Both the position numbers and the translations under genes were made by a program. DNA of 64,000 bases from Pseudomonas fluorescens (lineage in GTDB: Bacteria; Pseudomonadota; Gammaproteobacteria; Pseudomonadales; Pseudomonadaceae), in contig NZ_CABVHK010000001.1 in NCBI RefSeq assembly GCF_902497785.1, positions 479,578 through 543,577 on the forward strand. The letters are read 5' to 3'. This document shows, piece after piece, positions 1 through 64,000 of this stretch. The notes under the pieces are model-generated. The model ran no database searches. It was given only the letters and a program-made list of their open reading frames with translations, and was not told the origin of the DNA. Position 1 is the first letter of the stretch; each line of letters opens with the position of its first letter.

Positions 1-66
1 ACCTGACGGTTAGTTCGACCAAGTCATCGCAGTTGAACACCAATGCCACGCCCACCAAATTCCCCA

Positions 67-159
67 CTGTGGGAGCGAGCTTGCTCGCGATGGCGGACTG
101 ACATTCAACATTGATGGCGACTGACACTCCGCCATCGCGAGCAAGCTCGCTCCCACAGG
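67..159. repeat. REP pair (BIME)
   Basis: Two inverted copies of the pseudomonad REP palindrome. GTGGGAGCGAGCTTGCTCGC begins near 69 and its inverted copy ends near 158, with about 30 bases between them. Each copy can fold alone and the pair can form a long hairpin. This is the usual fluorescent-Pseudomonas intergenic repeat, not a gene. Confidence 0.9.
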
Positions 160-189
160 GATTTGCATCAGGCCAGAGGTTGTGCACGC

Positions 190-510
190 TCAAACCAGCG
201 AAGCGCGCCCGCTTGATACCCCGGTCGGCCCGAAGGCCGCCGCGGTTTTGATGTTGATCCTGAGCGCCCCGTTAAACCACGCTGGCCGAACGCAGGCATT
301 GCGCAGCGGGTAAACCGGCAAGGATGCCGGTTTAGCCGCGCTGGGCCAGGGATGGCCCTTCGCGGCGACCCGCGGAGCAATGCCGGAGTGAGGGCACACC
401 GAGCCAGAGCGAGGTGCCGAGTGGTGGGGCAAGAGCGTTTGGGTTACTTTTGCGCTTTTCAAAAGTGACTCGCCGTAAGGGCGAAACCAATAGCCGCCGT
501 CACCAAAGAA
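190..510. repeat. Long structured intergenic repeat
   Basis: About 320 bases without a convincing gene, but rich in perfect hairpins. TAAACCGGCA (311-320) pairs with TGCCGGTTTA (325-334) across AGGA, GGGCCA (343-348) pairs with TGGCCC (353-358) across GGGA, and ACTTTT (446-451) pairs with AAAAGT (461-466). From memory, closely similar sequence (a cluster of hairpins followed by a gccgtaagggcg-type tail) recurs between genes in many P. fluorescens-group genomes. It is therefore called a dispersed repeat of unknown function. The short reading frames across it on both strands look like by-products of its GC skew. The boundaries are approximate. Confidence 0.6.
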
Positions 511-549
511 ACGGATATGTACTCAATCCCAACCCCAACCGCCAAAATT

Positions 550-822
550 TCAAACATCATCCAACGGCAAAACATCAGGATGAGACGCCCGATACCCCAA
601 AGTCCTGTCAATCCAGGCATTCAACTCATTAACCATCACCGGCGGTTTACCCGGATAGTGATCAAGCGTCGAACGCAGTATCCCGTCGATCCCCGAAACA
701 GATCGCAAGTTCCGGGTCCGGACGTACTGTTCGATAAAACAGTTAAGTCGATAGTGTTCTGTCGGCGAAAGATAAACGCACTCCAGACTAACGACTTGAT
801 CAATAGCAAAATCGTCGCGCAT
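550..822 (-). CDS. Small hypothetical protein, 90 aa
   Basis: I do not recognise the family. The frame encodes 90 residues with balanced composition and no membrane segment or signal peptide. The N-terminal half contains SPTEHYRLNCFIEQYVRTRN and the C-terminal half is acidic (ending PDVLPLDDV). A weak ribosome site (GAGACC) precedes the ATG by about 5 bases. The competing minus-strand frame at 636-836 is arginine-rich and looks like a shadow. About 270 bases upstream (823-1096) have no gene that I can support. The gene stands alone, so context gives no hint of function. Confidence 0.55.
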   Translation of the reverse strand: MRDDFAIDQVVSLECVYLSPTEHYRLNCFIEQYVRTRNLRSVSGIDGILRSTLDHYPGKPPVMVNELNAWIDRTLGYRASHPDVLPLDDV

Positions 823-1096
823 TCAGGTCTCTGCAAGGCTTGATGTAAATAGGATTTCCTAATTTGCTGACTCTTTGGTCAACGGATTGGTGCCAATGGA
901 AATGCGGCGCGCATGCTATCCGCAGTCAATCTGAATGTATGTACGACTATCGGATTGTCAGACAAGCGGCGCACGTATCAAGTCGCCATATAGTTAGGGG
1001 TGTCTCTTGGATGAAACACTCGCTGTAACGCTGGCGTTAATAATTTGTCTATACAACTTCTCACTATTGACCGCCTTTATCCCGAAATTGATTAGT

Positions 1097-1777
1097 TCAC
1101 GCCACTTCATCAATAAGTTCCGGGCCCTGGTTCCGCACATTACCCACGGCTTTGCTGACGCGATACCACTCAAATACCTCACTTCCTTCGCCTTCCATTA
1201 AAGCAATCTGCTCTGCGCGTTCTCGGGGCGTCGCAGGGTCAAGCCATTCCCTTGCCAGTTCGGGCGACAAAACGATCGGCCGTCGGTCATGAATGTCGAG
1301 CATGCCGCCGGCACTGTCGGCGGTGATGATCACGAAACCGTCATCGTCTCGCGGCGCCTCGTTGTCCTTGGGGAACTGGCCAATGGCGGCGCAAAAAATC
1401 GGCGCCCGGTCCTGCCGACAGATCAGCCAGGGTTGTTTCGTTGAATCCCCGGCATCCACCCATTCGAACCAGCTATCAATCGGCACAATCGCGCGATGGG
1501 GCCAGATCGCCCGAAAGAATGGCCCGTGGGCGACTTTTTCGACCCGCGCATTGATCGGCGCCGCGCGATCCTTCGCCCAGTGCGGGCGCCAGCCCCAGCG
1601 CACTTTGTCGGCCTGCAACCGGTGGTTTTCAGAGTGGAACAAGGCGAGTTGGTTTGTCGGCGCGGCGTTGTAGCGCGCCAGTGGCTCGTCGCCGACGTAG
1701 TTGATGAGCGCGTGAGGCATGCTCAACACCGCCACGAAATCGTGGATGCCCCGGTACTGCGAGAGTCGTCCGCACAT
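1097..1777 (-). CDS. yedK: SOS response-associated peptidase, YedK/HMCES (SRAP) family
   Basis: SRAP proteins attach covalently to abasic sites in single-stranded DNA through the amino group and thiol of Cys2 and protect the DNA from cleavage. The start was placed at 1777 so that the protein begins Met-Cys-Gly-Arg, because Cys2 is the catalytic residue after Met removal. The open frame continues upstream to 1954, but that extension would bury the cysteine. Other family signatures are visible: RYNAAPTNQ, RWGWRPHWAKD, INARVEKV, a conserved acidic residue in IDSWFEWVD and the histidine in DIHDRRPIVL. The length of 226 aa is typical for the family. It is monocistronic and convergent with no partner. 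Identity is firm, and the abasic-site role is known from the family. Confidence 0.93.
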   Translation of the reverse strand: MCGRLSQYRGIHDFVAVLSMPHALINYVGDEPLARYNAAPTNQLALFHSENHRLQADKVRWGWRPHWAKDRAAPINARVEKVAHGPFFRAIWPHRAIVPIDSWFEWVDAGDSTKQPWLICRQDRAPIFCAAIGQFPKDNEAPRDDDGFVIITADSAGGMLDIHDRRPIVLSPELAREWLDPATPRERAEQIALMEGEGSEVFEWYRVSKAVGNVRNQGPELIDEVA

Positions 1778-1962
1778 CGACCTAATCCTCCAGCTGGAAT
1801 TTTCAGCATAGCCGGGCCTCCCGCTCGAGAACCACACCGAACTGGCGACTGCACCGATTATCGGCCACGCGTTCCAGCAGCTCGGAACCAAACACGGTGT
1901 ACCCTTATCCAACCTGCGCCCGCACACCCGTGCGGGCGCAACGGTCTGGCCCAAGGCACACC

Positions 1963-2862
1963 ATGAAACAGCTGTTCAAGGTTTTCGCTGCACTCGCCAT
2001 TGCCATCGGACTGGCGGGTTGCATCGCTGCTCCCATCGACATGACGCCGCAGACTCAACAGCGTTTAAGCGCGCAAGCCCCGATCCGGTTTCTGCTGACC
2101 TTCGACGACGGTCCCAGCGCATCGAGTTTCTGGAACCCGACGATGACGATTCTCGACAGTCTGGCCTCGAACCCGGTGCAGCCGAATATCAAAGCGGTGT
2201 TCTTCGTGCAGACCGGTGCGCCACGGGCGGGCGACAGCGACATCGGCCGCGAGGTCATGCGCCGCGAACGCGCCGACGGACACATTCTGGGTTTCCACAC
2301 CGCCACTCACTGGCACACCAATCACCGCTCGCTGAGTCCCGATGAACTGGAACACGCTCTGAGCAAAGGCAGCGCCGACATCGCCGCGATGACCGGCGCG
2401 GCGCCGACGCTGGTGCGCCCACCCTTCTGGAACTACGACAAACGGGTGTTTGCTGCTTATCAAAAGCATGGCATGCAGGTGCTACTGACGGATCTCAGCG
2501 CGAATGACGGCAAAATCTGGGGCTTCAACGCCAGCCCCCGGCGCCGGGCCAACATGCTGCAGCAGTTGTCACAGGTGCGCGAGCGCATCGCGTTGGGTGA
2601 GTTGCCGACCGTGGACGGCGTGATCCCGGTGGTGGTGACCTTCCACGACCTCAACCGCTACACCGCCCGGCATGCCCGCGAGTACCTGCAAATCCTGCTG
2701 GACAGCGCACAGGCCACCGGCGTGAAAACCGCGCAGAAGCCGTTTTATGACGATCAGGCCGAACTGCAACGGGCGGCCATGGCGCGCACCGTTCGTGACA
2801 GTTCACAGCCAGTGAAATTGCCGGGGATCTGGAACTGGATCTGGGGCGGCGATGCCAACTGA
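1963..2862 (+). CDS. Polysaccharide deacetylase (NodB domain) lipoprotein
   Basis: Predicted metal-dependent N- or O-deacetylase acting on a cell-surface or periplasmic polysaccharide. The ATG at 1963 gives a lipoprotein signal ending in the lipobox LAGC (Cys at about residue 20). The frame is open further upstream, but that part has no signal-like features. The NodB motifs follow in order: TFDDGPS near residue 47 (catalytic Asp and metal Asp), HTATHWHTN (the two metal-binding His, H-x3-H), and the substrate-groove motif RPPFWNYD. It has 299 aa in total. The natural substrate cannot be read from the sequence. The neighbours (yedK and a REP pair) are not related. Confidence 0.85.
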   Translation: MKQLFKVFAALAIAIGLAGCIAAPIDMTPQTQQRLSAQAPIRFLLTFDDGPSASSFWNPTMTILDSLASNPVQPNIKAVFFVQTGAPRAGDSDIGREVMRRERADGHILGFHTATHWHTNHRSLSPDELEHALSKGSADIAAMTGAAPTLVRPPFWNYDKRVFAAYQKHGMQVLLTDLSANDGKIWGFNASPRRRANMLQQLSQVRERIALGELPTVDGVIPVVVTFHDLNRYTARHAREYLQILLDSAQATGVKTAQKPFYDDQAELQRAAMARTVRDSSQPVKLPGIWNWIWGGDAN

Positions 2863-2885
2863 GGCTCAGCACCCGATAAACACCC

Positions 2886-3000
2886 GTGGCGAGGGAGCTT
2901 GCTCCCGCTCGGGTGCGCAGCAGCCCTTCAACATTTATTGCAACAGCGATAATTTTGGGTCTGCTGCGCAGCCCAGCGGGAGCGAGCTCCCTCGCCACAG
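2886..3000. repeat. REP pair (BIME)
   Basis: Inverted copies of a GTGGCGAGGGAGC-type REP variant (2886-2912 and about 2975-2999). The intervening arms also pair (GTGCGCAGCAG with CTGCTGCGCA), so the whole block can form one long hairpin. It lies between the convergent deacetylase and catR and may work as a bidirectional transcription stop. Confidence 0.85.
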
Positions 3001-3023
3001 GTTGCCGACTGCTGCCAATTCCC

Positions 3024-3908
3024 TTAGTCCCGCGGCTGCAATTCATCAATCATCCGCAAACAATGATTCAACCCCGGCGATACATCGCCCACGCGTCGGC
3101 TGAGGATGATCGGCGAGGTCGCGTTGTCTTCCAGCAGTGGCGTGAAACCAATGTCGTCGCGATGCAGCAATTGGACCGAGGCCGGCACCAGGGTGACGCC
3201 GATCCCTGCACCCACCAAGCCGATAGCGGTTTGCAGTTCGTTGGTCCATTGCGCCACATGGATACTCACGCCATAGGATTCGAACAAACCGATTACATGG
3301 TCGGCATAGCTGGGGCGCGGGTTGCCGGGGTACAGCACAAAGGGTTCCTTCGCCAGGTCGCGCAGGCTGATCGGTCCGGCCAGCAACGGGTGACCGGCGG
3401 GGAGGGCGGCGACCAGACGGTCTTCGGTCAACACCGTCTGGATGATGGCCGGGTCGTCGATGCGAATCCGGCCGAAACCGATATCGATGCGCCCGGCCTT
3501 GAGCGCCTGCACTTGTTGCAGGGTGGTCATTTCCGAGAGCCCCAATTCGAGCTCCAGCGGTTCGCCGCTGCGCAAACGGCGGATCAGTTCGGGCAGCACG
3601 CCATACAGTGTCGACGGCGCAAAACCGATCCCCAACCAGGTTTTTTCCCCCAGGCCGATGCGTCGCGTGTTGTCGCAGACCTTGCCCAGTTGCTCTAGCA
3701 GCGCGGTGGAGTGCTCATGGAAAAACCGCCCGGCATCGGTCAGCTTCAGCGGCCGCCCGCGCTCCAGCAACAACACCCCGAGCTCGTCCTCCAGTTGCTG
3801 GATCTGCCGGCTCAGCGGCGGCTGGGCGATGTGCAGCAATTCAGCGGCTCGGGTGAAATTCAGGGTTTGAGCCAACACCTGAAAATAGCGCAGGTGACGC
3901 AGTTCCAT
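3024..3908 (-). CDS. catR: LysR-type regulator of catechol degradation, CatR
   Basis: 294-aa LysR-type regulator. The N-terminal winged HTH is plain (MELRHLRYF at the start, then LNFTRAAELLHIAQPPLSRQ), followed by the effector-binding domain. It is divergent from catB, the classic catR-catBCA arrangement in pseudomonads, in which muconate is the co-inducer and the protein activates catBC. The ATG at 3908 was chosen because LysR proteins start right before the ELRHLRYF helix. An in-frame start six codons upstream is less likely. The shared intergenic region holds a good ATAC-N7-GTAT site. BenM/CatM-like relatives are very similar, and the name is based mainly on position. Confidence 0.9.
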   Translation of the reverse strand: MELRHLRYFQVLAQTLNFTRAAELLHIAQPPLSRQIQQLEDELGVLLLERGRPLKLTDAGRFFHEHSTALLEQLGKVCDNTRRIGLGEKTWLGIGFAPSTLYGVLPELIRRLRSGEPLELELGLSEMTTLQQVQALKAGRIDIGFGRIRIDDPAIIQTVLTEDRLVAALPAGHPLLAGPISLRDLAKEPFVLYPGNPRPSYADHVIGLFESYGVSIHVAQWTNELQTAIGLVGAGIGVTLVPASVQLLHRDDIGFTPLLEDNATSPIILSRRVGDVSPGLNHCLRMIDELQPRD

Positions 3909-3931
3909 ACAACCTCCGAAAATCAATTCGC

Positions 3932-3973
3932 ATACCTTAAAGGTATCAAGTCAGACCAATTCTATATTGGCAT
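3932..3973 (+). promoter_or_regulatory. CatR/BenM-type operator sites
   Basis: ATAC-N7-GTAT at 3932-3946 is a perfect match to the site 1 consensus of CatM/BenM/CatR regulators. A weaker second site, ATTC-N7-GCAT, lies at 3959-3973 with its centre 27 bases from the first. A strong and a degenerate LysR site in this order is what is known for muconate-responsive promoters. The sites lie between catR and catB, 60-100 bases before the catB ATG. Confidence 0.8.
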
Positions 3974-4032
3974 CGCGAAAAAAGCCGTACCAGAATCGGT
4001 TCCAGAACTTTAAGAACCTGACGGGTATCGAC

Positions 4033-5181
4033 ATGCTTGCTACAGCCATTGAATCGATCGAGACGATCATCGTCGATCTGCCGACCATCCGCCCGCACAA
4101 GCTGGCGATGCACACCATGCAGAACCAGACCCTGGTGATCATTCGTGTGCGCTGCGCCGATGGCATTGAAGGCATCGGCGAATCCACCACCATCGGTGGC
4201 CTGGCGTATGGCAACGAAAGCCCGGACAGCATCAAGACCAACATCGACCGCCACTTTGCGCCGCTGTTGCTGGGGCAGGACAGCGCCAATGTGAACGCGG
4301 CGATGTTGCGTCTGGAGCGCAGCATTCGTGGCAACACCTTCGCCAAATCAGGTATCGAAACGGCGCTGCTCGATGCGCAAGGCAAACGCCTCGGCCTGCC
4401 GGTCAGCGAACTGCTAGGCGGTAGGGTTCGTGATGCGCTGCCGGTGGCGTGGACCCTGGCCAGCGGCGACACCGGGAAAGACATCGCCGAAGCGGAAAAA
4501 ATGCTCGACCTGCGTCGCCATCGTATCTTCAAACTGAAAATCGGTGCCGGCGAAGTCAATCGCGACCTGGCCCACGTCATCGCGATCAAGAAAGCCCTCG
4601 GCGATCGCGCCAGCGTCCGGGTCGATGTCAATCAGGCCTGGGACGAAGCGGTCGCGTTGCGCGCTTGCCGGGTCCTCGGCACCAACGGTATCGACCTGAT
4701 CGAACAACCGATTTCACGCAACAACCGCGCCGGCATGGCCCGCCTGAACGCCATGAGCCCGGCGCCGATCATGGCCGACGAATCCATCGAGTGCGTGGAA
4801 GATGCGTTCAATCTGGCTCGGGAAGGCGCCGCCTCGGTGTTCGCCCTGAAAATCGCCAAGAACGGCGGCCCGCGTGCCGTGCTGCGAACCGCAGCGATTG
4901 CCGAAGCAGCCGGTATCGGCTTGTACGGCGGCACCATGCTTGAAGGTGGCATCGGCACCCTGGCTTCGGCCCACGCCTTCGTTACGCTGAATAAACTGGC
5001 GTGGGACACAGAGCTGTTCGGCCCTTTGCTGTTGACCGAAGACATACTCCGCGAACCGCTGGTCTATCGCGATTTCGAGCTGCACGTGCCAAACACCCCG
5101 GGCCTGGGCCTGATCCTCGATGAAGAACGCCTGGCGTTCTACCGTCGCGACAAAACGTCTTCTGCCATTCATCCTGCTTGA
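4033..5181 (+). CDS. catB: Muconate cycloisomerase CatB
   Basis: Converts cis,cis-muconate to (+)-muconolactone in the beta-ketoadipate pathway. 382 aa of the enolase superfamily (muconate lactonizing subgroup). Visible features are the lid region DLPTIRPHKLAMHTM, GNTFAKSGIETALLDA, the catalytic KLKIG (K-x-K), metal ligands in DVNQAWD, EQP and ADES, and the distal lysine in ALKIAKNGG. The start at 4033 aligns with known CatB N-termini (short lead, then the VDLPTIRPHK block); the open frame upstream runs through the operator region. catC follows after 10 bases. CatR is the likely activator. Confidence 0.97.
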   Translation: MLATAIESIETIIVDLPTIRPHKLAMHTMQNQTLVIIRVRCADGIEGIGESTTIGGLAYGNESPDSIKTNIDRHFAPLLLGQDSANVNAAMLRLERSIRGNTFAKSGIETALLDAQGKRLGLPVSELLGGRVRDALPVAWTLASGDTGKDIAEAEKMLDLRRHRIFKLKIGAGEVNRDLAHVIAIKKALGDRASVRVDVNQAWDEAVALRACRVLGTNGIDLIEQPISRNNRAGMARLNAMSPAPIMADESIECVEDAFNLAREGAASVFALKIAKNGGPRAVLRTAAIAEAAGIGLYGGTMLEGGIGTLASAHAFVTLNKLAWDTELFGPLLLTEDILREPLVYRDFELHVPNTPGLGLILDEERLAFYRRDKTSSAIHPA

Positions 5182-5191
5182 GGAGAGCTTT

Positions 5192-5482
5192 ATGCTGTTC
5201 CACGTAAAAATGACCGTGAACCTGCCGGTCGACATGAATCCCGAAGCCGCCGCCCGGTTGAAAGCGGACGAAAAAGCCCTGGCCCAGCGCCTGCAAGATC
5301 AAGGCAAGTGGCGTCACCTGTGGCGCATCGCCGGGCTGTATGCCAATTACAGCGTGTTCGATGTCGACAGCGTTCAAGAGCTGCACGACTTGCTGATGCA
5401 ATTGCCGCTGTACCCGTACATGGCGATCGAAGTCACCGCGATGTGCCGGCATCCTTCGTCGATTCGCGAGGATGACCGCTGA
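5192..5482 (+). CDS. catC: Muconolactone delta-isomerase CatC
   Basis: Isomerises muconolactone to beta-ketoadipate enol-lactone, the step after CatB. The 96-aa protein begins MLFHVKMTVNLP, the standard CatC start, and has the usual small size and decamer-forming fold signature (WRHLWRIAGLYANYSVFDV). A GAGGAG ribosome site stands 8 bases before the ATG at 5192. It is the second gene of catBCA. Confidence 0.96.
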   Translation: MLFHVKMTVNLPVDMNPEAAARLKADEKALAQRLQDQGKWRHLWRIAGLYANYSVFDVDSVQELHDLLMQLPLYPYMAIEVTAMCRHPSSIREDDR

Positions 5483-5533
5483 ACCCAGCCTGTTCAGTTC
5501 GCTACGCTAATAATTACAAGATGAGGAACCACC

Positions 5534-6463
5534 ATGAACGTCAAGATTTCCCACACTGCCAGCGTCCAGAAATTTCTCGAAGAGGCCGCCGGCCTGTTGA
5601 ATGATGGCGGCGATCCGCGCGTAAAAGCGCTGGTCTATCGCATCCTGCGCGACTCGGTGAACATCATCGAAGACCTGGCCGTGACCCCGGAAGAATTCTG
5701 GAAAGCCGTCAACTACCTCAACGTGCTGGGTTCGCGTCAGGAAGCCGGTCTGTTGGTGGCCGGGATCGGCCTGGAGCATTACCTCGACCTGCTGATGGAC
5801 GCCGAAGACGAGCAGGCCGGCAAGTCGGGCGGCACGCCGCGGACCATCGAAGGGCCGCTGTACGTGGCGGGTGCGCCGTTGTCGCAGGGTGAAGCGCGCC
5901 TTGATGATGGCGTCGATCCGGGTGTGGTGCTGTTTATGCAGGGCCGGGTGTTCAATACCGCTGGCGAACCCTTGGCCGGCGCGGTGGTGGATGTCTGGCA
6001 CGCCAATACCGGCGGCACTTATTCCTACTTCGATACGACGCAATCGGAATTCAACCTGCGTCGTCGCATCGTCACCGATGCCGAGGGACGCTACCGTTTC
6101 CGCAGTATCGTGCCGTCGGGTTACGGTTGCCCACCGGACGGTCCGACCCAGCAACTGCTCGATAACCTGGGCCGTCACGGCCAGCGTCCGGCGCACGTGC
6201 ACTTCTTTATTTCCGCACCGGATCATCGTCACCTGACCACGCAGATCAACCTCGACGGCGACCAATACCTGCACGACGATTTCGCCTACGCCACCCGCGA
6301 CGAGCTGATCGCGAAAATCACCTTCAGCGATGACCAGGCGCGTGCAGCGGCCTACGGTGTCAGCGGGCGTTTTGCCGAGATCGAATTCGATTTCACCTTG
6401 CAATCGTCCGCCCAGCCGCAAGAGCAGCAACGTCACGAACGGGTACGCGCACTCGAGGACTGA
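5534..6463 (+). CDS. catA: Catechol 1,2-dioxygenase CatA
   Basis: Intradiol Fe(III) dioxygenase that opens catechol to cis,cis-muconate. 309 aa. The N-terminal helical dimerisation region is followed by the beta-sandwich catalytic domain with the iron ligands visible: Tyr in EGPLYVAGAP, Tyr in VPSGYGCPPDG and the two His in RPAHVHFF. It lies 51 bases after catC with its own GAGGAA ribosome site. A triple REP block directly follows the stop and probably ends the operon. With benABCD it completes benzoate to enol-lactone in this window. Confidence 0.97.
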   Translation: MNVKISHTASVQKFLEEAAGLLNDGGDPRVKALVYRILRDSVNIIEDLAVTPEEFWKAVNYLNVLGSRQEAGLLVAGIGLEHYLDLLMDAEDEQAGKSGGTPRTIEGPLYVAGAPLSQGEARLDDGVDPGVVLFMQGRVFNTAGEPLAGAVVDVWHANTGGTYSYFDTTQSEFNLRRRIVTDAEGRYRFRSIVPSGYGCPPDGPTQQLLDNLGRHGQRPAHVHFFISAPDHRHLTTQINLDGDQYLHDDFAYATRDELIAKITFSDDQARAAAYGVSGRFAEIEFDFTLQSSAQPQEQQRHERVRALED

Positions 6464-6474
6464 CCTCAAGCCTG

Positions 6475-6622
6475 GTGGGAGCGAGCCTGCTCGCGACAGC
6501 GGTGTGTCAGCCAACATTTATGTTGAAGCTGATAGCCCCTTCGCGAGCAGGCTCGCTCCCACAGTTGACCGCATTCTCTCTGACGAAATACGTTCAAATG
6601 TGGGAGCGAGCCTGCTCGCGAA
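6475..6622. repeat. Three REP elements
   Basis: Three copies of the GGGAGCGAGCCTGCTCGCGA palindrome lie at about 6475-6497, 6540-6563 (inverted) and 6599-6620. They are in the gap between catA and benR and could act as a transcription barrier or mRNA stabiliser. Confidence 0.9.
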
Positions 6623-6717
6623 AGAGGCCGGCACATCCCACAGGTCGGCCAATTGACACACCACTGCAATCACGGCCTTAGAATGAACCGACCATAACAA
6701 CAACGAGAGTGACCGAT

Positions 6718-7674
6718 ATGCAAGCGCAACTGTTGAGTCAGCGCAGCTCCGTATTCGACCATGCCGACCCTTACGCGGTCTCGGGATACGTCAATCAGCA
6801 TGTCGGAAACCACTGCATCCTGATGCCCCGTGCAGGGCGGCCACTGGCCAGCCTCAATCACCGCAAGTTTGCCAGCCTCGACCTGTGCCGCATCAGCTAC
6901 GGCGGCAGCGTGCGCGTCACCTCGGGCGCGCTGGAAACCATCTACCACCTGCAAGTGCTGTTGCGCGGCCATTGCCTGTGGCGCGGCCACGGTCAGGAAC
7001 ATTACTTTGCCCCCGGTGAGTTGCTGCTGATCAACCCTGACGACCCGGTGGACCTGACCTATTCCGACGATTGCGAAAAATTCATCCTCAAAGTCCCGAC
7101 GTCATTGCTCGAATCGATCTGCGACGAGCAACGCTGGCGCTATCCGGAGCAGGGTGTGCGGTTTCTGGAGAACCGTTATCAGCTCAACGAGCTGGAAGGC
7201 TTTGTCGGACTGCTGGCGATGATCTGCCAGGAAGCCGAGGCCACCGAACAGATTCCCAAGGTGCAGGAACACTACGCACAGATCATCGTCAGCAAAATGC
7301 TCAGCCTGATGCAAACCAACGTCAGTCGCATCTGCCTTGGCTCACAAACCGCGACGTTCGAAGTGATTGCCGACTACATCGCCCGGCACCTCAAGCAAGA
7401 CATCGACAGCGAAGAACTGGCCCGACAGGCGCGGATGAGTTTGCGCTCGCTGTACGGCCTGTTTGAACGCAACGCTGGCACCACGCCGAAAAACTACATC
7501 CGCCAGAAACGCCTGGAACGCATCAACGCCTGTTTGAGTGACCCGACCTGCAACGTGCGTAATGTCACGGAAGTGGCAATGGATTATGGGTTTCTGCATC
7601 TGGGGCGGTTTTCGGATAACTATCGCAAGCAGTTTGGGGAGTTGCCGTCGGATACGTTGAAGCGGCGGGATTGA
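6718..7674 (+). CDS. benR: AraC/XylS-family activator of benzoate genes, BenR
   Basis: 318-aa AraC/XylS-type activator. The N-terminal half contains the AraC-binding-like effector domain (FAPGELLLINPDDPVDLTYS) and the C-terminal 100 residues hold the double HTH (QARMSLRSLYGLFERNAGTT and VAMDYGFLHLGRFSDNYRKQ). BenR binds benzoate and activates the benABC promoter, and tandem XylS-type sites are present in front of benA. The start is an ATG at 6718 with GAGAG about 9 bases before it. A GTG at 6709 is the alternative and adds three residues. The usual benR-benA adjacency is broken by the type VI module at 7739-10064. Confidence 0.92.
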   Translation: MQAQLLSQRSSVFDHADPYAVSGYVNQHVGNHCILMPRAGRPLASLNHRKFASLDLCRISYGGSVRVTSGALETIYHLQVLLRGHCLWRGHGQEHYFAPGELLLINPDDPVDLTYSDDCEKFILKVPTSLLESICDEQRWRYPEQGVRFLENRYQLNELEGFVGLLAMICQEAEATEQIPKVQEHYAQIIVSKMLSLMQTNVSRICLGSQTATFEVIADYIARHLKQDIDSEELARQARMSLRSLYGLFERNAGTTPKNYIRQKRLERINACLSDPTCNVRNVTEVAMDYGFLHLGRFSDNYRKQFGELPSDTLKRRD

Positions 7675-7738
7675 AGTGCTGATGGTCTTCATGGCCTTTC
7701 AGCAAAACTGATTCACCTGAAAAGAGCATAAATTTTTC

Positions 7739-8125
7739 TCAGACTAGATCGAGCTCAGCAGCTGCAACAAGGCCAAACATTACGAGTAAAAGTCCCCAGC
7801 CGGTCCACTGTAAAACAATCAGCTTTCGTTTAAGGGCGACAGGAAAGTTCTTCAGGTCCTCAGCGCATGCACCCCCATCACGGAGATAGAGCCGAGGTGT
7901 AGTTATTACGCCCATTATGGATCCCAGTAAAAACATGTTCCCCCAAGGCCCGCCATTTCTGAACGGTGCCCGAATCATGACCGCCGGGCAGTTCTGCAGG
8001 TGATCCAACATCACGTCCATTTTTGTATAGGCGAGGTGAAGTGATATGCCAATTATTATGAACAGACCTCCAAAGTCGATTAGACCGACAACAATGACTA
8101 TTTTGTCAGCGGTACTGATGCTCAT
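7739..8125 (-). CDS. Membrane protein, candidate immunity protein for the T6SS effector
   Basis: 128-aa membrane protein with three hydrophobic stretches, around residues 7-29, 62-78 and 102-125. It has no enzyme motif. Its start overlaps the stop of the preceding effector candidate by 4 bases (ATGA), so the two are translationally coupled. A small multi-spanning inner-membrane protein next to a putative membrane-active toxin fits the usual pattern of immunity proteins against pore-forming type VI effectors. The role is inferred from context. I do not recognise the family by sequence. Confidence 0.7.
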   Translation of the reverse strand: MSISTADKIVIVVGLIDFGGLFIIIGISLHLAYTKMDVMLDHLQNCPAVMIRAPFRNGGPWGNMFLLGSIMGVITTPRLYLRDGGACAEDLKNFPVALKRKLIVLQWTGWGLLLVMFGLVAAAELDLV

Positions 8126-9582
8126 TTAGTCGCCTCGTAGATTCTTTCACCAATGATTTCTCCACCCTTTCCTAAGACTTCCCCTGCTGCCAAAGAACTC
8201 CCGCCGACTATTAGTAAACCGCATGCAAAGGTTCCGACCCCACCAGTAGGCACTCCCAGGGCTGCACAAATTACGCCGGCGGTAGAGCCGCCTAGCAGGG
8301 CACCGGTTGCAATGCCGCCCGTCAGCCCTCCGAAGAAACCCCCGGCTTCTGTAAATTTCACCTTCTCACAGGCCTCCACATTCCCTTCTGCACAAACCCC
8401 CTGAACCTTGATTACTGACGCTCCACCACCCACCGCCGTACCAACCCAACCACCATATTTCACATACTTCGCAGCTTTGGAAACCCGTTCAATATGCGTG
8501 GCATAACCGGGAATCTGTCCAATGGCCCCGGCTTTTCTCCAGCGATGAACAAGACGTTTTGTCGATATGCCCAACACGTTTTTCAGATTGGGATGATCCG
8601 GAAAACCGATGCTCTTTTTAGTCAGTTTGGTGAGTTGGGTGTCCAGCTGAGTCAGCAGGCGTTTGCGCTCGGCGTAAAAATCTGGAGTGTTGAGGTGACC
8701 GTTGGCCTGAAAGGTTTTTGTGTGCAACTTATCGATGTTCCTCAAAAGGTCGTCCACGTCTTTCAGATTCTTCGAAAACATCGCCAACCCGGCACTGGCC
8801 CCGAGTGACCCTTTCGAAACAAAGAACGCAATTTCGTCATAGTGACGAGCCATGAAGTCGGCCTCTTCCGGGCTGAGCGGCTCCAGTGCTTTATTCACCG
8901 TCGCTGCCGCTTGCATCAACAACGCGTCTTCGAAGGTACAGAGGTGATTGTTCGGGTCACTTAGAACAATCATCGTCCCGGCTTTTACCTGGTCCAGATT
9001 CGGGTTCAGGGTTTTGAATTTGGCGATGACGGCAGGGGAGGCTGATGGAGTGAATAGCTGAGCCTGCAGTTTTTCAGCTGTCGTGCTTCTTGGAACAACG
9101 TAGAACCCGGGTTCTTCTTGTGGGACGGGCGCTGGCCATTGCTCCTCAGGGAAAAACTTCAGGTCCGGGACAGGATGCGGCGCGGTAGTCGCTTTCAAAG
9201 CGTCGGGCGAATTCGCGGCAGTCGACTTTAGATTTTGCGCATGGACGTAGCGCAGTAAACGCACGGGGTCAGGTTTAGAAACGGGACGTGTAAGTGTTGA
9301 GGCCGGTAATTTTTTAACGTGTTCAGTGATCGCGGCCTGAGCTTTTCCCGCGAGGGCTTGCAATTGGATGAGCAGGTTTCGTTGTTCTTGCACAAGCGCC
9401 TGCAAGCCTTGCTCGGGCGTTTTGCGGTTTTGTGCTACATCGCCGGCAATGCGATTGGCGTAATAGGCCACTTCTCTATTGAACCGCTCACGCGCCATGC
9501 CGTGCGCCAGATGACGAGTGCCAAGCGTGCGGGCTTGCCCCACCAGTTTTCCCGCAGCACTGTTGATGTCCCACGGGTTCAT
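8122..9582 (-). CDS. Candidate Hcp-linked T6SS effector with glycine-zipper C-terminus
   Basis: 486-aa protein of no recognised enzyme family. Residues 30-90 are helical and rich in Gln and Ala. Residues 160-208 (FYVVPRSTTAEK to AGTMIVLSD) resemble a LysM-like fold. The C-terminal 110 residues are strongly hydrophobic and glycine-rich (GGWVGTAVGGGASV near 378, EAGGFFGGLTGGIATGALLG near 412-431, a further segment near 445-470), as in membrane-inserting toxins. A Cys pair (397 and 405) sits between the first two hydrophobic parts. It overlaps hcp by 4 bases upstream and the candidate immunity gene by 4 bases downstream. The pore-forming effector role is inferred from architecture and context. 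Confidence 0.75.
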   Translation of the reverse strand: MNPWDINSAAGKLVGQARTLGTRHLAHGMARERFNREVAYYANRIAGDVAQNRKTPEQGLQALVQEQRNLLIQLQALAGKAQAAITEHVKKLPASTLTRPVSKPDPVRLLRYVHAQNLKSTAANSPDALKATTAPHPVPDLKFFPEEQWPAPVPQEEPGFYVVPRSTTAEKLQAQLFTPSASPAVIAKFKTLNPNLDQVKAGTMIVLSDPNNHLCTFEDALLMQAAATVNKALEPLSPEEADFMARHYDEIAFFVSKGSLGASAGLAMFSKNLKDVDDLLRNIDKLHTKTFQANGHLNTPDFYAERKRLLTQLDTQLTKLTKKSIGFPDHPNLKNVLGISTKRLVHRWRKAGAIGQIPGYATHIERVSKAAKYVKYGGWVGTAVGGGASVIKVQGVCAEGNVEACEKVKFTEAGGFFGGLTGGIATGALLGGSTAGVICAALGVPTGGVGTFACGLLIVGGSSLAAGEVLGKGGEIIGERIYEATK

Positions 9583-10064
9583 CCTTCTTCACCCCACGAA
9601 CTGTAACTGCTGGTTTTAGCCAGATGGTGGGTCCAGGTGATGTCACGGTAACGAATGGCCACTTGCTCTTGGGGCTCGGCGTCGTTTTGATAAATGGCGT
9701 GAGGCATTTCCAGCGTCAGGTCGGTAATGACGCCGCCAATGATCGAAACGGTATAGAACTTTTCCTGCATGCCAGCGGATGACACGCGGTAGAAACTGAT
9801 CTTGCAGTTGATCTCCTCTCTGTTTGAAAGCGCCTGGGCGAGAAGCGGCGATGATTTGTCGACGCCTTTCGTGATGATGATCGGGTTGTGCGTCGACCTG
9901 TTGAGGTTCCCGACAGTGGTGATGTTATGGCTGTAAGACAGCACCATGATTTCATCGGTGTGCGCCGCCTGATACTTGTTGCCAATAGAATCCTGAGTTG
10001 AGCAGCCTGCTGAAATCAATCCCTGGGTTTTACCGCTGATGGTCATGTATCCGTGATTAGCCAT
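9579..10064 (-). CDS. hcp: Hcp family type VI secretion tube protein
   Basis: 161-aa Hcp of the class that begins MANHGYMTISGKTQGLISAG, found with dedicated cargo genes outside the main T6SS locus. Hcp hexamers build the inner tube and carry small effectors in their lumen. Further family signatures are CSTQDSIGNKYQAAHTDEIM, the variable loop near residue 50 and YRDITWTHH at the end. The ATG at 10064 has AAGGAG about 8 bases upstream. The in-frame GTG three codons earlier lacks a site. It is the first gene of the hcp-effector-immunity operon. No sheath, baseplate or VgrG genes are in the window, so the apparatus must be encoded elsewhere. Confidence 0.92.
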   Translation of the reverse strand: MANHGYMTISGKTQGLISAGCSTQDSIGNKYQAAHTDEIMVLSYSHNITTVGNLNRSTHNPIIITKGVDKSSPLLAQALSNREEINCKISFYRVSSAGMQEKFYTVSIIGGVITDLTLEMPHAIYQNDAEPQEQVAIRYRDITWTHHLAKTSSYSSWGEEG

Positions 10065-10158
10065 GGAAACCACTCCTTGTAGTCAGGAGCGCAGTCTATT
10101 CAAGACTTGTAAGCAGTTATGTAGTCCGATTCCGAAAATGATCTGCTGGCGGGAGCCC

Positions 10159-10221
10159 TGCATTAAACGGATAAAGGTCTGCACCCAGCGGATAGTCCGC
10201 CCCATTGCCCCGTCCTAGCAT
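10159..10221 (+). promoter_or_regulatory. benA promoter with tandem BenR/XylS-type sites
   Basis: Two direct repeats of TGCA-N6-GGATA lie at 10159-10173 and 10180-10194, 21 bases apart. Both match the TGCA-N6-GGNTA half-site known for XylS and BenR at the Pm and ben promoters. The second site ends where a poor -35 (TAGTCC, about 10193-10198) would be, and a TAGCAT -10 follows at 10216-10221. This is the layout of an activator-dependent promoter. The benA ATG is 38 bases downstream. Confidence 0.88.
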
Positions 10222-10258
10222 GAGTCTTGCCTGAACAATAACAATGGAGGCGGCGGCC

Positions 10259-11623
10259 ATGACCCTGCGACCCGAGTATCTTCACTCCCTGCTTGAGGAC
10301 GATCCAGAACAAGGAATCTACCGCTGCAAGCGCGAGATGTTCACCGACCCGCGGCTGTTCGACCTCGAGATGGAACACATCTTCGAAGGCAACTGGCTGT
10401 ACCTGGCGCACGAAAGCCAGATCCCCGAGAAAAACGATTTCTACACCACCACCATGGGGCGCCAGTCGATCTTTATCGCGCGCAACAAGGACGGTGTGCT
10501 CAACGCCTTTATCAACGCCTGCAGTCACCGCGGCGCGATGCTTTGCCGACACAAGTCCGGCAACAAGAGCTCCTACACCTGTCCGTTCCACGGCTGGACG
10601 TTCAACAACTCCGGCAAGCTGCTGAAGGTCAAAGACCCGGCTGCGGCCGGTTACCCGGCGAGCTTCAACTGCGAAGGCTCCCACGACCTGACCAAAGTCG
10701 CGCGTTTCGAGTCCTATCGTGGCTTCCTGTTCGGCAGTCTCAAGGCCGACGTGGTGCCGCTGGTCGAGCATCTGGGCGAGTCGGCGAAGATCATCGACAT
10801 GATCGTTGACCAGTCCGCCGACGGCCTGGAAGTACTGCGCGGTTCCTCCAGCTACATCTACGAAGGCAACTGGAAACTCACCGCCGAAAACGGCGCCGAC
10901 GGTTACCACGTCAGCTCGGTGCACTGGAACTATGCCGCCACCCAGAACCAGCGCAAACAGCGCGAAGCCGGCGATTGCAACCCGACCATGAGCGCCGGTA
11001 GCTGGGCCAAGCAGGGCGGTGGTTTCTATTCCTTCGACAAGGGCCACATGCTGCTCTGGACTCGCTGGGCCAACCCGGAAGACCGTCCGCTGTACGAACG
11101 CCGCGACGAGCTCGCCCAGGACTTCGGCAAGGCCCGCGCCGACTGGATGATCGAGAACTCGCGCAACCTGTGCCTGTACCCGAACGTGTACCTGATGGAC
11201 CAGTTCAGCTCGCAAATCCGCATCGCCCGGCCGATTTCGGTCAACCGCACGGAAATCACCATTTACTGCATCGCCCCCAAGGGCGAAAGCGACCACGCCC
11301 GCTCGAGCCGGATTCGTCAGTACGAAGATTTCTTCAACGTCAGCGGCATGGCGACGCCGGACGATCTGGAAGAGTTTCGTTCCTGCCAGACTGGCTATCA
11401 GGGCAGCGTGACAGGCTGGAACGACATGTCCCGTGGTGCCGAACACTGGATCGAAGGCGCCGATGATGCCGCGAAGGAAATCGATCTGCACCCACTGCTC
11501 AGCGGCGTGCGCACCGAGGACGAAGGTCTGTTCGTGCTGCAGCACAAGTATTGGCAGCAAACCATGCTCAAGGCATTGGCCGCTGAACAATCGAAGTTGA
11601 TCGCTGTGGAGGACGTGCAATGA
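10259..11623 (+). CDS. benA: Benzoate 1,2-dioxygenase, large (alpha) subunit
   Basis: Oxygenase component that dihydroxylates benzoate to cis-1,2-dihydroxy-benzoate diol. 454 aa. The N-terminal Rieske domain shows CSHRG and TCPFHGW (C-x-H, then C-x2-H). The catalytic domain shows the mononuclear iron ligands in [13 protein letters not shown] (D-x2-H-x4-H). The start at 10259 follows a GGAGG site, and the protein begins [15 protein letters not shown]. benB overlaps its stop by 4 bases. Expression should depend on BenR through the tandem sites upstream. Confidence 0.96.
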
Positions 11624-12108
11624 GCATTTCCTACGACACCGTGCGCGATTTCCTCTACCGCGAAGCGCGTTATCTCGATGACCGGCAATGGGACGAATGG
11701 CTGGAGTTGTACGCCCAGGACGCGACGTTCTGGATGCCGTCCTGGGACGACAACGACGAGTTGACCGAAGACCCGCAGCGGGAAATTTCGCTGATCTGGT
11801 ACGGCAACCGTACCGGCCTGGAAGACCGCATTTTCCGGATCAAGACCGAGCGCTCCAGCGCCACCGTGCCGGACACTCGCACCTCCCACAACATCAGCAA
11901 CATCGAGCTGCTCGAACAGGCCGACGGCCTCTGCAAGGTGCGCTTTAACTGGCACACCCTGAGCTTCCGGTACAAGACCGTCGACAGCTATTTCGGCAGC
12001 AGTTTCTACACCCTCGATGTGCGCGGTGAAAACCCGCTGATCAAGGCCAAGAAAGTGATCCTGAAGAACGACTACGTTCGCCAGGTCATCGATGTTTACC
12101 ACTTGTGA
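11620..12108 (+). CDS. benB: Benzoate 1,2-dioxygenase, small (beta) subunit
   Basis: 162-aa ring-hydroxylating dioxygenase beta subunit, a SnoaL/NTF2-like fold that builds the alpha3-beta3 hexamer with BenA. Typical sequence is [20 protein letters not shown] at the start and [12 protein letters not shown] and [17 protein letters not shown] near the end. ATGA overlap with benA indicates translational coupling. benC starts 10 bases after its stop. Confidence 0.95.
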
Positions 12109-12118
12109 GGCAGCCGTC

Positions 12119-13132
12119 ATGACTCATTCCATTGCGTTCAATTTCGAAGACGGCGTCACCCGCTTTATCGACGTCAATGACCACGAAACCGTGGCCGATG
12201 CGGCGTATCGTCAAGGCATCAACATTCCGCTGGACTGCCGCGACGGCGCTTGCGGCACCTGCAAGTGTTTCGCCGAAGCCGGTCGCTACGACCTGGGCGA
12301 GGAATACATCGAAGACGCCCTCACGGCGGAAGAAGCCGAGCAAGGTTTTGTCCTGACGTGCCAGATGCGCGCCCAGAGCGATTGCGTGGTGCGGGTGCCG
12401 ACTTCATCAGAAGTCTGCCGTACGCAACAGGCCAGCTACGACGCAACCATCAGCGCCGTGCGCCAGTTGTCCGACAGCACCATAGCGCTGTCGATCAAGG
12501 GTGACGCGTTGAGCAAACTGGCGTTCCTGCCGGGGCAATACGTGAACCTCGGGGTTCCCGGCAGCGAGCAGACCCGCGCCTATTCCTTCAGCTCGTTGCA
12601 GCGTGATGGCGAAGTCAGTTTCCTGATCCGCAACGTGCCCGGCGGCCTGATGAGCAGCTTTCTCACCGGCATGGCCAAGGCCGGCGACAGCATGAGCCTG
12701 GCCGGGCCACTGGGCAGTTTCTACCTGCGTGAGATTCGTCGTCCGCTGTTGCTGCTGGCCGGCGGCACCGGGTTGGCGCCGTTCACTGCGATGCTGGAAA
12801 AAATCGCCGAGCAGGGCAGTGAGCATCCGCTGCACCTGATCTACGGTGTGACCAACGATTTCGATTTGGTGGAAATGGATCGCCTCGAAGCCTTGGCTGC
12901 GCGCATCCCGAATTTCAGCTTCAGCGCCTGCGTGGCCAGCCCCGACAGCCAGCACCCGCTCAAGGGCTATGTGACCCAGCACATCGAGCCAAAGCACTTG
13001 AACGAGGGCGACGTCGATGTCTACCTGTGCGGCCCGCCGCCGATGGTCGAAGCGGTCAGCCACTACATTCGCGAGCAAGGTATCGCGCCGGTGAATTTCT
13101 ACTACGAGAAGTTTGCGGCCAGCGCGGCCTGA
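12119..13132 (+). CDS. benC: Benzoate 1,2-dioxygenase electron transfer component (reductase)
   Basis: 337-aa NADH-dependent reductase that feeds electrons to BenAB. The domains in order are a plant-type [2Fe-2S] ferredoxin with CRDGACGTCKC near residue 41 and the fourth Cys in LTCQM, an FAD-binding domain (RAYSFSS), and an NAD-binding domain (LAGGTGLAPF, ending with CGPPPMV). The ATG at 12119 follows a GAGG site. Alternative frames upstream overlap benB. A REP pair separates it from benD. Confidence 0.95.
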   Translation: MTHSIAFNFEDGVTRFIDVNDHETVADAAYRQGINIPLDCRDGACGTCKCFAEAGRYDLGEEYIEDALTAEEAEQGFVLTCQMRAQSDCVVRVPTSSEVCRTQQASYDATISAVRQLSDSTIALSIKGDALSKLAFLPGQYVNLGVPGSEQTRAYSFSSLQRDGEVSFLIRNVPGGLMSSFLTGMAKAGDSMSLAGPLGSFYLREIRRPLLLLAGGTGLAPFTAMLEKIAEQGSEHPLHLIYGVTNDFDLVEMDRLEALAARIPNFSFSACVASPDSQHPLKGYVTQHIEPKHLNEGDVDVYLCGPPPMVEAVSHYIREQGIAPVNFYYEKFAASAA

Positions 13133-13172
13133 GTGAGGGCGTACTCACATCCCCTCCTGAACACAGATCCTC

Positions 13173-13272
13173 TGTAGGAGCGAGCTTGCTCGCGATGGTC
13201 GTTAACGATGACACGGGCGTTCTGGATTAACGCGGCGCTCTGGAGATCATCGCGAGCAAGCTCGCTCCTACG
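13173..13272. repeat. REP pair inside the ben gene cluster
   Basis: Inverted REP copies (GTAGGAGCGAGCTTGCTCGC at about 13174-13193 and its inverse ending near 13271) in the 166-base gap between benC and benD. Such hairpins often attenuate transcription or protect the upstream mRNA end, so benD may be expressed at a different level from benABC. Confidence 0.88.
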
Positions 13273-13298
13273 GGCAAGCGTTACGTCACGAGGTACAC

Positions 13299-14072
13299 AT
13301 GAACAGATTTCACGAAAAAGTCGCGTTGATCACCGGTGCCGCGCAAGGCATCGGTCGGCGAGTCGCCGAACAAATGGCGGCGCAAGGGGCGCACTTGATT
13401 CTGGTCGATCGCTCCGAGCTGGTCTTTGAAGTCCAACAGCAACTGGGGCAGGGCAGCCAGGTGCTCGCACTGACAGCCGACCTCGAGCAGTACGACGAAT
13501 GCAGCCGCGTGATGCACGCCGCGGTCGAGCGTTTCGGGCGTCTGGACATCCTCATCAACAATGTCGGCGGGACGATCTGGGCCAAGCCTTTCGAACACTA
13601 CGAGGCGCCGCAGATCGAAGCCGAAGTGCGCCGCTCGCTGTTCCCGACGCTTTGGTGTTGCCATGCCGCCCTGCCGTTCATGCTGGAGCAGGGCAGCGGT
13701 GCGATCGTCAACGTGTCGTCCATCGCCACCCGCAGCATCAATCGCGTGCCCTACGGCGCGGCGAAGGGCGGGGTCAATGCACTCACCGCCTGCCTCGCGT
13801 TCGAGACCGCCGGTCGTGGCGTACGGGTCAATGCGACAGCACCCGGCGGCACGGAAGCGCCGCCAAGGGTCATTCCGCGCAACAGCGCAGAACAGAGCGC
13901 CGACGAGAAGGTGTGGTATCAGCAGATCGTCGATCAGACACTCGACAGCAGTCTGATGAAACGCTACGGCACGCTGGATGAACAGGCAGCAGCTATTCTG
14001 TTTCTGGCCAGCGACGAAGCGTCCTACATCACCGGCATGATCATGCCGGTGGGCGGCGGCGATCAGGGCTGA
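13299..14072 (+). CDS. benD: 1,6-dihydroxycyclohexa-2,4-diene-1-carboxylate dehydrogenase BenD
   Basis: Short-chain dehydrogenase that oxidises and decarboxylates the benzoate cis-diol to catechol, the substrate of CatA. 257 aa with the classical SDR motifs: TGAAQGIG (NAD binding), INNVGG, and the catalytic Ser of NVSSIATRS followed by YGAAK (Y-x3-K). The name rests on position behind benABC and on BenD-like features (NRVPYGAAKGGVNALTAC). No benK, benE or benF transporter gene follows it here. Confidence 0.92.
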   Translation: MNRFHEKVALITGAAQGIGRRVAEQMAAQGAHLILVDRSELVFEVQQQLGQGSQVLALTADLEQYDECSRVMHAAVERFGRLDILINNVGGTIWAKPFEHYEAPQIEAEVRRSLFPTLWCCHAALPFMLEQGSGAIVNVSSIATRSINRVPYGAAKGGVNALTACLAFETAGRGVRVNATAPGGTEAPPRVIPRNSAEQSADEKVWYQQIVDQTLDSSLMKRYGTLDEQAAAILFLASDEASYITGMIMPVGGGDQG

Positions 14073-14111
14073 CATCGTTTGCTGACGCCCCCCTCCAACG
14101 GAGTTACCGAC

Positions 14112-14810
14112 ATGAGTGACAAACCCGCGATCGTTCTGGTTCATGGTTTTTGGGGCGGTGCCGCCCATTGGAGCAAGGTAATTGCCGAGCTGCTGAGCAA
14201 GGGCTACACCGACATCCGCGCGGTCGAGATGCCGCTCACTTCGTTGGCCGATGACGTCGAACGCACCCGCAAAATGATCGCGCAGGTGGCAGGGCCGGTG
14301 TTGCTGGTGGGGCATTCCTATGGCGGCGCGGTCATCACCGAGGCCGGTGATCAACCGAATGTTGCAGGGTTGGTGTACATCGCCGCCTTCGCGCCGGATG
14401 CCGGTGAAAGTCCCGGCAGTATCACTCAACAGCATCCACCCGCAGCGGCGGCGAACCTGGCGCCTGACAGTGACGGCTATTTATGGGTCAAACCGGAGCT
14501 TTACCACGAAAGCTTTTGCCAGGACCTGGCCGAGACCGAAGGGCTGGTCATGGGCATCACTCAAAAAGCTCCGTTGGCCAGCACGTTTAGCGACACGATC
14601 AGCACCGTGGCGTGGAAAAACAAACCGTCGTGGTATCAGGTTTCGTCCGACGACCGGATGATCGCGCCACACAATCAGCAGTGGATGGCAGGGCGGCTCA
14701 ATGCCAAAGAGATTCTGACGTTGAAAGCCAGTCACGCGTCCCTTGCCTCGATGCCGGTCGAAGTGGCGGCGTTTATCGACAAGGCTGCGACGGCAGTGGC
14801 CAAAGCCTGA
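14112..14810 (+). CDS. Alpha/beta hydrolase
   Basis: 232-aa serine hydrolase of the alpha/beta fold. The oxyanion strand VLVHGFWGGAAHW is at the start, the nucleophile elbow GHSYGG near residue 67, and a candidate His in SHASL near the end. No signal peptide, so it is cytoplasmic. A GGAG site precedes the ATG at 14112, 39 bases after benD and on the same strand, so it may be co-transcribed with ben. The substrate is unknown, and a role in ester or lactone removal linked to aromatics is only a guess. Confidence 0.85.
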   Translation: MSDKPAIVLVHGFWGGAAHWSKVIAELLSKGYTDIRAVEMPLTSLADDVERTRKMIAQVAGPVLLVGHSYGGAVITEAGDQPNVAGLVYIAAFAPDAGESPGSITQQHPPAAAANLAPDSDGYLWVKPELYHESFCQDLAETEGLVMGITQKAPLASTFSDTISTVAWKNKPSWYQVSSDDRMIAPHNQQWMAGRLNAKEILTLKASHASLASMPVEVAAFIDKAATAVAKA

Positions 14811-14817
14811 CCCCATC

Positions 14818-15180
14818 TCACAGGCGACGCTGAAACGCTCTGACAATGCGCAGCGTGGCGTCGCTGGTGTTGAGGTTTTGCACCGCATCCAGCGGGTACC
14901 ACAGGCAATCGAAGATTTCATTTTGCGGCCGCGCCTCAGCCGAGTTCAGCACGGATGCCTCGTAGACGTGGTGGCGGGTGCCGCCGGATTCCAGCTCCAT
15001 CAGGTACAGCAAACCGTCGACGCCCAGCCCGGTTTCTTCAAACAGCTCGCGTATGGCCGCCCCGGCAATGGTTTCGCCGCGTTCGACTTTTCCGCCGGGC
15101 AACGACCACCGACACTTAAGTTTGCGAACCAGAAGAATGTGCCGGTCCTGCTCGCAGATGACGGTTGCGCGTACTTTCAT
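14818..15180 (-). CDS. NUDIX hydrolase
   Basis: 120-aa NUDIX-fold pyrophosphohydrolase. The Nudix box is complete: [18 protein letters not shown] followed by FEETGL (G-x5-E-x7-REL-x-EE-x-G, positions about 29-51). It starts with [18 protein letters not shown]. Substrate specificity (nucleotide, dinucleotide or sugar) cannot be read from the sequence. Convergent with the hydrolase gene, with 7 bases between stops. Confidence 0.88.
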
Positions 15181-15386
15181 GTGTTACCTGATTGCCCGTT
15201 GTCATAAAACGGTAATAAAAATGCAATATACGGGCCGGGAGCGGATTTGTCGGGGCCTGTGGTGTTGGAGGTGTCACAGGGTCCGAAAGTGCAACTTGAC
15301 GCCGACGTCTGGTCGGCCTCTTTGCAAAGGGCGGGTGTAAGGTAGGCTGGTGAGTCCTGAACCCAATACCGAAATGGAGGTAGCTT

Positions 15387-15590
15387 ATGAGCGTTCCGAT
15401 GCTGAATAAGATGCACATGAACGGTTATGAAGTGCTTAGCGTAAACAATGGCCCCTGGCGGGTGTGCACCCAGGGCGACCGGCTGGGATCCTTTGGCAGC
15501 CGGGAAGAGGCATTGGCCTTTGCGGCGTCCTTGCCTGGTTACAAGTCCCGGACAAACAGACCGGCCGCTGGCCAGAAAGCGGATCAATAG
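15387..15590 (+). CDS. Small hypothetical protein, 67 aa
   Basis: Unknown 67-aa protein resembling the DUF2188-like single-domain type: a beta hairpin (GYEVLSVNNGPWRVCT) followed by SFGSREEALAFAASL and a basic tail. A strong ribosome site (TGGAGG, 8 bases before the ATG) supports it. A Rho-independent terminator follows at once, so it is a single-gene unit. Function unknown. Confidence 0.75.
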   Translation: MSVPMLNKMHMNGYEVLSVNNGPWRVCTQGDRLGSFGSREEALAFAASLPGYKSRTNRPAAGQKADQ

Positions 15591-15598
15591 TGCGCATC

Positions 15599-15620
15599 AA
15601 GCCCCGGTCAGCCGGGGCTT
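15599..15620. terminator. Rho-independent terminator
   Basis: Perfect 9-bp stem AAGCCCCGG / CCGGGGCTT with a TCAG loop, ending in TTT. It follows the 67-aa gene and lies close to the end of the minus-strand gene at 15634, so it may serve both. Confidence 0.85.
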
Positions 15621-15633
15621 TGCATGACGGCGA

Positions 15634-15903
15634 CTAACCGCCGCCATCCACCCCGCCGGCGTGGTCGGAAGGCTTGTTTCGACTGATCACCTTGGCTTTC
15701 ACTTCTTCGGCATAGCCCGCCAGCCGCTGCTCATCGCCCTGGAACAGATTGCACAATCTCATCACGGCCTGCGCGTCTGCGTCATTGCCAGCCTGTTTCA
15801 ACTGGTCCGCCAGACGCAACAATTCCACCGCCGACCATCTCAGATCTGACGCAACGCTTTGCAGGTCGCGTCGCAGTTCGTTTTCAGATTCGTTTAGCCA
15901 CAT
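15634..15903 (-). CDS. Hypothetical protein, 89 aa
   Basis: Unknown soluble helical protein of 89 aa. It begins MWLNESENELRRDLQSVASD and shows two long amphipathic helices (RWSAVELLRLADQLKQAGND and MRLCNLFQGDEQRLAGYAEE), then a glycine-rich tail. The start at 15903 was chosen for the AGGAG site about 9 bases upstream. The frame is open to 15954 but has no site there. No function can be proposed. Confidence 0.7.
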   Translation of the reverse strand: MWLNESENELRRDLQSVASDLRWSAVELLRLADQLKQAGNDADAQAVMRLCNLFQGDEQRLAGYAEEVKAKVISRNKPSDHAGGVDGGG

Positions 15904-16067
15904 GATGAAAAACTCCTGAACACCTGCGCTTAGAAATTCTAGTTCGATTTTCACGGACAGGGCGTTGTGTTCGTCCGGACAGCCTTTGGTCGGGAAGATG
16001 CAGGCTAGCGGGCCGATTTGGTGTCGTACTGAAGTGGCGAATTTCCGCCAGGGCGAGGCTATTTCAA

Positions 16068-16346
16068 ATGACGACGACCGATGATTTCAGATTCCACGCG
16101 CATGAGCTGATCGTCGACCTGGACGCGGCCACCACGGAAATGATGAAGCTGATTTCTGCTCATCAACTGAACGGCCCGGAGTGGGAGCGGGTCACGCAAT
16201 GGCAGCACGAAGCTTATGAGCGATGGATGACTTACCTCAACGAACGATCCTATCCAGGGCCGGGCGACAGCAGTCCCAACACCTGCATTGCTTTATCGAA
16301 TGGATGTCTGCATGACGACGCGCTACATTTCCTTTTTTTGGGATAA
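16068..16346 (+). CDS. Hypothetical protein, 92 aa
   Basis: Unknown protein of 92 aa. The first 60 residues (MTTTDDFRFHAHELIVDLDA, then HQLNGPEWERVTQWQHEAYE) look like a real helical domain. The last 25 (CIALSNGCLHDDALHFLFLG) look less protein-like, so a frameshift or a recent C-terminal change is possible. A GAGG site lies about 10 bases before the ATG. It is followed 9 bases later by a lipoprotein gene on the same strand. Confidence 0.55.
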   Translation: MTTTDDFRFHAHELIVDLDAATTEMMKLISAHQLNGPEWERVTQWQHEAYERWMTYLNERSYPGPGDSSPNTCIALSNGCLHDDALHFLFLG

Positions 16347-16355
16347 GGAAGCGTC

Positions 16356-16691
16356 ATGCGGACGTTGATTGCGGGAGTCGTAACAGCGTTGTTGGCGGGG
16401 TGCTCATTGCCGGCTTCGCTGGTGCCAGGTGAGCCGAATGTCAGCAAGTACAGCGAAAAACCGCCAAAAGAGTATGCCGCTTGCGTATTGCCGGCGTGGC
16501 AGCAAGTCGTCTCCGGCTCTGCGCAAGTCGGGATTTCCAATGGCTACCGGATTACAGCGCCCAGCATTATCACCGCCGACGAGATTCTCGATATCGTGAA
16601 ATCAAAGGACGGCAGCCGGGTGTCGCTGTATCAGGGCCCGCCCTGGGCCAAGTCCGGAGCGTTGCGTCAGGCTGTACGCGACTGTTTGTGA
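16356..16691 (+). CDS. Small lipoprotein, paralogue of the one at 59426
   Basis: 111-aa predicted lipoprotein. The signal peptide MRTLIAGVVTALLAGC ends in lipobox LAGC. The mature part has KPPKEYAACV near residue 36 and ends in RDC, so the two Cys could form a disulfide. It has the same plan as the lipoprotein at 59426-59785: a KxPxEYAxC motif, a beta-rich middle and a Cys near the C-terminus. Function unknown. It is convergent with the Rrf2 gene, with stops 3 bases apart. Confidence 0.75.
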   Translation: MRTLIAGVVTALLAGCSLPASLVPGEPNVSKYSEKPPKEYAACVLPAWQQVVSGSAQVGISNGYRITAPSIITADEILDIVKSKDGSRVSLYQGPPWAKSGALRQAVRDCL

Positions 16692-16694
16692 GGG

Positions 16695-17264
16695 TCAGTC
16701 GGTGACTTCGGTCACCGCAATGATCTGATCTGCAGCGACGGGCGTGCTGGCGCCGCTTTTCCTTTCGCGGCGTTCGTTGATCCAGTCGTCGACTTGCCCG
16801 TTGAACCCGGCGGGCGCTTTTCTTCCGACTTTCCTCGCCAGATCAAGAATGGTCTGCTGGGCGAGGGCCTCTTCCATACGTTTCTGCGCGGTCATCATCA
16901 CGGTATGCACCGAGCAGTGGCCGGACAGCGCCCAGTCCGGGGCGGAACCTTCGAACAAGGCGCAGCGCCCGCGAATTTCGCGACAATCAAAGATCAGCTT
17001 CTGCCCGTCGATGGCGTTGACGATGTCGAGCACACTGATTTCGTCGGACGGCCGGGCCAGCTTGAAGCCGCCACGCACGCCCTCGGTGGCCACCACCAGT
17101 TTGGCCTTCGCCAGTTTGGTGAAGATTTTCGCCAGATAGTCCAGCGGTACGCCTTGCAGCTCCGCAAGGTCGCGCACGCTCGCCTCGCGGGTGTCGCCGC
17201 TGTTGCCCACCAGAAAAATCAGGCAATGAATGCCGTACTCAACGCCCGCGCTGTAAAGAGACAT
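16695..17264 (-). CDS. Rrf2-family iron-sulfur regulator
   Basis: 189-aa Rrf2-type transcription factor. The winged helix occupies about residues 1-80 (YSAGVEYGIHCLIFL, SVRDLAELQGVPLDYLAKIF, GVRGGFKLARP). Three Cys at 94, 101 and 117 fit the Fe-S binding triad of the IscR/NsrR class, although the last spacing is longer. It probably senses redox state or nitric oxide and may control the flavoprotein gene divergent from it (266 bases between starts). The C-terminal tail of about 50 residues is longer than in IscR. The exact subgroup is not assigned. Confidence 0.87.
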   Translation of the reverse strand: MSLYSAGVEYGIHCLIFLVGNSGDTREASVRDLAELQGVPLDYLAKIFTKLAKAKLVVATEGVRGGFKLARPSDEISVLDIVNAIDGQKLIFDCREIRGRCALFEGSAPDWALSGHCSVHTVMMTAQKRMEEALAQQTILDLARKVGRKAPAGFNGQVDDWINERRERKSGASTPVAADQIIAVTEVTD

Positions 17265-17530
17265 CTGAATCTCCGACTAATGTTGTCGCAAATATTATCA
17301 GCTGAACGTCAGGCGGGCAACGACTCCTGTCGGCGCTCACTTGCGCCTGCAAAGCCTTATCGCATTGGACAGATCGTCAAAGCGGGGGATCACAGTTTTC
17401 GATAGTAGCCATCACAAAAAACAGATTGCGCGATTTAACTGGGATCAATACAGTCGCAGTTGTTCGGTTGGCGCTGCCAAGCGTATGACCTCTGACGCAT
17501 TCATTGATCGGCTTTCTCGCGGAGTAAAAA

Positions 17531-18733
17531 ATGAAACAGCACATTCTGGTAATCGGCGCAGGTTTCGGTGGTATGTGGACGGCTTTGAGCGCGACGCGCC
17601 TGTTCGACCTGCATGCCCACAACGACGTTGAAGTGACTGTCCTGGCCCCGCAGGCCGAGCTGCGCGTGCGACCGCGCTTCTATGAACCGAACGCGCATCA
17701 ACTGGCGGCACCGATCGGCGAGCTGTTCGATGCCGTCGGCGTGAAGTTCATCAAAGGTGCTGCGGACACCATCGACGTCGCGCAAAAACGCGTTGGCTAC
17801 ACCGATGCGTCCGGTGCCAAACAGGTGTGCAGCTACGACAAACTCGTTCTGGCGACCGGCAGCCGTCTGGCGATTCCTGCCACCGCCGGCGTGGGTGAGT
17901 ATGCGTTTGACGTTGATCAGATTGAAGAAGCGGTCCGCCTGGAAAACCACCTGAAATCCCTGGCCGACCTGCCAGAAAGCAAAGCTCGCAACACGGTTGT
18001 GGTGGCGGGCGGTGGCTTCACCGGCATTGAGACGGCGACTGAAATGACGGCGCGTCTGCATGGGATTTTAGGTGAGCGTAGCGATGTAGAGGTGATCATC
18101 GTTGATCGCGGCGACAAGATAGGCGGCTCCATGGGCGCGGAAATCGCCAAATCGATCGAAGAAGCCAGCATCGAAACCGGCGTGAAATGGCACTTGAAGG
18201 CCTCGGTGGTGGCTGTCGATGCAAATGGCGTCGACTTGAGCGACGGCCAGCGTATCGATGCCAAAACCGTTATCTGGACCACCGGCGTGCGTGCCAGCTC
18301 GTTGACCGAACAGATCCCGGCCGAACGCGATCACTTGGGTCGCCTGCACGTTGACAGCCACCTGAAGGTCATTGGCCAGGACGATATCTACGCGACTGGC
18401 GACGTCGCTTACGCGGCGTCCGACGACATCGGCAACTACGCCCTGATGACGTGTCAGCACGCTATTTCGTTGGGCCGTCACGCGGGCAACAACGTTGCTG
18501 CACACATCCTCGGCGTGGACCCGACTCCGTACCGTCAACCCAAATACGTGACCTGCCTGGACCTTGGCAGCTGGGGCGCGGTGTACACCGAGGGTTGGGA
18601 CCGTCAGGTCAAGCTGGTCAAGCAGGAAGGCAAGAACCTCAAGACACAGATCAACACGGTCTGGATCTACCCGCCTGCCGCCAATCGCGAAGCCGCACTG
18701 GCCGCTGCGGATCCGATGATTCCGGTCGCGTGA
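17531..18733 (+). CDS. Type II NADH dehydrogenase-like FAD oxidoreductase
   Basis: 400-aa NAD(P)/FAD-dependent oxidoreductase of the NDH-2 type. The FAD motif is at the start (LVIGAGFGGMWTAL), the NAD motif lies mid-protein (VVVAGGGFTGIETATEM), and the second FAD contact is DIYATGDVAYA. It probably transfers electrons from NADH to quinone or another acceptor without proton pumping. It lacks an obvious C-terminal membrane helix. It is divergent from the Rrf2 regulator, which suggests redox control. GGAG lies 7 bases before the ATG. Confidence 0.87.
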   Translation: MKQHILVIGAGFGGMWTALSATRLFDLHAHNDVEVTVLAPQAELRVRPRFYEPNAHQLAAPIGELFDAVGVKFIKGAADTIDVAQKRVGYTDASGAKQVCSYDKLVLATGSRLAIPATAGVGEYAFDVDQIEEAVRLENHLKSLADLPESKARNTVVVAGGGFTGIETATEMTARLHGILGERSDVEVIIVDRGDKIGGSMGAEIAKSIEEASIETGVKWHLKASVVAVDANGVDLSDGQRIDAKTVIWTTGVRASSLTEQIPAERDHLGRLHVDSHLKVIGQDDIYATGDVAYAASDDIGNYALMTCQHAISLGRHAGNNVAAHILGVDPTPYRQPKYVTCLDLGSWGAVYTEGWDRQVKLVKQEGKNLKTQINTVWIYPPAANREAALAAADPMIPVA

Positions 18734-18831
18734 GACACGCTAGCGATGTTTGATAACTGATGTGAAAAATCCCGCCCAGAATTCCTTGGCAAGATTTTTT
18801 TTGTCCGTCCAACGGTTGCGCTTGTGAAATA

Positions 18832-18875
18832 TTGCCTGTAGTTTTTCATGAAATTATAAATAGAAAATTTCATGA
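18832..18875 (+). promoter_or_regulatory. puu promoter with repeated TTTCATGA motifs
   Basis: TTGCCT (18832-18837), 17 bases, then TATAAA (18855-18860) form a good sigma-70 promoter. The palindrome TTTCATGAAA (18844-18853) lies inside the spacer and a second TTTCATGA (18868-18875) lies just after the -10, 24 bases apart. Their placement suggests an operator for a repressor. The PuuR-like protein encoded downstream is the obvious candidate, but that is inference. Confidence 0.6.
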
Positions 18876-18882
18876 GGCTCGT

Positions 18883-20172
18883 ATGTTCCAGCAATCCAGC
18901 CAGCACGTCGCCAGCTACTACGCCCACACCTGTGCGGATCTTCTGGTCGATCGTGCCGCGCTGGACGGCGAGCAGGACACCGACGTGTTGATCATCGGCG
19001 CGGGCTTCAGCGGTTTGCACACAGCGCTGCGACTGGCCTTGGCCGGCAAGCGCGTGACGCTGCTGGAAGCGAGTCGAGTGGCGTGGGCGGCGTCGGGGCG
19101 CAATGGCGGTCAGGCCATTCTCGGTTGGTCGTGCGACATGCCGCCACTCGAGGCGGCGCTGGGTTACGAACGGGCGCGGCGGTTGTGGGACGGCATGCGT
19201 TGGGCCGCACATGAATTGCGCGCATTGCCCGGCCGCCATGCTTTCGATTGTGATTATCGGCCCGGGCATCTGTGGACGTCGGTGATGCCGCGTCGGGTCG
19301 GCCTGTTGACCGAATGGCAACACGAGGCCAGCCACAAGTGGGGGCATGATGGCTTGCAATTCATTTCGCGTGAGCAGTTGCCGCAGTGGGTCGCCAGTGA
19401 GCGCTATCAAGCGGGTCTGTTTGACCCGGAAGGCGGGCACCTCAATCCTCTGAAACTGGCGCTCGGCCTCGCCGCCGCTGTCGAGCGCGCCGGCGGCAGG
19501 ATCCATGAACACAGCAAGGCGCTGAATTATCGCGAGGAGGGCGGCCGCTACGTGGTCACCACTGAGCGCGGACGCGTCAGAGCCGATACGCTGGTGCTGG
19601 CGTGCAACGCGTATCTGGATCGACTTGATCCGCAGCTATCGAGTTGTGTGCTGCCGGTCGGTACTTATCAGGTGGCGACCGCGCCGCTTTCCGAAGCGCA
19701 GGCAACCGCGCTGTTGCCGAGCAACGTGTGCGTTACCGACAATCAATTTGTCCTCGATTATTTCCGCCGCACTCCGGATAACCGGCTGTTGTTTGGCGGT
19801 GGTTGCACCTACCTCGGGGGCATGCCGAAAGACATTGCCGCCGCGACCCGGCCGTTTCTGCAACGGGTGTTTCCTCAGCTCAAGGGTGTCGAACTGGAGT
19901 TCGCCTGGGGCGGGCATATTGACCTCACCCTCAAGCGCACCCCGGACATCGGTCGACGCGGCGACCTCTACTGGCTGCAGGGCTACTCCGGCCACGGCGT
20001 GCTGCCGACATTGGCGGGCGCTCGCGCCGTGTCCGACGCGATACTCGGTCAGCCGGATGAGCTGGCCTTGTACCAGGGCCTGGTCAACGGCAGTTTCCCC
20101 GGCGGTAAATACATGGCGGCGCCACTGGAGGCCATCGGCAAGGCCTGGTATCGGTTGCGCGACAGCCTTTGA
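18883..20172 (+). CDS. puuB: Gamma-glutamylputrescine oxidoreductase-like protein
   Basis: 429-aa FAD-dependent amine oxidase of the DAO family, close in plan to PuuB, which oxidises gamma-glutamylputrescine to the aldehyde. The FAD motif is VLIIGAGFSGLHTALRLALA near residue 36, followed by ASGRNGGQAILGW and, at the C-terminus, LYWLQGYSGHGVLPT. The start at 18883 (MFQQSSQHVASYYAHT) matches PuuB-like N-termini, and the upstream open frame overlaps the promoter. A puuR-type regulator and a PuuA-type ligase follow on the same strand, which supports the pathway assignment. Confidence 0.87.
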   Translation: MFQQSSQHVASYYAHTCADLLVDRAALDGEQDTDVLIIGAGFSGLHTALRLALAGKRVTLLEASRVAWAASGRNGGQAILGWSCDMPPLEAALGYERARRLWDGMRWAAHELRALPGRHAFDCDYRPGHLWTSVMPRRVGLLTEWQHEASHKWGHDGLQFISREQLPQWVASERYQAGLFDPEGGHLNPLKLALGLAAAVERAGGRIHEHSKALNYREEGGRYVVTTERGRVRADTLVLACNAYLDRLDPQLSSCVLPVGTYQVATAPLSEAQATALLPSNVCVTDNQFVLDYFRRTPDNRLLFGGGCTYLGGMPKDIAAATRPFLQRVFPQLKGVELEFAWGGHIDLTLKRTPDIGRRGDLYWLQGYSGHGVLPTLAGARAVSDAILGQPDELALYQGLVNGSFPGGKYMAAPLEAIGKAWYRLRDSL

Positions 20173-20198
20173 ATCGCACATTTTCTGGAAGCGTTCAG

Positions 20199-20753
20199 AT
20201 GGACATGCAAGAAGAGATTTCGGCGCTGGCGATACTGATTCAGGACCTGCGCAAACATAAGAAATACACGCTCAAGGAACTCGCGGACAAGATTGGTCGC
20301 TCCGTCGGGTTTCTCTCGCAAGTCGAGCGTGGATTGTCTCGGCCGACGGTGGCGGACCTGACCGCCATCAGCGAAACCCTTGGGGTGCCGACCACCTATT
20401 TCTACAGCCTGCCCAAACCCATGGCCTTGCCGTGGGTGACCCGGCCGGACGAGCGCCGCACGCTGTATTACGCCGACGGGATCACCGACATCCTGGTTTC
20501 GCCGAAAATGCGCGCATCGTTCTCGATGCTCGAAAGCCGGCTTGAGCCCGGCGCGAGCAGCGGCGACCGGCACATGAACGACAGCTCGGAGCAGGGCGGT
20601 TACGTGCTCGAAGGCCAACTGACACTTTGGCTGGATGACGATCAACCGGTCACCTTGAATGCCGGGGACAGTTTTCAACTCGCCAGTCATACCCATTGCC
20701 GTTACGGCAATCTCACCGATCAGCTCACCCGGGTGCTCTGGGTTTACACCTGA
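20199..20753 (+). CDS. puuR: XRE-cupin regulator, PuuR-like
   Basis: 184-aa regulator with an N-terminal XRE helix-turn-helix (TLKELADKIGRSVGFLSQVE, about 24-45) and a C-terminal cupin (GYVLEGQLTLWLDDDQPVTL, then GDSFQLASHTHCRYGN). PuuR of E. coli represses putrescine use genes and is released by putrescine. The start at 20199 follows a GGAAG site, and a second ATG two codons later is possible. Located between puuB and puuA. Confidence 0.85.
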   Translation: MDMQEEISALAILIQDLRKHKKYTLKELADKIGRSVGFLSQVERGLSRPTVADLTAISETLGVPTTYFYSLPKPMALPWVTRPDERRTLYYADGITDILVSPKMRASFSMLESRLEPGASSGDRHMNDSSEQGGYVLEGQLTLWLDDDQPVTLNAGDSFQLASHTHCRYGNLTDQLTRVLWVYT

Positions 20754-20776
20754 CAAAAACAACAAGGACTACAACG

Positions 20777-22123
20777 ATGGATGCTGTCTGCTCTGATCTG
20801 GTTGCTGAAGTACGCGCATTTTGTCAGCGCTTCCCGGACGTGCGTTACGTGGACCTGATCTCCCTGGATATCCCGGGGCATTTCTACGGCAAGCGCTACC
20901 CGGTCGAGATGCTGGAAAAGGTTGCCGCTGGCAGTGCGCTTAAGTTGCCGCAAAACTGCGTGTTGCTCGGTACGCAAGGCGGGCTGTTCAAAATCGGTGA
21001 CTATTGTTTCAACGATGGTGACCCGGATGCGCCGCGCCGGTTGGTGCCCGGTACGCTGAAGATCGTCGACTGGGAAACGCAGCCACTGGGGCAGATGCTG
21101 ATCACCTCCAGCGGCACTGAAAAACCGATCGTCTTCGAGCCAAGGGAAGTGCTGGCGCAGGTGCTGGAGCGGCTCGCTCGCAAAGGGATTTTTCCGGTCG
21201 TGGCCTTCGAGCTGGAGTTCTATCTGTTCGACCGCCAGTTGCAAGACGGCTTGCCACAGTTCGCGCGCGATCCGTTGACCGACGATGCGGATGATCAACC
21301 CAACATGCACATCGAGCGGCTGTCGCGATTTTCGCCAGTACTCGATGAGATGGTGCAGACCGCACGAGCACAAGGTATCGACGCTACGGTGATCACCGCC
21401 GAGCTGGGACCTGGCCAGTTCGAGATCAACTTTGGCCACCTCGACGACGGCCTGCGTGCCGCCGACTGGGCCGCTCTGTTTTGCCGCAGCACCCGCGGCG
21501 TGGCCATGAAGCACAATTACCGTGCGAGTTTTATGTCCAAGCCTTATTTGCAACATCCTGGCAGCGGTATGCATGTGCACGTGAGCCTGTACGACGAGGC
21601 GGGCAACAACCTGCTGGCGGCCAACGACCAGCAACCGCTGCGCCATGCCGTGGCCGGTTGCCTGGAATTGTTGCCACATTGCATGCCGATCTTCGCGCCC
21701 AACCACAACGCGCTACGGCGCTTGAGCGGCACCGTGAACGTCGCAACGCGCGCCAGTTGGGGCTTCGAAGATCGGGACGCGTGCCTGCGGGTGCCTGAGT
21801 CGGACGCCAACAATCTGCGTATCGAACATCGCCTCGCCGGCGCCGACGCCAACCCGTATCTGGTACTGGCCGCGATTCTGGTGGGACTTGAGCAAGGGCT
21901 GGAAGCCGGTCGTGAACCGATTGCACCGCTCAATGAAGATCGCAGCAGTGGCGTCGACTTCCCGACGGAGATGCTGGAAGCCGTTCGAGTAATGCAAAGC
22001 CATGCCGAATTACGCAGAGGATTGGGTGACGAGTTCGTCCATGTCTACTGCGAAAACAAGCGCCAGGACCATCTGGCGTTCCTGCAAGACATCAACGCCC
22101 GGGAGTACCGCTGGTACCTGTAA
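20777..22123 (+). CDS. puuA: Glutamine synthetase-family ligase, gamma-glutamylputrescine synthetase-like
   Basis: 448-aa glutamine synthetase-fold enzyme predicted to join glutamate to putrescine with ATP. GS signatures are visible: AFELEFYLFD (metal Glu), ELGPGQFEINFGH, KHNYRASFMSKPY, GSGMHVHVSLYD and RIEHRLAGADANPYL. Residues just before the last motif (ASWGFEDRDACLRVPESDAN) are the GS substrate loop. The ATG at 20777 has AAGGA upstream. Pseudomonads carry many PuuA/SpuI paralogues, so the amine could be putrescine or a related polyamine. Confidence 0.87.
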   Translation: MDAVCSDLVAEVRAFCQRFPDVRYVDLISLDIPGHFYGKRYPVEMLEKVAAGSALKLPQNCVLLGTQGGLFKIGDYCFNDGDPDAPRRLVPGTLKIVDWETQPLGQMLITSSGTEKPIVFEPREVLAQVLERLARKGIFPVVAFELEFYLFDRQLQDGLPQFARDPLTDDADDQPNMHIERLSRFSPVLDEMVQTARAQGIDATVITAELGPGQFEINFGHLDDGLRAADWAALFCRSTRGVAMKHNYRASFMSKPYLQHPGSGMHVHVSLYDEAGNNLLAANDQQPLRHAVAGCLELLPHCMPIFAPNHNALRRLSGTVNVATRASWGFEDRDACLRVPESDANNLRIEHRLAGADANPYLVLAAILVGLEQGLEAGREPIAPLNEDRSSGVDFPTEMLEAVRVMQSHAELRRGLGDEFVHVYCENKRQDHLAFLQDINAREYRWYL

Positions 22124-22281
22124 ATAAACCGCTCATCGATAGACGACCTTAAAAATAGTGTGGATATATAAGGGGTTAGAGCGATTAGTAACCGGATGGT
22201 GAGTCAAAACATCTTGTTACACCAAGCAATATTCCGTAATATTCTCACCGCGTTCACCACCACGGTTTATGCATTTTTAAG

Positions 22282-22316
22282 TCCCGGGCGTCCATCAGCT
22301 GCCCGGGATTTTTTTT
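22282..22316 (+). terminator. Rho-independent terminator of the puu genes
   Basis: Stem TCCCGGGC (22282-22289) / GCCCGGGA (22301-22308) with an 11-base loop, then eight T. It ends the puuA transcript. Together with the promoter at 22396 it is the only clear signal in the roughly 420-base, AT-rich gap 22124-22543. No gene was found there. Confidence 0.9.
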
Positions 22317-22395
22317 GCCTGTCGGTTGAACAGAGGCGAGCGACCTCCTGCAAACAGTTCAACTGTCCGACAGAATTTTTTTTGAAATCAAGGGG

Positions 22396-22424
22396 TTGCC
22401 AGCCCCGGGAATTCAGTACATAAT
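22396..22424 (+). promoter_or_regulatory. Promoter upstream of the tRNA genes
   Basis: TTGCCA (22396-22401), 17 bases, CATAAT (22419-22424). This is the best sigma-70 match before the tRNA-Cys gene, about 115 bases upstream of its 5' end, so the transcript would have a leader to be removed. Confidence 0.6.
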
Positions 22425-22543
22425 TCACGCCATCGAAAGCACTGACCGCTGAAAAAGCTCAATGTTTTCAAGGAGTTAGATCTCGAATCATTCTCCAAGT
22501 TTGTACGCGTCAGGTGTTGTGCTACATGACACCCGATGTTTGA

Positions 22544-22617
22544 GGCCGAGTAGCAAAATGGTTATGCAGTGGATTGCAAATCCACCTACGCCGGTTCGAT
22601 TCCGACCTCGGCCTCCA
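22544..22617 (+). tRNA. tRNA-Cys (GCA)
   Basis: 74-nt cloverleaf with encoded CCA. The acceptor stem GGCCGAG pairs with CTCGGCC, the anticodon loop TTGCAAA contains GCA at 22576-22578, and the T arm contains GGTTCGATTCC. The discriminator base T before CCA is typical of tRNA-Cys. Confidence 0.97.
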
Positions 22618-22626
22618 CTTTAAAAC

Positions 22627-22660
22627 AGCTCCGTAGATCGATGATTTACGGAGCTTTTTT
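22627..22660 (+). terminator. Hairpin terminator after tRNA-Cys
   Basis: AGCTCCGTA (22627-22635) pairs with TACGGAGCT (22647-22655), followed by a run of T. It suggests that tRNA-Cys and tRNA-Leu may be at least partly separate transcripts. Confidence 0.85.
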
Positions 22661-22810
22661 ATTTGCGATGTCCTGCAAGATTTAGTCTTGAATTGGGTAT
22701 TTGCCAACTTGCTTCACCGGGACGGGATGTATATATTTCGTCCTCTGTTGCACAAGCGTCAGAGCGGCCAGTTCTCCTGTGCCAGTTCCAGGATGCTTGA
22801 TCGCGCTACC

Positions 22811-22897
22811 GCCCGAATGGCGAAACTGGTAGACGCATGGGACTTAAAATCCCCCGCTCGTAAGGGCGTGCCGGTTCGATTCCGGCTTCGGGCACCA
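22811..22897 (+). tRNA. tRNA-Leu (TAA)
   Basis: 87-nt class II tRNA with a long variable arm and encoded CCA. The acceptor stem GCCCGAA pairs with TTCGGGC, and the anticodon TAA is at 22845-22847 in the loop of GGGACTTAAAATCCC. The T arm is CCGGTTCGATTCCGG. Confidence 0.97.
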
Positions 22898-22906
22898 TCT
22901 TAAAAT

Positions 22907-22948
22907 CAAGGGTTTGCGGGCGAAAGCTGATGCAAACCCTTGTTTGTT
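22907..22948 (+). terminator. Terminator after tRNA-Leu, near-copy of one at 48066
   Basis: CAAGGGTTTGC (22907-22917) pairs perfectly with GCAAACCCTTG (22932-22942) and is followed by T-rich sequence. The segment from about 22899 to 22950 is nearly repeated in the same direction at about 48058-48110 (see findings). Confidence 0.88.
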
Positions 22949-23005
22949 TCTGGTCGCAATTATTGAGACGGATCGCCATTCACCGGGTGGGACCGCCACG
23001 AACGG

Positions 23006-23710
23006 CTACGCCTTCAAAGGGAAGAGTCGATCATCGAACTGACTTAATCGAGGGTACTCAATAGGGTGATCGTCACCGAGGTTTTCCAGTCGTTGGCGGT
23101 AGCCCGTCAGCAATTGCTGTCGAGCTTCATCAGTGATGTACGGCACATGCCAACCGACAAAAGGCGGCAACACCTCCAGCCCGACATAGGCCAGTGTCCC
23201 GCGGAGCAGCGGGCGTAGCATGTCCTCCAAAGGTCCATGAATGGCGCCTTCGCCGAACATGTGTTCACGCCCGCCCAGGGTCACCGTCACCAGTGCTTTC
23301 TTGCCGCGCAGGCCGCCTTGATCGTAGAAGCGCTTGCCGCCATAGCAGAGGCCGGACACCAGGACGCGATCGATCCAGCCCTTGAGGATGGCCGGTGTCG
23401 AAAACCAGTAGATCGGGAAGTTGAGAATCAGCAGGTCGGCCCACAACAGTTTGTCCAGTTCGTGCTGGATATCGGCGGCAAGTGTCTGTTCTTTGCTGCT
23501 GCGCCGTTGCTCCAGCGCGTAGACCAGGTACTCGGGGTTTTCCCGGGTGGAGAAATCCTCGGCGCTGGCCACCGGGTTCCAGTTCATCTTGTACAGGTCG
23601 GATACCCGCACCTGATGCCCTTGGGCTTGCAGGGTCTCGACTGCCTGGTTGCACAAGGCGGCGGTGAAGGATTTTGGTTCGGGATGGGCATGCACGATTA
23701 AAACGTTCAT
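23006..23710 (-). CDS. NAD(P)H:quinone oxidoreductase, flavodoxin-like fold
   Basis: 234-aa flavoprotein of the NQO/MdaB-type family. Visible motifs are VLIVHAHPEPKSFTAALC (FMN/FAD phosphate loop) at the start, LNFPIYWFSTPAILKGWIDR near 92-112 and TLGGREHMFGEGAIHG. It would reduce quinones or similar acceptors by two electrons. The ATG at 23710 has AAGGAA 5 bases upstream, and the frame upstream is discarded. It lies 53 bases behind the carboxyltransferase gene in the same direction, so it could be the last gene of the large catabolic operon or an independent unit. Confidence 0.87.
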   Translation of the reverse strand: MNVLIVHAHPEPKSFTAALCNQAVETLQAQGHQVRVSDLYKMNWNPVASAEDFSTRENPEYLVYALEQRRSSKEQTLAADIQHELDKLLWADLLILNFPIYWFSTPAILKGWIDRVLVSGLCYGGKRFYDQGGLRGKKALVTVTLGGREHMFGEGAIHGPLEDMLRPLLRGTLAYVGLEVLPPFVGWHVPYITDEARQQLLTGYRQRLENLGDDHPIEYPRLSQFDDRLFPLKA

Positions 23711-23763
23711 GACAGTTCCTTGAAGTTCGGAAGTTGTTTCAGGGTGAAGTGAGCTCGCGCCAA

Positions 23764-25305
23764 TCAAAAGTAAGTCGGCCACGAACGCATTTCATGGCGC
23801 CCGATGCCGTTATCGATTGCGCGCCGTTGAGCCGCCAATGCCTCGACGAGAAAACGCCGGGTTTCGCGCGGTGCGATCACCTCGTGAACGCCCATCGCAC
23901 CGGCCAGGGCAAAGGCCGAGGTGTCTTTCGAAAATTCAGCGTGCAAGCGCTCATAGCGTTCGGGGTCGGATTCGCGTGTGACGTCATGCACAACGCTGAC
24001 CGCCACGCCGGGGTCGACGAAGCTGACGTCGGCCATGCACCAGGCGGCCGACTGGTCGCTGTTGCGGCCACCGCCAAAATTCAGGTAGGCCTGTCCGAAA
24101 CTCTTGCGCACGATGACCGAGAGCTTCGGCACCGAGCACAATTGTACGGCGTGGATCATGTTCATGATGTGGGCCGGTGCAGCGCGTTTCTCGCCTTCGA
24201 TGCCCACGAGGAAGCCGGGGGTATCGACCAGAAACACCAGCGGGATGTTGAACGAATCACACATTGCGATGAAACCGCTGGCCTTGCGGCACGCATCGGC
24301 GTCCAGCGCTCCGCCCTTGAATTGCGGGTTGGAAGCGACGATGCCAATGCTCACGCCTTCAAGACGGGCGAGGGCGGTGACCACCGAGCGTCCGAAGCGG
24401 TCCTTGAGTGGGAACAGACTGTCGCGATCAACCAGCGTGGCGAGCAATTTGTGCATGTCGTAGGTTTTGCCCCGCTGCGCAGGGACAATGGTTTCAGGTC
24501 CCGACACGTCCGGGCGGTCTTCGGGTTCGCAAGGCAAAACCGGTGGCGCCTCGTTCGAGTGCGACGGCAGGTAGCTGAGAAAGCGTCGAATGGCGGCCAG
24601 CGCTTCCTGGTCATTGTTGACCACCATGTCCGCCAGCCCGGTGATTTGCGCGTGCATGCGCCAGCCACCCAGCTCTTCCGTATCGGACGTTTCGCCGATC
24701 GCCACGGCGGTGACCTTGGGGCTGGAGACGGCGAGCAATGCGCCTTTGCGCATCACCGTGAAATCCGCCAGGCAGGAATACCAGCTCGCCGAACCGAAGC
24801 AGGGCCCGAGCACGGCGCTGACCCAGGGAGTCTCGCGGCGCCGGCAATATTGCTGCGCATCCTGACCACCGCTGGCCATGCTCGCCGCGCCCATCGCGTC
24901 CTGCATGCGCTGGCCCGACGATTCGCCGAGAAAGATCAGTGGCATGCCGTTGCGGGTGGCACATTCCTTCATGTAGGCGATCTTGCGCGCGTTGATCCAC
25001 GAGGACGACGCGCCTTTGACCGTCATGTCGTTGGACACCACGGCCACCCGACGCGCGTCAATGCGGCCGAAGCCGGTGATCTTGCCGTCGGCGGGGGTGC
25101 TGTCTCGATCCTCGGGGCGGGATGAATGGGCCAGCATGCCGATTTCGCTGAAGGATTGCGGGTCGAGCAGACCTTCCAGGCGTTCGCGTGCATTGAGCAC
25201 GCCAGCGTCGCGGCGCGCCTGAAGCCTGGCTTCGCCGCCCATTTGCAAAGTGCTGGCACGGCGAGCGTGGAGTTCCTGTTCCGGTGATGGGTGTTCGCAG
25301 GTCAT
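23764..25305 (-). CDS. Acyl-CoA carboxylase, carboxyltransferase beta-type subunit (copy 1)
   Basis: 513-aa carboxyltransferase of the propionyl/methylcrotonyl-CoA carboxylase beta family. It has the two crotonase-like halves: an N-terminal domain with LNARERLEGLLDPQSF and FLGESSGQRMQDAMG, and a C-terminal domain with VDTPGFLVGIEGEKRAAPAH (oxyanion region). Such subunits move a carboxyl group from biotin to an acyl-CoA. It is the ninth gene of the operon starting at 34279 and overlaps the dehydrogenase gene by 4 bases. The substrate is not readable, and it differs clearly from copy 2 at 37040. Confidence 0.85.
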   Translation of the reverse strand: MTCEHPSPEQELHARRASTLQMGGEARLQARRDAGVLNARERLEGLLDPQSFSEIGMLAHSSRPEDRDSTPADGKITGFGRIDARRVAVVSNDMTVKGASSSWINARKIAYMKECATRNGMPLIFLGESSGQRMQDAMGAASMASGGQDAQQYCRRRETPWVSAVLGPCFGSASWYSCLADFTVMRKGALLAVSSPKVTAVAIGETSDTEELGGWRMHAQITGLADMVVNNDQEALAAIRRFLSYLPSHSNEAPPVLPCEPEDRPDVSGPETIVPAQRGKTYDMHKLLATLVDRDSLFPLKDRFGRSVVTALARLEGVSIGIVASNPQFKGGALDADACRKASGFIAMCDSFNIPLVFLVDTPGFLVGIEGEKRAAPAHIMNMIHAVQLCSVPKLSVIVRKSFGQAYLNFGGGRNSDQSAAWCMADVSFVDPGVAVSVVHDVTRESDPERYERLHAEFSKDTSAFALAGAMGVHEVIAPRETRRFLVEALAAQRRAIDNGIGRHEMRSWPTYF

Positions 25306-26366
25306 CGTGGAGTCTCATTGGGAACTATGACGGCACGTCCGACGATTTCGCCGCGACGCATTTTGTGCAGGACTTGCGGCACCTCATCCAGTGGGTGGCG
25401 TTGCAAGTGAATCGGTAGGCGACCGGTAGCGGCCAGCGCGATGAGTTCGATCAGCTCGGCCTTGCTGCCGCCGAACGTGGTACTGATCATCGCGCCATAT
25501 GGCAGTGAACCGTTGCGCAACTCGAAGGCGCCGTGTCCGCGCCCGACTACCACGATGTGCCCGAGCGGGCGAATCACCCCGGCGGCCAGGCGCAGAGTGT
25601 CGCCGCTGCCGACGAAATCCAGCACCGCGTCGACCTGGCCGATGCGCTTGAGGAATACCCCGGGGGTCAAATCGGTGGCGTCCAGCACCCGGTCTACCCC
25701 TTGGCTGACCGCCAGCCCGAGGGCCTCGACGCGGGTGTCGATGGCGATGACTTCGGCCGCTGTGATCGCGCCCAGCGCGGCGATTGCGATATGCCCCAGT
25801 CCGCCGACACCGATGACCAATACGCGACTGCCGGGTGAAAGCAGGTGAGCGACGCGCTTGACAGCGTGATAGGCGCTGAGCCCAGCGTCGGTCAACGGTG
25901 CGGCCCTCCAGGGTTCGAGCGTGCCGATGTCCACCAGACAGTCCTGGTGGATCACCACGTATTCGGCGAGCCCGCCGTCATAGCCGCCGCCGTAGATGCG
26001 CCGCGAAGTGGAGCAATAGTTATTCCAGCCGGCGATGCACGCTCGGCAATGACCGCAACCGGGAATGCTCACGGCGCAGGCCTGCCCGACTGTCCAGCCA
26101 TCGACACCCGGTCCGAGTGCGTCGATCCAGCCGGCGATCTCATGGCCGAGGGTCATCGGCAGTTGCACATCGAGGTGCGGGGGCGAGCAGCACAGATCGT
26201 CCAGCGCATGCAGGTCCGACTGACACAGGCCATTGCCGCCGACCCGCAGGCGTACTTCACCGTGGCCTGGAACCGGCACAGGCACTTTGCATAGACGCCC
26301 GCCGTCCTGCCAGTCGAACATGCGAAAGGCCCGCATGGTGCGGATGGGGGTGGGTTGCGTATTCAT
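25302..26366 (-). CDS. Zinc-dependent alcohol dehydrogenase (MDR family)
   Basis: 354-aa medium-chain dehydrogenase. The catalytic zinc site is in NGLCQSDLHALDD and GHEIAGWIDALGPGVDG, the structural zinc lobe is CGHCRACIAGWNNYC, and the NAD fold is VLVIGVGGLGHIAIAALG. It would oxidise an alcohol or reduce an aldehyde. The ATG at 26366 is taken as start. A TTG at 26372 would give the 4-base overlap typical of this operon. It sits between a thiolase-fold protein and a carboxyltransferase and may process a cleavage product. Confidence 0.87.
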   Translation of the reverse strand: MNTQPTPIRTMRAFRMFDWQDGGRLCKVPVPVPGHGEVRLRVGGNGLCQSDLHALDDLCCSPPHLDVQLPMTLGHEIAGWIDALGPGVDGWTVGQACAVSIPGCGHCRACIAGWNNYCSTSRRIYGGGYDGGLAEYVVIHQDCLVDIGTLEPWRAAPLTDAGLSAYHAVKRVAHLLSPGSRVLVIGVGGLGHIAIAALGAITAAEVIAIDTRVEALGLAVSQGVDRVLDATDLTPGVFLKRIGQVDAVLDFVGSGDTLRLAAGVIRPLGHIVVVGRGHGAFELRNGSLPYGAMISTTFGGSKAELIELIALAATGRLPIHLQRHPLDEVPQVLHKMRRGEIVGRAVIVPNETPR

Positions 26367-26368
26367 CG

Positions 26369-27547
26369 TCAATCACCGTTTGCCAACACCAGGGTCATAA
26401 ATGCCGACATCAGCAGCCCGCTGGCCTGGACCAGACAACTGCTGGCATTGGCTACCTGACGCTCGGCGCACTCTCCACGTAGCTGACGCACCGACTCGAT
26501 CATCAGTTGCATGCCGAACTGGCCGGAGTGATTGAAGGCCAACCCACCGCCCGAAGTGTTCACCGGCAATGCGCCGCCGGGGGCTGCACGGCCGCTGCGC
26601 AGGAACGCCCCGGCCTGACCGGGTTCGCACAAGCCCATGGCTTCGAGCGCCACCAGCACGTTGATGGTGAAGGCGTCGTAAATCTGCACCATGCTCAAGT
26701 CCTCGCGCTCGATGCCGGACATCTGTAGCGCTCGCTCGGCGCAGCCGCCGATCACGCCAGGGTCGAGCCAGTCGGTGGAGCCGAGCGGTGTGACGTGATG
26801 CAGGTAGGTGTCGGCGAATCCGCGAATGAATACCGGCGGTTTCGCCAAGGTGCGTGCGCGGTCGGCTTTGGTGAGAATCAACGCACCGGCACCGTCGCTG
26901 ACCAGGCAGATGTCAGCCTTGCGCAACGGATCCGAGATCAGCGGCGACGCCAGGTACTCCTCCATCGTCAGCGGCTTGCGTAACGTCGCGTGTGGATTCA
27001 ACTGCGCCCAGCGTCGTGCGTTGATCGCTACTTCGCCGAGGTCTGCTTCGCTGGCCTGATAGCGATGCAGATACTGCTGCGCGAGCATCGCGTACCAACT
27101 GATCGGGCTAAGTACGCCGTAGGGCGCCACAAATTGCCCCGACGGCGAGCGCGGGTCGGTGATCACGCCGCCCCGGCTGCGACTGTGATCCAGGCGCTGG
27201 GTACTGCCATACGTCACCAGCGCCACTGAGCACAAACCTGCCTCAATGGCAGCCATGGCGTGAATCAGATGAGTAAGCGGCGAGCCCCCGCCCACCACCG
27301 TGCTGTCGACATACCGCGGCGTGATGCCCAAATACTCGCTCACCAGCAGCGCGTTGGCGCGGTCGTCCCAATGGGCGAACACGCCGTCGACATCGGCACG
27401 CGTCAGCTCGGCATCGAGCAAGGCATCGCGGGCGGACCGGCATTGCAGCGAAAGCGCGGTGTCCCCCGGCTGCGCCTTGCCAAGACCGGCCTCGCCGACA
27501 CCGACGATGGCGTAACGGCCGGGCAGAAGGGACGTGTCGAGCGTCAT
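26369..27547 (-). CDS. Thiolase-fold lipid-transfer protein, Ltp2 aldolase-like
   Basis: 392-aa member of the SCP-x/Ltp thiolase-like group. The usual thiolase nucleophile region reads DSTVVGGGSPLTHLIHAMAA and contains no Cys. The C-terminal half shows IYDAFTINVLVALEAMGLCE and NTSGGGLAFNHSG in place of the NEAF and GHP motifs of true thiolases. The same substitutions occur in steroid side-chain aldolases of the Ltp2 type, which need a DUF35 partner, and such a partner gene is present at 29082. Retro-aldol C-C cleavage of a CoA ester is therefore proposed. A non-catalytic or acyltransfer role cannot be excluded. Confidence 0.78.
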   Translation of the reverse strand: MTLDTSLLPGRYAIVGVGEAGLGKAQPGDTALSLQCRSARDALLDAELTRADVDGVFAHWDDRANALLVSEYLGITPRYVDSTVVGGGSPLTHLIHAMAAIEAGLCSVALVTYGSTQRLDHSRSRGGVITDPRSPSGQFVAPYGVLSPISWYAMLAQQYLHRYQASEADLGEVAINARRWAQLNPHATLRKPLTMEEYLASPLISDPLRKADICLVSDGAGALILTKADRARTLAKPPVFIRGFADTYLHHVTPLGSTDWLDPGVIGGCAERALQMSGIEREDLSMVQIYDAFTINVLVALEAMGLCEPGQAGAFLRSGRAAPGGALPVNTSGGGLAFNHSGQFGMQLMIESVRQLRGECAERQVANASSCLVQASGLLMSAFMTLVLANGD

Positions 27548-29073
27548 GGTTGCGGCTCCTGCTCGACAAGTTGCGCCCGCACGTCTTTCTTCAACACCTT
27601 GCCCACCGGACTGCGCGGCAGGCTCTCCCAGAACAGCACCTGCTTGGGTGTTTTCAGGCTGCCGAGTTTTTCCCGGCAGACCGCGATGAACTCTTCGGCC
27701 GTCGCGCTGACGCCCGCCTTGAGTTCGATGACGGCGATGACTTTCTCACCCCAGTCCGGATCGGGTATTCCAACCACGGCGCAATCCATCACCATCGGAT
27801 GCGCCCAGATCACCTGTTCGATCTCGCTCGGGTAGATGTTGAATCCTCCGGAGATGATCATGTCCTTGGTGCGATCGACGATGTACAGATAACCACTTTC
27901 ATCGAACACGCCGATGTCGCCGGTGTGGTGCCAGCCGAATCGTCGCGACTCAGCGTTGGCTTGCGGGTTATCGTAGTAACCCGGGGCGACCAGTTCACCA
28001 CGGGCGACGATTTCGCCACGCTCTCCGGACTCGACAAACCGTCCTTCCTCATCCATCAGCGCCACTTCGCAAGCGCCGGTCGGACGGCCGGCGGAACCCA
28101 GGTGTTTGCCGTCACGCATATGATCTTCGCGGGTCAGTATCGTGATGACGCCTGGCACCTCGGATTGGCCGTAGGCCTGAACGAACACCGGTCCCCACAA
28201 CGCGATGCCTTCGCGCAGTTTGTCCACGGACATCGGCGCCGCGCCGTAGATCACGTATTCCAGTGAGGAGCAGTCGCGGGTTTTGGCCGCCGGGTGCGAC
28301 AGCAGACGGTAGATCAGCGTCGGCGGCAGGAACAGGTGCGTGATGCGTTCGCGCTCGATGGTTTCGAGCACGGCACCCGGGTCGGCGGACGGCGCGATAA
28401 CGTTACGCGTACCAAAACTCGAAAGCGCCATGGCTGTCGCACCGGCGGCATGGGTCAGCGGTGCCACGACCAAATGCGCAGGGCTTTTCGCTGGCGGCAT
28501 GAACTGGTTGCTGATGCGGTAGCAGGCCAGCAGGGCGCGATGGCTTTGCATGATCGCTTTCGGCCGACCGGTCGTGCCACCCGATGACTTGATCAGCGCG
28601 GTGTCGTCGAGGGACTGGCGCACGGTGCAGCGCTGGCCGGCATGTTCGCGGCACCACTGGGCGATGCTCTGCCCGTCGACGGGTTCGTCCAGGCCGATCA
28701 CGGTTTTGAGGGTCGGCACGCCGGCGCGAATGCGCTCGGCGTGTTCAGCGTATTGGGAGTGCAGCACCAGCACGGACAGCTGGGTGAAGCGCATGAACCA
28801 GATCAGGCTGTCGATCGAATCACGGGCATTGAGCGGAACGAAGGTTGCACCTGCGCGCAAGGCGCCGAGCATGGCGACGAAGCTCAATGGATGGTTGGGC
28901 GCCAGCACACCGACATGGGGGGAGCTTAGTCTCAGCAGCGCCAAGGCATGGCCGATGGCATGGGTATCGGCCTGAACCTGGGCGTAGGTGAGGCTGAAAC
29001 CGGTGCCTTGCAGGCAGATGTTATCCGGGTGGCGATCGGCGCCGGCATCGAAGTGGTCGGTAATCATTTCCAT
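27544..29073 (-). CDS. Acyl-CoA synthetase (AMP-forming), copy 1
   Basis: 509-aa ANL-family ligase that would activate a carboxylic acid to its CoA thioester. The phosphate loop SSGGTTGRPKA is near residue 165, the mid motif YGQSEVPG, the hinge VDRTKDMIISGGFNIYPSEI and the catalytic Lys in PRSPVGKVLKKDV. The start at 29073 (MEMITDHFD) removes an arginine-rich lead overlapping the DUF35 gene. It overlaps the thiolase-like gene by 4 bases. The substrate is unknown, and a second ligase of the same family is encoded at 35484 under the same operator type. Confidence 0.87.
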   Translation of the reverse strand: MEMITDHFDAGADRHPDNICLQGTGFSLTYAQVQADTHAIGHALALLRLSSPHVGVLAPNHPLSFVAMLGALRAGATFVPLNARDSIDSLIWFMRFTQLSVLVLHSQYAEHAERIRAGVPTLKTVIGLDEPVDGQSIAQWCREHAGQRCTVRQSLDDTALIKSSGGTTGRPKAIMQSHRALLACYRISNQFMPPAKSPAHLVVAPLTHAAGATAMALSSFGTRNVIAPSADPGAVLETIERERITHLFLPPTLIYRLLSHPAAKTRDCSSLEYVIYGAAPMSVDKLREGIALWGPVFVQAYGQSEVPGVITILTREDHMRDGKHLGSAGRPTGACEVALMDEEGRFVESGERGEIVARGELVAPGYYDNPQANAESRRFGWHHTGDIGVFDESGYLYIVDRTKDMIISGGFNIYPSEIEQVIWAHPMVMDCAVVGIPDPDWGEKVIAVIELKAGVSATAEEFIAVCREKLGSLKTPKQVLFWESLPRSPVGKVLKKDVRAQLVEQEPQP

Positions 29074-29081
29074 GGTGGCGG

Positions 29082-29498
29082 CTAATCCAAAAGAATGAAC
29101 TGGGGCAGCGTGCAGGACTCGCTGACGGACTCGAAACAAACGCCGACGCGGGCGCCGATGGCGATGCGATCCAGGTCGCAATCGAGGAGGTTGGCCAGCG
29201 TGCGCACCCCTTCATCGAGGTCGATCAGCGCAACGACATAGGGCAACCGCGCTTCGAACGCCGGCGAGGGCGCAATCCGGCAGACCGTGTAGCTGTAGAC
29301 GCGCCCATGACCGCTGGCATTGATCCACTCGAGGCCGTCGCACAGGCACTCCAGACAGAACGCTCGCGGGTAGAACTGGCAGTGGCCGCAGCCGGTGCAA
29401 CGCTGGATCACCAGCCGTTGTTCCTGGGCGGCCGCCCAATAGGCGGCCGTTTCGGTGGTGGGTTGCGGCAAGGGCCGTGCAGGAAGAGGAGTCGACAT
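29082..29498 (-). CDS. Zn-ribbon OB-fold protein, DUF35 (ChsH2-like)
   Basis: 138-aa DUF35 protein with an N-terminal rubredoxin-like zinc ribbon (CTGCGHCQFYPRAFCLEC, four Cys in two CxxC pairs) and a C-terminal OB fold (GRVYSYTVCRIAPSPAFEA, LPYVVALIDLDEGVR). Proteins of this family bind acyl-CoA and form complexes with thiolase-fold enzymes, including Ltp2-type aldolases. Its partner here is likely the gene at 26369. The ATG at 29498 has GGAAGAGG upstream. It ends 8 bases before the ligase start. Confidence 0.88.
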   Translation of the reverse strand: MSTPLPARPLPQPTTETAAYWAAAQEQRLVIQRCTGCGHCQFYPRAFCLECLCDGLEWINASGHGRVYSYTVCRIAPSPAFEARLPYVVALIDLDEGVRTLANLLDCDLDRIAIGARVGVCFESVSESCTLPQFILLD

Positions 29499-29505
29499 GG
29501 CAGCC

Positions 29506-31005
29506 TCAATGAGTACGCAATTCGAAACCGGCCATGGCGATGTGCACATGACGCTGTTCAGGAAGCCTGGCCAGACCGGCGATCAGTTCGTGCAGTGGAC
29601 GACGCACGCTGAAGGTGTCATCGATCACGGTCGGTACGAGCCCGGTGATTTTTTCGTCGCCGTACATGGCGCGCAGCAGCAGTTCGTCATCCGACAGACC
29701 GGGGTAGCGACGACGCAGCTCCGGAACCCGTGGCGACAGCACTGGCGGCGTTTCAGCGACTTCGCGGGAGCCGTTGGCCAGTACGCGATACTTGACTTCA
29801 GGATCGACCGGCAGCGGCAGCGCACCGAAATAGCCGCAGACATACTTTTTCACTTCGTCCGGCACCACTTTATAACGCTCGCCGCTCAGCACATTCATCA
29901 CTGCCTGCGCGGCGATCATGGCGGGGAAGGGCGTGGCCATGACCGGTGAGCCCAGTTCCACGCGGACGCGGCCGATCTCCTCGAGCACCACCGGCAGCTT
30001 GTCGGCGATGCCGGCGAGTTGCAGTTGCGATTGCAGATTGGACATGGCACCGCCGGCATATTGAGTGACGAAGTGCGCCGGGTCGTATTCCGCCGGGACA
30101 CCCACGGGGAAGCCGTTCTCTTCGGCGATCCCGGCGAGATAGTCGCCGACCTCGTCCGCCGCACGGTCATCGAAACTGACCTCGAAGCCGATTTCGCGCA
30201 GATTGCGCGCCAGCATCTGTGCCGAGGGCCCGGCATTGCCGTTGGCCAGCGGATCGACCGAACACAGCAAACGGTCGGCGCCGTGCACAGCGGCTTCGAT
30301 GGCCACCAGCGAACCGGTAGCATTCAAGCAATGGGTCAGCACTTCCAGCGGTCGGTCGCCGATCACGGCTTTGATCGCCGGCACAATGCTGCGTACCTGC
30401 TCCACGGTCAGGCTGCCGCCGGCGTCGCCGAAGGTAAAGGCGTCGATGTCGAAGCGCTCGATGGCCTCACGCGCCTTGGCGGCGTAGAACGGCGCGTCGT
30501 AGCCTGGCGCCAGGTTGTAAATCATCGCAAGGTTGGTGGTCGCGCCGAGTCGCTTGGCGGTGGTGATCGATGGCACCAGGTTATCCCAGCAGTGCAGGGA
30601 GTCGAGAAAACCGATGTCACGCGCACCGTTGGCGATCAGGCGTTCGACGTACAGCTCGCTCAAATCGTCCGGCTCCGGGTAGAAGCTGCGCAGCATATTG
30701 CTGCGCACAATTGCGCGCAGCGGCGTGTGGCGGATGCGCTCGGACAACAGGCGCAAGCGCTCCAGCGGGCTCTGATTGAGGAACAGCACGCTGGCGTCGA
30801 ACTGCACCAGGGCAATGGCTTCAATCGCATCAAATCCCAGGGCATCCAGGCGCTCGGCCATCGGCAACATGTGCTCGGTGCGCATGCGCGTGGCCCACAG
30901 GCATTGGTGCGCGTCGCGCAGGGTAGCGTCGACCAGCTGGATACGCCGGCGTTTGCCGGTGCGGGCGAATTCTGCATTGACGGTTTCGCGTAGTTGATTC
31001 AGCAC
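29506..31005 (-). CDS. HMGL-like carboxyltransferase homologue A (altered active site)
   Basis: 499-aa TIM-barrel protein related to oxaloacetate decarboxylase alpha, pyruvate carboxylase CT and transcarboxylase 5S. The family start is clear (VDATLRDAHQCLWATRMR, about 25-42), as is the C-terminal conserved domain (GGAMSNLQSQL, EEIGRVRVELGSPVMATPFP). By eye alignment, the carbamylated Lys of the IKDMSG motif is replaced by Gly (TFGDAGG, 191-197), and the metal HxH motif reads HCL (225-227). It starts with GTG at 31005, with AAGGGG upstream, and follows homologue B after 3 bases. Both may form one complex, and the reaction is open. Confidence 0.8.
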   Translation of the reverse strand: MLNQLRETVNAEFARTGKRRRIQLVDATLRDAHQCLWATRMRTEHMLPMAERLDALGFDAIEAIALVQFDASVLFLNQSPLERLRLLSERIRHTPLRAIVRSNMLRSFYPEPDDLSELYVERLIANGARDIGFLDSLHCWDNLVPSITTAKRLGATTNLAMIYNLAPGYDAPFYAAKAREAIERFDIDAFTFGDAGGSLTVEQVRSIVPAIKAVIGDRPLEVLTHCLNATGSLVAIEAAVHGADRLLCSVDPLANGNAGPSAQMLARNLREIGFEVSFDDRAADEVGDYLAGIAEENGFPVGVPAEYDPAHFVTQYAGGAMSNLQSQLQLAGIADKLPVVLEEIGRVRVELGSPVMATPFPAMIAAQAVMNVLSGERYKVVPDEVKKYVCGYFGALPLPVDPEVKYRVLANGSREVAETPPVLSPRVPELRRRYPGLSDDELLLRAMYGDEKITGLVPTVIDDTFSVRRPLHELIAGLARLPEQRHVHIAMAGFELRTH

Positions 31006-31008
31006 AAA

Positions 31009-32406
31009 TCACCCCTTGCTGTGTTCGAGATGGATGGACAGGCCTGGGCCTGTGACACTCAATACGCTGTAGTCGGGCCAGCGTTGCAGCAGCCCGTGGG
31101 TCAAGGCTTGCTCGGGTGTGCGTAATTCGTAGTGAAGTTTTTGCATAGGCTGCAGCGCACGGCAGCCGCACACCAGCGCCGCCAGTGCTTCTTCAGAAGA
31201 AGGCAAGTTGGCTGGACGGTCAGGGTGGGCGACAGCGCCGATACGTTGTTGCACGCTCAGCAGCGACGTGTTGATCGGGCCGTAGCAACCCTGCAGCCAG
31301 CGGCGCAGTGCTGGCTGCAACGTGGTGAAGCGTGGGCTGGAATCGAGATGTTCCAGCGCCTGCCGTGCGATGGCGTGTGCGAACGGTTGCAGCATCGGCG
31401 GATTGCCGAGCTCCTGGCGAATGCGCGTGCACTCTCGGGAAAACTCGAAAAGATCAGTCAGACGTCCGCGCTCGCGCAAGGTTTGCAACGCTTGGGCGGC
31501 GATTTCCCCCGGCAACTGATGTTCGTAGGGAGAGAGATCAAACGCCCATGGCTGGCTTTCGGCAAAGCCTTCCTGATCCGCCACGGCCGCGAGCTGAGTC
31601 TGGGCTTCTGTGATACGGTTCTGATCCGGTGCTTGCAGCGGCAGCTCGAGCAGCGCCGCCGACCGGATCAACAGTGCCAGCGAAGGCGCCGATGCGCCGT
31701 TGGCGACCGCGGGTAACGCAGCATCGAGACGGTCGATCCCGAGTCGAATCGCTTCCAGCGCCACTTGCGGGCCGAGTCCGGTGTGGCAGCGCGTGTGCAG
31801 GTCCAGCGGTTTGCCATCCACGCCACTGCGCAGGGCCGCGAGCAGGCCAGGCAGGCGATCGCAATGCAGCAGGCCCGCTTCGTCTCGCAGCATGATGCGC
31901 TGCGCACCGGTCAGCACCAGGCGTGCGGCACAGGCTGAATAGTACGCATCGCAATGCTCGGGATCGTCCACATAGGGCAGGGCGGCGATGGCGATCAGGC
32001 CGTGGTCCCGGGCCTTTTGCACCGCGTTAGCCAAGCGCGAAAAGTCCAGCAGCGGATCAATCAATACGACTTCGCTGATACCGGACTTCGCCAGCAAACG
32101 CAGCCAGGTGTCCAGCGCTTCACCGCCGAGCACATCCAGTTGGCCGTGGGCGGGCAGCAGGTTGACGGTGGCGCGCAACGGTGTGCCATTGGCGCGCTGA
32201 TGCAACGCGGCGACGCGTTGCAGCGGGTTTTCGTTGCGGCTGATGCATTGCGCGATCACCGCCGGGCTCAACACCTCAATGGCGCCGAGTCGAGCGTGCC
32301 CGAGCGAGTTCATCGTGGCGAGCAGCATCGCGCTGCTCGCGGCGCCTCCCCAGGCAGCGGTCTGACCGTCGCTCAGGCTGACATCGACCAGGGTTGTCAT
32401 GCTCAT
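31009..32406 (-). CDS. HMGL-like carboxyltransferase homologue B (degenerate)
   Basis: 465-aa protein of the same TIM-barrel family as homologue A but more divergent. The first motif is DVSLSDGQTAAWGG instead of D-T-T-L-R-D. The Lys motif reads MLRDEAGLL with Arg174 in place of Lys, and the HxH metal motif reads HTR (204-206). The C-terminal conserved region (FEFSRECTRIRQELGNPPML) is still recognisable. It overlaps the biotin carboxylase gene by 4 bases. It may be a structural partner of homologue A, or have changed chemistry. The family call is good, the function unknown. Confidence 0.72.
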   Translation of the reverse strand: MSMTTLVDVSLSDGQTAAWGGAASSAMLLATMNSLGHARLGAIEVLSPAVIAQCISRNENPLQRVAALHQRANGTPLRATVNLLPAHGQLDVLGGEALDTWLRLLAKSGISEVVLIDPLLDFSRLANAVQKARDHGLIAIAALPYVDDPEHCDAYYSACAARLVLTGAQRIMLRDEAGLLHCDRLPGLLAALRSGVDGKPLDLHTRCHTGLGPQVALEAIRLGIDRLDAALPAVANGASAPSLALLIRSAALLELPLQAPDQNRITEAQTQLAAVADQEGFAESQPWAFDLSPYEHQLPGEIAAQALQTLRERGRLTDLFEFSRECTRIRQELGNPPMLQPFAHAIARQALEHLDSSPRFTTLQPALRRWLQGCYGPINTSLLSVQQRIGAVAHPDRPANLPSSEEALAALVCGCRALQPMQKLHYELRTPEQALTHGLLQRWPDYSVLSVTGPGLSIHLEHSKG

Positions 32407-33812
32407 GAGCGCTCCTTGGCTTGTTTCAACGCCTGTTTGCGGGCAGGTACGAAGACGTCTTCAACCCAGCGTGTGGTGACGAGGCCGGCGACGAAGTCCG
32501 GGTGGTCGAGCACGGCGTGATGGAAGCTGGCGGTGGTCGACAGGCCCACGACTTTCATGTCTTCCAGCGCCTTGCGCATCAGCACGATGGCTTCGCTGCG
32601 AGTCGGCGCATGCACGATCAGTTTCGCCAGCAGGGAGTCATAAAACGGTGGCACGGTGGCGCCGCTGTAGCAGTGGGTATCGACCCGCACGCCTTTGCCT
32701 TTGGGCGGTTGCCACTCGCTGACCTGGCCCGGGCTAGGCAGGAAGTTGCGGTCCGGGTCTTCGGCGTTGATCCGGCACTCGATGGCATGGCCGGTCAGGT
32801 GCACGTCAGCCTGGGTGAACGACAGTGGCAGGCCGGCAGCGATGCGGATCTGCTCGGCGACCAGGTCGAAACCGGTGATCATCTCCGTCACCGGGTGTTC
32901 GACCTGGATGCGGGTGTTCATTTCCAGAAAATAGAATGTGCCGTCGCGGTCATCGACCACGAATTCGATCGTGCCCGCACCGAAATAGCCGACATTTTTG
33001 GCCAGACGTACGGCGCACTCACCCATGTGCTCGCGGGTTTGCGGCGCCAGGCTGGGAGACGGAGCTTCTTCGATCAGTTTCTGGTGACGGCGCTGCGTCG
33101 AGCACTCACGTTCGCCAAGGTGCACCACGTTGCCATGGCGGTCGCCCATGATCTGGATTTCGATATGGCGCGCCAGTTCGATGAATTTCTCGACGTACAG
33201 AGTCGGATCGCCAAAGGCTGCTTGTGCTTCCGAGGAGGCTGAACGGAAAGCGGCTTCGGCTTCTTCGTCGTTGCGCACGATGCGCATGCCGCGTCCGCCG
33301 CCACCGGCCGTTGCCTTGAAGAGCACGGGATAGCCAATACCGCTGGCGATGCGGCGGGCCGTCTCGGCATCGGCCACGGCATCGGAACCCGGCACACGCG
33401 GCACTTCGGCCTTTTCGGCCAGACCGACGGCAGTGATTTTGTCGCCCATCGAATCGATGATTTCGGCCGATGGACCGATGAACACCAGCCCGGCGTCTTC
33501 GCAGGCCTGGGCGAAATGCGAGCGCTCGGACAGGAAGCCATACCCCGGATGGATCGCATCGCAACGGTGTTCCAGCGCGGTGCGCACCAGCAGTTCCGCG
33601 CACAGGTAACTTTGCGCCGCGGGCGCCGGGCCAATGATCACGTACTGGTCGGCGAGGCGGGCGGCCAGGCTGTCCACGTCGGCTTCGGAAACGGCTGCGA
33701 CCGATTCGATGCCCAGGGTTTTGCAGGCACGCACAATGCGTACAGCGATCTCGCCACGGTTGGCGATCAACACCCGGCGAATGTCGCGGGTTGCCACGGG
33801 AATGCTGCTCAT
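32403..33812 (-). CDS. Biotin carboxylase subunit
   Basis: 469-aa AccC-type enzyme that carboxylates carrier-bound biotin with ATP and bicarbonate. The biotin carboxylase N-domain starts RRVLIANRGEIAVRIVRA, the ATP-grasp domain has KATAGGGGRGMRIV and FLEMNTRIQVEHPVTE, and the C-domain has GHAIECRINAEDPDRNFLPS. The start overlaps the carrier gene stop by one base (TGATG). It is a second copy beyond the housekeeping accBC that every pseudomonad needs and serves the local carboxyltransferases. Confidence 0.93.
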   Translation of the reverse strand: MSSIPVATRDIRRVLIANRGEIAVRIVRACKTLGIESVAAVSEADVDSLAARLADQYVIIGPAPAAQSYLCAELLVRTALEHRCDAIHPGYGFLSERSHFAQACEDAGLVFIGPSAEIIDSMGDKITAVGLAEKAEVPRVPGSDAVADAETARRIASGIGYPVLFKATAGGGGRGMRIVRNDEEAEAAFRSASSEAQAAFGDPTLYVEKFIELARHIEIQIMGDRHGNVVHLGERECSTQRRHQKLIEEAPSPSLAPQTREHMGECAVRLAKNVGYFGAGTIEFVVDDRDGTFYFLEMNTRIQVEHPVTEMITGFDLVAEQIRIAAGLPLSFTQADVHLTGHAIECRINAEDPDRNFLPSPGQVSEWQPPKGKGVRVDTHCYSGATVPPFYDSLLAKLIVHAPTRSEAIVLMRKALEDMKVVGLSTTASFHHAVLDHPDFVAGLVTTRWVEDVFVPARKQALKQAKERS

Positions 33813-34279
33813 CAGCGAGTCTCCGGTTCGATAATCATCAATAACTGGTCCCGCTGAACCATTTGCAGGTCCTGGGCGACGATGCGCACCACACGTCCGT
33901 TCACCGGGGAGGCGAGGGTGTTGAACAGCTTCATGGCCTCAACCAGGCACAGGGGGGCGCCGGCCTCTACGGTGGCGTTTTCTTCAACAAATGACGGTTG
34001 GTCGGGGCTGGGTTTTCGATAGAAGGTGCCCATCATGGTGGCGCGCACCGCGACCTGACCGGCGGTCACTTCAGGTTCGCTCAGGGCTGCCAGGGCGGGC
34101 GCCGGCTGCGCCATTTTTGTCGGCGTTGTGCCTTGCACCGGTTCCAGCGAACGCTGCACCGTGCCGGACTTGCTGGCCGTCAGCGTGGTGTCGCCGACGC
34201 GGACTTCCAGGAAGTCCAGATGCCGGGTGTGGTCCAGTATTTCCAGGATTCTTCGTGCTTCTTTATGTGTGAGCGACAT
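33812..34279 (-). CDS. Biotin carboxyl carrier protein (AccB-like), catabolic
   Basis: 155-aa carrier. The N-terminal part is helical (KEARRILEILDHTRHLDFLE), followed by a Pro/Ala linker and a biotinyl domain with the target Lys in VEAMKLFN (near residue 116). MGTFYRKPSPDQPSFVE is the AccB-type beginning of this domain. It is the first gene of the nine- or ten-gene minus-strand operon, directly downstream of a palindromic operator at 34338-34356. Confidence 0.92.
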   Translation of the reverse strand: MSLTHKEARRILEILDHTRHLDFLEVRVGDTTLTASKSGTVQRSLEPVQGTTPTKMAQPAPALAALSEPEVTAGQVAVRATMMGTFYRKPSPDQPSFVEENATVEAGAPLCLVEAMKLFNTLASPVNGRVVRIVAQDLQMVQRDQLLMIIEPETR

Positions 34280-34337
34280 GCCTCAGGGCCTCTTGTTGTT
34301 CGAATTGCCTTGACCGATAAAAACATCCAAACGTAGG

Positions 34338-34356
34338 ATTGTCAACAATCAGACAA
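34338..34356. promoter_or_regulatory. GntR-type operator, copy 1
   Basis: ATTGTCAACAATCAGACAA, containing the inverted repeat ATTGT-CA-ACAAT. Seventeen of 19 bases recur at 35457-35475. TTGT-N2-ACAA palindromes are common operators of FCD-type GntR regulators, one of which is encoded at 34708. This copy lies in the 198-base divergent region and could control both the minus operon and the biotinyl-gntR pair. Confidence 0.78.
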
Positions 34357-34477
34357 TGAAGTAATGTGCTGACCATCACCCGGGACGTTTGCGCAGTACT
34401 TGATAGCAAAAGCGTAGCGTGCGGCAGCCGCAAGCCCGGCGATTTCAGAAAACAGTGGTGTTTTGGAGGGGGCGAGA

Positions 34478-34702
34478 ATGAGTACAATCGCGGTTAAATC
34501 GGATGTTGCTGGGACGGTGTGGCAGATCCATGTCCGCGAAGGTGATGTTGTTGAAGAAGATCAGACACTGGTCATTATGGAGTCCATGAAAATGGAAATC
34601 CCCTTGATGGCCGCGGAGTCGGGTCGAGTGATCAGCGTTCTCGTGGCCGAGGGCGAAGTGGTAAAAGATGGCCAGGATGTTTTGCTTATGGAGTGCGATT
34701 GA
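34478..34702 (+). CDS. Free biotinyl/lipoyl domain protein, 74 aa
   Basis: A single biotin attachment domain with the ESMKMEIPL motif (target Lys near residue 35) flanked by the hairpins VREGDVVEEDQTLVIM and VAEGEVVKDGQDVLLM. It resembles the small 1.3S-like carriers of transcarboxylases and decarboxylases rather than AccB. The ATG at 34478 follows TGGAGGGGG. It is the first gene of the plus arm and ends 5 bases before gntR. With the AccB-like protein at 33812 the locus has two different biotin carriers. Confidence 0.92.
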   Translation: MSTIAVKSDVAGTVWQIHVREGDVVEEDQTLVIMESMKMEIPLMAAESGRVISVLVAEGEVVKDGQDVLLMECD

Positions 34703-34707
34703 AGTCT

Positions 34708-35418
34708 ATGTCAATGAATGCAGGCTCGGCGTCGGCCGCCAAGGGCGGTAGTGCAATAGGTATCATGCGGGCTGGTCGCCAGCGCGTGTTGACGATGCCG
34801 GAGCAGATTGCCGAAAGCATCACGCTGGCGATTTTGCGCGGTGAATACGGGCCGGGCGATTCGGTGCGTGAGCAGGAGCTGGCCGACCACTTCCAGGTCA
34901 GTCGTGGTCCGATCCGCGAAGCCCTGCGCATTCTCGAGAAGGTCGGTGTGGTGACGATCGTGCCGCAGCGTGGCGCGCATGTGACTTCATTGAGCCGCCA
35001 GGAGATCGACAACCTGTTCGAGATCCGTGCCGTGCTGGCCGGGTTGTTGGCCAAATACCTGGTGGATCTTGACGGGTCTGTGGTGAATCAGATGGACGCC
35101 ATCGTCACCCGGCTGGAGCTGATCGCTGCGCAATCGGATGCACTGGATGAATACGCGCAGGGCAGTTATCGCCTGAGCACGCTGTTGTTCCAGGCCTGCG
35201 GCAACAAGCAGTTGGCGGAGCTGATGGGCGCGTTGGGTATCCAGACCGCACGCTACACCCGCCTGGGTTTGCGTTCGCCGGAACGCCGGGAGGCTTCCGT
35301 CATTCATTGGCGTCAGCTGGTCGAGGCACTCAGACAAAACAGCAGCACGGTTGCCGCAAAAACGATGGTTGAGCTGATCAACGCTTCCCATCAAGCCGCA
35401 TCGAATCAGTTGGAATAA
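34708..35418 (+). CDS. GntR-family regulator (FCD domain)
   Basis: 236-aa GntR regulator. The winged HTH spans about 30-90 (SITLAILRGEYGPGDSVREQ, then RGPIREALRILEKVGVVTIV) and the C-terminal FCD ligand domain is helical (NLFEIRAVLAGLLAKYL). The ATG at 34708 is preferred; a GTG at 34693 overlapping the biotinyl stop is possible. Two 19-bp palindromic operators (34338 and 35457) lie on either side of its gene, so it probably controls both arms of the cluster in response to a pathway intermediate, most often as a repressor in this family. Confidence 0.88.
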   Translation: MSMNAGSASAAKGGSAIGIMRAGRQRVLTMPEQIAESITLAILRGEYGPGDSVREQELADHFQVSRGPIREALRILEKVGVVTIVPQRGAHVTSLSRQEIDNLFEIRAVLAGLLAKYLVDLDGSVVNQMDAIVTRLELIAAQSDALDEYAQGSYRLSTLLFQACGNKQLAELMGALGIQTARYTRLGLRSPERREASVIHWRQLVEALRQNSSTVAAKTMVELINASHQAASNQLE

Positions 35419-35456
35419 ACCACACGGGGGCACAACACTCCCAAGTGCTGTGTCAA

Positions 35457-35475
35457 ATTGTCGACAATAAGACAA
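35457..35475. promoter_or_regulatory. GntR-type operator, copy 2
   Basis: ATTGTCGACAATAAGACAA, with the perfect 12-base palindrome ATTGTCGACAAT, 8 bases before the ATG of the second ligase. It is nearly the same as the site at 34338. The position close to the start codon suits repression. Confidence 0.78.
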
Positions 35476-35483
35476 AAAATATC

Positions 35484-37043
35484 ATGACAAAGAAACGTAC
35501 CGCAGGATTAATGCTGAGTTGGGCCGCCCGGCAGCACCGTGGCCGCACCGCCCTGATTTTCGGGGACGACTGCCTGACCTATGACGAGGTGGAAACTGGC
35601 AGCAATCGCCTGGCCCATGCCCTGATTTCCCTGGGATTGCAGGTCGGTGAGCGTGTGGCTGTGCTACTCAATAATTCACCCGAGGCGATCGAGAGTGTGT
35701 TTGCAGTCGAAAAGGCAGGCCTGGTCTACGTCGCGCTGAATGCCCGGCACACGCTGGCCGAACAGGTCGCGATCCTCAACGACGCCGGCGCAAGCGTGCT
35801 GGTGGCTGGGCCGGAATTCCGCGAGATCGGAGCAGGTGCGCGCGACGCAGTGGCCAGTTTGCGACACGTGATCGGGCTTGATTGGCAGGCGCCGCAGGTG
35901 CTGGATTACCGCCAGGTACTCGCTGCCATGCCGGCCCATGCGCCGAATGTTCAGGTGTCTGCGGACACGCAGTTGCGTATCGCCTATACCTCGGGGACGA
36001 CCGGCAAGCCCAAGGGAGTGACCTATACCGTCAAGCGTTGGTACGAGCGCCTGACCAATCACTTCTATGCCATGGAATACGGCCTGGGCGTAGACGATGC
36101 GATGTTGCACGTCGGCCCCTTGACTCATGCTGCCGGCGTTCATCTGCTGCCGTGCTACTTGCGAGGCGCGCGCAACGTGATTCTGGAGAAGTTCGAGCCG
36201 CTGGAAACGCTGCAGAAAATCGAGCGCCATCGCATTACGCAAATGATGTGCGTGCCGACCATGCTCACGCGCCTGCTCGACACGCTCGACAGCGGCGCCA
36301 ACGCTGATCTGTCCTCGCTCAAGTGCATTCATTACGGCACGGCTCCGACCTCCGTCGACCTGATCCGCCGGGCGATTGCGCGGTTCGGTCCGGTGATGCG
36401 TCAGCAATATGGAATGACCGAGGCGGTCCAGCCGCTGGCAGTGCTGTATCCACACGAACACGCTGAAGACGGCGTGCTGCGCTCCTGCGGCAAACCGACC
36501 GCGAACGTGCAGATCACCGTGCGCGATGTTCACGGTCAAGAACTGGCGGCGGGTGAAATCGGCGAGATCGCCATCGCCACCGACGGTATCGGCGAAGTGG
36601 CGTTCTGGCGCCGCCCCGATCTGGAAGCCGAGGCTATCCGCGATGGCTGGTACTACACCGGCGACCTCGGTTACCTCGATGCGCAGGGCTTCCTTTTTAT
36701 CGTCGGACGTAACAAGGACATGATCATTTCCGGTGGCTTCAACGTCTACGCCCGGGAAGTCGAAGATGCCCTGGAAAGCCATCCGCAGGTCGTCGAAGTG
36801 GCGGTACTGGGGCTGCCCGATGCGGAGTGGGGCGAGCGGATCGCCGCTTTCGTCGTCCGGCGCGAAGGCGCCACGGTCGACAGCGAGTCCCTTGGCAGTC
36901 ATTGCGTTGCACTGATCGCTGGATACAAAAAGCCGCGCCTGATCGAGTTCGTTGACGCTCTGCCGCGCAACAATGCCGGCAAGGTCGTGAAAAACATACT
37001 GCGCGATGACTATCTCGCGCGCCTGGAGAGGACATCATCATGA
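35484..37043 (+). CDS. Acyl-CoA synthetase (AMP-forming), copy 2
   Basis: 519-aa ANL ligase. Motifs are AYTSGTTGKPKG (phosphate loop, near 170), QQYGMTEAVQPL, YYTGDLGYLDAQG, VGRNKDMIISGGFNVYAREV and the catalytic Lys near the C-terminus (PRNNAGKVVKNIL). It differs in sequence from copy 1 at 27544, so two related acids or two stages of one pathway may be activated. The start at 35484 lies just behind the operator. The next gene overlaps by 4 bases (ATGA). Confidence 0.87.
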   Translation: MTKKRTAGLMLSWAARQHRGRTALIFGDDCLTYDEVETGSNRLAHALISLGLQVGERVAVLLNNSPEAIESVFAVEKAGLVYVALNARHTLAEQVAILNDAGASVLVAGPEFREIGAGARDAVASLRHVIGLDWQAPQVLDYRQVLAAMPAHAPNVQVSADTQLRIAYTSGTTGKPKGVTYTVKRWYERLTNHFYAMEYGLGVDDAMLHVGPLTHAAGVHLLPCYLRGARNVILEKFEPLETLQKIERHRITQMMCVPTMLTRLLDTLDSGANADLSSLKCIHYGTAPTSVDLIRRAIARFGPVMRQQYGMTEAVQPLAVLYPHEHAEDGVLRSCGKPTANVQITVRDVHGQELAAGEIGEIAIATDGIGEVAFWRRPDLEAEAIRDGWYYTGDLGYLDAQGFLFIVGRNKDMIISGGFNVYAREVEDALESHPQVVEVAVLGLPDAEWGERIAAFVVRREGATVDSESLGSHCVALIAGYKKPRLIEFVDALPRNNAGKVVKNILRDDYLARLERTSS

Positions 37044-38620
37044 GCACGCCTGTTGCCCCTGAATGGTCGCTGGAGCTCGCCGACATCCGCGCGCGCCGGG
37101 AAGTCGCCTATGCATTGGGCGGCCCGGAAGCGGTAGAAAAGCATCATGCCCAGGGCAAGCTCACGGCCCGCGAGCGCATCGGCCACCTGCTGGACGATGA
37201 AAGCTTCGAGGAATTCGGCATATTGGCCGGTGCCGTGAAGTACACGGCGGAAGGCAAGATTGCCTCCGCCACGCCGAGCACGGCAGTGGTCGGCGTGGGC
37301 ACGATCGCGCAGCGCCGCACGGTGGTGGCGGCGGATGATTTCACCATTCGCGGTGGTTCGTCGGAGGCGGCGGTCGCTGAAAAGTGGATCTACGCCGACC
37401 GTTATGCCTGGGAATACAAGCTGCCGATCATTCGCATGATCGACAGCGCCGGCGGCAGTGTGAAGTTGCTCGACAAGCTCGGTCATACCAAGATTCCGGG
37501 TTATGCCCTGTTGCCGATCACTCATCTCCTGGGTGCCGTGCCGGTGGTCGGCATTGCCCACGGTGCCTGTGCCGGACTGGGCGCGTTGCGGGTGGCCGCT
37601 TCACACCTGTCGATCATGGTGCGTGGCCAGAGCCAGGTGTTCGCGGCGGGTCCGCCTGTTGTGAAGCAGGCGTTCGGGATCGACATCGACAAGAACGACC
37701 TCGGCGGTTACGACCAGGTGCATCGTCACAGCGGCATGATCAACCTGGCGGCCAATACCGATGCCGAGGCCTTGGAGCTGGCCAAGCGATTCCTGTCCTA
37801 TCTGCCGGTCAACGTCTGGGAGCAGCCACCGCGTGTGGCAACCACGGACGCCCCCGGTCGCCGTGACGCGTGGCTCAACGACGCGATTCCCCATGACCGG
37901 CGCAAGATTTTCAATCCGCACAAGATCCTTAAATCGCTGGTCGACAAAGACAGCCTGTTCGAGATGTCCCCGGACTTCGGCGCCTCCACCATCACCGCGT
38001 TTGCCCGTCTCAACGGCTACTCGGTGGGGATCATCTGCAACAACCCGCGCGTCGGCGGCGGTGCGTTGACGCGTGCGGCGGCGCTCAAGCAGACCCGTTT
38101 CATCGACCTGTGCGACACCTTTCATTTGCCGCTCATTTATCTGGTCGATCAGCCGGGTGTGATGACCGGGCAAGAGGCGGAAATGCAGGGCACCTTGAGT
38201 GCAGCGATGCAGGCCGTGCATGCAATCGAACAAGCCAGCGTGCCTGTGATCACGATCGTCTTGCGCCGTTGTGTCGGACTCGCCGGCGCGATGGTCAGCC
38301 CGTGGCACGGTCCGACGGGCACGGCATTGCCGCACCGGTTTGCCTGGCCTTCGGCGCAGTGGGGTTCGATCCCGATCGAGGGCGGCGTCGCGGCCGCCTA
38401 CAAGCAGGAAATCGCTGCGGCCGATGATCCGCTGGCACGTCGCAAAGAGCTGGAGGCCCATTACCAGGCCCTGGCTTCACCCCTGCGTACCGCCGAACGC
38501 TTTGGCGTAATCGACATCATTGAGCCGGACAGTACGCGTCCATTGCTGTGCAACTGGGTGGGGGATGCCTATCGCATCACCGCACTTTCCCTTGGGCCGA
38601 AGCGGCGGACCATGCGCTAG
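37040..38620 (+). CDS. Acyl-CoA carboxylase, carboxyltransferase beta-type subunit (copy 2)
   Basis: 526-aa carboxyltransferase of the PCC/MCC beta type. N-domain motifs are KLTARERIGHLLDDESFEEF and MIDSAGGSVKLLDKLG; C-domain motifs are LIYLVDQPGVMTGQEAEMQG and RRCVGLAGAMVSPWHGPTGT. It is coupled to the ligase by an ATGA overlap. Compared with copy 1 the active-site loops differ (DQPGVMTGQ against DTPGFLVGI), so different acyl-CoA substrates or a hetero-complex are possible. Confidence 0.85.
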   Translation: MSTPVAPEWSLELADIRARREVAYALGGPEAVEKHHAQGKLTARERIGHLLDDESFEEFGILAGAVKYTAEGKIASATPSTAVVGVGTIAQRRTVVAADDFTIRGGSSEAAVAEKWIYADRYAWEYKLPIIRMIDSAGGSVKLLDKLGHTKIPGYALLPITHLLGAVPVVGIAHGACAGLGALRVAASHLSIMVRGQSQVFAAGPPVVKQAFGIDIDKNDLGGYDQVHRHSGMINLAANTDAEALELAKRFLSYLPVNVWEQPPRVATTDAPGRRDAWLNDAIPHDRRKIFNPHKILKSLVDKDSLFEMSPDFGASTITAFARLNGYSVGIICNNPRVGGGALTRAAALKQTRFIDLCDTFHLPLIYLVDQPGVMTGQEAEMQGTLSAAMQAVHAIEQASVPVITIVLRRCVGLAGAMVSPWHGPTGTALPHRFAWPSAQWGSIPIEGGVAAAYKQEIAAADDPLARRKELEAHYQALASPLRTAERFGVIDIIEPDSTRPLLCNWVGDAYRITALSLGPKRRTMR

Positions 38621-38681
38621 TCCTGGCAGGTCGAGCGGCATCCGGCCTTAGCTTCATAACAACCACTCAAAGGTACAGACG

Positions 38682-39956
38682 ATGTTCTGGAAAAAGAGTC
38701 CCTGCGCCGTTTTGGCAACGTTGATGGTGATTCACCTGTTGGCCCAAGTGGACCGAAATATTCTGCTGGGCTTCGCGCCGCAAATCACTGGCGAGCTGGC
38801 GATCAATAACGCGCAGTACGGCTTTCTGGTCGGCGCGGTCTGGGTGCTGAGCTATGGCGTGATGGCGGTGTTTCTCGGCGCGCTGGCCGACCGTCACAGT
38901 CGCCCTCGGGTCATCGGTGCCGGCATGCTGGTCTGGAGCGCCTGCACAGTGGCCTCCGGATTCGTGCAGAACTTCGAGCAAATGGTGGCGGCACGTTTTC
39001 TGGTGGCCACCGGTGAAGCGGCATTGGTGCCCGCGGCCACGGCGTTGTTGATGGAGTTGTTCTCGGAGAAGCGCCGGGGCACGGCAATGGGACTGTTTTA
39101 CCTGGGCATTCCGTTGGGCATTGGTTGCAGCTTTCTGCTGGCGGGCACGCTGGGTGCAACTCATGGTTGGCGCACCACCTTTCATGTCCTCGGTGTCGCC
39201 GGACTGGTCATCGGCTTGCCGTTGCTGCTGATGCGCGACAAACGCAGCAACACCACGGTTCAAGAGCGCGGAGCACCCCTCAAGACTCAGTTGGCCGCGG
39301 TACTCGGTGAGCTGAACAGCAACCGTGTCGTGCGCTATACCGTGGCCGGTTTTGTCCTGGCTCACCTGGTTTATCCCGGCATCTCGTTCGCGCAACTCTG
39401 GATTGCCCGCGAGCGGGGGATGGAGCCGGCCACCATCGCCATGACCATGGGCGTCATGCAGATCGTGTTCGGTTCGTTGGGTGCCTTGGCCGGTGGCATT
39501 TTGAGCGACCGTCTGGCCCCTCGTTTCAAGGGCGGCCACGCCAGTGTGCTGGTGCTGCTCATGCTGGTCAGCGCACCGTTCATGATCGCTTATCGACTAG
39601 TACCGTCGGACTCGCCGCTGTTCTACGTGGGAATGGCGGTGGGCATTTTCATGTTGATGTCGCTTTACGGTGCTGCGACCACCGCGATTCAAGGGGCCGT
39701 CCCCGTGCGTATGCGGTCGACGGTGATGGGCTGTTCGATGCTGCTGTTGAACCTGTTTTCGGTGGCCCTCGCCACGTTTGTCGTCGGCTGGATCAGCGAT
39801 GTGCTGACCAAGGCCGGCGTGGATTCACCGCTGACTCATGTGCTGCTGGTCAGCGACATCATGGCGTTGGTGCTGGGTGGCTTGTTTTTCTATGTGGCGG
39901 CGCGGATCAAACGTGAAAGCACGAGCTTGGTGCCGGCCATGGGTATCAAGGTTTAG
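38682..39956 (+). CDS. MFS transporter (Spinster-like)
   Basis: 424-aa major facilitator with about 12 membrane segments. The loop 2-3 motif is GALADRHSRPRVIGAGMLVW and the acidic TM4 region is ARFLVATGEAALVPAATALL. It is probably an inner-membrane importer for the acid or ketone handled by the cluster, or an exporter. It lies 61 bases behind the carboxyltransferase gene on the same strand and 2 bases before the YeiH gene. Confidence 0.85.
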   Translation: MFWKKSPCAVLATLMVIHLLAQVDRNILLGFAPQITGELAINNAQYGFLVGAVWVLSYGVMAVFLGALADRHSRPRVIGAGMLVWSACTVASGFVQNFEQMVAARFLVATGEAALVPAATALLMELFSEKRRGTAMGLFYLGIPLGIGCSFLLAGTLGATHGWRTTFHVLGVAGLVIGLPLLLMRDKRSNTTVQERGAPLKTQLAAVLGELNSNRVVRYTVAGFVLAHLVYPGISFAQLWIARERGMEPATIAMTMGVMQIVFGSLGALAGGILSDRLAPRFKGGHASVLVLLMLVSAPFMIAYRLVPSDSPLFYVGMAVGIFMLMSLYGAATTAIQGAVPVRMRSTVMGCSMLLLNLFSVALATFVVGWISDVLTKAGVDSPLTHVLLVSDIMALVLGGLFFYVAARIKRESTSLVPAMGIKV

Positions 39957-39958
39957 TC

Positions 39959-40966
39959 ATGTCCAGATCCGCTGTCATTCAGCTTCAGTCGGTTGTCAGT
40001 CAACACCTGCCGGGTGTCCTGGCCAGCATCATCGTCGCGATTGCGGCGCGGTTTCTGGCGGACCAGTACCAGGCGCCGGTGATGCTGCTGGCACTCCTGC
40101 TCGGCATGGCCATGAATTTTCTGGCGGCGGGGCCGAGTAAACCGGGCATCGATTTCAGTGCGCGAGAAGTGCTGCGGGTCGGCGTGGCCTTGCTGGGGAT
40201 GCGCATTTCACTGGAGCAGATTGCGGCGCTGGGTTGGCATCCGGTGCTGATCGTTGTGGTGTCGGTGGTCGTCACCATTTTGGTGTCGATGCTGGCGGCC
40301 CGCGCCTTGGGTTTCAACGTGCTGTTCGGTTTGTTGTCCGGTGGCGCCACGGCGATTTGCGGGGCGTCTGCGGCGCTGGCGTTGGCGGCCGCATTGCCCG
40401 CCCATCATGCCAAGGAGCGCGCGACGTTGTTCACAGTGATCGGCGTGTCCGCGCTGTCGACCCTGGCGATGATTGGCTATCCGTTGATCGCCCGGGCGCT
40501 GGGTCTGGACCCGCTGCAGGCCGGCGTGTTTCTCGGCGCCACTATCCACGACGTCGCTCAAGTGGTGGGTGCCGGTTACAGCATGTCCCATGACATCGGC
40601 GATACCGCCACCGTGGTGAAGCTGATGCGCATCGCCATGCTGCTGCCGGTCATCGTTTGCGCGGTCTTGATCACCCGCGCTCAGAGCGGGCAGCGCACCG
40701 GTGAGCGACCACCGTTATTGCCCTGGTTTGCCGTGGCGTTCATCGCCCTGGCAGCGGTGACCAGTTTTGGCTGGCTGCCTTCAGCGGTGCAGACCCTGGG
40801 CAACCAATTGTCGAGCTGGTGCCTGGTGGTCGCGATCAGTGCGCTGGGGATGAAAATCCAGTTGAAGGAGCTGGCCACGGTGGGGTTCAAACCGATTCTG
40901 TTGATGGTTGCTGAAACCGTCTTTTTGCTTGGACTGGTGTTGCTGTTGATACGACTCGGTCATTGA
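39959..40966 (+). CDS. YeiH/UPF0324 family membrane transporter
   Basis: 335-aa integral membrane protein of the YeiH family (annotated elsewhere as putative sulfate exporter), with about ten membrane segments. Conserved features are the repeat-like halves with REVLRVGVALLGMRISLEQI and LLSGGATAICGASAALALAA, and GVFLGATIHDVAQVVGAGYS. It begins 2 bases after the MFS stop and is probably co-translated with it. The substrate is not established for most members. Its presence may hint at an anion, possibly sulfite or sulfate or a small carboxylate, released in the pathway. Confidence 0.82.
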   Translation: MSRSAVIQLQSVVSQHLPGVLASIIVAIAARFLADQYQAPVMLLALLLGMAMNFLAAGPSKPGIDFSAREVLRVGVALLGMRISLEQIAALGWHPVLIVVVSVVVTILVSMLAARALGFNVLFGLLSGGATAICGASAALALAAALPAHHAKERATLFTVIGVSALSTLAMIGYPLIARALGLDPLQAGVFLGATIHDVAQVVGAGYSMSHDIGDTATVVKLMRIAMLLPVIVCAVLITRAQSGQRTGERPPLLPWFAVAFIALAAVTSFGWLPSAVQTLGNQLSSWCLVVAISALGMKIQLKELATVGFKPILLMVAETVFLLGLVLLLIRLGH

Positions 40967-41146
40967 GTCAGGTCGTTCAATACCGTGGGGTGTGCCGGCT
41001 CCGCGGTATTGATCGGGTCACGTTGAATGAATCGAACGCTCCCCTGATGGGGATAAGAGTGGTGAGCACTGTTGCGCCCGCATCGGGTAGCCAGATGTCT
41101 TTTTTATAAACACAAAAACAACAACAAAAAAAACCGGAGCCAATGT

Positions 41147-42973
41147 ATGCGAACAAACAAAATGACTGGTGTGAGTGTGTGGGAGCCGTCGCTGCTGGCT
41201 TCTGCGCTATTCGTTGCTGCGTTGCCAGCGGCTCATGCCTTTGAACTTGATACCGGAAGTGAAGACTGGGCGGTGCGTTTCGACAACACCTTCAAGTTCA
41301 ACTATGCGCAGCGGGTGGAAAGCCCGAACAGCAAGTTAGCCAATGCCTGGAACAACAACGACGGTAACCGCAATTTCTCGTCGGGCAGCCCGGTGTCCCA
41401 GCGTCTGGACGTGCTCTCCGAGCTGGACGTGTCCTACCGGAAGAAGATGGGTTTTCGCGTCAGTGCCAACAGTTGGTACGACCATGCCTATGACAATGTC
41501 GGAAGCGACAACGCGGCGACCAACCAGCTCAACAGCGGTAGACCAGACTCGCGTCACGTGAGCGGTTACGTCGATCGCTACTACAACGGCCCGTCGGCCG
41601 AAATCCTCGATGCCTTTGTGTTCGGCAGCATGGAAATCGGCGAGGACTCGATCCTCAGTGGCAAGGCCGGCCAGCACACGCAGTACTGGGGCGAAAGTGT
41701 TTTGGCCTTTGCCCACGGCAACAGTTATGGCCAGTCCGGACTGGACATTACCAAGGCGCTGGCAGTGCCGGGCACCGAAGCCAAGGAACTGTTCATCCCG
41801 CGTAATCAACTGTCCGCCAGCTTCACAGTCAACCCGGAGTTGACCCTCGGCGCGCAGTACTTCCTCGACTGGGACGCTTCGCGTCTGCCGGAGTCCGGTA
41901 CGTACCTGGGCTTCAACGACGGCATCCAGAATGGCGGGCATAACCTGTCGCTGATCGGGGGTTTGAATCCGCGTTTCGGCACCCCTGGACCGCTCGGCGC
42001 CAACCAGTTCCTGCGCCTGAGCAATGGCCACACCTTCACCCCGGACAAGCGCGGCGACTTCGGGTTGATGGCCAAGTGGAGCCCGGAATGGCTGGACGGC
42101 ACGCTCGGTTTCTACTACCGCAAAACGTCCGACATTCTGCCCAACCTGGTACTGCAACCGACCGCCGTCGGCCCGGCACAGCTGATCTCCGGCAACATCG
42201 GCAGCTACAACCAGTTCTATGTCGATGACATCGATATCTATGGCATCAGCCTGTCGAAAAGCGTCGGCGATGTCAGTGTCGGTTTCGACCTCAACTACCG
42301 CGAAAACATGCCGCTGGCCAGTGTGCCTGGCAGTGTCAGCCCGGCGGCCGCCGCCGCGGGCGTGCCCGGTTTCATCGGCAGTTTCAACGACGACGACGGC
42401 GTGGCCCGCGGCAACACCGTGCACGCAGTGCTCAACGGCTTGACCACCTTTGGCGACACGCCACTGTGGGACAGCTCCTCGTTACTGGTCGAACTCGGCT
42501 ACAGCCGCTGGCTGAAAGTGACCGACAACAAGCAACTGTTCAAGGGCGAGGACTGGTACCACGGCACCGACAAGGTCACCAAGGACAACTACATCATCGG
42601 CGTCAACTTCAACCCGACCTGGTATCAGGTCTTTCCTGGCATCGATATGTACCTGCCGATGACTTACAACGTCGGCCTCAACGGCAACTCCGCCGTGCAA
42701 CTGGGCGGTAACGAGGACTCCGGCAGCTACTCGATCGGTATCGGCATGGACGTGCGTAACCAATACCGCTTCGACCTGAAATACGTCGATAACTTCGGAC
42801 CATTCGACACCTGCAGTTCGCCAGGCAGCGCTGGCAGTCAAGGAGACGGCGCTGCACCGGGTGCCAACGGCCAGTACAACTGCGTGCCCGGTCAAACCAC
42901 CGCGTTTGGCGGGACCCCGGCGCAGCTCAAGGATCGCGGCATGGTCACGGCCACCTTCAAGACAACTTTCTGA
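41147..42973 (+). CDS. DUF1302 family outer-membrane protein
   Basis: 608-aa DUF1302 protein with a signal peptide (cleavage about after AAHA, giving FELDTGSEDW) and a beta-rich body with aromatic-ended strands typical of outer-membrane barrels, ending in Phe (TATFKTTF). The start at 41147 has GGAG upstream. Members occur with DUF1329 and RND proteins beside genes for steroids, terpenes and other hydrophobic compounds and are thought to help their passage through the outer membrane. First gene of a four-gene set with 37, 70 and 31 bases between genes. The 180-base gap upstream is AT-rich near its end. Confidence 0.87.
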   Translation: MRTNKMTGVSVWEPSLLASALFVAALPAAHAFELDTGSEDWAVRFDNTFKFNYAQRVESPNSKLANAWNNNDGNRNFSSGSPVSQRLDVLSELDVSYRKKMGFRVSANSWYDHAYDNVGSDNAATNQLNSGRPDSRHVSGYVDRYYNGPSAEILDAFVFGSMEIGEDSILSGKAGQHTQYWGESVLAFAHGNSYGQSGLDITKALAVPGTEAKELFIPRNQLSASFTVNPELTLGAQYFLDWDASRLPESGTYLGFNDGIQNGGHNLSLIGGLNPRFGTPGPLGANQFLRLSNGHTFTPDKRGDFGLMAKWSPEWLDGTLGFYYRKTSDILPNLVLQPTAVGPAQLISGNIGSYNQFYVDDIDIYGISLSKSVGDVSVGFDLNYRENMPLASVPGSVSPAAAAAGVPGFIGSFNDDDGVARGNTVHAVLNGLTTFGDTPLWDSSSLLVELGYSRWLKVTDNKQLFKGEDWYHGTDKVTKDNYIIGVNFNPTWYQVFPGIDMYLPMTYNVGLNGNSAVQLGGNEDSGSYSIGIGMDVRNQYRFDLKYVDNFGPFDTCSSPGSAGSQGDGAAPGANGQYNCVPGQTTAFGGTPAQLKDRGMVTATFKTTF

Positions 42974-43010
42974 TTTTCGATTGCTTAAAAACAAGCAGGA
43001 GAACGACACC

Positions 43011-44369
43011 ATGAAATGCATACACACGCTGTTGAGCGCCTCCCTGGCCCTGTCCTTCGCCGGTCTTGTCCAGGCCGCCGTGCCTGCCGCAGACGCCGCG
43101 AAACTAGGCAGCAACCTGACCTCCGTCGGCGCCGAAAAGGCCGGTAACGCCGATGGCTCCATCCCGGCCTACACCGGCGGCCTGACCAGCCTGCCGGCGG
43201 GTTTCAAGGCCGGTGACAGCTTTCGTCCCGACCCCTATGCCAACGAGAAGCCGCTGTTGGTGATTGATGGCAAGAACGTCGCCCAGTACAAGAATCAGCT
43301 GACCGCGGTCACTGTCGAACTGGCCACGCGTTACCCAGGTTTTCGCGTCGAGGTCTATCCGACTCATCGCAGCGTGGCATTGCCTCAGAGTGTGCTGGAC
43401 AACACGTTGAAGAACGCGACCGGCGCCAAGTCGCTGGAGAACGGTAACGCCATCGAAAACGTTCTGCCGGGCGTGCCGTTCCCGATCCCGCAGACCGGGG
43501 CAGAGGCCATGTGGAACCACTTGCTGCGCTATCAGGGTGTTGCGTACTCCACCAAATATGATTCCTGGAACGTCGATTCCTCGGGCGCGCAGAACCTGGC
43601 CACCAGTGGTGAGATCGTCAACTCGTTCCCGATCTTCGAAGACCCGAGCAAGGTCATCGATGGCAAGGACACCTACTTCCAGACTCGCCTTTACTACACC
43701 GGCCCGGCACGTCGTGCGGGAGAGGCGATCATGCTCAAGGACGCGGCCAACCCGCTAGTGCAGTCACGCCGCGCCTGGCAGTACTTGCCCGGTCAGCGCC
43801 GCGTGAAGCTGGCTCCGACCCTGGCCTATGACACGCCAAACCCGGGCACCGCCGGTTCCGGTACTTATGATGACGTCTATGTCTTCAACGGTGCGCTGGA
43901 TCGCTATGACTGGAAGCTGGTCGGCAAGCAGGAAATGATCGTGCCGTACAACACTTACACGTTGAGCTACATCAAGGATCCGAAAGCCCTGACCACCCCC
44001 AATCACCTTGCGCCGCAGTACGTGCGCTGGGAGAAGCATCGTGTGTGGGTTGTGGAAGGCACACTCAAGTCGGGTGCCCGTCACGTCTACGCCAAGCGTC
44101 GCTTCTATCTGGACGAGGACAGCTGGGTGGCTCTGGCATCCGATCAATACGATGCACGCGGCCAACTGTATCGCGGTTCGTTCAGCTTCCTCTCGCAAAG
44201 CTACGACGTGACAACCCCCAACACCACGCCGCACGTGATCTATGACCTGGTGGGGGGGACTTACAACATCAACGGGTTGTCGGGTGCCTACGGCGGCATC
44301 AAATACATCGCGCCGCTTTCCAAGTCGCAGTGGTCGCCGGATGCGCTGGCCGGTAACGGAGTTCGCTAA
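43011..44369 (+). CDS. DUF1329 family exported protein
   Basis: 452-aa DUF1329 protein with a signal peptide (LALSFAGLVQA, cut before AVPAADAA). The mature protein is beta-rich and distantly LolA/LolB-like in fold, which suggests a periplasmic lipid or hydrophobic ligand carrier. Typical family text is VYPTHRSVALPQSV and RRVKLAPTLAYDTPNPGTAG. GCAGGAG precedes the ATG at 43011. It always travels with DUF1302 and usually with an RND protein, as here. Confidence 0.87.
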   Translation: MKCIHTLLSASLALSFAGLVQAAVPAADAAKLGSNLTSVGAEKAGNADGSIPAYTGGLTSLPAGFKAGDSFRPDPYANEKPLLVIDGKNVAQYKNQLTAVTVELATRYPGFRVEVYPTHRSVALPQSVLDNTLKNATGAKSLENGNAIENVLPGVPFPIPQTGAEAMWNHLLRYQGVAYSTKYDSWNVDSSGAQNLATSGEIVNSFPIFEDPSKVIDGKDTYFQTRLYYTGPARRAGEAIMLKDAANPLVQSRRAWQYLPGQRRVKLAPTLAYDTPNPGTAGSGTYDDVYVFNGALDRYDWKLVGKQEMIVPYNTYTLSYIKDPKALTTPNHLAPQYVRWEKHRVWVVEGTLKSGARHVYAKRRFYLDEDSWVALASDQYDARGQLYRGSFSFLSQSYDVTTPNTTPHVIYDLVGGTYNINGLSGAYGGIKYIAPLSKSQWSPDALAGNGVR

Positions 44370-44439
44370 GTCACGTACACCAAAAGTCCGGGCCGGTGGC
44401 GGTAGAGCGCCGGTTTCGGCTTTGGCAAGAGGACGCACC

Positions 44440-45501
44440 ATGTGTTTATTCAAAACGCTTGCGCCGCTGATGTTGGTGGTGTGGCAGACGTTCGCACAGG
44501 CCGCAGGCTACGTTGATGTGCTGGACCTGCCCGCCAGGCATAGTGCCTTGGCGGTGCGCAGTCCGTTGCTGGACGTCGCGAATGCCGGGCCGCGTCTGGT
44601 GGCGGTCGGGCAGCGCGGGCACATTCTTTATTCCGACGATGCCGGCCAGCAATGGCAGCAGGCCAGTGTGCCGGTCAGCAGCGACCTGAATGCCGTGTAC
44701 TTTTCCAGTCCTCGGCAGGGCTGGGCAGTCGGCAACGATGGCGTGATTCTGCACAGCAGCGACGCAGGCGCGACCTGGAAAAAGCAACTGGACGGGCGAC
44801 AGATCGGTGCCTTGCTGATCAAGCATTATGCCGCGCTGGCGAACGCCGAGCCGTCCAGCGAACAATGGCCGCTGCTCGTCGCCGATGGTCAGCGACTGGA
44901 CGAGGAGGGCGCCGACAAGCCCTTGCTCGACGTCTGGTTTGCCGACGACAAGGTCGGCTATGTGGTCGGCGTGTTCAACCTGATTCTGCGCACCGACGAC
45001 GCAGGCCAGAGCTGGACGCCTTTTCAGGACCGCACCGATAACCCGCAGAACTTCCACTTGAACGCCATCGCGTCGACCGGCGATGCGCTGTACATCGTCG
45101 GCGAGCAGGGCCTGGTGCTGAAATGGGACGAAGCGCAGCAGCGATTCGCCGCCCTGGGCACCCCGTACCCAGGCAGCTTTTTCGGTGTCGTCGGCAAGCC
45201 TGGCGAAGTCGTCGTTTACGGCCTGCGCGGCAACGTGTTGCGCAGCACCGATGGCGGTCTGCACTGGACGGCGTTCGACACGGGCCTGCAGGTCAGTGTC
45301 ACCGCGGCGGCCGTCGACGCTCACGGGCAATACCGGCTGTTCACTCAGGCGGGGCACATGCTGGTCGATCAGGCCGACAACGTCCGGTTGCAACTGTTGC
45401 CACAACTGAACCCGTCACCGGTGGCCGGTGCTGCCCTCGCCAGCGATGGAGCGCTGATCGTGGTCGGCAGCCGTGGTGCGCGTGCGCTTCTCAAAGAATA
45501 A
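44440..45501 (+). CDS. YCF48/HCF136-like beta-propeller, exported
   Basis: 353-aa protein with an N-terminal signal peptide (LMLVVWQTFAQA) and a seven-bladed BNR-type propeller. Repeated blade motifs are ILYSDDAGQQWQQ, ILHSSDAGATWKK, ILRTDDAGQSWTPF and VLRSTDGGLHWTAF. Bacterial members sit in DUF1302/DUF1329/RND loci. A role as periplasmic assembly or adaptor factor for the RND pump is assumed in the literature but not proven. It overlaps nothing; the RND gene starts 31 bases after its stop. Confidence 0.85.
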   Translation: MCLFKTLAPLMLVVWQTFAQAAGYVDVLDLPARHSALAVRSPLLDVANAGPRLVAVGQRGHILYSDDAGQQWQQASVPVSSDLNAVYFSSPRQGWAVGNDGVILHSSDAGATWKKQLDGRQIGALLIKHYAALANAEPSSEQWPLLVADGQRLDEEGADKPLLDVWFADDKVGYVVGVFNLILRTDDAGQSWTPFQDRTDNPQNFHLNAIASTGDALYIVGEQGLVLKWDEAQQRFAALGTPYPGSFFGVVGKPGEVVVYGLRGNVLRSTDGGLHWTAFDTGLQVSVTAAAVDAHGQYRLFTQAGHMLVDQADNVRLQLLPQLNPSPVAGAALASDGALIVVGSRGARALLKE

Positions 45502-45532
45502 GAGCCAGAACAACAAGAGCGAGTACTCAGAC

Positions 45533-48040
45533 ATGGCCATTACCAAGCAAGACAACATGCCGGTGATCCGCGATCTGCATGACTTTGATCGGCGCTCCGG
45601 CAATCTGCTGGAGCGGCTGGTGTTCAACTACCGCCCGCTGTTCATCGTGCTTATGAGCCTGGCGACGCTGGTGCTTGGCTATATGGCGGCCACGCGCCTG
45701 GAGCTGCGTCCAAGCTTCGAAAAAATGATCCCGCAAAGCCAGCCGTACATTCAGAATTTCCTCGAAAACCGCCAGTCGCTGCGCGGTCTGGGTAACTCCG
45801 TTCGAGTCGTGGTGGAAAACACTCAGGGCGATATCTTCGACCCCGAATACCTCAACGTCCTCAAACAGGTCAACGACGAACTGTTCCTCGCCGAGGGCGT
45901 TGATCGTGCGTGGATGAAGTCGCTGTGGACGCCGGCCGTGCGCTGGACGGAAGTCACTGAAGAAGGCTTCCAGGGCGGCCCGGTGATGCCCGACAGCTAT
46001 CAGGGTTCACCCTCCGACATCGAACAGCTGCGGCAGAACATCACGCGTGCCGGCATCGTCGGCAGTCTGGTCGCCAGTGATTTCAAATCGAGCATGCTGA
46101 TCGTGCCGCTGCTGGACAAAACATCGGCCACCGGCCAGAGCCTTAATTACCATCAATTTTCGCGGATGCTCGAAGAGCAATTGCGCGACAAGCTCGAATT
46201 TGCCGGTGACCGTTCGGCGCGCAAGGCCGGGGAGGAGGGCAAGGGCCCCTACAAGGTGCGGGTGATCGGCTTTGCCAAGCTGATCGGCGACCTGATCGAT
46301 GGTTTGATTCAGGTCATGATGTTCTTCGGCCTGGCTGTGGTCACGTCCCTGGTCGTCATCTATTTCTACACCCGCTGTGTGCGCAGCACCTTGCTGGTGG
46401 TCGGCTGTTCGCTGATCGCGGTGATCTGGCAACTGGGCATTGTTGCCTGGCTGGGTTATGCCATTGATCCCTATTCGGTGCTGGTACCGTTCCTGATCTT
46501 TGCCATTGGCGTGTCCCACGCGGCGCAAAAGATGAATGGCATCATGCAGGACATCGCCCGTGGCACCCATAGACAGGTGGCGGCGCGCTACACCTTCCGC
46601 CGTCTGTTCATCGCTGGCGTCACCGCGCTGCTGGCCGATGCGGTGGGCTTCGCGGTGTTGATGCTGATCGATATCCCGGTGATCCAGGACCTGGCCATCA
46701 CCGCCAGTATCGGCGTGGCCGTACTGATTTTCACATCGTTGCTGCTGATGCCGGTGGCGCTATCTTTCGTGGGTGTCGGCAGCGAAGCCGCCAAGCGTGC
46801 GCTGGCAATCGATTCACGGGCGAGTGCACACAAAGGCCTTGGCCAGCTGTGGGACGGTCTTGATCGCTTCACCACACCGAAGTGGGCCACCGGCGCCGTC
46901 CTCGTAGCGGCCTTGCTCGGGATCGGTGGCTTCATGGTCAGCCTGCACCTGAAAATCGGCGACCTCGACAGCGGTGCCCCGGAATTGCGTGCAGACTCGC
47001 GCTACAACCGCGACAACGCCTACATCACCCAGCATTACGCGCTGTCCAGCGACCTGTTCGCCGTCATGATCAAGACCCCGGCCGAAGGGTGCCTGAATTA
47101 CCAGACGCTGGTTCTCGCCGACCGCCTGGCCTGGGAGCTTCAGCAGTATCCCGGGGTGCAGGCAACGGCGTCACTGGTCAATGCGGTGCGGCAGATTACG
47201 GCGGGGTCCTATGAGGGCAATCCCAAGCTCAACAGCATTCAACGCAACCAGAACGTGCTGAACTATGCCGCGCAGCAAGCCTCGGTCAATTCCCCGGAAT
47301 TGTTCAACACCGATTGTTCGCTGATGCCGGTGATCGCCTTCCTCAAGGACCACAAGGCCGAGACACTGGACGCCGTGGTCGCCATCGCCGACCGGTTCGC
47401 CAGGGACAACAGCACCGAGGATCGCCAGTTTCTGCTGGCGGCTGGCACTGCCGGTATCGAGGCGGCCACGAACATTGTGGTGCGCGAGGCCAATCGCACC
47501 ATGCTCCTCTACGTGTATGCGGCGGTCACGCTGTTTTGCCTGATCACCTTCCGCAGTTGGCGCGCCACCTTGGTGGCCTTGCTGCCGCTGGTGCTGACTT
47601 CGATCCTCTGCGAGGCCTTGATGGTGGTCATGGGGATTGGCGTCAAGGTGGCCACGCTGCCGGTGATCGCGCTGGGTGTTGGCATCGGCGTGGACTACGC
47701 GCTGTACTTGCTCAGTGTTCAGCTGCAATACCAGCGCCAGGGGTTGTCGCTGGGGCAGGCCTATCGCAATGCTGTGTCATTCACCGGTCGAGTGGTGGGC
47801 CTGGTGGGGATTACCCTGGCGGCTGGCGTGGTGTGCTGGGTGTGGTCGCCGATCAAGTTCCAGGCGGACATGGGCATTTTGCTGACCTTCATGTTTTTGT
47901 GGAACATGTTGGGCGCCTTGATCCTGATCCCGGCGCTGTCGCATTTTCTGTTGCGCACCGATCACGTCCTGAATAAAAAAGCGCAAGAAACGGCGCTTGA
48001 AATGTCAGGCGCTGAGGTGTCGCAGGGATGGCAAGGGTAG
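45533..48040 (+). CDS. RND (MMPL) family transporter
   Basis: 835-aa RND-superfamily protein of the MMPL/hopanoid-transporter-like type. Two halves each have one membrane segment, a large periplasmic loop (residues about 60-255 and 480-640) and a bundle of five segments (GLIQVMMFFGLAVVTSLVVI to LLMPVALSFVGV, and TMLLYVYAAVTLFCLITF to LILIPALSHFLL). It could move lipids, steroids or other hydrophobic molecules. It starts at 45533 after the YCF48 gene, and a hairpin terminator follows. Confidence 0.88.
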   Translation: MAITKQDNMPVIRDLHDFDRRSGNLLERLVFNYRPLFIVLMSLATLVLGYMAATRLELRPSFEKMIPQSQPYIQNFLENRQSLRGLGNSVRVVVENTQGDIFDPEYLNVLKQVNDELFLAEGVDRAWMKSLWTPAVRWTEVTEEGFQGGPVMPDSYQGSPSDIEQLRQNITRAGIVGSLVASDFKSSMLIVPLLDKTSATGQSLNYHQFSRMLEEQLRDKLEFAGDRSARKAGEEGKGPYKVRVIGFAKLIGDLIDGLIQVMMFFGLAVVTSLVVIYFYTRCVRSTLLVVGCSLIAVIWQLGIVAWLGYAIDPYSVLVPFLIFAIGVSHAAQKMNGIMQDIARGTHRQVAARYTFRRLFIAGVTALLADAVGFAVLMLIDIPVIQDLAITASIGVAVLIFTSLLLMPVALSFVGVGSEAAKRALAIDSRASAHKGLGQLWDGLDRFTTPKWATGAVLVAALLGIGGFMVSLHLKIGDLDSGAPELRADSRYNRDNAYITQHYALSSDLFAVMIKTPAEGCLNYQTLVLADRLAWELQQYPGVQATASLVNAVRQITAGSYEGNPKLNSIQRNQNVLNYAAQQASVNSPELFNTDCSLMPVIAFLKDHKAETLDAVVAIADRFARDNSTEDRQFLLAAGTAGIEAATNIVVREANRTMLLYVYAAVTLFCLITFRSWRATLVALLPLVLTSILCEALMVVMGIGVKVATLPVIALGVGIGVDYALYLLSVQLQYQRQGLSLGQAYRNAVSFTGRVVGLVGITLAAGVVCWVWSPIKFQADMGILLTFMFLWNMLGALILIPALSHFLLRTDHVLNKKAQETALEMSGAEVSQGWQG

Positions 48041-48065
48041 GGTCCCAGTCAGTCGATTCTTAGAC

Positions 48066-48106
48066 TCAAGGGTTTGCGGGCGAAAGTTGACTCAAACCCT
48101 TTTTGT
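48066..48106 (+). terminator. Terminator after the RND gene, near-copy of one at 22907
   Basis: AAGGGTTTG (48068-48076) pairs with CAAACCCTT (48093-48101), followed by TTTTTG. The surrounding 45-50 bases are close to the terminator downstream of tRNA-Leu, in the same orientation. Confidence 0.85.
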
Positions 48107-48116
48107 TTACGGATCG

Positions 48117-48320
48117 CTAATCCTGCCCAGTGTTTTCCTTATGATCACGGCGCTCAACGCCGGAAGGATTGCCGGTGTTCACAAGCCTTCTCTCTACCAG
48201 AATATTTTGCAGTGCCTGGCGTTGAGCGGCGTCCAGCTGATCCTCTCTTTCCTTGAGTTCAAGCAGTATCGGGCTGGACCAGGCGCGATAGGTTTTCTCG
48301 GCCATTGGAATTGATTTCAT
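48117..48320 (-). CDS. Small hypothetical protein, 67 aa
   Basis: Unknown 67-aa soluble protein, charged, with one likely helix (SPILLELKEREDQLDAAQRQ) and a polar tail. A very good ribosome site (AGGAGGAG) precedes the ATG at 48320. About 250 bases upstream (48321-48570) hold no gene I can support. Function unknown. Confidence 0.7.
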   Translation of the reverse strand: MKSIPMAEKTYRAWSSPILLELKEREDQLDAAQRQALQNILVERRLVNTGNPSGVERRDHKENTGQD

Positions 48321-48570
48321 TCACTCCTCCTGGACAGAACGTCTGCCAAAAATAGCCCACAGTTCCGATGCGAAATCCTAGTTGAAGGATTCGCTCTTCA
48401 CTCAAATTAAATGGCATATAAAGCTGTTGAATTTATCGTCAATCAATATATTCAACTTCAAAGTTCAGTGTGCACCAGGTCAGTCTTGCCCAATGCACAC
48501 TCTGAGAATCAGTGTGGCTAACCTCAATGTCGTCACTGGTTTCCCGGACGCCTGTAGCCACACCATTGAG

Positions 48571-48855
48571 CTAAACGAAGGGTTGACCGGTAAAGCCACG
48601 GGGCAAGCGTTGCAAACCGGCCATGGCGGTCAGGCGCTCGACCCACGCCGCGCGCCAGTCGCTGGCGGTGTGGGTGACTTTAGCTTTGCGGGCCGCGCGC
48701 CTCGCCGCATTACGCTCGTTCTTGCGCGCATCCTTGAAAGCATCGGTGTTGCGGCAACTTCTGCATTTCACTCGGGCGAGTTCAGTGGTTGAAGTGAGTT
48801 TGTTGCCATCGTGCCCGCAAGCCAGATGCCCGCCGACTTTGAAGTGAGTAACCAT
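48571..48855 (-). CDS. Small hypothetical protein with possible zinc ribbon, 94 aa
   Basis: 94-aa basic protein. The N-terminal part carries GGHLACGHDGNKL and VKCRSCRNTDAF, where three Cys and a His could bind zinc. The middle is very basic (KNERNAARRAARKAK), and the tail contains DWRAAWVERLTAMAGL. The start at 48855 has AAGGAG upstream; the frame upstream to 49080 lacks a site. DNA or RNA binding is conceivable. Confidence 0.65.
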   Translation of the reverse strand: MVTHFKVGGHLACGHDGNKLTSTTELARVKCRSCRNTDAFKDARKNERNAARRAARKAKVTHTASDWRAAWVERLTAMAGLQRLPRGFTGQPFV

Positions 48856-49163
48856 CAGACGTCTCCTTGGTGACGTGTAATCATTTGACCTTTGGCAACC
48901 GATGACGTTCGTTGTCCGCAGAGCAGGCAAAAAAATGGCCCGCATGCGGGCGGGCCAAGGGGATTCACTTAAGGAGTAGGTCCACTCTAAGGCTTGAGTT
49001 GTGAACGCAGTGTGAAATGGCCGGGCAAAAAAATCCCGGCGCGAGGCCAGGCGGGTATTTATCGACAGGTGGTCAGGCAAGGACGCACGCGGTGACGGAG
49101 ACGTCGCCGTTCATGCGTCCTGAATCAGACCGTGCGGGCTTTTTCTGCGTCCAGATCGACGCG
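48856..49163. other. 308-base gap without a gene
   Basis: No convincing reading frame. GGCCCGC (48937-48943) pairs with GCGGGCC (48950-48956) next to seven A at about 48929-48935, which reads as a Rho-independent terminator on the minus strand for the gene at 49164. The rest shows nothing I can interpret. Confidence 0.6.
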
Positions 49164-49394
49164 TCATCTGAACCGTGGCAGCGGCCGCTCGACAGGTTTG
49201 AGCGAGGACAGGGTGTTGCGAATCAGGGGTGTGTCCTTCTCGATGTCGTTCAGGCGATCACGGATTCTGAGGGCGGTCGGGTGTCCGCCTTGATGATCGA
49301 CCCAGTCAGCGATCTCCTTGCACGCCGCAGCCAAACGCGCCTGACGGGAATCAAGCAAGGTGAGCAGGGTGGTGATGGACTCTTTTTCGGACAT
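49164..49394 (-). CDS. Small hypothetical protein, 76 aa
   Basis: 76-aa helical protein (MSEKESITTLLTLLDSRQAR, then HPTALRIRDRLNDIEKDT), soluble, no known domain recognised. GGAGG precedes the ATG at 49394 by 9 bases. Neighbours are other small unknown genes on the same strand separated by terminators, so it is its own unit. Confidence 0.7.
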   Translation of the reverse strand: MSEKESITTLLTLLDSRQARLAAACKEIADWVDHQGGHPTALRIRDRLNDIEKDTPLIRNTLSSLKPVERPLPRFR

Positions 49395-49436
49395 GGCAAA
49401 CACCTCCGTTGAAGAAACCTGGCAAATGGCAACAAA

Positions 49437-49457
49437 AAGCCCGCTTGGAGCGAGCTT
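49437..49457 (-). terminator. Rho-independent terminator (minus strand)
   Basis: AAGCCCGC (49437-49444) pairs with GCGAGCTT (49450-49457) with one mismatch. On the minus strand the stem is followed by five T, which ends the gene at 49510. Confidence 0.7.
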
Positions 49458-49509
49458 TCTGCCGTTGGGGTCGCTGTTCCTTCAGCAGACTTCAGTATAG
49501 ACCCGGTCT

Positions 49510-49731
49510 TCAGCCTTGTCGGGCCGTCACGTGGGACCGGGCATTGAGCTGATGGCAGACACGCTTTGCATCTTCCTCAAGATCAAAACCATCGCCGATG
49601 AAACCGCGGGTGCGGGTGTCGGCGATGCGATACCAGACGGCAGCGTCTGGCGGTGGATGATCGGCTTCCCCGGCTCGGCGGCCATGAATAATGATCTTGT
49701 TGCAACGCTTAACTACGAAAATGTCTTCCAT
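49510..49731 (-). CDS. Small hypothetical protein, 73 aa
   Basis: 73-aa protein beginning MEDIFVVKRCNKIIIHGRRA, with WYRIADTRTRGFIGDGFDLE in the middle, a compact alpha/beta arrangement. No family recognised. The start at 49731 is uncertain: only a close GGTGAG is upstream, and an ATG at 49776 would add 15 residues. It lies downstream of the topoisomerase gene on the same strand. Confidence 0.55.
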   Translation of the reverse strand: MEDIFVVKRCNKIIIHGRRAGEADHPPPDAAVWYRIADTRTRGFIGDGFDLEEDAKRVCHQLNARSHVTARQG

Positions 49732-49802
49732 GGCCTCACCGAAGCTAATTCTTGTCACATCAACTATAGAAGCCATTGGTGATCGTGCAAAAAAGTCACG
49801 GG

Positions 49803-50843
49803 TCAGTTCGTCGGTTGTGCCGCCTCGATCATCTTCTCCAGGTACATTGCCAGCCCGACTTCCTCGGCCCTGAGGCCTTTTCGTGTTCTCGGGCGCGGTA
49901 ACTGTGCGAGTGCTCCCAGCAGAAAACCCTCGAGTACCGCCGGGTGGATGTAGCATTTTCGGCAAACCGCGGGGGTGTTGCCCAGTTGCCTGGCGACGTT
50001 CTTCACCATCTCCACCACATGCCGCTTGGCATCCGACTCGGGTTCCCAGTGCAATTCGCGCAACACCGACAGCGCCAGCGCGCTACCCGCCCAGGTGCGG
50101 TAATCCTTGGCGGTGAAGTCCGCGCCGGTGAGGGTTTGCAGGTAGGCATTCACGTCGGCGGAACTGACGGTGTGCCGCTCGCCGTTTTCGTCCAGATACT
50201 GAAACAGGTTCTGTCCGGGAATTTCCTGGCAGCGTTTGATGATCCGCGCGAGGCGCCGGTCTTTCACGGTGATCTGGTGCTCGACGCCGCTCTTGCCGCG
50301 AAACTGAAACTTGATCGCCGTGCCGTTGACCTCGACGTGGCGGTTGCGCAAGGTGGTCAGTCCGTAGGAGCGATTGTCCCTCGCGTACTGCGTGTTGCCG
50401 ACCCGGATCAACGTCGCATCGAGCAGGGTAATCACAGTGGCCATCACCTTGTCGCGACTGAAGCCCGGGGCCTCCAGCAGCGTTTCAAGCTGTTTGCGCA
50501 GCTTCGGCAGGGCCAGCCCGAAGTCGCGCAGGCGTGCGTATTTATCGGCATCGCGCACTTCACGCCAGCGCGAGTGATAACGGTATTGTTTGCGCCCTCG
50601 GGCGTCCCGTCCCGTCGCTTGCAGGTGCCCGCGCGGGTCGGCGCAAATCCAGACATCGGTGTAGGCGGGCGGCACGGCCAACGCGTTGATGCGTTTGATT
50701 TCATCCGGGTCGGTGATGCGCTGGCCCGCCGTGTCGAAGTAGCAGAACTTGCCGCGCAGTTTCTTGCGGGTGAGGCCGGGTTGGGTATCGTCGACGTAGT
50801 GCAGGTCCGGCGGCAGCACGTCGGGCAGTGCGGAATCGGGCAT
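49803..50843 (-). CDS. DNA topoisomerase IB
   Basis: 346-aa bacterial type IB topoisomerase (poxvirus-like), which relaxes supercoils by a 3'-phosphotyrosine intermediate. Features are GLTRKKLRGKFCYFD, QYRYHSRWREVRDADKY, the catalytic Arg/Lys core (IKFQFRGKSGVEHQ, DFTAKDYRTWAGS) and the nucleophile Tyr in CRKCYIHPAVLEG. The start at 50843 has AAGGA upstream. Such accessory enzymes are common in pseudomonads. The gene is monocistronic. Confidence 0.93.
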   Translation of the reverse strand: MPDSALPDVLPPDLHYVDDTQPGLTRKKLRGKFCYFDTAGQRITDPDEIKRINALAVPPAYTDVWICADPRGHLQATGRDARGRKQYRYHSRWREVRDADKYARLRDFGLALPKLRKQLETLLEAPGFSRDKVMATVITLLDATLIRVGNTQYARDNRSYGLTTLRNRHVEVNGTAIKFQFRGKSGVEHQITVKDRRLARIIKRCQEIPGQNLFQYLDENGERHTVSSADVNAYLQTLTGADFTAKDYRTWAGSALALSVLRELHWEPESDAKRHVVEMVKNVARQLGNTPAVCRKCYIHPAVLEGFLLGALAQLPRPRTRKGLRAEEVGLAMYLEKMIEAAQPTN

Positions 50844-50918
50844 GGCAGTAATCCTTGGCAACGAATCAGGGGCCGATAAAGCCATTGACCGCGCACCGAT
50901 GCAGACGTGCCAGCGGAT

Positions 50919-51998
50919 TTACGCCAGTACCGCCACTGCCTTGATCTGTGCCCAAAGTTGCTGGCCGGGATGCACGTGCAGCTGATCCCGGGAATAGCGG
51001 GTGATTCGCGCGAGCAGCGGCGTGCCGGCGGCGTCCAGCCGAATCAGTACGTGTGCGGCGTTGTCAGCGCCCATTTCGCTGATTACAGTGACCGGCAAGC
51101 GATTGAGGATGCTGCTTTGGCCGATGCTTTCCAGGCTCAGGCTGACATCGCGCGCCTGAACTTTGCACCTCAGCGCCTGACCGGCCTCCATCGGCGTGTG
51201 CGCGACACGGATGTTCAGGGCTGTGTCGGGCAATTGCAGAGTCAGCAACTGATAGTCGGCGTCATAAGCACTGACGTGGCCCTCGATCACCACGCCAGCG
51301 TCATCGCCCAGCGCCAGGGGCAGGTCGAGACGAGCGAGGGTTTCCCCAATGGGGCCGCTGGCCAGGGCTTTACCGTGACTGAGCAGAACGATGTGATCGG
51401 CCAGCCGCGCCACTTCATCCTGGGAATGACTGACGTACAGCACCGGAATGTCCAGCTCATCGTGCAACCGTTGCAGGTAGGGCAGGATTTCACCTTTGCG
51501 TTGTGCATCCAGCGCCGCCAGCGGTTCGTCCATCAGCAACAGTTTCGGGCTGGTGAGCAGGGCGCGGGCAATGCCGACGCGTTGGCGTTCCCCTCCTGAC
51601 AGATGCTGCGGATGACGGTCCAGCAGATGGCCGATGCCCAGTAATTCCGTGGCGTGAGTCAGGTCGACCCGGCGTTGTGCTTGCGCAATGCGCTTGAGGC
51701 CGAACTCCAGATTCGCCAGCACCGACAGATGCGAAAACAGGCTGGCTTCCTGAAAGACATAACCGAGCGCACGTTTGTGCGGCGCGACGAAAATATTCCT
51801 GGCGCTGTCCTGCCAGACTTCACCGTTGACCTGAATGAATCCCTGTTCTGCGCGCTCGAGGCCGGCGATGCAGCGCAAGCACGTGGTCTTGCCGGAACCC
51901 GAATGACCGTAGAGTGCGGTGACACCGCGGCCGGGCAGCTGCAAATCGACGTCCAGAGCAAACCCGGAATAATTGAGTTTAAGGCGCGTTTGAATCAT
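50919..51998 (-). CDS. modC: Molybdate ABC transporter ATP-binding protein ModC
   Basis: 359-aa ABC ATPase. Walker [11 protein letters not shown] near residue 31, signature [16 protein letters not shown], Walker [14 protein letters not shown], and H-loop [15 protein letters not shown]. The last 70 residues form the molybdate-binding (mop/TOBE) domain (GSLQA-like region [20 protein letters not shown]). It is the third gene of modABC, 3 bases behind modB. Confidence 0.95.
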
Positions 51999-52001
51999 CG
52001 A

Positions 52002-52682
52002 TCAGCCCCAGCCCGCTTTGGTTTTGCGGCTGGAATAGAGCGCCAGCAACACGGCAAACGAGAACACCAGCATCGCCCCGGCCAGCCAGTGCGCCTGAGC
52101 GTATTCCATGGCTTCGACGTGATCGTAGATTTGCACCGACACCACGCGGGTCTTGTCGGGAATATTGCCGCCAATCATCAGCACCACGCCGAACTCGCCG
52201 ACGGTGTGGGCGAAGCCGAGAATCGCCGCCGTGATGAAACCCGGTCGGGCCAGCGGCAGGATCACGCTGAAAAAGGTATCCCAAGGATTGGCGCGCAAGG
52301 TCGCGGCCACTTCCAGTGGGCGGGTGCCGATGGCGGAAAAGGCGTTTTGCAGCGGCTGGACCACAAACGGCATCGAGTACAGCACCGAGCCGATGACCAA
52401 CCCGGCAAAACTGAACGTGAGAGTGCCCAGCCCCAGCGCTTGGGTGAACTGACCGATAAACCCGTGGGGGCCGAGCGCCAGCAGCAGATAAAAACCAATC
52501 ACAGTGGGTGGCAACACCAGGGGCAGGGCGACGATGGCCCCGACCGGGCCGCGCCACCAGGACCGGGTGCGCGATAGCCATAACGCAATCGGAGTGCCGA
52601 TGATCAGCAGAATGACCGTCGTCAGGGACGCGAGTTTCAGGGTCAGCCAGATCGCGGAAAAGTCGGCACTCGATAGCATCAT
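52002..52682 (-). CDS. modB: Molybdate ABC transporter permease ModB
   Basis: 226-aa inner-membrane permease with about five helices and the EAA loop ([20 protein letters not shown]) that contacts Mod[21 protein letters not shown] at the start is typical. Its ATG directly abuts the modA stop, so translation is coupled. Confidence 0.95.
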
Positions 52683-53462
<780 letters not shown>

Positions 53463-53491
53463 TTACAGGCAAGTGACGCGAAGGGTTGAAA

Positions 53492-53515
53492 CGCTATATA
53501 GCGGAATATATAGCG
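53492..53515. promoter_or_regulatory. ModE-type operator upstream of modA
   Basis: CGCTATATA (53492-53500), six bases, TATATAGCG (53507-53515): a perfect 9-6-9 inverted repeat matching the ModE consensus CGnTATATA-N6-TATATnnCG. It is 41 bases upstream of the modA ATG, so binding of ModE-molybdate should repress modABC. No modE gene is in the window. Confidence 0.9.
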
Positions 53516-53567
53516 GATTGCCTGTAAACGGAATCTGTTGGAGTTGAATGAAGGTGGCGAGCGAGTC

Positions 53568-53666
53568 CCTGTGGCGAGGGAGCTTGCTCCCGCTGGGGCG
53601 CGAAGCGGCCCTTTAATGCCTGCGGCCGCTTCGCTGCCGAGCGGGAGCAAGCTCCCTCGCCACAGG
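53568..53666. repeat. REP pair (BIME)
   Basis: Inverted CTGTGGCGAGGGAGCTTGCT copies at 53568-53597 and 53640-53666, with a pairing inner arm (GCGAAGCGGCC with GGCCGCTTCGC). It lies between the mod promoter and the end of the next minus-strand gene. Confidence 0.88.
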
Positions 53667-53674
53667 TTCCGCGC

Positions 53675-54739
53675 CTACCGATGAAGGAGTTTTGCCAACC
53701 CCTCTCGCGCCAGACGCCGTGTCAGTTCGGCCGTCGTCATCTCGACCCCCAACGTAAACGCCTGCCCGGCCCAGAGGTTGCTGAAATCCGCTTCACCTTT
53801 CGCCCGCAACGGCATCAACGCACCACCCGCCAAGGGGAAGGCCGGCGCCTTATCGCTCATCGGGCCGAGTTCGCGCATTACCCGATTGAGAATGCCCCGG
53901 GCCGGGCGGCCGGTGAACAGATTGGTGACGGCCGTCTCGCTTCCGCTGGCGGTGCGCAACGCCTTGTGATGAGAAGCACTGACCTTAGCCTCCGGCGTGA
54001 ACAGATACGCCGTACCCACCTGCACCGCCGAAGCGCCCAACAGAAACGCCGCCGCAACGCCCCGCGCATCGGCAATACCGCCGGCAGCAATCACGGGGAC
54101 TTTCACCGCGTCGACGATTTGCGGCACCAGCGCGAAAATGCCCACCTGACTGCTCAAATCATCGCTGAGAAACATGCCCCGATGGCCGCCGGCCTCGTAA
54201 CCCATGGCGATGATCGCGTCGCAGCCATGCTGCTCGAGCCAGACGGCTTCTTCGACAGTGGTGGCCGAAGACAGCACCTTTGCCCCGGTCGCTTTGACGC
54301 GATCCAGCAGGGATTTTTCCGGCAGGCCGAAGTGAAAGCTCACCACTGGCGGACGGAGCTCTTCGATCACTTGGCACGTCGCATCATCGAACGGCGCACG
54401 ATTGGACACTGGCGTCGGCGCCTCGAAATCGACGCCGAGCTCGCGGTAATAGGGCTCCAGCAGATTCTTCCAGTCTCGGGCGCGTTGCTCATCGGCGGCC
54501 GGTGGTTGATGGCAGAAAAAATTGACGCTGAACGGTCGCGCCGTGTGTTGGCGGATCGTCTGCAACTCCTCGCGCAACTGCTCGGTGCTCAGCATGGCCG
54601 CGGGCATCGAGCCCAACCCACCGGCATTGCTCGCCGCGATCACCATGGCCGAACCGGTGGCACCCGCCATCGGGGCCTGGATGATCGGCAGTTCGATCCC
54701 CAGCAAGTCAATAATTCGGGTGTCTGGCCATTGGTTCAT
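53675..54739 (-). CDS. Nitronate monooxygenase-like flavoprotein (NMO/2NPD family)
   Basis: 354-aa TIM-barrel FMN protein of the NPD/NMO group. Features are LPIIQAPMAGATGSAMVIAA at the start, the FMN loop AMGYEAGGHRGMF, IAAGGIADARGVAAAFLLGA and GTAYLFTPEA. These enzymes oxidise nitronates such as propionate 3-nitronate, although many homologues have other flavin reactions. The ATG at 54739 has GGAG upstream. Divergent from acuI (188 bases between starts). Confidence 0.88.
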   Translation of the reverse strand: MNQWPDTRIIDLLGIELPIIQAPMAGATGSAMVIAASNAGGLGSMPAAMLSTEQLREELQTIRQHTARPFSVNFFCHQPPAADEQRARDWKNLLEPYYRELGVDFEAPTPVSNRAPFDDATCQVIEELRPPVVSFHFGLPEKSLLDRVKATGAKVLSSATTVEEAVWLEQHGCDAIIAMGYEAGGHRGMFLSDDLSSQVGIFALVPQIVDAVKVPVIAAGGIADARGVAAAFLLGASAVQVGTAYLFTPEAKVSASHHKALRTASGSETAVTNLFTGRPARGILNRVMRELGPMSDKAPAFPLAGGALMPLRAKGEADFSNLWAGQAFTLGVEMTTAELTRRLAREGLAKLLHR

Positions 54740-54927
54740 GTGCAAGGTTCTCCGGCGTCGGAACGGGGCGTAGAAGGAGTTTGTACCAGCAATGCCGGGC
54801 GCAAAACCAATGATGATTTTGCCACCGGTGATGAAATCGCCCGGATTGGATTAAAGTCGGGTACGGCAACAGGTTGCCGTGTGTTATTCAACTGCTCTGC
54901 AACCGAATGATTTGACAGGAGACAGCA

Positions 54928-55911
54928 ATGTTCCGAGGCATTTTGATCGACAAAGACGACAGCGGTTACCGGGCCACACTGCAAGAGATCAATGACGATC
55001 AACTGCCCGAGGGCAATGTGACAGTGCGGGTGGCGTACAGCACGCTGAATTTCAAGGACGGCCTGGCCATCACCGGCAGTAGCCCGGTGGTGCGAAAATT
55101 CCCGATGGTGCCGGGCATCGATCTGGCAGGAACCGTCGAAGTCAGCGAGCATCCGGACTACAAGGTCGGGGATCAAGTCGTACTTAACGGCTGGGGCGTA
55201 GGGGAAGGGCATTGGGGCGGGTTGGCCCAGAAGGCGCGGCTGAATGGCGACTGGCTGATTCCGTTGCCTGGTGAATTCACTGCGGCCCAGGCCATGGCCA
55301 TTGGCACCGCCGGTTACACGGCAATGTTGAGCATTTTGGCGCTGGAGCATAACGGCGTAACCCCTGACCAGGGTGAAGTCCTGGTCACCGGTGCCAATGG
55401 CGGTGTAGGCAGTTTCGCCATCGCTTTGCTCAGCAAACTCGGCTATCGGGTGGTCGCGTCCACGGGCCGTACCTCTGAGCACGACTACCTGAAGCGGCTG
55501 GGTGCCAGCGAAATCATTGACCGCGCCACGCTGTCCGAACCGGGCAAGCCGTTGGCCAAGGAGCGTTGGGCGGCGGTGATCGACTCGGTCGGCAGCCACA
55601 CGCTCGCCAACGCCTGTGCCAGCACCAAAGCCAACGGCACGGTTGCCGCCTGTGGCCTGGCGCAGGGCATGGATTTTCCGGCCTCTGTCGCACCGTTCAT
55701 CTTGCGCGGCGTGACCCTCGCAGGCATCAACAGCGTGACCCAACCCAAGGCCCGGCGGGTGCTGGCGTGGAACCGGCTGGCCAAGGATCTGGACTTCGCG
55801 TTGCTGTCGCTCATCAGTCACGAAATCGGCTTGAGCGAAGCCATCGACGCCGCACCGCGTTTGCTTGCCGGTCAGCTGCGCGGCCGGGTGGTGGTGGATG
55901 TGAATCGCTGA
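54928..55911 (+). CDS. acuI: Acryloyl-CoA reductase (AcuI/YhdH family)
   Basis: 327-aa MDR-family NADPH oxidoreductase. The sequence STLNFKDGLAITG, PGIDLAGTVEVSEHPDYKVG, VLNGWGVGEGHWGGLAQ and VTGANGGVGSFAIALLSKLG is characteristic of YhdH/AcuI, which reduces acryloyl-CoA to propionyl-CoA and so removes a toxic electrophile. Ribosome site AGGAGA. Monocistronic, ending before the inverted repeat at 55944. Confidence 0.9.
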   Translation: MFRGILIDKDDSGYRATLQEINDDQLPEGNVTVRVAYSTLNFKDGLAITGSSPVVRKFPMVPGIDLAGTVEVSEHPDYKVGDQVVLNGWGVGEGHWGGLAQKARLNGDWLIPLPGEFTAAQAMAIGTAGYTAMLSILALEHNGVTPDQGEVLVTGANGGVGSFAIALLSKLGYRVVASTGRTSEHDYLKRLGASEIIDRATLSEPGKPLAKERWAAVIDSVGSHTLANACASTKANGTVAACGLAQGMDFPASVAPFILRGVTLAGINSVTQPKARRVLAWNRLAKDLDFALLSLISHEIGLSEAIDAAPRLLAGQLRGRVVVDVNR

Positions 55912-55943
55912 AGAAAAGATCGTCCGAACGCGGCCCGAGCCTC

Positions 55944-55982
55944 CGGCAGCTCCTACGGGTGTGACACATGTAGGAGCTGCCG
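55944..55982. repeat. Inverted repeat, REP-like hairpin
   Basis: CGGCAGCTCCTAC (55944-55956) pairs perfectly with GTAGGAGCTGCCG (55970-55982) across a 13-base loop. It is a second REP class common in pseudomonads and sits between convergent acuI and ada. Confidence 0.85.
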
Positions 55983-55990
55983 AAGGCTGC

Positions 55991-56046
55991 GATCTTTTGA
56001 TCTTTTGATCTTTTGATCTTTTGATCTTTTGATCTTTTGATCTTTT
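55991..56046. repeat. Tandem GATCTTTT microsatellite, 7 copies
   Basis: Seven perfect head-to-tail copies of the 8-mer GATCTTTT, starting next to the hairpin above and ending 3 bases before the ada stop codon. It does not enter the coding part of ada. Copy number is likely to vary between strains through slippage. Confidence 0.95.
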
Positions 56047-56049
56047 GAT

Positions 56050-57114
56050 TTACTGACCTTCCCGCTCCAGCAACTGCCGCTTGCGTTCCACCCCCCAGCG
56101 ATAACCCGACAGATTGCCATCGCTGCGCACCACGCGGTGGCACGGGATCGCCACCGCCAGACTGTTCGCGCCGCAGGCCTGCGCCACGGCGCGCACGGCT
56201 TTCGGCGAACCGATGCGCTGGGCGATTTCGGCGTAACTGGCGGTGCTGCCGACAGGGATTTCCCGCAACGCTTGCCAGACCCGCTCCTGAAACGCCGTGC
56301 CGCGTACGTCCAGAGGCAAGTGCAGGCCGATCGCCGGGGCTTCGATAAAGCCGACAACCTGAGCGATCAGTTGCTCGAACTCAGGGTCGGCGCCGATCAG
56401 ATTCGCCCGCCGAAACTTATCCTGCAGATCACACACCAATTGCTGCGGATCATCGCCCAGCAGAATCGCACACACGCCACGCTCGCTTTGCGCCACTAGA
56501 ATCGCGCCCAGCGAGCACTGGCCCACGGCAAACCGGATGTCGTTGTTCTGACCTTCGGCGCGGTAATCACCGGGCTTCATGCCCAGCAACTGATCCGCTG
56601 CTTCATAAAAACGACTATTGGAGTTGAAACCGGCGTCATACAGCGCGTCGGTCACCGAACCTCCATCGCTCAACCGCTGACGCACCTTGCGCGAACGGTG
56701 GGCCGTGGCATAGCCCTTGGGCGTCAGCCCGGTGACGGATTTGAACACTCGATGAAAATGGAAGCTGCTCAAACCCGCAGCCTCTGCCAGTTCGCCCAGC
56801 GCCGGCAGGTGCTCGGCGCTTTCGATCTGGCGGCAAGCGGCGGCGATGGTCGAGGCGTGTTGCGCGGCAATGTCACTTTGATCTTTCGCGGCGCGTTTGC
56901 TCGGGCGGTAACCGGCGGCCTGGGCTTGCTCGGCCGAGTCGAAAAATTCGACATTCTGCGGTTTGGGCAAGCGCGCCAGGCTGCTGGGGCTGCAATAAAC
57001 GCCGGTGGTTTTCACCGCGTACACGAACTGACCGTCAGCGCGGGAATCGCGCGCGACGACGGCGGCCCAGCGGGGATCGTTTTCGGTAATGACTGTGGTC
57101 GTTTGGCGTGTCAT
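56050..57114 (-). CDS. ada: Ada-type alkylation repair protein with degenerate N-terminal zinc site
   Basis: 354-aa three-domain protein: N-Ada (1-80), AraC HTH (95-180) and methylguanine methyltransferase (185-354). The C-terminal acceptor motif IPCHRVVRSDG is intact, so removal of methyl from O6-methylguanine is likely. In the N-domain only Cys41 (VYCSPSS) is kept; by alignment with E. coli Ada, the other three zinc ligands (Cys42, 69, 72) are Ser45, Ser72 and Ala75. Last gene of a probable operon behind alkB. Whether it can still be switched on by phosphotriester methylation is open. Confidence 0.88.
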   Translation of the reverse strand: MTRQTTTVITENDPRWAAVVARDSRADGQFVYAVKTTGVYCSPSSLARLPKPQNVEFFDSAEQAQAAGYRPSKRAAKDQSDIAAQHASTIAAACRQIESAEHLPALGELAEAAGLSSFHFHRVFKSVTGLTPKGYATAHRSRKVRQRLSDGGSVTDALYDAGFNSNSRFYEAADQLLGMKPGDYRAEGQNNDIRFAVGQCSLGAILVAQSERGVCAILLGDDPQQLVCDLQDKFRRANLIGADPEFEQLIAQVVGFIEAPAIGLHLPLDVRGTAFQERVWQALREIPVGSTASYAEIAQRIGSPKAVRAVAQACGANSLAVAIPCHRVVRSDGNLSGYRWGVERKRQLLEREGQ

Positions 57115-57200
57115 GGCTTAATGTCCGTTGACCTGTTTGATGCAGATTAATCAGCCGGCGGTGTCGCCGCACTCCGGGGCTTGCGGTCAAACTCAAGGCT

Positions 57201-57866
57201 TCATTTTGCCGCACGAAAGGTGAAGTTGATCCGTTGCTCACCGAGGCGCGGATGCTGGCCCTCCTTGATCGGCAAGACCCCGTGATAACGCAGGCGATCG
57301 ACGCCACCCCAGACTACGATATCGCCATGCAACAGCGGCACGCGCTGGCTTTTATCACTGCGTTCGAAACCGCCGAACAGAAACATCGCCGGCAAGCCCA
57401 GCGACACCGAAACAATCGGCGCTGCGTAGGACGCTTCGTCTTTGTCCTGATGCAATGACATCTTGGCGCCTGGGACGTAGCGGTTGATCAGGCAAGAATC
57501 GGGTACGAAATCTGCAAAACCGGCTGCCTGCGCCGCCGCGTGTGCCAGCGCCAAAAACACCTCCGGCATCGGCGGCCAGGGAGTATCGGTGCGCGGATCA
57601 TGGCGCGAATAGCGATAACCGCTGCGGTCGGTGGTCCAGCCCCAGGTACCGCAACTGCTCATGGCCGCCGACATGGTAAAGCCGCCGGGCGTGACCATTT
57701 GCCGAAACGGCGCCGCCGCCAGCACGGCGTCCAGCGCGGGCAGCAACCGGTCCAGCCAGGGCAGGGCAAAGCCTCTGAGGACGTAGGACTGTTCACCAAT
57801 CTGTTCGCGCCGAGGCTGCTGCTCAGGTTCGGCGTCGGCAAACAGATCGAAAGTGGTCGGGTTCAT
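57201..57866 (-). CDS. alkB: AlkB DNA oxidative demethylase
   Basis: 221-aa Fe(II)/2-oxoglutarate dioxygenase that removes methyl groups from 1-methyladenine and 3-methylcytosine. The iron ligands are in SLHQDKDE (H-x-D) and RYHGVLPI (distal His), and the 2OG Arg in RINFTFR. MTPGGFTMSAAMSSCGTWGW-like text upstream is the nucleotide-recognition lid. The start at 57866 follows the upstream gene by 4 bases. Confidence 0.92.
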   Translation of the reverse strand: MNPTTFDLFADAEPEQQPRREQIGEQSYVLRGFALPWLDRLLPALDAVLAAAPFRQMVTPGGFTMSAAMSSCGTWGWTTDRSGYRYSRHDPRTDTPWPPMPEVFLALAHAAAQAAGFADFVPDSCLINRYVPGAKMSLHQDKDEASYAAPIVSVSLGLPAMFLFGGFERSDKSQRVPLLHGDIVVWGGVDRLRYHGVLPIKEGQHPRLGEQRINFTFRAAK

Positions 57867-57870
57867 GAAG

Positions 57871-58578
57871 TCATGATGCGTCGTGAAAGATGATGCCAAG
57901 GGTATGCCGTTTTCCACTGTGAAGGCGACTGACGCCGTGACGCAGGGTGACCCGATAATAGCCACGAACGCCTTTGACCGGGTGTTGGTTGACGGCAAAA
58001 ATCACCGCGTCACCTTTGGTAAATCCAATGACTTGGGGGCGCGACTGCATCCGTGGGCGTTGCTCGGTCAGTACAAACTCGCCGCCAGTGAAATCTTCGT
58101 TTGGCTCTGACAGAAGAATCGCCACTTGCAGCGGGAAGACGTGATCGCCGTACAGGTCCTGATGCAGGCAGTTGTAGTCCTGCGGACCGTATTGCAGCAA
58201 CAACGGCGTAGGACGTTCCTGACCGGCGGCATGACAGCGCTCGAGGAAGGCCTCATGTTCGTCGGGAAAACGAATGGGCAGGTCCATTTGCTCGTACCAG
58301 CGATTGGCGATTGGCACCAGCCGAGGGTAGAGCGCGCCGCGCATCCGGGCGACGAGATCGGGTAGTGGATAGCGGAAGTATTTGTACTCGCCGCGGCCAA
58401 AGCCATGGCGGGCCATCATGACCTGGGAGCGAAAGGGCTCGGTTTTCGAGTACAGCGCGCTGAGGCCGTCACACTCCGCGGCGCACAGCAATGACGGGAC
58501 GACAACACAGCCATCTTGATCAAGTTGGCATTGCAGGGTGTTCCAGTCGAGTGCATCGAGTGCACGCTCGCTAAACAT
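57871..58578 (-). CDS. 2OG-Fe(II) oxygenase
   Basis: 235-aa dioxygenase with a double-stranded beta helix. Metal ligands HQDLYGD (H-x-D) and a distal His with Arg in HPVKGVRGYYRVTLRHGVSR; it ends LGIIFHDAS. It is the first gene of a three-gene operon with alkB and ada, so a role in alkylation repair, perhaps on protein or another nucleic-acid lesion, is plausible but inferred. It differs from AlkB in sequence. Confidence 0.85.
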   Translation of the reverse strand: MFSERALDALDWNTLQCQLDQDGCVVVPSLLCAAECDGLSALYSKTEPFRSQVMMARHGFGRGEYKYFRYPLPDLVARMRGALYPRLVPIANRWYEQMDLPIRFPDEHEAFLERCHAAGQERPTPLLLQYGPQDYNCLHQDLYGDHVFPLQVAILLSEPNEDFTGGEFVLTEQRPRMQSRPQVIGFTKGDAVIFAVNQHPVKGVRGYYRVTLRHGVSRLHSGKRHTLGIIFHDAS

Positions 58579-58704
58579 GGGCTGACGCCTTCACCAGGGG
58601 TTGGGGTCATCAGTCTAGAGAGTGCTGCCGTCGTGAACACTCCGGCGCTTGCGGTCAAATTTCAACGGACGGAGCAGACTTCCCGGTTGTCGCTCCAAAC
58701 CCCG

Positions 58705-58881
58705 TTACAGCGCTTTGCTGACACTGATGTCGCTGATGACGTCTGCGCCCTGGCCATGAATAGCCTCCAGCGCGATTTTGGCTTCCGTTTCGGTGCCGTT
58801 TTCAAGTTGGGCGAATTCGAAGCGGCGTTCGCCGTTGAGCTTGTATTTGATGACGTACTTGGTCGTCTGGGCCACGTTCAT
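58705..58881 (-). CDS. Small hypothetical protein, 58 aa
   Basis: 58-aa protein MNVAQTTKYVIKYKLNGERR followed by an acidic helix (ETEAKIALEAIHGQ). A plausible beta-beta-alpha fold. It lies 29 bases behind the DUF1883 gene on the same strand. The longer frame upstream (to 59367) is a shadow of that gene. The ribosome site is weak. Confidence 0.55.
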   Translation of the reverse strand: MNVAQTTKYVIKYKLNGERRFEFAQLENGTETEAKIALEAIHGQGADVISDISVSKAL

Positions 58882-58910
58882 ACCTGCTTGTGTGCGTGTC
58901 GGGGCGTCAC

Positions 58911-59213
58911 TCAGCTGAGTTTCGTGCTGGAGCGGCGGATGATCTTGATCGAGTGAGTCAGGTTCGGTTTGCGGGTCACGCTGATCGCCCGGCTGTTGAC
59001 GGTGTCGATGGTGATGTTCCAGAAACCGGTACTCGGCGCAGTAATACGGGCCGGGAAGGTGTCGAACGCTCCGCCATGATAAGTGTGACGGCCGCCATTC
59101 TTGAAACTGCGGAAGTTGGCGTCGTTCATCAAGCGGATGTTGCACGTTTGGGAGCACTGGATGACGACGATGTCGTCTTCGTTGAGGTGCTCGCGCTGGT
59201 GGATAAATTTCAT
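58911..59213 (-). CDS. DUF1883 domain protein
   Basis: 100-aa DUF1883 protein, beginning MKFIHQREHLNEDDIVVIQC with a beta-sandwich-like body (RHTYHGGAFDTFPARITAPS, GFWNITIDTVNSRAISVT). Members are found alone or fused to TIR and other signalling domains. The free form has no known function. GGAGG precedes the ATG. Confidence 0.87.
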   Translation of the reverse strand: MKFIHQREHLNEDDIVVIQCSQTCNIRLMNDANFRSFKNGGRHTYHGGAFDTFPARITAPSTGFWNITIDTVNSRAISVTRKPNLTHSIKIIRRSSTKLS

Positions 59214-59425
59214 GAGGCGCCTCCAGAAGGGCTTTTTCTACAAAATCAAAACGATAGCATGGGCGATTGGCGCAGTTTATCAGCCCGAACGGGTTATTAT
59301 CCGGTCGTCGGCGTGCGCTTTGACAATTAAAAACAGTTATTCGGAATTCTATGAGCGATAAAAGCAACGTGCCCCGGAGAAAATCAGCATCTGCGCTGTC
59401 GGAGGGTCTTTATCGGAGGTTTTGT

Positions 59426-59785
59426 ATGAAGTGGGGTGCCTGGGTGTTGCCGTTAGCGTTAACGATGAGTGGTTGCGCGAACGTCTCTGAAATCAACGAG
59501 ACGCTGCCCACCATGAACGTCATTTCAGGTAAAAAGCCCCACGAGTACGCGCAGTGCCTGACCGGGAAACTGGCCGACAGCCGCGGTGCCCTGCAGATCG
59601 AGCCGCAAGACAAGGACGGTGTGCGAGTCATCGTGCCGGGGAAATTCTCCTCGGGCCCGGCCGCCGTTTTCGATATTGAAGAACGCTCCGGCGGCAGCGG
59701 CATCAAGCTGCATGAGCGCATTTCCAATGTGCCGTTGCGTCCAACGGATGTGCGTAATGCCGCCACCGCGTGCATTTCCGGCTGA
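59426..59785 (+). CDS. Small lipoprotein, paralogue of the one at 16356
   Basis: 119-aa predicted lipoprotein. The signal ends in MSGC. The mature part has KKPHEYAQCL near residue 37, a beta-rich middle (GVRVIVPGKFSSGPAAVFDI) and a Cys at the end (AATACISG). The same order of motifs is seen in the protein at 16356. A GGAGG site supports the ATG at 59426. Function unknown. Confidence 0.75.
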   Translation: MKWGAWVLPLALTMSGCANVSEINETLPTMNVISGKKPHEYAQCLTGKLADSRGALQIEPQDKDGVRVIVPGKFSSGPAAVFDIEERSGGSGIKLHERISNVPLRPTDVRNAATACISG

Positions 59786-59857
59786 TAGACTGGCGACGGT
59801 CAACATTGATGCCGTCAAAGCTCTGCTTTGGCGGCATTGTCATTTCTGGAGTCGAGC

Positions 59858-60088
59858 ATGAAGCGAGAGCAGGTACGGGAGGGGCATGCAGGGGGTCAGA
59901 TCTCTGCCACCCACGTGATTCAAAACCCGGCAAATTCGGGGGAATGGATCGTGTTTTTCAAGAAAAGCGCGGGTCGCAGCTATTTCCTGGTGGATGACAA
60001 CGATGAAGTCGAATCCTTCAGTCGCCTCGACGATCTGATCGAGACCGTACGCGGCCTCGGGATCAAATTCGCGGAAATTCACATGTAG
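59858..60088 (+). CDS. Small hypothetical protein, 76 aa
   Basis: 76-aa soluble protein of alpha/beta type (GEWIVFFKKSAGRSYFLVDD, then FSRLDDLIETVRGLGIKFAE). Homologous short proteins are frequent in pseudomonads and of unknown function. GGAG precedes the ATG at 59858. Confidence 0.7.
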   Translation: MKREQVREGHAGGQISATHVIQNPANSGEWIVFFKKSAGRSYFLVDDNDEVESFSRLDDLIETVRGLGIKFAEIHM

Positions 60089-60099
60089 GGCGGGGCGCC

Positions 60100-60381
60100 T
60101 TACTTGCAAACCACCACGACGCTACGGTTCTTGAAGTTGCCGACATCGGCACCCAGGGTTTTGTCGCTCTCCTTGAGTGAAGGTGTGCCGTCTGTTCCGA
60201 CGATTCGATAGCCGGTGCCGGCGCAAGAGGCATCGGCTTTTTCATAGCAGGTGGCCCAGGAGTTGGCTTCCCCGGAGCAGTCGATGGCCAGGCCTTGCTC
60301 GCCGTTGTTCAGGTAGGTCGTTTCAGAGGTGGCGCAGCCGCTCAGGGCCAGAACTGCAAACAATGGCAAAAATCTTTTCAT
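60100..60381 (-). CDS. Small lipoprotein, 93 aa
   Basis: 93-aa predicted lipoprotein with signal MKRFLPLFAVLALSGC. The mature part has four Cys (AIDCSGEANSWATCYEKADA, ASCAGTGYRI and a C-terminal Cys), likely two disulfides. Function unknown. Convergent with the 76-aa gene. Confidence 0.78.
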   Translation of the reverse strand: MKRFLPLFAVLALSGCATSETTYLNNGEQGLAIDCSGEANSWATCYEKADASCAGTGYRIVGTDGTPSLKESDKTLGADVGNFKNRSVVVVCK

Positions 60382-60472
60382 GTGGTGGTCGTCGTCAGGG
60401 TAATGGGCTAAGCCTGTGACAGCGCCGCAATCAAAAGGTTATAGCGAAAGGCCACTTGTTAACGGCAATCGC

Positions 60473-60496
60473 AAAAAAACCCTGCGCGAGGCAGGG
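60473..60496 (-). terminator. Rho-independent terminator (minus strand)
   Basis: CCCTGC (60480-60485) pairs with GCAGGG (60491-60496). On the minus strand the stem is followed by seven T (A run 60473-60479). It ends the gene at 60522. Confidence 0.85.
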
Positions 60497-60521
60497 CTTG
60501 GTCCAGCCATTCGTGCGCGAA

Positions 60522-60707
60522 TCAGGTCTTGTCCTTGCCGCGACGCTTGACGGTAGGGTGTTCGAGTTCCAACACGGCTGCCACTTCAATCGCCGAAGCT
60601 TCGGTCGGGAAAGGTCCGACATTTTCGCCGCTGACGCTCTCTACCCACCACTGGCCATCTTTCGCCTGAACGATCAGGAACCCGTTGACGCTTTTTGCTT
60701 CCGACAT
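60522..60707 (-). CDS. Small hypothetical protein, 61 aa
   Basis: 61-aa protein with a DUF2188-like plan similar to the gene at 15387: a beta hairpin (NGFLIVQAKDGQWWVES) then PFPTEASAIEVAAVLE and a basic end. GAGG before the ATG and a clean terminator behind support it. About 280 bases upstream (to galU) contain no gene and only a likely galU promoter region. Confidence 0.68.
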   Translation of the reverse strand: MSEAKSVNGFLIVQAKDGQWWVESVSGENVGPFPTEASAIEVAAVLELEHPTVKRRGKDKT

Positions 60708-60985
60708 CTATCTGCCTCGTTGGCTGGTTCAATCGCGCAATGATACCGCCAAATGCGCCCGGTGGGGGTTGATGGGTGCGGGGTGGTGCGATTGCGGGAT
60801 TGGCGATTGGCCTGCAAAGCCTCGAATCTCTGCTATCTATAAAGGGCGCCAGAACGATCTGCGGAACTATCCGCGAGAATATTTCTCTATGATGGCATCG
60901 GTTAGCCAGCGCGGGCATTGTAAGGTGCACGCCGCCTGATTAGACTGCGCCGAAACCCGAACACACAGCCCTTTCAAGGACTTTT

Positions 60986-61825
60986 ATGATCAAGAAATGC
61001 TTGTTCCCAGCAGCCGGTTACGGCACTCGCTTCCTGCCAGCGACTAAAGCCATGCCCAAAGAAATGCTGCCGGTGGTGAACAAGCCACTGATCCAGTACG
61101 GCGTGGAAGAAGCACTTGACGCCGGTTTGACCGAAATCTCCATCGTCACCGGTCGCGGCAAACGCGCCCTGGAAGACCACTTCGACATCAGCTACGAGCT
61201 GGAAAACCAGATCAAGGGCACCGACAAAGAGAAGTACCTGGTCGGGATCCGCAAACTGCTCGACGAATGCTCGTTCTCCTACACTCGCCAGACTGAAATG
61301 AAAGGCCTTGGCCACGCCATCCTGACCGGCCGTCCGCTGATCGGCGACGAACCGTTCGCCGTAGTGCTGGCGGATGACTTGTGCGTCAACCTCGAAGGCG
61401 ATGGCGTACTGACCCAGATGGTCAAACTGTACGAACAGTACCGCTGCACCATCGTCGCGATTCAGGAAGTGGATCCGCAGGAAACCAACAAGTACGGCGT
61501 GATCGCTGGCGAGCTGATCGCTGATGACCTGTACCGCGTGCGTAACATGGTTGAAAAACCGGCTCCGGAAGACGCTCCGTCGAACCTGGCGATCATCGGT
61601 CGTTACATCCTGACCCCGGACATTTTCGACCTGATCAAGCAAACCGAACCAGGCAAGGGTGGCGAAATCCAGATCACCGACGCCCTGATGAAACAGGCGA
61701 AAAACGGTTGCGTGATTGCCTATAAATTCAAGGGCAAGCGTTTCGACTGCGGTGGCGCTGAAGGCTACATCGAAGCGACCAACTTCTGCTTCGAGAACTT
61801 CTACAAGACGGGCAAGGCGTATTGA
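60986..61825 (+). CDS. galU: UTP-glucose-1-phosphate uridylyltransferase GalU
   Basis: 279-aa nucleotidyltransferase producing UDP-glucose for LPS core, exopolysaccharides and trehalose. The signature PAAGYGTRFLPATKAMPKEM is at the start, with VLADDLCVNLEG (metal Asp), VEKPAPEDAPSNLAIIGRYI and KFKGKRFDCGGAEGYIEATN later. It starts with MIKKCLFPAAG after an AAGGA site. The terminator at 61881 ends the single-gene transcript. Confidence 0.97.
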   Translation: MIKKCLFPAAGYGTRFLPATKAMPKEMLPVVNKPLIQYGVEEALDAGLTEISIVTGRGKRALEDHFDISYELENQIKGTDKEKYLVGIRKLLDECSFSYTRQTEMKGLGHAILTGRPLIGDEPFAVVLADDLCVNLEGDGVLTQMVKLYEQYRCTIVAIQEVDPQETNKYGVIAGELIADDLYRVRNMVEKPAPEDAPSNLAIIGRYILTPDIFDLIKQTEPGKGGEIQITDALMKQAKNGCVIAYKFKGKRFDCGGAEGYIEATNFCFENFYKTGKAY

Positions 61826-61880
61826 GAGCCGTTTAGTCTCCTTAAAGTGTCATCGCAGTGTAGCGTTGAATGATCTTTAA

Positions 61881-61909
61881 AAAAGCCCTGACTTGTCAGG
61901 GCTTTTTTT
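61881..61909. terminator. Rho-independent terminator of galU
   Basis: AAAGCCCTGA, loop CTTG, TCAGGGCTTTTTTT. The stem has A on one side and T on the other, so it can work in both directions. Confidence 0.92.
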
Positions 61910-62114
61910 ATAGCTGACGATTAGATATTCCGTTGTCATGTTTTTCCAAGTGATAAAGATCAATTGGTTCGAGTTTAGCCTCTACACAAACAATGTCCAC
62001 TAACAGTTCTGCTAGGTTTTCATGCGGAAATACTTGATGTAGGGTCTCCGCAACCCTCCATCGAGTATTCGGCCATGGTTCAAGAAAGAGTTCTTTCGCA
62101 GCGAAATTTCCCAC
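61908..62114 (-). pseudogene. Possible short or remnant ORF, 68 aa
   Basis: Minus-strand frame with protein-like composition (RVAETLHQVFPHENLAELLV, then EPIDLYHLEKHDNG) that ends exactly at the bidirectional terminator. The only start is a GTG inside the beginning of the divergent phospholipase-like gene, with no good ribosome site. It may be the end of a truncated gene at the edge of a low-GC insert, or chance. Confidence 0.25.
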
Positions 62115-64000
62115 AGCGCATGGTTGGAGTTTTGATCACTTTGTTTTTCAGCCTCCTGTTCTCTGGTTGCGTTGAAAAAGCGGCGGAGGACCCTGAAGCT
62201 CAAAAAACGGGTGGGGTATTGAGTGGAGGCGTTGCGGCATACGAGCCTTACAATGTGGCGGATAAATATGATATCCCCTTCAATAAAGTTACGCGGGTTA
62301 CCGCGCATAATGCGTATGAAGACCCGATGGAAAAACAACTGGCACGAGGTGTGCGGGGGTTTATGTTGGATCTGCATTACTCAGCCGGTCCTGCTTACGC
62401 TCTCCCGCTGAGGCTGTGCCATGTCTCGGCAATTGACTATTGCGGTCCGAGCAGTAAGAGTTTTGTCGCTGAAATGAATAATATTTTCATGCCGTTTCTC
62501 AAATCCCATCCCAACGAAATTATCACCATACATCTGGAAACCAAAGTCAGGAAGCAAGATCTCCTTTCTACGTTCGAACAGATACCTGATCTTGCTAAAT
62601 ACGTATTTGATCCAGCGAAAATTGATACAAGCAAGGGTTGGCCTACCCTTCGTCAAATGATTGAGAACAATCAGAGAATAATATTTATAGCGGACAGTGA
62701 TGGTGTTGCGGGTAACTACATTGTGCATGAAAACACTGATCAACAGGCTAAAATATTTGTAATAAGGGACAGATCGCTCGAGACGCAGAATGTCTATAAT
62801 TTAGGTGACAATGCTTTAAACCACAACTGGTCATGCACAACTCGCTGGGAATCTCATTGGTCTGACCACCAGCCAGCGGTCCCCTGCACCACAAAGGGTG
62901 TGCCGGAAGGCTGTCCGATAGCTGCTGTCCCATGCCAGGTAGAAGGTATACCTAAGGGCTGTCCACATTTAGGAGTTACTTGCCAGGTAGAGGGCATACC
63001 TAAAGGCTGTCCGATAGAAAAAATCGCTTGTGTAGTAAACCCTCAGCCCGCTGGTTGCCCTATCGCGGAAGTTCCATCAAGATTGGTACAGGGGGTTGAT
63101 ATTGATCCAGCAAAAGCAGGCAATTACACCGGCAATCTAAGTCGCCTATTTGTCATGAATCAGTTTCATGCTTGGATGAAGTCGATAGGTGACGCTGGTA
63201 ATATCGATAATAACCTGACTTACCTGGAGCGTCGTGTCGACGATCACTGCAAAGCAGCTGCGGCAGGTGTGCGCATAATCCCAAATGAAATTGCTATTGA
63301 TTACACAAACATCGGTGATGCTCAGCCGTACGCAGATGCGTTGACGCACGGCGGGACTTATTTCTATGAGAAGAAAAATGCAGATACAACTGGAGATACC
63401 ACCTGTGTGTTGCCGGCGGGTCAAGACTACAAACTAACGCTCCCGTCAAATGGTTGTGAGAACGACGAAATCCAGTCGCTCAGACTTCGTGGGTTATCCA
63501 AAGGAACACGAATGCTCCTTCAGGACTCCAAGACCAGCAATGAGGATGATTATCTAAAGATTCTTGTTAAAGAAGATATTGATCTGGTAAATGGGATAGT
63601 GATTCCCAGCGTTGAGCAAAGCATCAGTAATAAATTTATTGAGGCTCGCTATGTTAGAAACGACGGTATGGGAGGCGGTGTATCTCGTATCACAATCGAA
63701 AAAAATCCGACGCAGTTTGATGACGCTGCCGTCAGTTTAATGGAAGGCGATAATGGCAGTCAGAATATCACCTGCACAATTCCCCTGACTGCCGCTCTCA
63801 CAAGGGATATGAAAGGCGAGTGCGACAATGATGAAACCAAATCCGCAATCATTTCTGTGGCTAAAGCGGGAACCGTAATGACGTTGTATGGCAATTGGGG
63901 GTCAAACAACTGTGATCAGGGTTGTGTGGAGGTCGTAGCCAAACGTAACCTGTACCATAAAGTCATTAATAACTACGAAACCAGTTTTGAAGATGATGAT
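62075..64000 (+). CDS. Lipoprotein with PI-PLC X domain and Cys repeats (3' end outside window)
   Basis: Open frame of at least 642 codons that continues past the window. The ATG at 62075 gives an n-region with Arg and a hydrophobic stretch ending in lipobox FSGC (Cys32). A second start at 62120 is possible but leaves no charged n-region. PI-PLC X-domain features are TAHNAYE (His78), VRGFMLDLHY (Arg94, Asp99), LCHVS (His116) and IITIHLETK. Residues 270-333 are four 16-residue repeats. After about residue 335 the X domain resumes (VDDHCKAAAAGVRIIPNEIA), then a Cys-rich beta domain follows. Clearly lower GC and rarer codons than its neighbours point to acquisition. A surface or secreted phosphodiesterase is likely. 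Confidence 0.85.
   Translation, partial: MVQERVLSQRNFPQRMVGVLITLFFSLLFSGCVEKAAEDPEAQKTGGVLSGGVAAYEPYNVADKYDIPFNKVTRVTAHNAYEDPMEKQLARGVRGFMLDLHYSAGPAYALPLRLCHVSAIDYCGPSSKSFVAEMNNIFMPFLKSHPNEIITIHLETKVRKQDLLSTFEQIPDLAKYVFDPAKIDTSKGWPTLRQMIENNQRIIFIADSDGVAGNYIVHENTDQQAKIFVIRDRSLETQNVYNLGDNALNHNWSCTTRWESHWSDHQPAVPCTTKGVPEGCPIAAVPCQVEGIPKGCPHLGVTCQVEGIPKGCPIEKIACVVNPQPAGCPIAEVPSRLVQGVDIDPAKAGNYTGNLSRLFVMNQFHAWMKSIGDAGNIDNNLTYLERRVDDHCKAAAAGVRIIPNEIAIDYTNIGDAQPYADALTHGGTYFYEKKNADTTGDTTCVLPAGQDYKLTLPSNGCENDEIQSLRLRGLSKGTRMLLQDSKTSNEDDYLKILVKEDIDLVNGIVIPSVEQSISNKFIEARYVRNDGMGGGVSRITIEKNPTQFDDAAVSLMEGDNGSQNITCTIPLTAALTRDMKGECDNDETKSAIISVAKAGTVMTLYGNWGSNNCDQGCVEVVAKRNLYHKVINNYETSFEDDD

Follow-up and report, generated by a model that had tools for sequence, protein, structure and literature searches.

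A conserved Pseudomonas gene island joining two carboxylase modules round one biotin carboxylase, with altered carboxyltransferase metal sites and a possible role in the breakdown of hydrophobic carboxylic acids

The methylmalonyl-CoA transcarboxylase of Propionibacterium is built of 12S, 5S and 1.3S subunits and, to our knowledge, has no biotin carboxylase (BC). In carboxyltransferases (CTs) of the 5S and OadA type the metal site comprises an aspartate, a carbamylated lysine and two histidines. The MCC/GCC (Liu/Atu) pathway depends on a subunit in which the BC is fused to the biotin carboxyl carrier protein (BCCP) and on one CT-β, with a hydratase and an HMG-CoA lyase in the cluster. The (phospho)phenylethanone carboxylases HpeCBA, Acv and XccBCA are three-part biotin enzymes with a ketone as substrate, followed by a CoA ligation step. 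The steroid side-chain aldolases Ltp2-ChsH2 and Sal-Shy combine a thiolase fold that lacks the nucleophilic cysteine (Gly in Sal) with the tyrosine of a YDxx motif, whose third residue, used by Ltp2 and Sal, is His or Cys (PMC12329534). Finally, Castellaniella employs DUF1302, DUF1329, YCF48-type and RND transport genes for monoterpenes (PMC6394551), and in P. putida the use of Tween 20 involves DUF1302/DUF1329 genes (PMC10866462).

Parts reminiscent of several of these systems occur together in an island of about 20 genes, arranged in two divergent arms and conserved in some Pseudomonas species, which we found in a stretch of 64,000 nucleotides of Pseudomonas fluorescens DNA (the window; Table 1). 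The island spans 23006-48040 and exceeds the 23764-38620 unit delimited by a sequence-only reading; among other genes it takes in those for DUF1302, DUF1329, YCF48 and MMPL, which stand side by side as an uptake/efflux set. The two CoA ligases, two CTs, two HMGL-type homologues and two biotin carriers listed in that reading are all present. Between 23006 and 40966, neighbours within an arm overlap by 1-4 nt or sit 2-65 nt apart. When the same gene order was sought in other genomes, both arms recurred in all ten named Pseudomonas loci found, each retaining the order BCCP1-BC-HMGL8-OAD7, with BC conserved at 94-97%. The median dN/dS of three genes points to purifying selection (BC 0.046, OAD7 0.066, HMGL8 0.168), the value for HMGL8 being about 3.7 times that for BC. 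Given this recurrence and these dN/dS values, the gene arrangement is not a product of chance. DUF1302 adjoins the two-arm unit in 10/10 named loci, where the gene runs into the locus end, and the DUF1302-DUF1329-YCF48-MMPL run is kept in all four genomes with longer flanks read; for the 22 window proteins compared that lie beyond the unit, no match to the flanks of those four exceeds 35% identity. The earlier picture of a single coupled, divergently transcribed catabolic regulon with an unusual gene set is supported, and a literature search found no described pathway with this set.

Neither a hydratase, an acyl-CoA dehydrogenase nor a true thiolase was found among the island genes scanned, nor a PEP-type kinase or a phosphatase among those scanned in 23006-48040. 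The Zn-dependent alcohol dehydrogenase is an optional island gene and is rejected as a core step, being complete in only two of the ten named loci, a remnant in one (L016) and not found in seven. A ring-hydroxylating dioxygenase (10244-13132) was rejected as a member of the unit because its three genes were not found in the ~10-14 kb flanks of the four further genomes compared; the neighbouring SDR has a 29% match in L044. The YeiH-family gene raised the idea of a sulfonate substrate; its protein scores below the TIGR00698 cut-off.

Table 1. Features of the island and its putative operators (positions in the window; counts refer to named Pseudomonas loci or to the genomes with longer flanks)
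Feature	Position	Strand	Remarks
NAD(P)H oxidoreductase of the Flavodoxin_2 family, terminal gene of its arm	23006-23710	-	PF02525; 9/10 named loci
CT1, 12S/PccB-type (MmdA/PccB-type) carboxyltransferase	23764-25305	-	PF01039
Zn-dependent alcohol dehydrogenase, accessory	25302-26366	-	PF08240
THL, Ltp2/Sal-like thiolase-fold protein	26369-27547	-	predicted retro-aldolase; VVGGGSPL, YDAF
ACS1, AMP-forming acyl-CoA ligase	27544-29073	-	PF00501, PF13193; start codon chosen by hand
DUF35 / ChsH2-like OB-fold protein, Cx2Cx10Cx2C zinc ribbon	29082-29498	-	PF01796, PF12172
OAD7, PycB/5S-like carboxyltransferase homologue	29506-31005	-	Lys -> Gly193, one metal His lost
HMGL8, divergent PycB/OadA-like subunit	31009-32406	-	Lys -> Arg174, second metal His -> Arg206
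BC, biotin carboxylase (AccC type)	32403-33812	-	above cut-off for TIGR00514, NF006367
BCCP1, biotin carboxyl carrier protein, EAMKLFN	33812-34279	-	PF00364; TIGR00531 below cut-off
Palindrome ATTGTCAACAAT, divergent promoter region	34338-34349		putative GntR operator
BCCP2, 74-aa biotin carrier, ESMKMEI	34478-34702	+	motif read in sequence; 10/10 named loci
GntR/FCD-family regulator	34708-35418	+	PF00392, PF07729
Palindrome ATTGTCGACAAT, upstream of ACS2	35457-35468		putative operator
ACS2, AMP-forming acyl-CoA ligase	35484-37043	+	PF00501; start codon chosen by hand
CT2, 12S/PccB-type (MmdA/PccB-type) carboxyltransferase	37040-38620	+	PF01039
MFS transporter	38682-39956	+	PF07690; 10/10 named loci
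YeiH-family membrane protein	39959-40966	+	PF03601; below TIGR00698 cut-off; 10/10 named loci
DUF1302 outer-membrane protein	41072-42973 (start uncertain, perhaps 41147)	+	PF06980; 10/10 named loci
DUF1329 LolA-like periplasmic protein	42861-44369 (ORF, start uncertain)	+	PF07044; 4/4 genomes
YCF48/BNR-repeat protein	44242-45501 (ORF, start uncertain)	+	PF14870; 4/4 genomes
MMPL/RND-family transporter	45473-48040	+	PF03176; 4/4 genomes

The two arms are probably one GntR regulon, as suggested by a common palindrome that is a candidate operator. The pattern ATTGTNNACAAT has two matches in the window against 0.07 expected, a number reached in none of 100 shuffles. The copy in the divergent promoter region is present in 14/14 orthologous loci, representing ten distinct named genomes, and is invariant in the 11-row alignment; the copy at the start of ACS2 is exact in the window and in six of the ten named genomes but not in the other four.

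As judged from related clusters, the island is two merged modules, A and B, joined round one BC. Module A (BCCP, BC and HMGL-type CT) has the composition of kinase-linked ketone carboxylases of the Xcc/Hpe/Acv kind, whose CT is taken as HMGL-type from like operons and not from the Hpe/Xcc sequences themselves. The HMGL-type CTs of plasmid operons from R. leguminosarum (pRlBT01c, L029), P. putida YC-AE1 (L027) and Rhodococcus (L026, L033) are 33-37% identical to OAD7. In L026, L029 and L033 these more distant CTs have PEP-type kinases and CoA ligases as neighbours, together with a phosphatase or HAD-family hydrolase, and that of L027 adjoins a HAD-type hydrolase and an acetoacetate-CoA ligase; these neighbourhoods match the Hpe/Acv phosphophenylethanone route (PMC9618137, PMC13101465). 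Module B (CT1/CT2, a small BCCP, BC and CoA activation) has the composition seen in Burkholderiales, whose annotated biotin carriers BCCP2 resembles. Variovorax and Cupriavidus have it as a separate unit, accompanied by a CoA transferase and, in Cupriavidus, by MaoC, and we found no HMGL-type protein in the Burkholderiales module stretches read. Diaphorobacter has a CT2-like CT, BC and BCCP2 next to DUF35 and a THL-like protein (41%) in which the cysteine is missing as well; CT1-like proteins were not found beside this aldolase, and tblastn against the 17.5 kb of sequence read there gave no HMGL-type protein. That the parts might belong to separate operons elsewhere, which the sequence-only reading had named as counter-evidence, is therefore half true: they form two separate modules in the plasmid clusters read from other bacteria, but stand together in the ten named Pseudomonas loci.

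The two HMGL-type proteins of module A score in profile searches as PycB/OadA, with no lyase model listed. We matched the metal-ligand positions of 5S and OadA to the alignments by residue number. OAD7 and HMGL8 each lack the carbamylated lysine and one metal-binding histidine in 11/11 sequences. OAD7 His225 aligns to the first metal histidine in the pairwise HMMER alignment and to the second in MAFFT with closer relatives, exactly one histidine of the pair being lost either way. Among the 35 comparison rows, 31 keep the lysine and 34 both histidines; with canonical PycB/OadA set aside, 18 rows are left, and the figures are 14 and 17. As these alignments indicate, conservation of the lysine is not strict even in related operons: it is Glu in the L026 and L033 CTs, which lie within complete kinase-phosphatase operons. 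The AlphaFold models are poor (mean pLDDT 45 for OAD7 and 53 for HMGL8), so the loss of the site is read from the alignments. OAD7 retains the metal aspartate with the Arg and Gln next to it and the majority of the surrounding motifs, and HMGL8 has additionally lost the Arg preceding the metal aspartate and conserved residues after PGG. In a tree that left out ten canonical or near-duplicate rows (L050, L051, L055, L056, L058-L061, L064, L065), OAD7 is sister to a clade with an intact metal site, grouping at 97/98 support with CTs of Caballeronia, G155, Arthrobacter and Cnuibacter, whose clusters carry BCCP and BC and, in two of the four, CoA-transferase and thiolase genes. A recent tandem duplication of OAD7 as the source of HMGL8 was unsupported, HMGL8 having its own branch of length 2.64 in this tree, which carried long-branch and composition warnings. 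On these alignments HMGL8 is probably non-catalytic, OAD7 being more likely the active subunit of module A and HMGL8 its partner. The earlier description of two HMGL-type carboxyltransferases holds at the level of homology; that either protein is an enzyme is doubtful, above all for HMGL8. If module A transfers carboxyl groups at all, it has to do so with no lysine-carbamate metal site of the usual kind.

The DUF35-thiolase pair is rejected as a true thiolase, since in 11/11 sequences THL has VVGGGSPL in place of the cysteine motif and lacks a nucleophilic cysteine. All eleven also carry YDAF, which supplies the catalytic tyrosine of YDxx, and the DUF35 partner has a C4 zinc ribbon of ChsH2 spacing, as in the steroid side-chain aldolases. 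These features agree with the Ltp2-like aldolase predicted earlier. The best NCBIfam match of THL, PRK06158 (named acetyl-CoA acetyltransferase), falls below its cut-off (392.8 of 421 bits).

We tentatively propose, at a confidence somewhat short of even, that this 25-kb GntR-controlled island of some Pseudomonas serves to take up a hydrophobic carboxylic acid and degrade it through two carboxylase modules with one common BC, an aldolase acting before the altered module A. The acid would be moved by the DUF1302/DUF1329/YCF48/MMPL proteins and the MFS transporter, converted by ACS2 to its CoA ester, and carboxylated by CT1/CT2 with BCCP2 and BC. Dehydrogenation and hydration would fall to enzymes encoded outside the island. 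The THL-DUF35 complex could then split the β-hydroxyacyl-CoA by retro-aldol cleavage, which would yield an acyl-CoA besides a carbonyl compound. The latter would be carboxylated (or otherwise processed) by a BCCP1-BC-OAD7-HMGL8 complex of ketone-carboxylase-type descent, and ACS1 may add CoA to the resulting β-keto acid, leading to thiolysis. The ketone-carboxylase step is the weakest link, because both HMGL-type proteins lack the lysine and one histidine. The substrate may be an isoprenoid or branched acid, a class already suggested from the sequence, to which the transport-gene parallels add the one new pointer (PMC6394551, PMC10866462).

It is unlikely, if worth considering, that OAD7 and HMGL8 form a heteromeric biotin-dependent CT of pyruvate-carboxylase fold that, with no lysine-carbamate metal centre, carboxylates the ketone released by the Ltp2-like aldolase and so couples the two steps. 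If they so work, this would be a new way past the β-branch in hydrophobic acids. The more general form, a heteromeric CT with a rebuilt or no metal site and a new ketone or keto-acid substrate, appears to us distinctly unlikely. It would account for the strict conservation of the altered residues in all 11 sequences and for the fixed order of the operon, and the Glu in the L026 and L033 CTs indicates that the lysine may be replaceable in the wider family; the Gly and Arg found here, however, offer no obvious substitute ligand, as far as the primary structure tells. Somewhat unlikely, in our estimate, is that only module B is catalytic, with acyl-CoA carboxylation followed by retro-aldol cleavage, and that OAD7 and HMGL8 are retired CTs with a scaffold or regulatory role, holding BC and BCCP1. 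The broken metal sites of both proteins, the further losses and higher dN/dS of HMGL8, and the Diaphorobacter aldolase beside CT2, BC and BCCP2 but with no HMGL-type protein found argue for such a role, whereas OAD7 is nearly as constrained as BC and keeps most nearby motifs, and BCCP1 keeps its biotinyl lysine.

Two further readings are scarcely probable. The sequence-only reading had seen an apparent transcarboxylation set. Here a 12S/5S/1.3S-like enzyme would use no ATP and pass the carboxyl group of a malonyl-type CoA ester on to a keto acid. Each of the three subunit types has a homologue in the island, and the best PDB sequence match of CT2 is the 12S subunit 1on3, but this resemblance is one of parts only, as both 5S-like proteins have lost the metal site and a conserved BC lies in the operon. 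The idea of a phosphorylated aryl-ketone pathway of the Hpe/Acv/Xcc type, using a lignin-type acetophenone, fares equally poorly: such operons encode relatives of OAD7, BC and BCCP1, and a CoA ligase is present, yet the genes scanned include no PEP-type kinase or phosphatase, and THL lacks the cysteine that the thiolases of three related operons (L026, L033, L032) keep.

If OAD7-HMGL8 is active, metal-carbamate chemistry, thought central to CTs of the pyruvate-carboxylase type, would be dispensable; if inactive, the pair would be a clear example of a catalytic family kept as a scaffold. In both cases the island leads one to expect that common soil Pseudomonas degrade a hydrophobic acid by a catabolic route not yet described. 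Its boundary is defined, it has a candidate operator, and variants that have or lack the dehydrogenase exist in nature.

Set against the known systems, the island contains a homologue of each Propionibacterium transcarboxylase subunit, but it encodes a BC scoring above the accC cut-off, and the metal site intact in 5S is lost from its homologues. Unlike in the MCC/GCC pathway, its BC and BCCPs are separate, no hydratase was found among the genes scanned, and its HMGL-type proteins are of the PycB/OadA kind. Module A is likened to the Hpe, Acv and Xcc carboxylases through operon make-up and not through their own sequences; the island differs in having two HMGL-type subunits instead of one, a lost metal site and a joined acyl-CoA carboxylase module, and it is not the Hpe pathway itself, since no kinase or phosphatase was found. 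The uncharacterised modules of Variovorax PBL-E5 and Cupriavidus share CT1-like (54-55%) and CT2-like (46-65%, the highest in Variovorax PBL-E5) proteins, a BCCP of the 74-aa type (39-48%), a BC (44-46%), CoA activation and a regulator with the island, but use a CaiB-type CoA transferase and tripartite tricarboxylate receptors where it has AMP ligases and DUF1302/MMPL; those of Cupriavidus differ also by MaoC genes. THL has Ala where Ltp2 and Sal have His or Cys as third motif residue (PMC12329534), and its DUF35 partner lacks the fused hydratase domain. The Castellaniella set AmeABCD and the P. putida set PP_0765/0766/2018/2019 match the island in DUF1302, DUF1329, YCF48-type (AmeC, COG4447) and RND/MMPL components and in serving hydrophobic substrates (PMC6394551, PMC10866462); in the island, this transport set is linked to a double carboxylase operon.

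The sequence-only reading had the parts inventory right: every component that it named is present in the two arms. Within 23006-40966, junctions between genes of an arm are overlaps of 1-4 nt or gaps of 2-65 nt, and a 180 nt gap separates YeiH from DUF1302.

Features of the island and its surroundings (positions within the window)
Feature	Location	Remark	Positions
Whole unit	two divergent arms		23006-48040
BCCP1	minus arm, 1st from divergent promoter	biotin carrier	
BC	minus arm, 2nd	biotin carboxylase	
HMGL8	minus arm, 3rd	pyruvate-carboxylase-B/OadA/5S family	C-terminal segment 31009-31110
OAD7	minus arm, 4th	pyruvate-carboxylase-B/OadA/5S family	C-terminal segment 29506-29600
DUF35 protein	minus arm, 5th	OB-fold	
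ACS1	minus arm, 6th	AMP-forming ligase	
THL	minus arm, 7th	thiolase-like	
Alcohol dehydrogenase	minus arm, 8th	zinc type	
CT1	minus arm, 9th	12S/PccB-type carboxyltransferase	
Oxidoreductase	minus arm, outermost	flavodoxin-2 family	
BCCP2	plus arm, 1st	74-aa biotin carrier	
Regulator	plus arm, 2nd	GntR/FCD	
ACS2	plus arm, 3rd	second ligase	
CT2	plus arm, 4th	second 12S-type carboxyltransferase	
MFS transporter, then YeiH-family protein	plus arm, after CT2		
DUF1302, DUF1329, YCF48-type, MMPL proteins	plus arm, distal to YeiH		
tRNA-Cys, tRNA-Leu	next to island edge		22544-22897
Ring-hydroxylating oxygenase, SDR	outside unit	small subunit assigned by position only	10244-14072
Low-G+C stretch	outside unit		62001-64000

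Within the genus, 5 of 298 genomes, the window's included, have an HMGL8 orthologue (E <= 1e-45). At order level (293 genomes, E <= 1e-60) and class level (369 genomes, E <= 1e-45), the window's own genome is the sole positive. That genome holds no close HMGL8 paralogue, its other two matches being OAD7 and a PycB-like protein. A scan of named genomes gave 11 loci, 10 from Pseudomonas (81-89% identity) and a distant one (28%) from Acidimicrobiaceae. The search for the same gene order elsewhere, proposed in the sequence-only reading, found both arms in identical order in all 10 Pseudomonas loci. The flavodoxin-2-family oxidoreductase was found in nine of these; the alcohol dehydrogenase is complete in L012 and L015 only, survives as a remnant in L016, and was not found in the other seven. 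DUF1302-DUF1329-YCF48-MMPL continue the unit in all four genomes read further outward, and none of 22 window proteins from outside it, used as queries, had a match above 35% identity in the flanks of those genomes; hence the unit spans about 25 kb. Its patchy distribution and varying surroundings are what one would expect of a catabolic island.

ARAGORN found no tRNA in the 14 island loci of other genomes or in eight further flanking stretches from four of these genomes. In four other genomes, the ring-hydroxylating oxygenase (alpha subunit, reductase) and SDR region was not found next to the island. At the far end of the window, G+C falls to 0.46 versus ~0.60 across most of it.

The divergent intergenic region carries ATTGTCAACAAT, invariant across an 11-row alignment. 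ATTGTNNACAAT has two copies in the 64-kb window, where 0.07 would be expected (0 of 100 shuffles reach two); the second copy is between the regulator gene and ACS2. The first copy is present in 14/14 orthologous loci, which represent 10 distinct genomes, four of them entered twice; six of the 10 have both copies and four the first only. TTGTnnACAA-like sequences are frequent targets of FCD-type GntR proteins. We infer that the window's GntR/FCD protein binds this palindrome as a putative operator, and the two arms probably form a single regulon.

Carboxyltransferases of the pyruvate-carboxylase-B fold bind metal via an Asp, a carbamylated Lys and two His. The positions that we take to be the ligands in 5S and OadA were matched in alignments. 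OAD7 keeps Asp31, has Gly193 for the metal Lys and has lost one metal His; HMGL8 keeps Asp13, with Arg174 for the Lys and Arg206 for the second His. These altered residues are the same in all 11 OAD7 and all 11 HMGL8 sequences. Comparison with 35 other sequences, a set that leaves out eight additional Pseudomonas orthologue rows for OAD7 and HMGL8, shows the Lys in 31 and both His in 34. The exceptions at the Lys position are L026 and L033 (Glu), L034 (Ser) and L032 (Tyr). Of the 18 sequences outside canonical PycB and OadA, 14 retain the Lys and 17 both His. Neither gene is decaying, since no internal stops occur in the 11 sequences and median dN/dS is low (OAD7 0.066, HMGL8 0.168, BC 0.046; 55 pairs each). 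In the tree, OAD7 joins a Caballeronia-G155-Arthrobacter-Cnuibacter group (support 97/98; G155 is a comparison genome) whose metal site is intact; the loss therefore probably took place on the OAD7 branch. HMGL8 forms a very long branch of its own and is therefore probably not a recent duplicate of OAD7, long-branch effects being possible. By eye, the last 30-35 residues of both proteins look similar to the N-terminal segment of BCCP1.

In THL, Gly-Gly-Gly-Ser replaces the nucleophilic Cys of thiolases, and YDAF stands at the position of YDHF in Ltp2 and YDCY in Sal (PMC12329534); both motifs are identical in 11/11 sequences. The Cys is likewise missing from a Diaphorobacter THL-like protein, and is kept by thiolases of related operons (two Rhodococcus, one Novosphingobium). 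The neighbouring DUF35 protein has the zinc spacing of ChsH2. Although its best match in NCBIfam, which scores below cut-off and carries the name acetyl-CoA acetyltransferase, counts against an aldolase, the best prediction for THL is that it cleaves a beta-hydroxyacyl-CoA by a retro-aldol reaction.

Built from observed, conserved parts, the proposed route consists of predicted reactions throughout. ACS2 would activate the acid, and module B (BCCP2-CT1/CT2) would carboxylate the resulting CoA ester. After oxidation and hydration by enzymes encoded elsewhere, THL-DUF35 would release a carbonyl compound on which module A (BCCP1-BC-OAD7/HMGL8) would act, and ACS1 would activate that product for thiolysis. 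This route would account for the two ligases, two carriers and two kinds of carboxyltransferase. Its weakest step is module A, because the metal site is lost, and the main rival holds that OAD7-HMGL8 is a scaffold only. Both the presence of a biotin carboxylase and the loss of the 5S metal site argue against the transcarboxylation set suggested in the sequence-only reading.

Both modules have separate relatives. The best plasmid matches of CT2 are from Variovorax (65%). The modules there and those of Cupriavidus combine CT2-like with CT1-like proteins, a 74-aa-type BCCP, a BC and CoA transferases; the Cupriavidus modules also carry MaoC-type genes. In Diaphorobacter, a CT2-like protein, BC and BCCP2 adjoin DUF35 and the THL-like protein (41% to THL), along with MaoC and a 3-oxoacid CoA-transferase; no CT1-like protein was found in the stretch read. 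On Variovorax sp. PBL-E5 plasmid 3 (L025, 8569-23867), an uncharacterised double carboxylase module sits among tripartite tricarboxylate receptors; it consists of two CT1/CT2 pairs with one BC, two small BCCPs and two CoA transferases.

On the side of module A, protein searches covered 72,556 plasmid records: 32 contain OAD7 relatives, none above 60% identity, and 27 contain HMGL8 matches (22-29%). BCCP and BC accompany the OAD7-like protein in all 10 annotated clusters read (L023, L024, L026-L031, L033, L034) and, by tblastn, in the unannotated L032 and L035. L026, L029 and L033 additionally have PEP-type kinases, a phosphatase or HAD-family hydrolase and CoA ligases, and L027 an acetoacetate-CoA ligase together with a HAD-type hydrolase. 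Such gene content is that of the phosphophenylethanone pathway (PMC9618137). Subunit assignments for Hpe/Apk disagree between two papers: PMC9618137 calls HpeB the CT and HpeA the BC, and PMC8461187 gives XccBCA as BCCP, BC and CT, respectively. The BCCP-BC-CT order of L026, L027, L029, L031 and L033, and the sizes of HpeB (49.3 kDa) and HpeA (57.4 kDa), fit the latter. In G155 (L067, 6628-15866), an OAD7-like carboxyltransferase (44%) with BCCP and BC is divergent to genes for a CoA-transferase, a thiolase, an alpha/beta-hydrolase-carboxymuconolactone-decarboxylase fusion and a protocatechuate 3,4-dioxygenase-type intradiol dioxygenase, with a TRAP transporter gene nearby; this is an uncharacterised unit resembling the ketone carboxylases, with ties to the protocatechuate pathway.

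A literature search, covering titles, abstract openings and few subscription papers, found no published description of this gene set, and as far as it shows, the conserved metal-site loss in both HMGL-type subunits is undescribed. Given the separate relatives, the cluster reads as module A fused to module B and its aldolase, with one BC common to both; as each module has relatives, the island is a new variation on known kinds.
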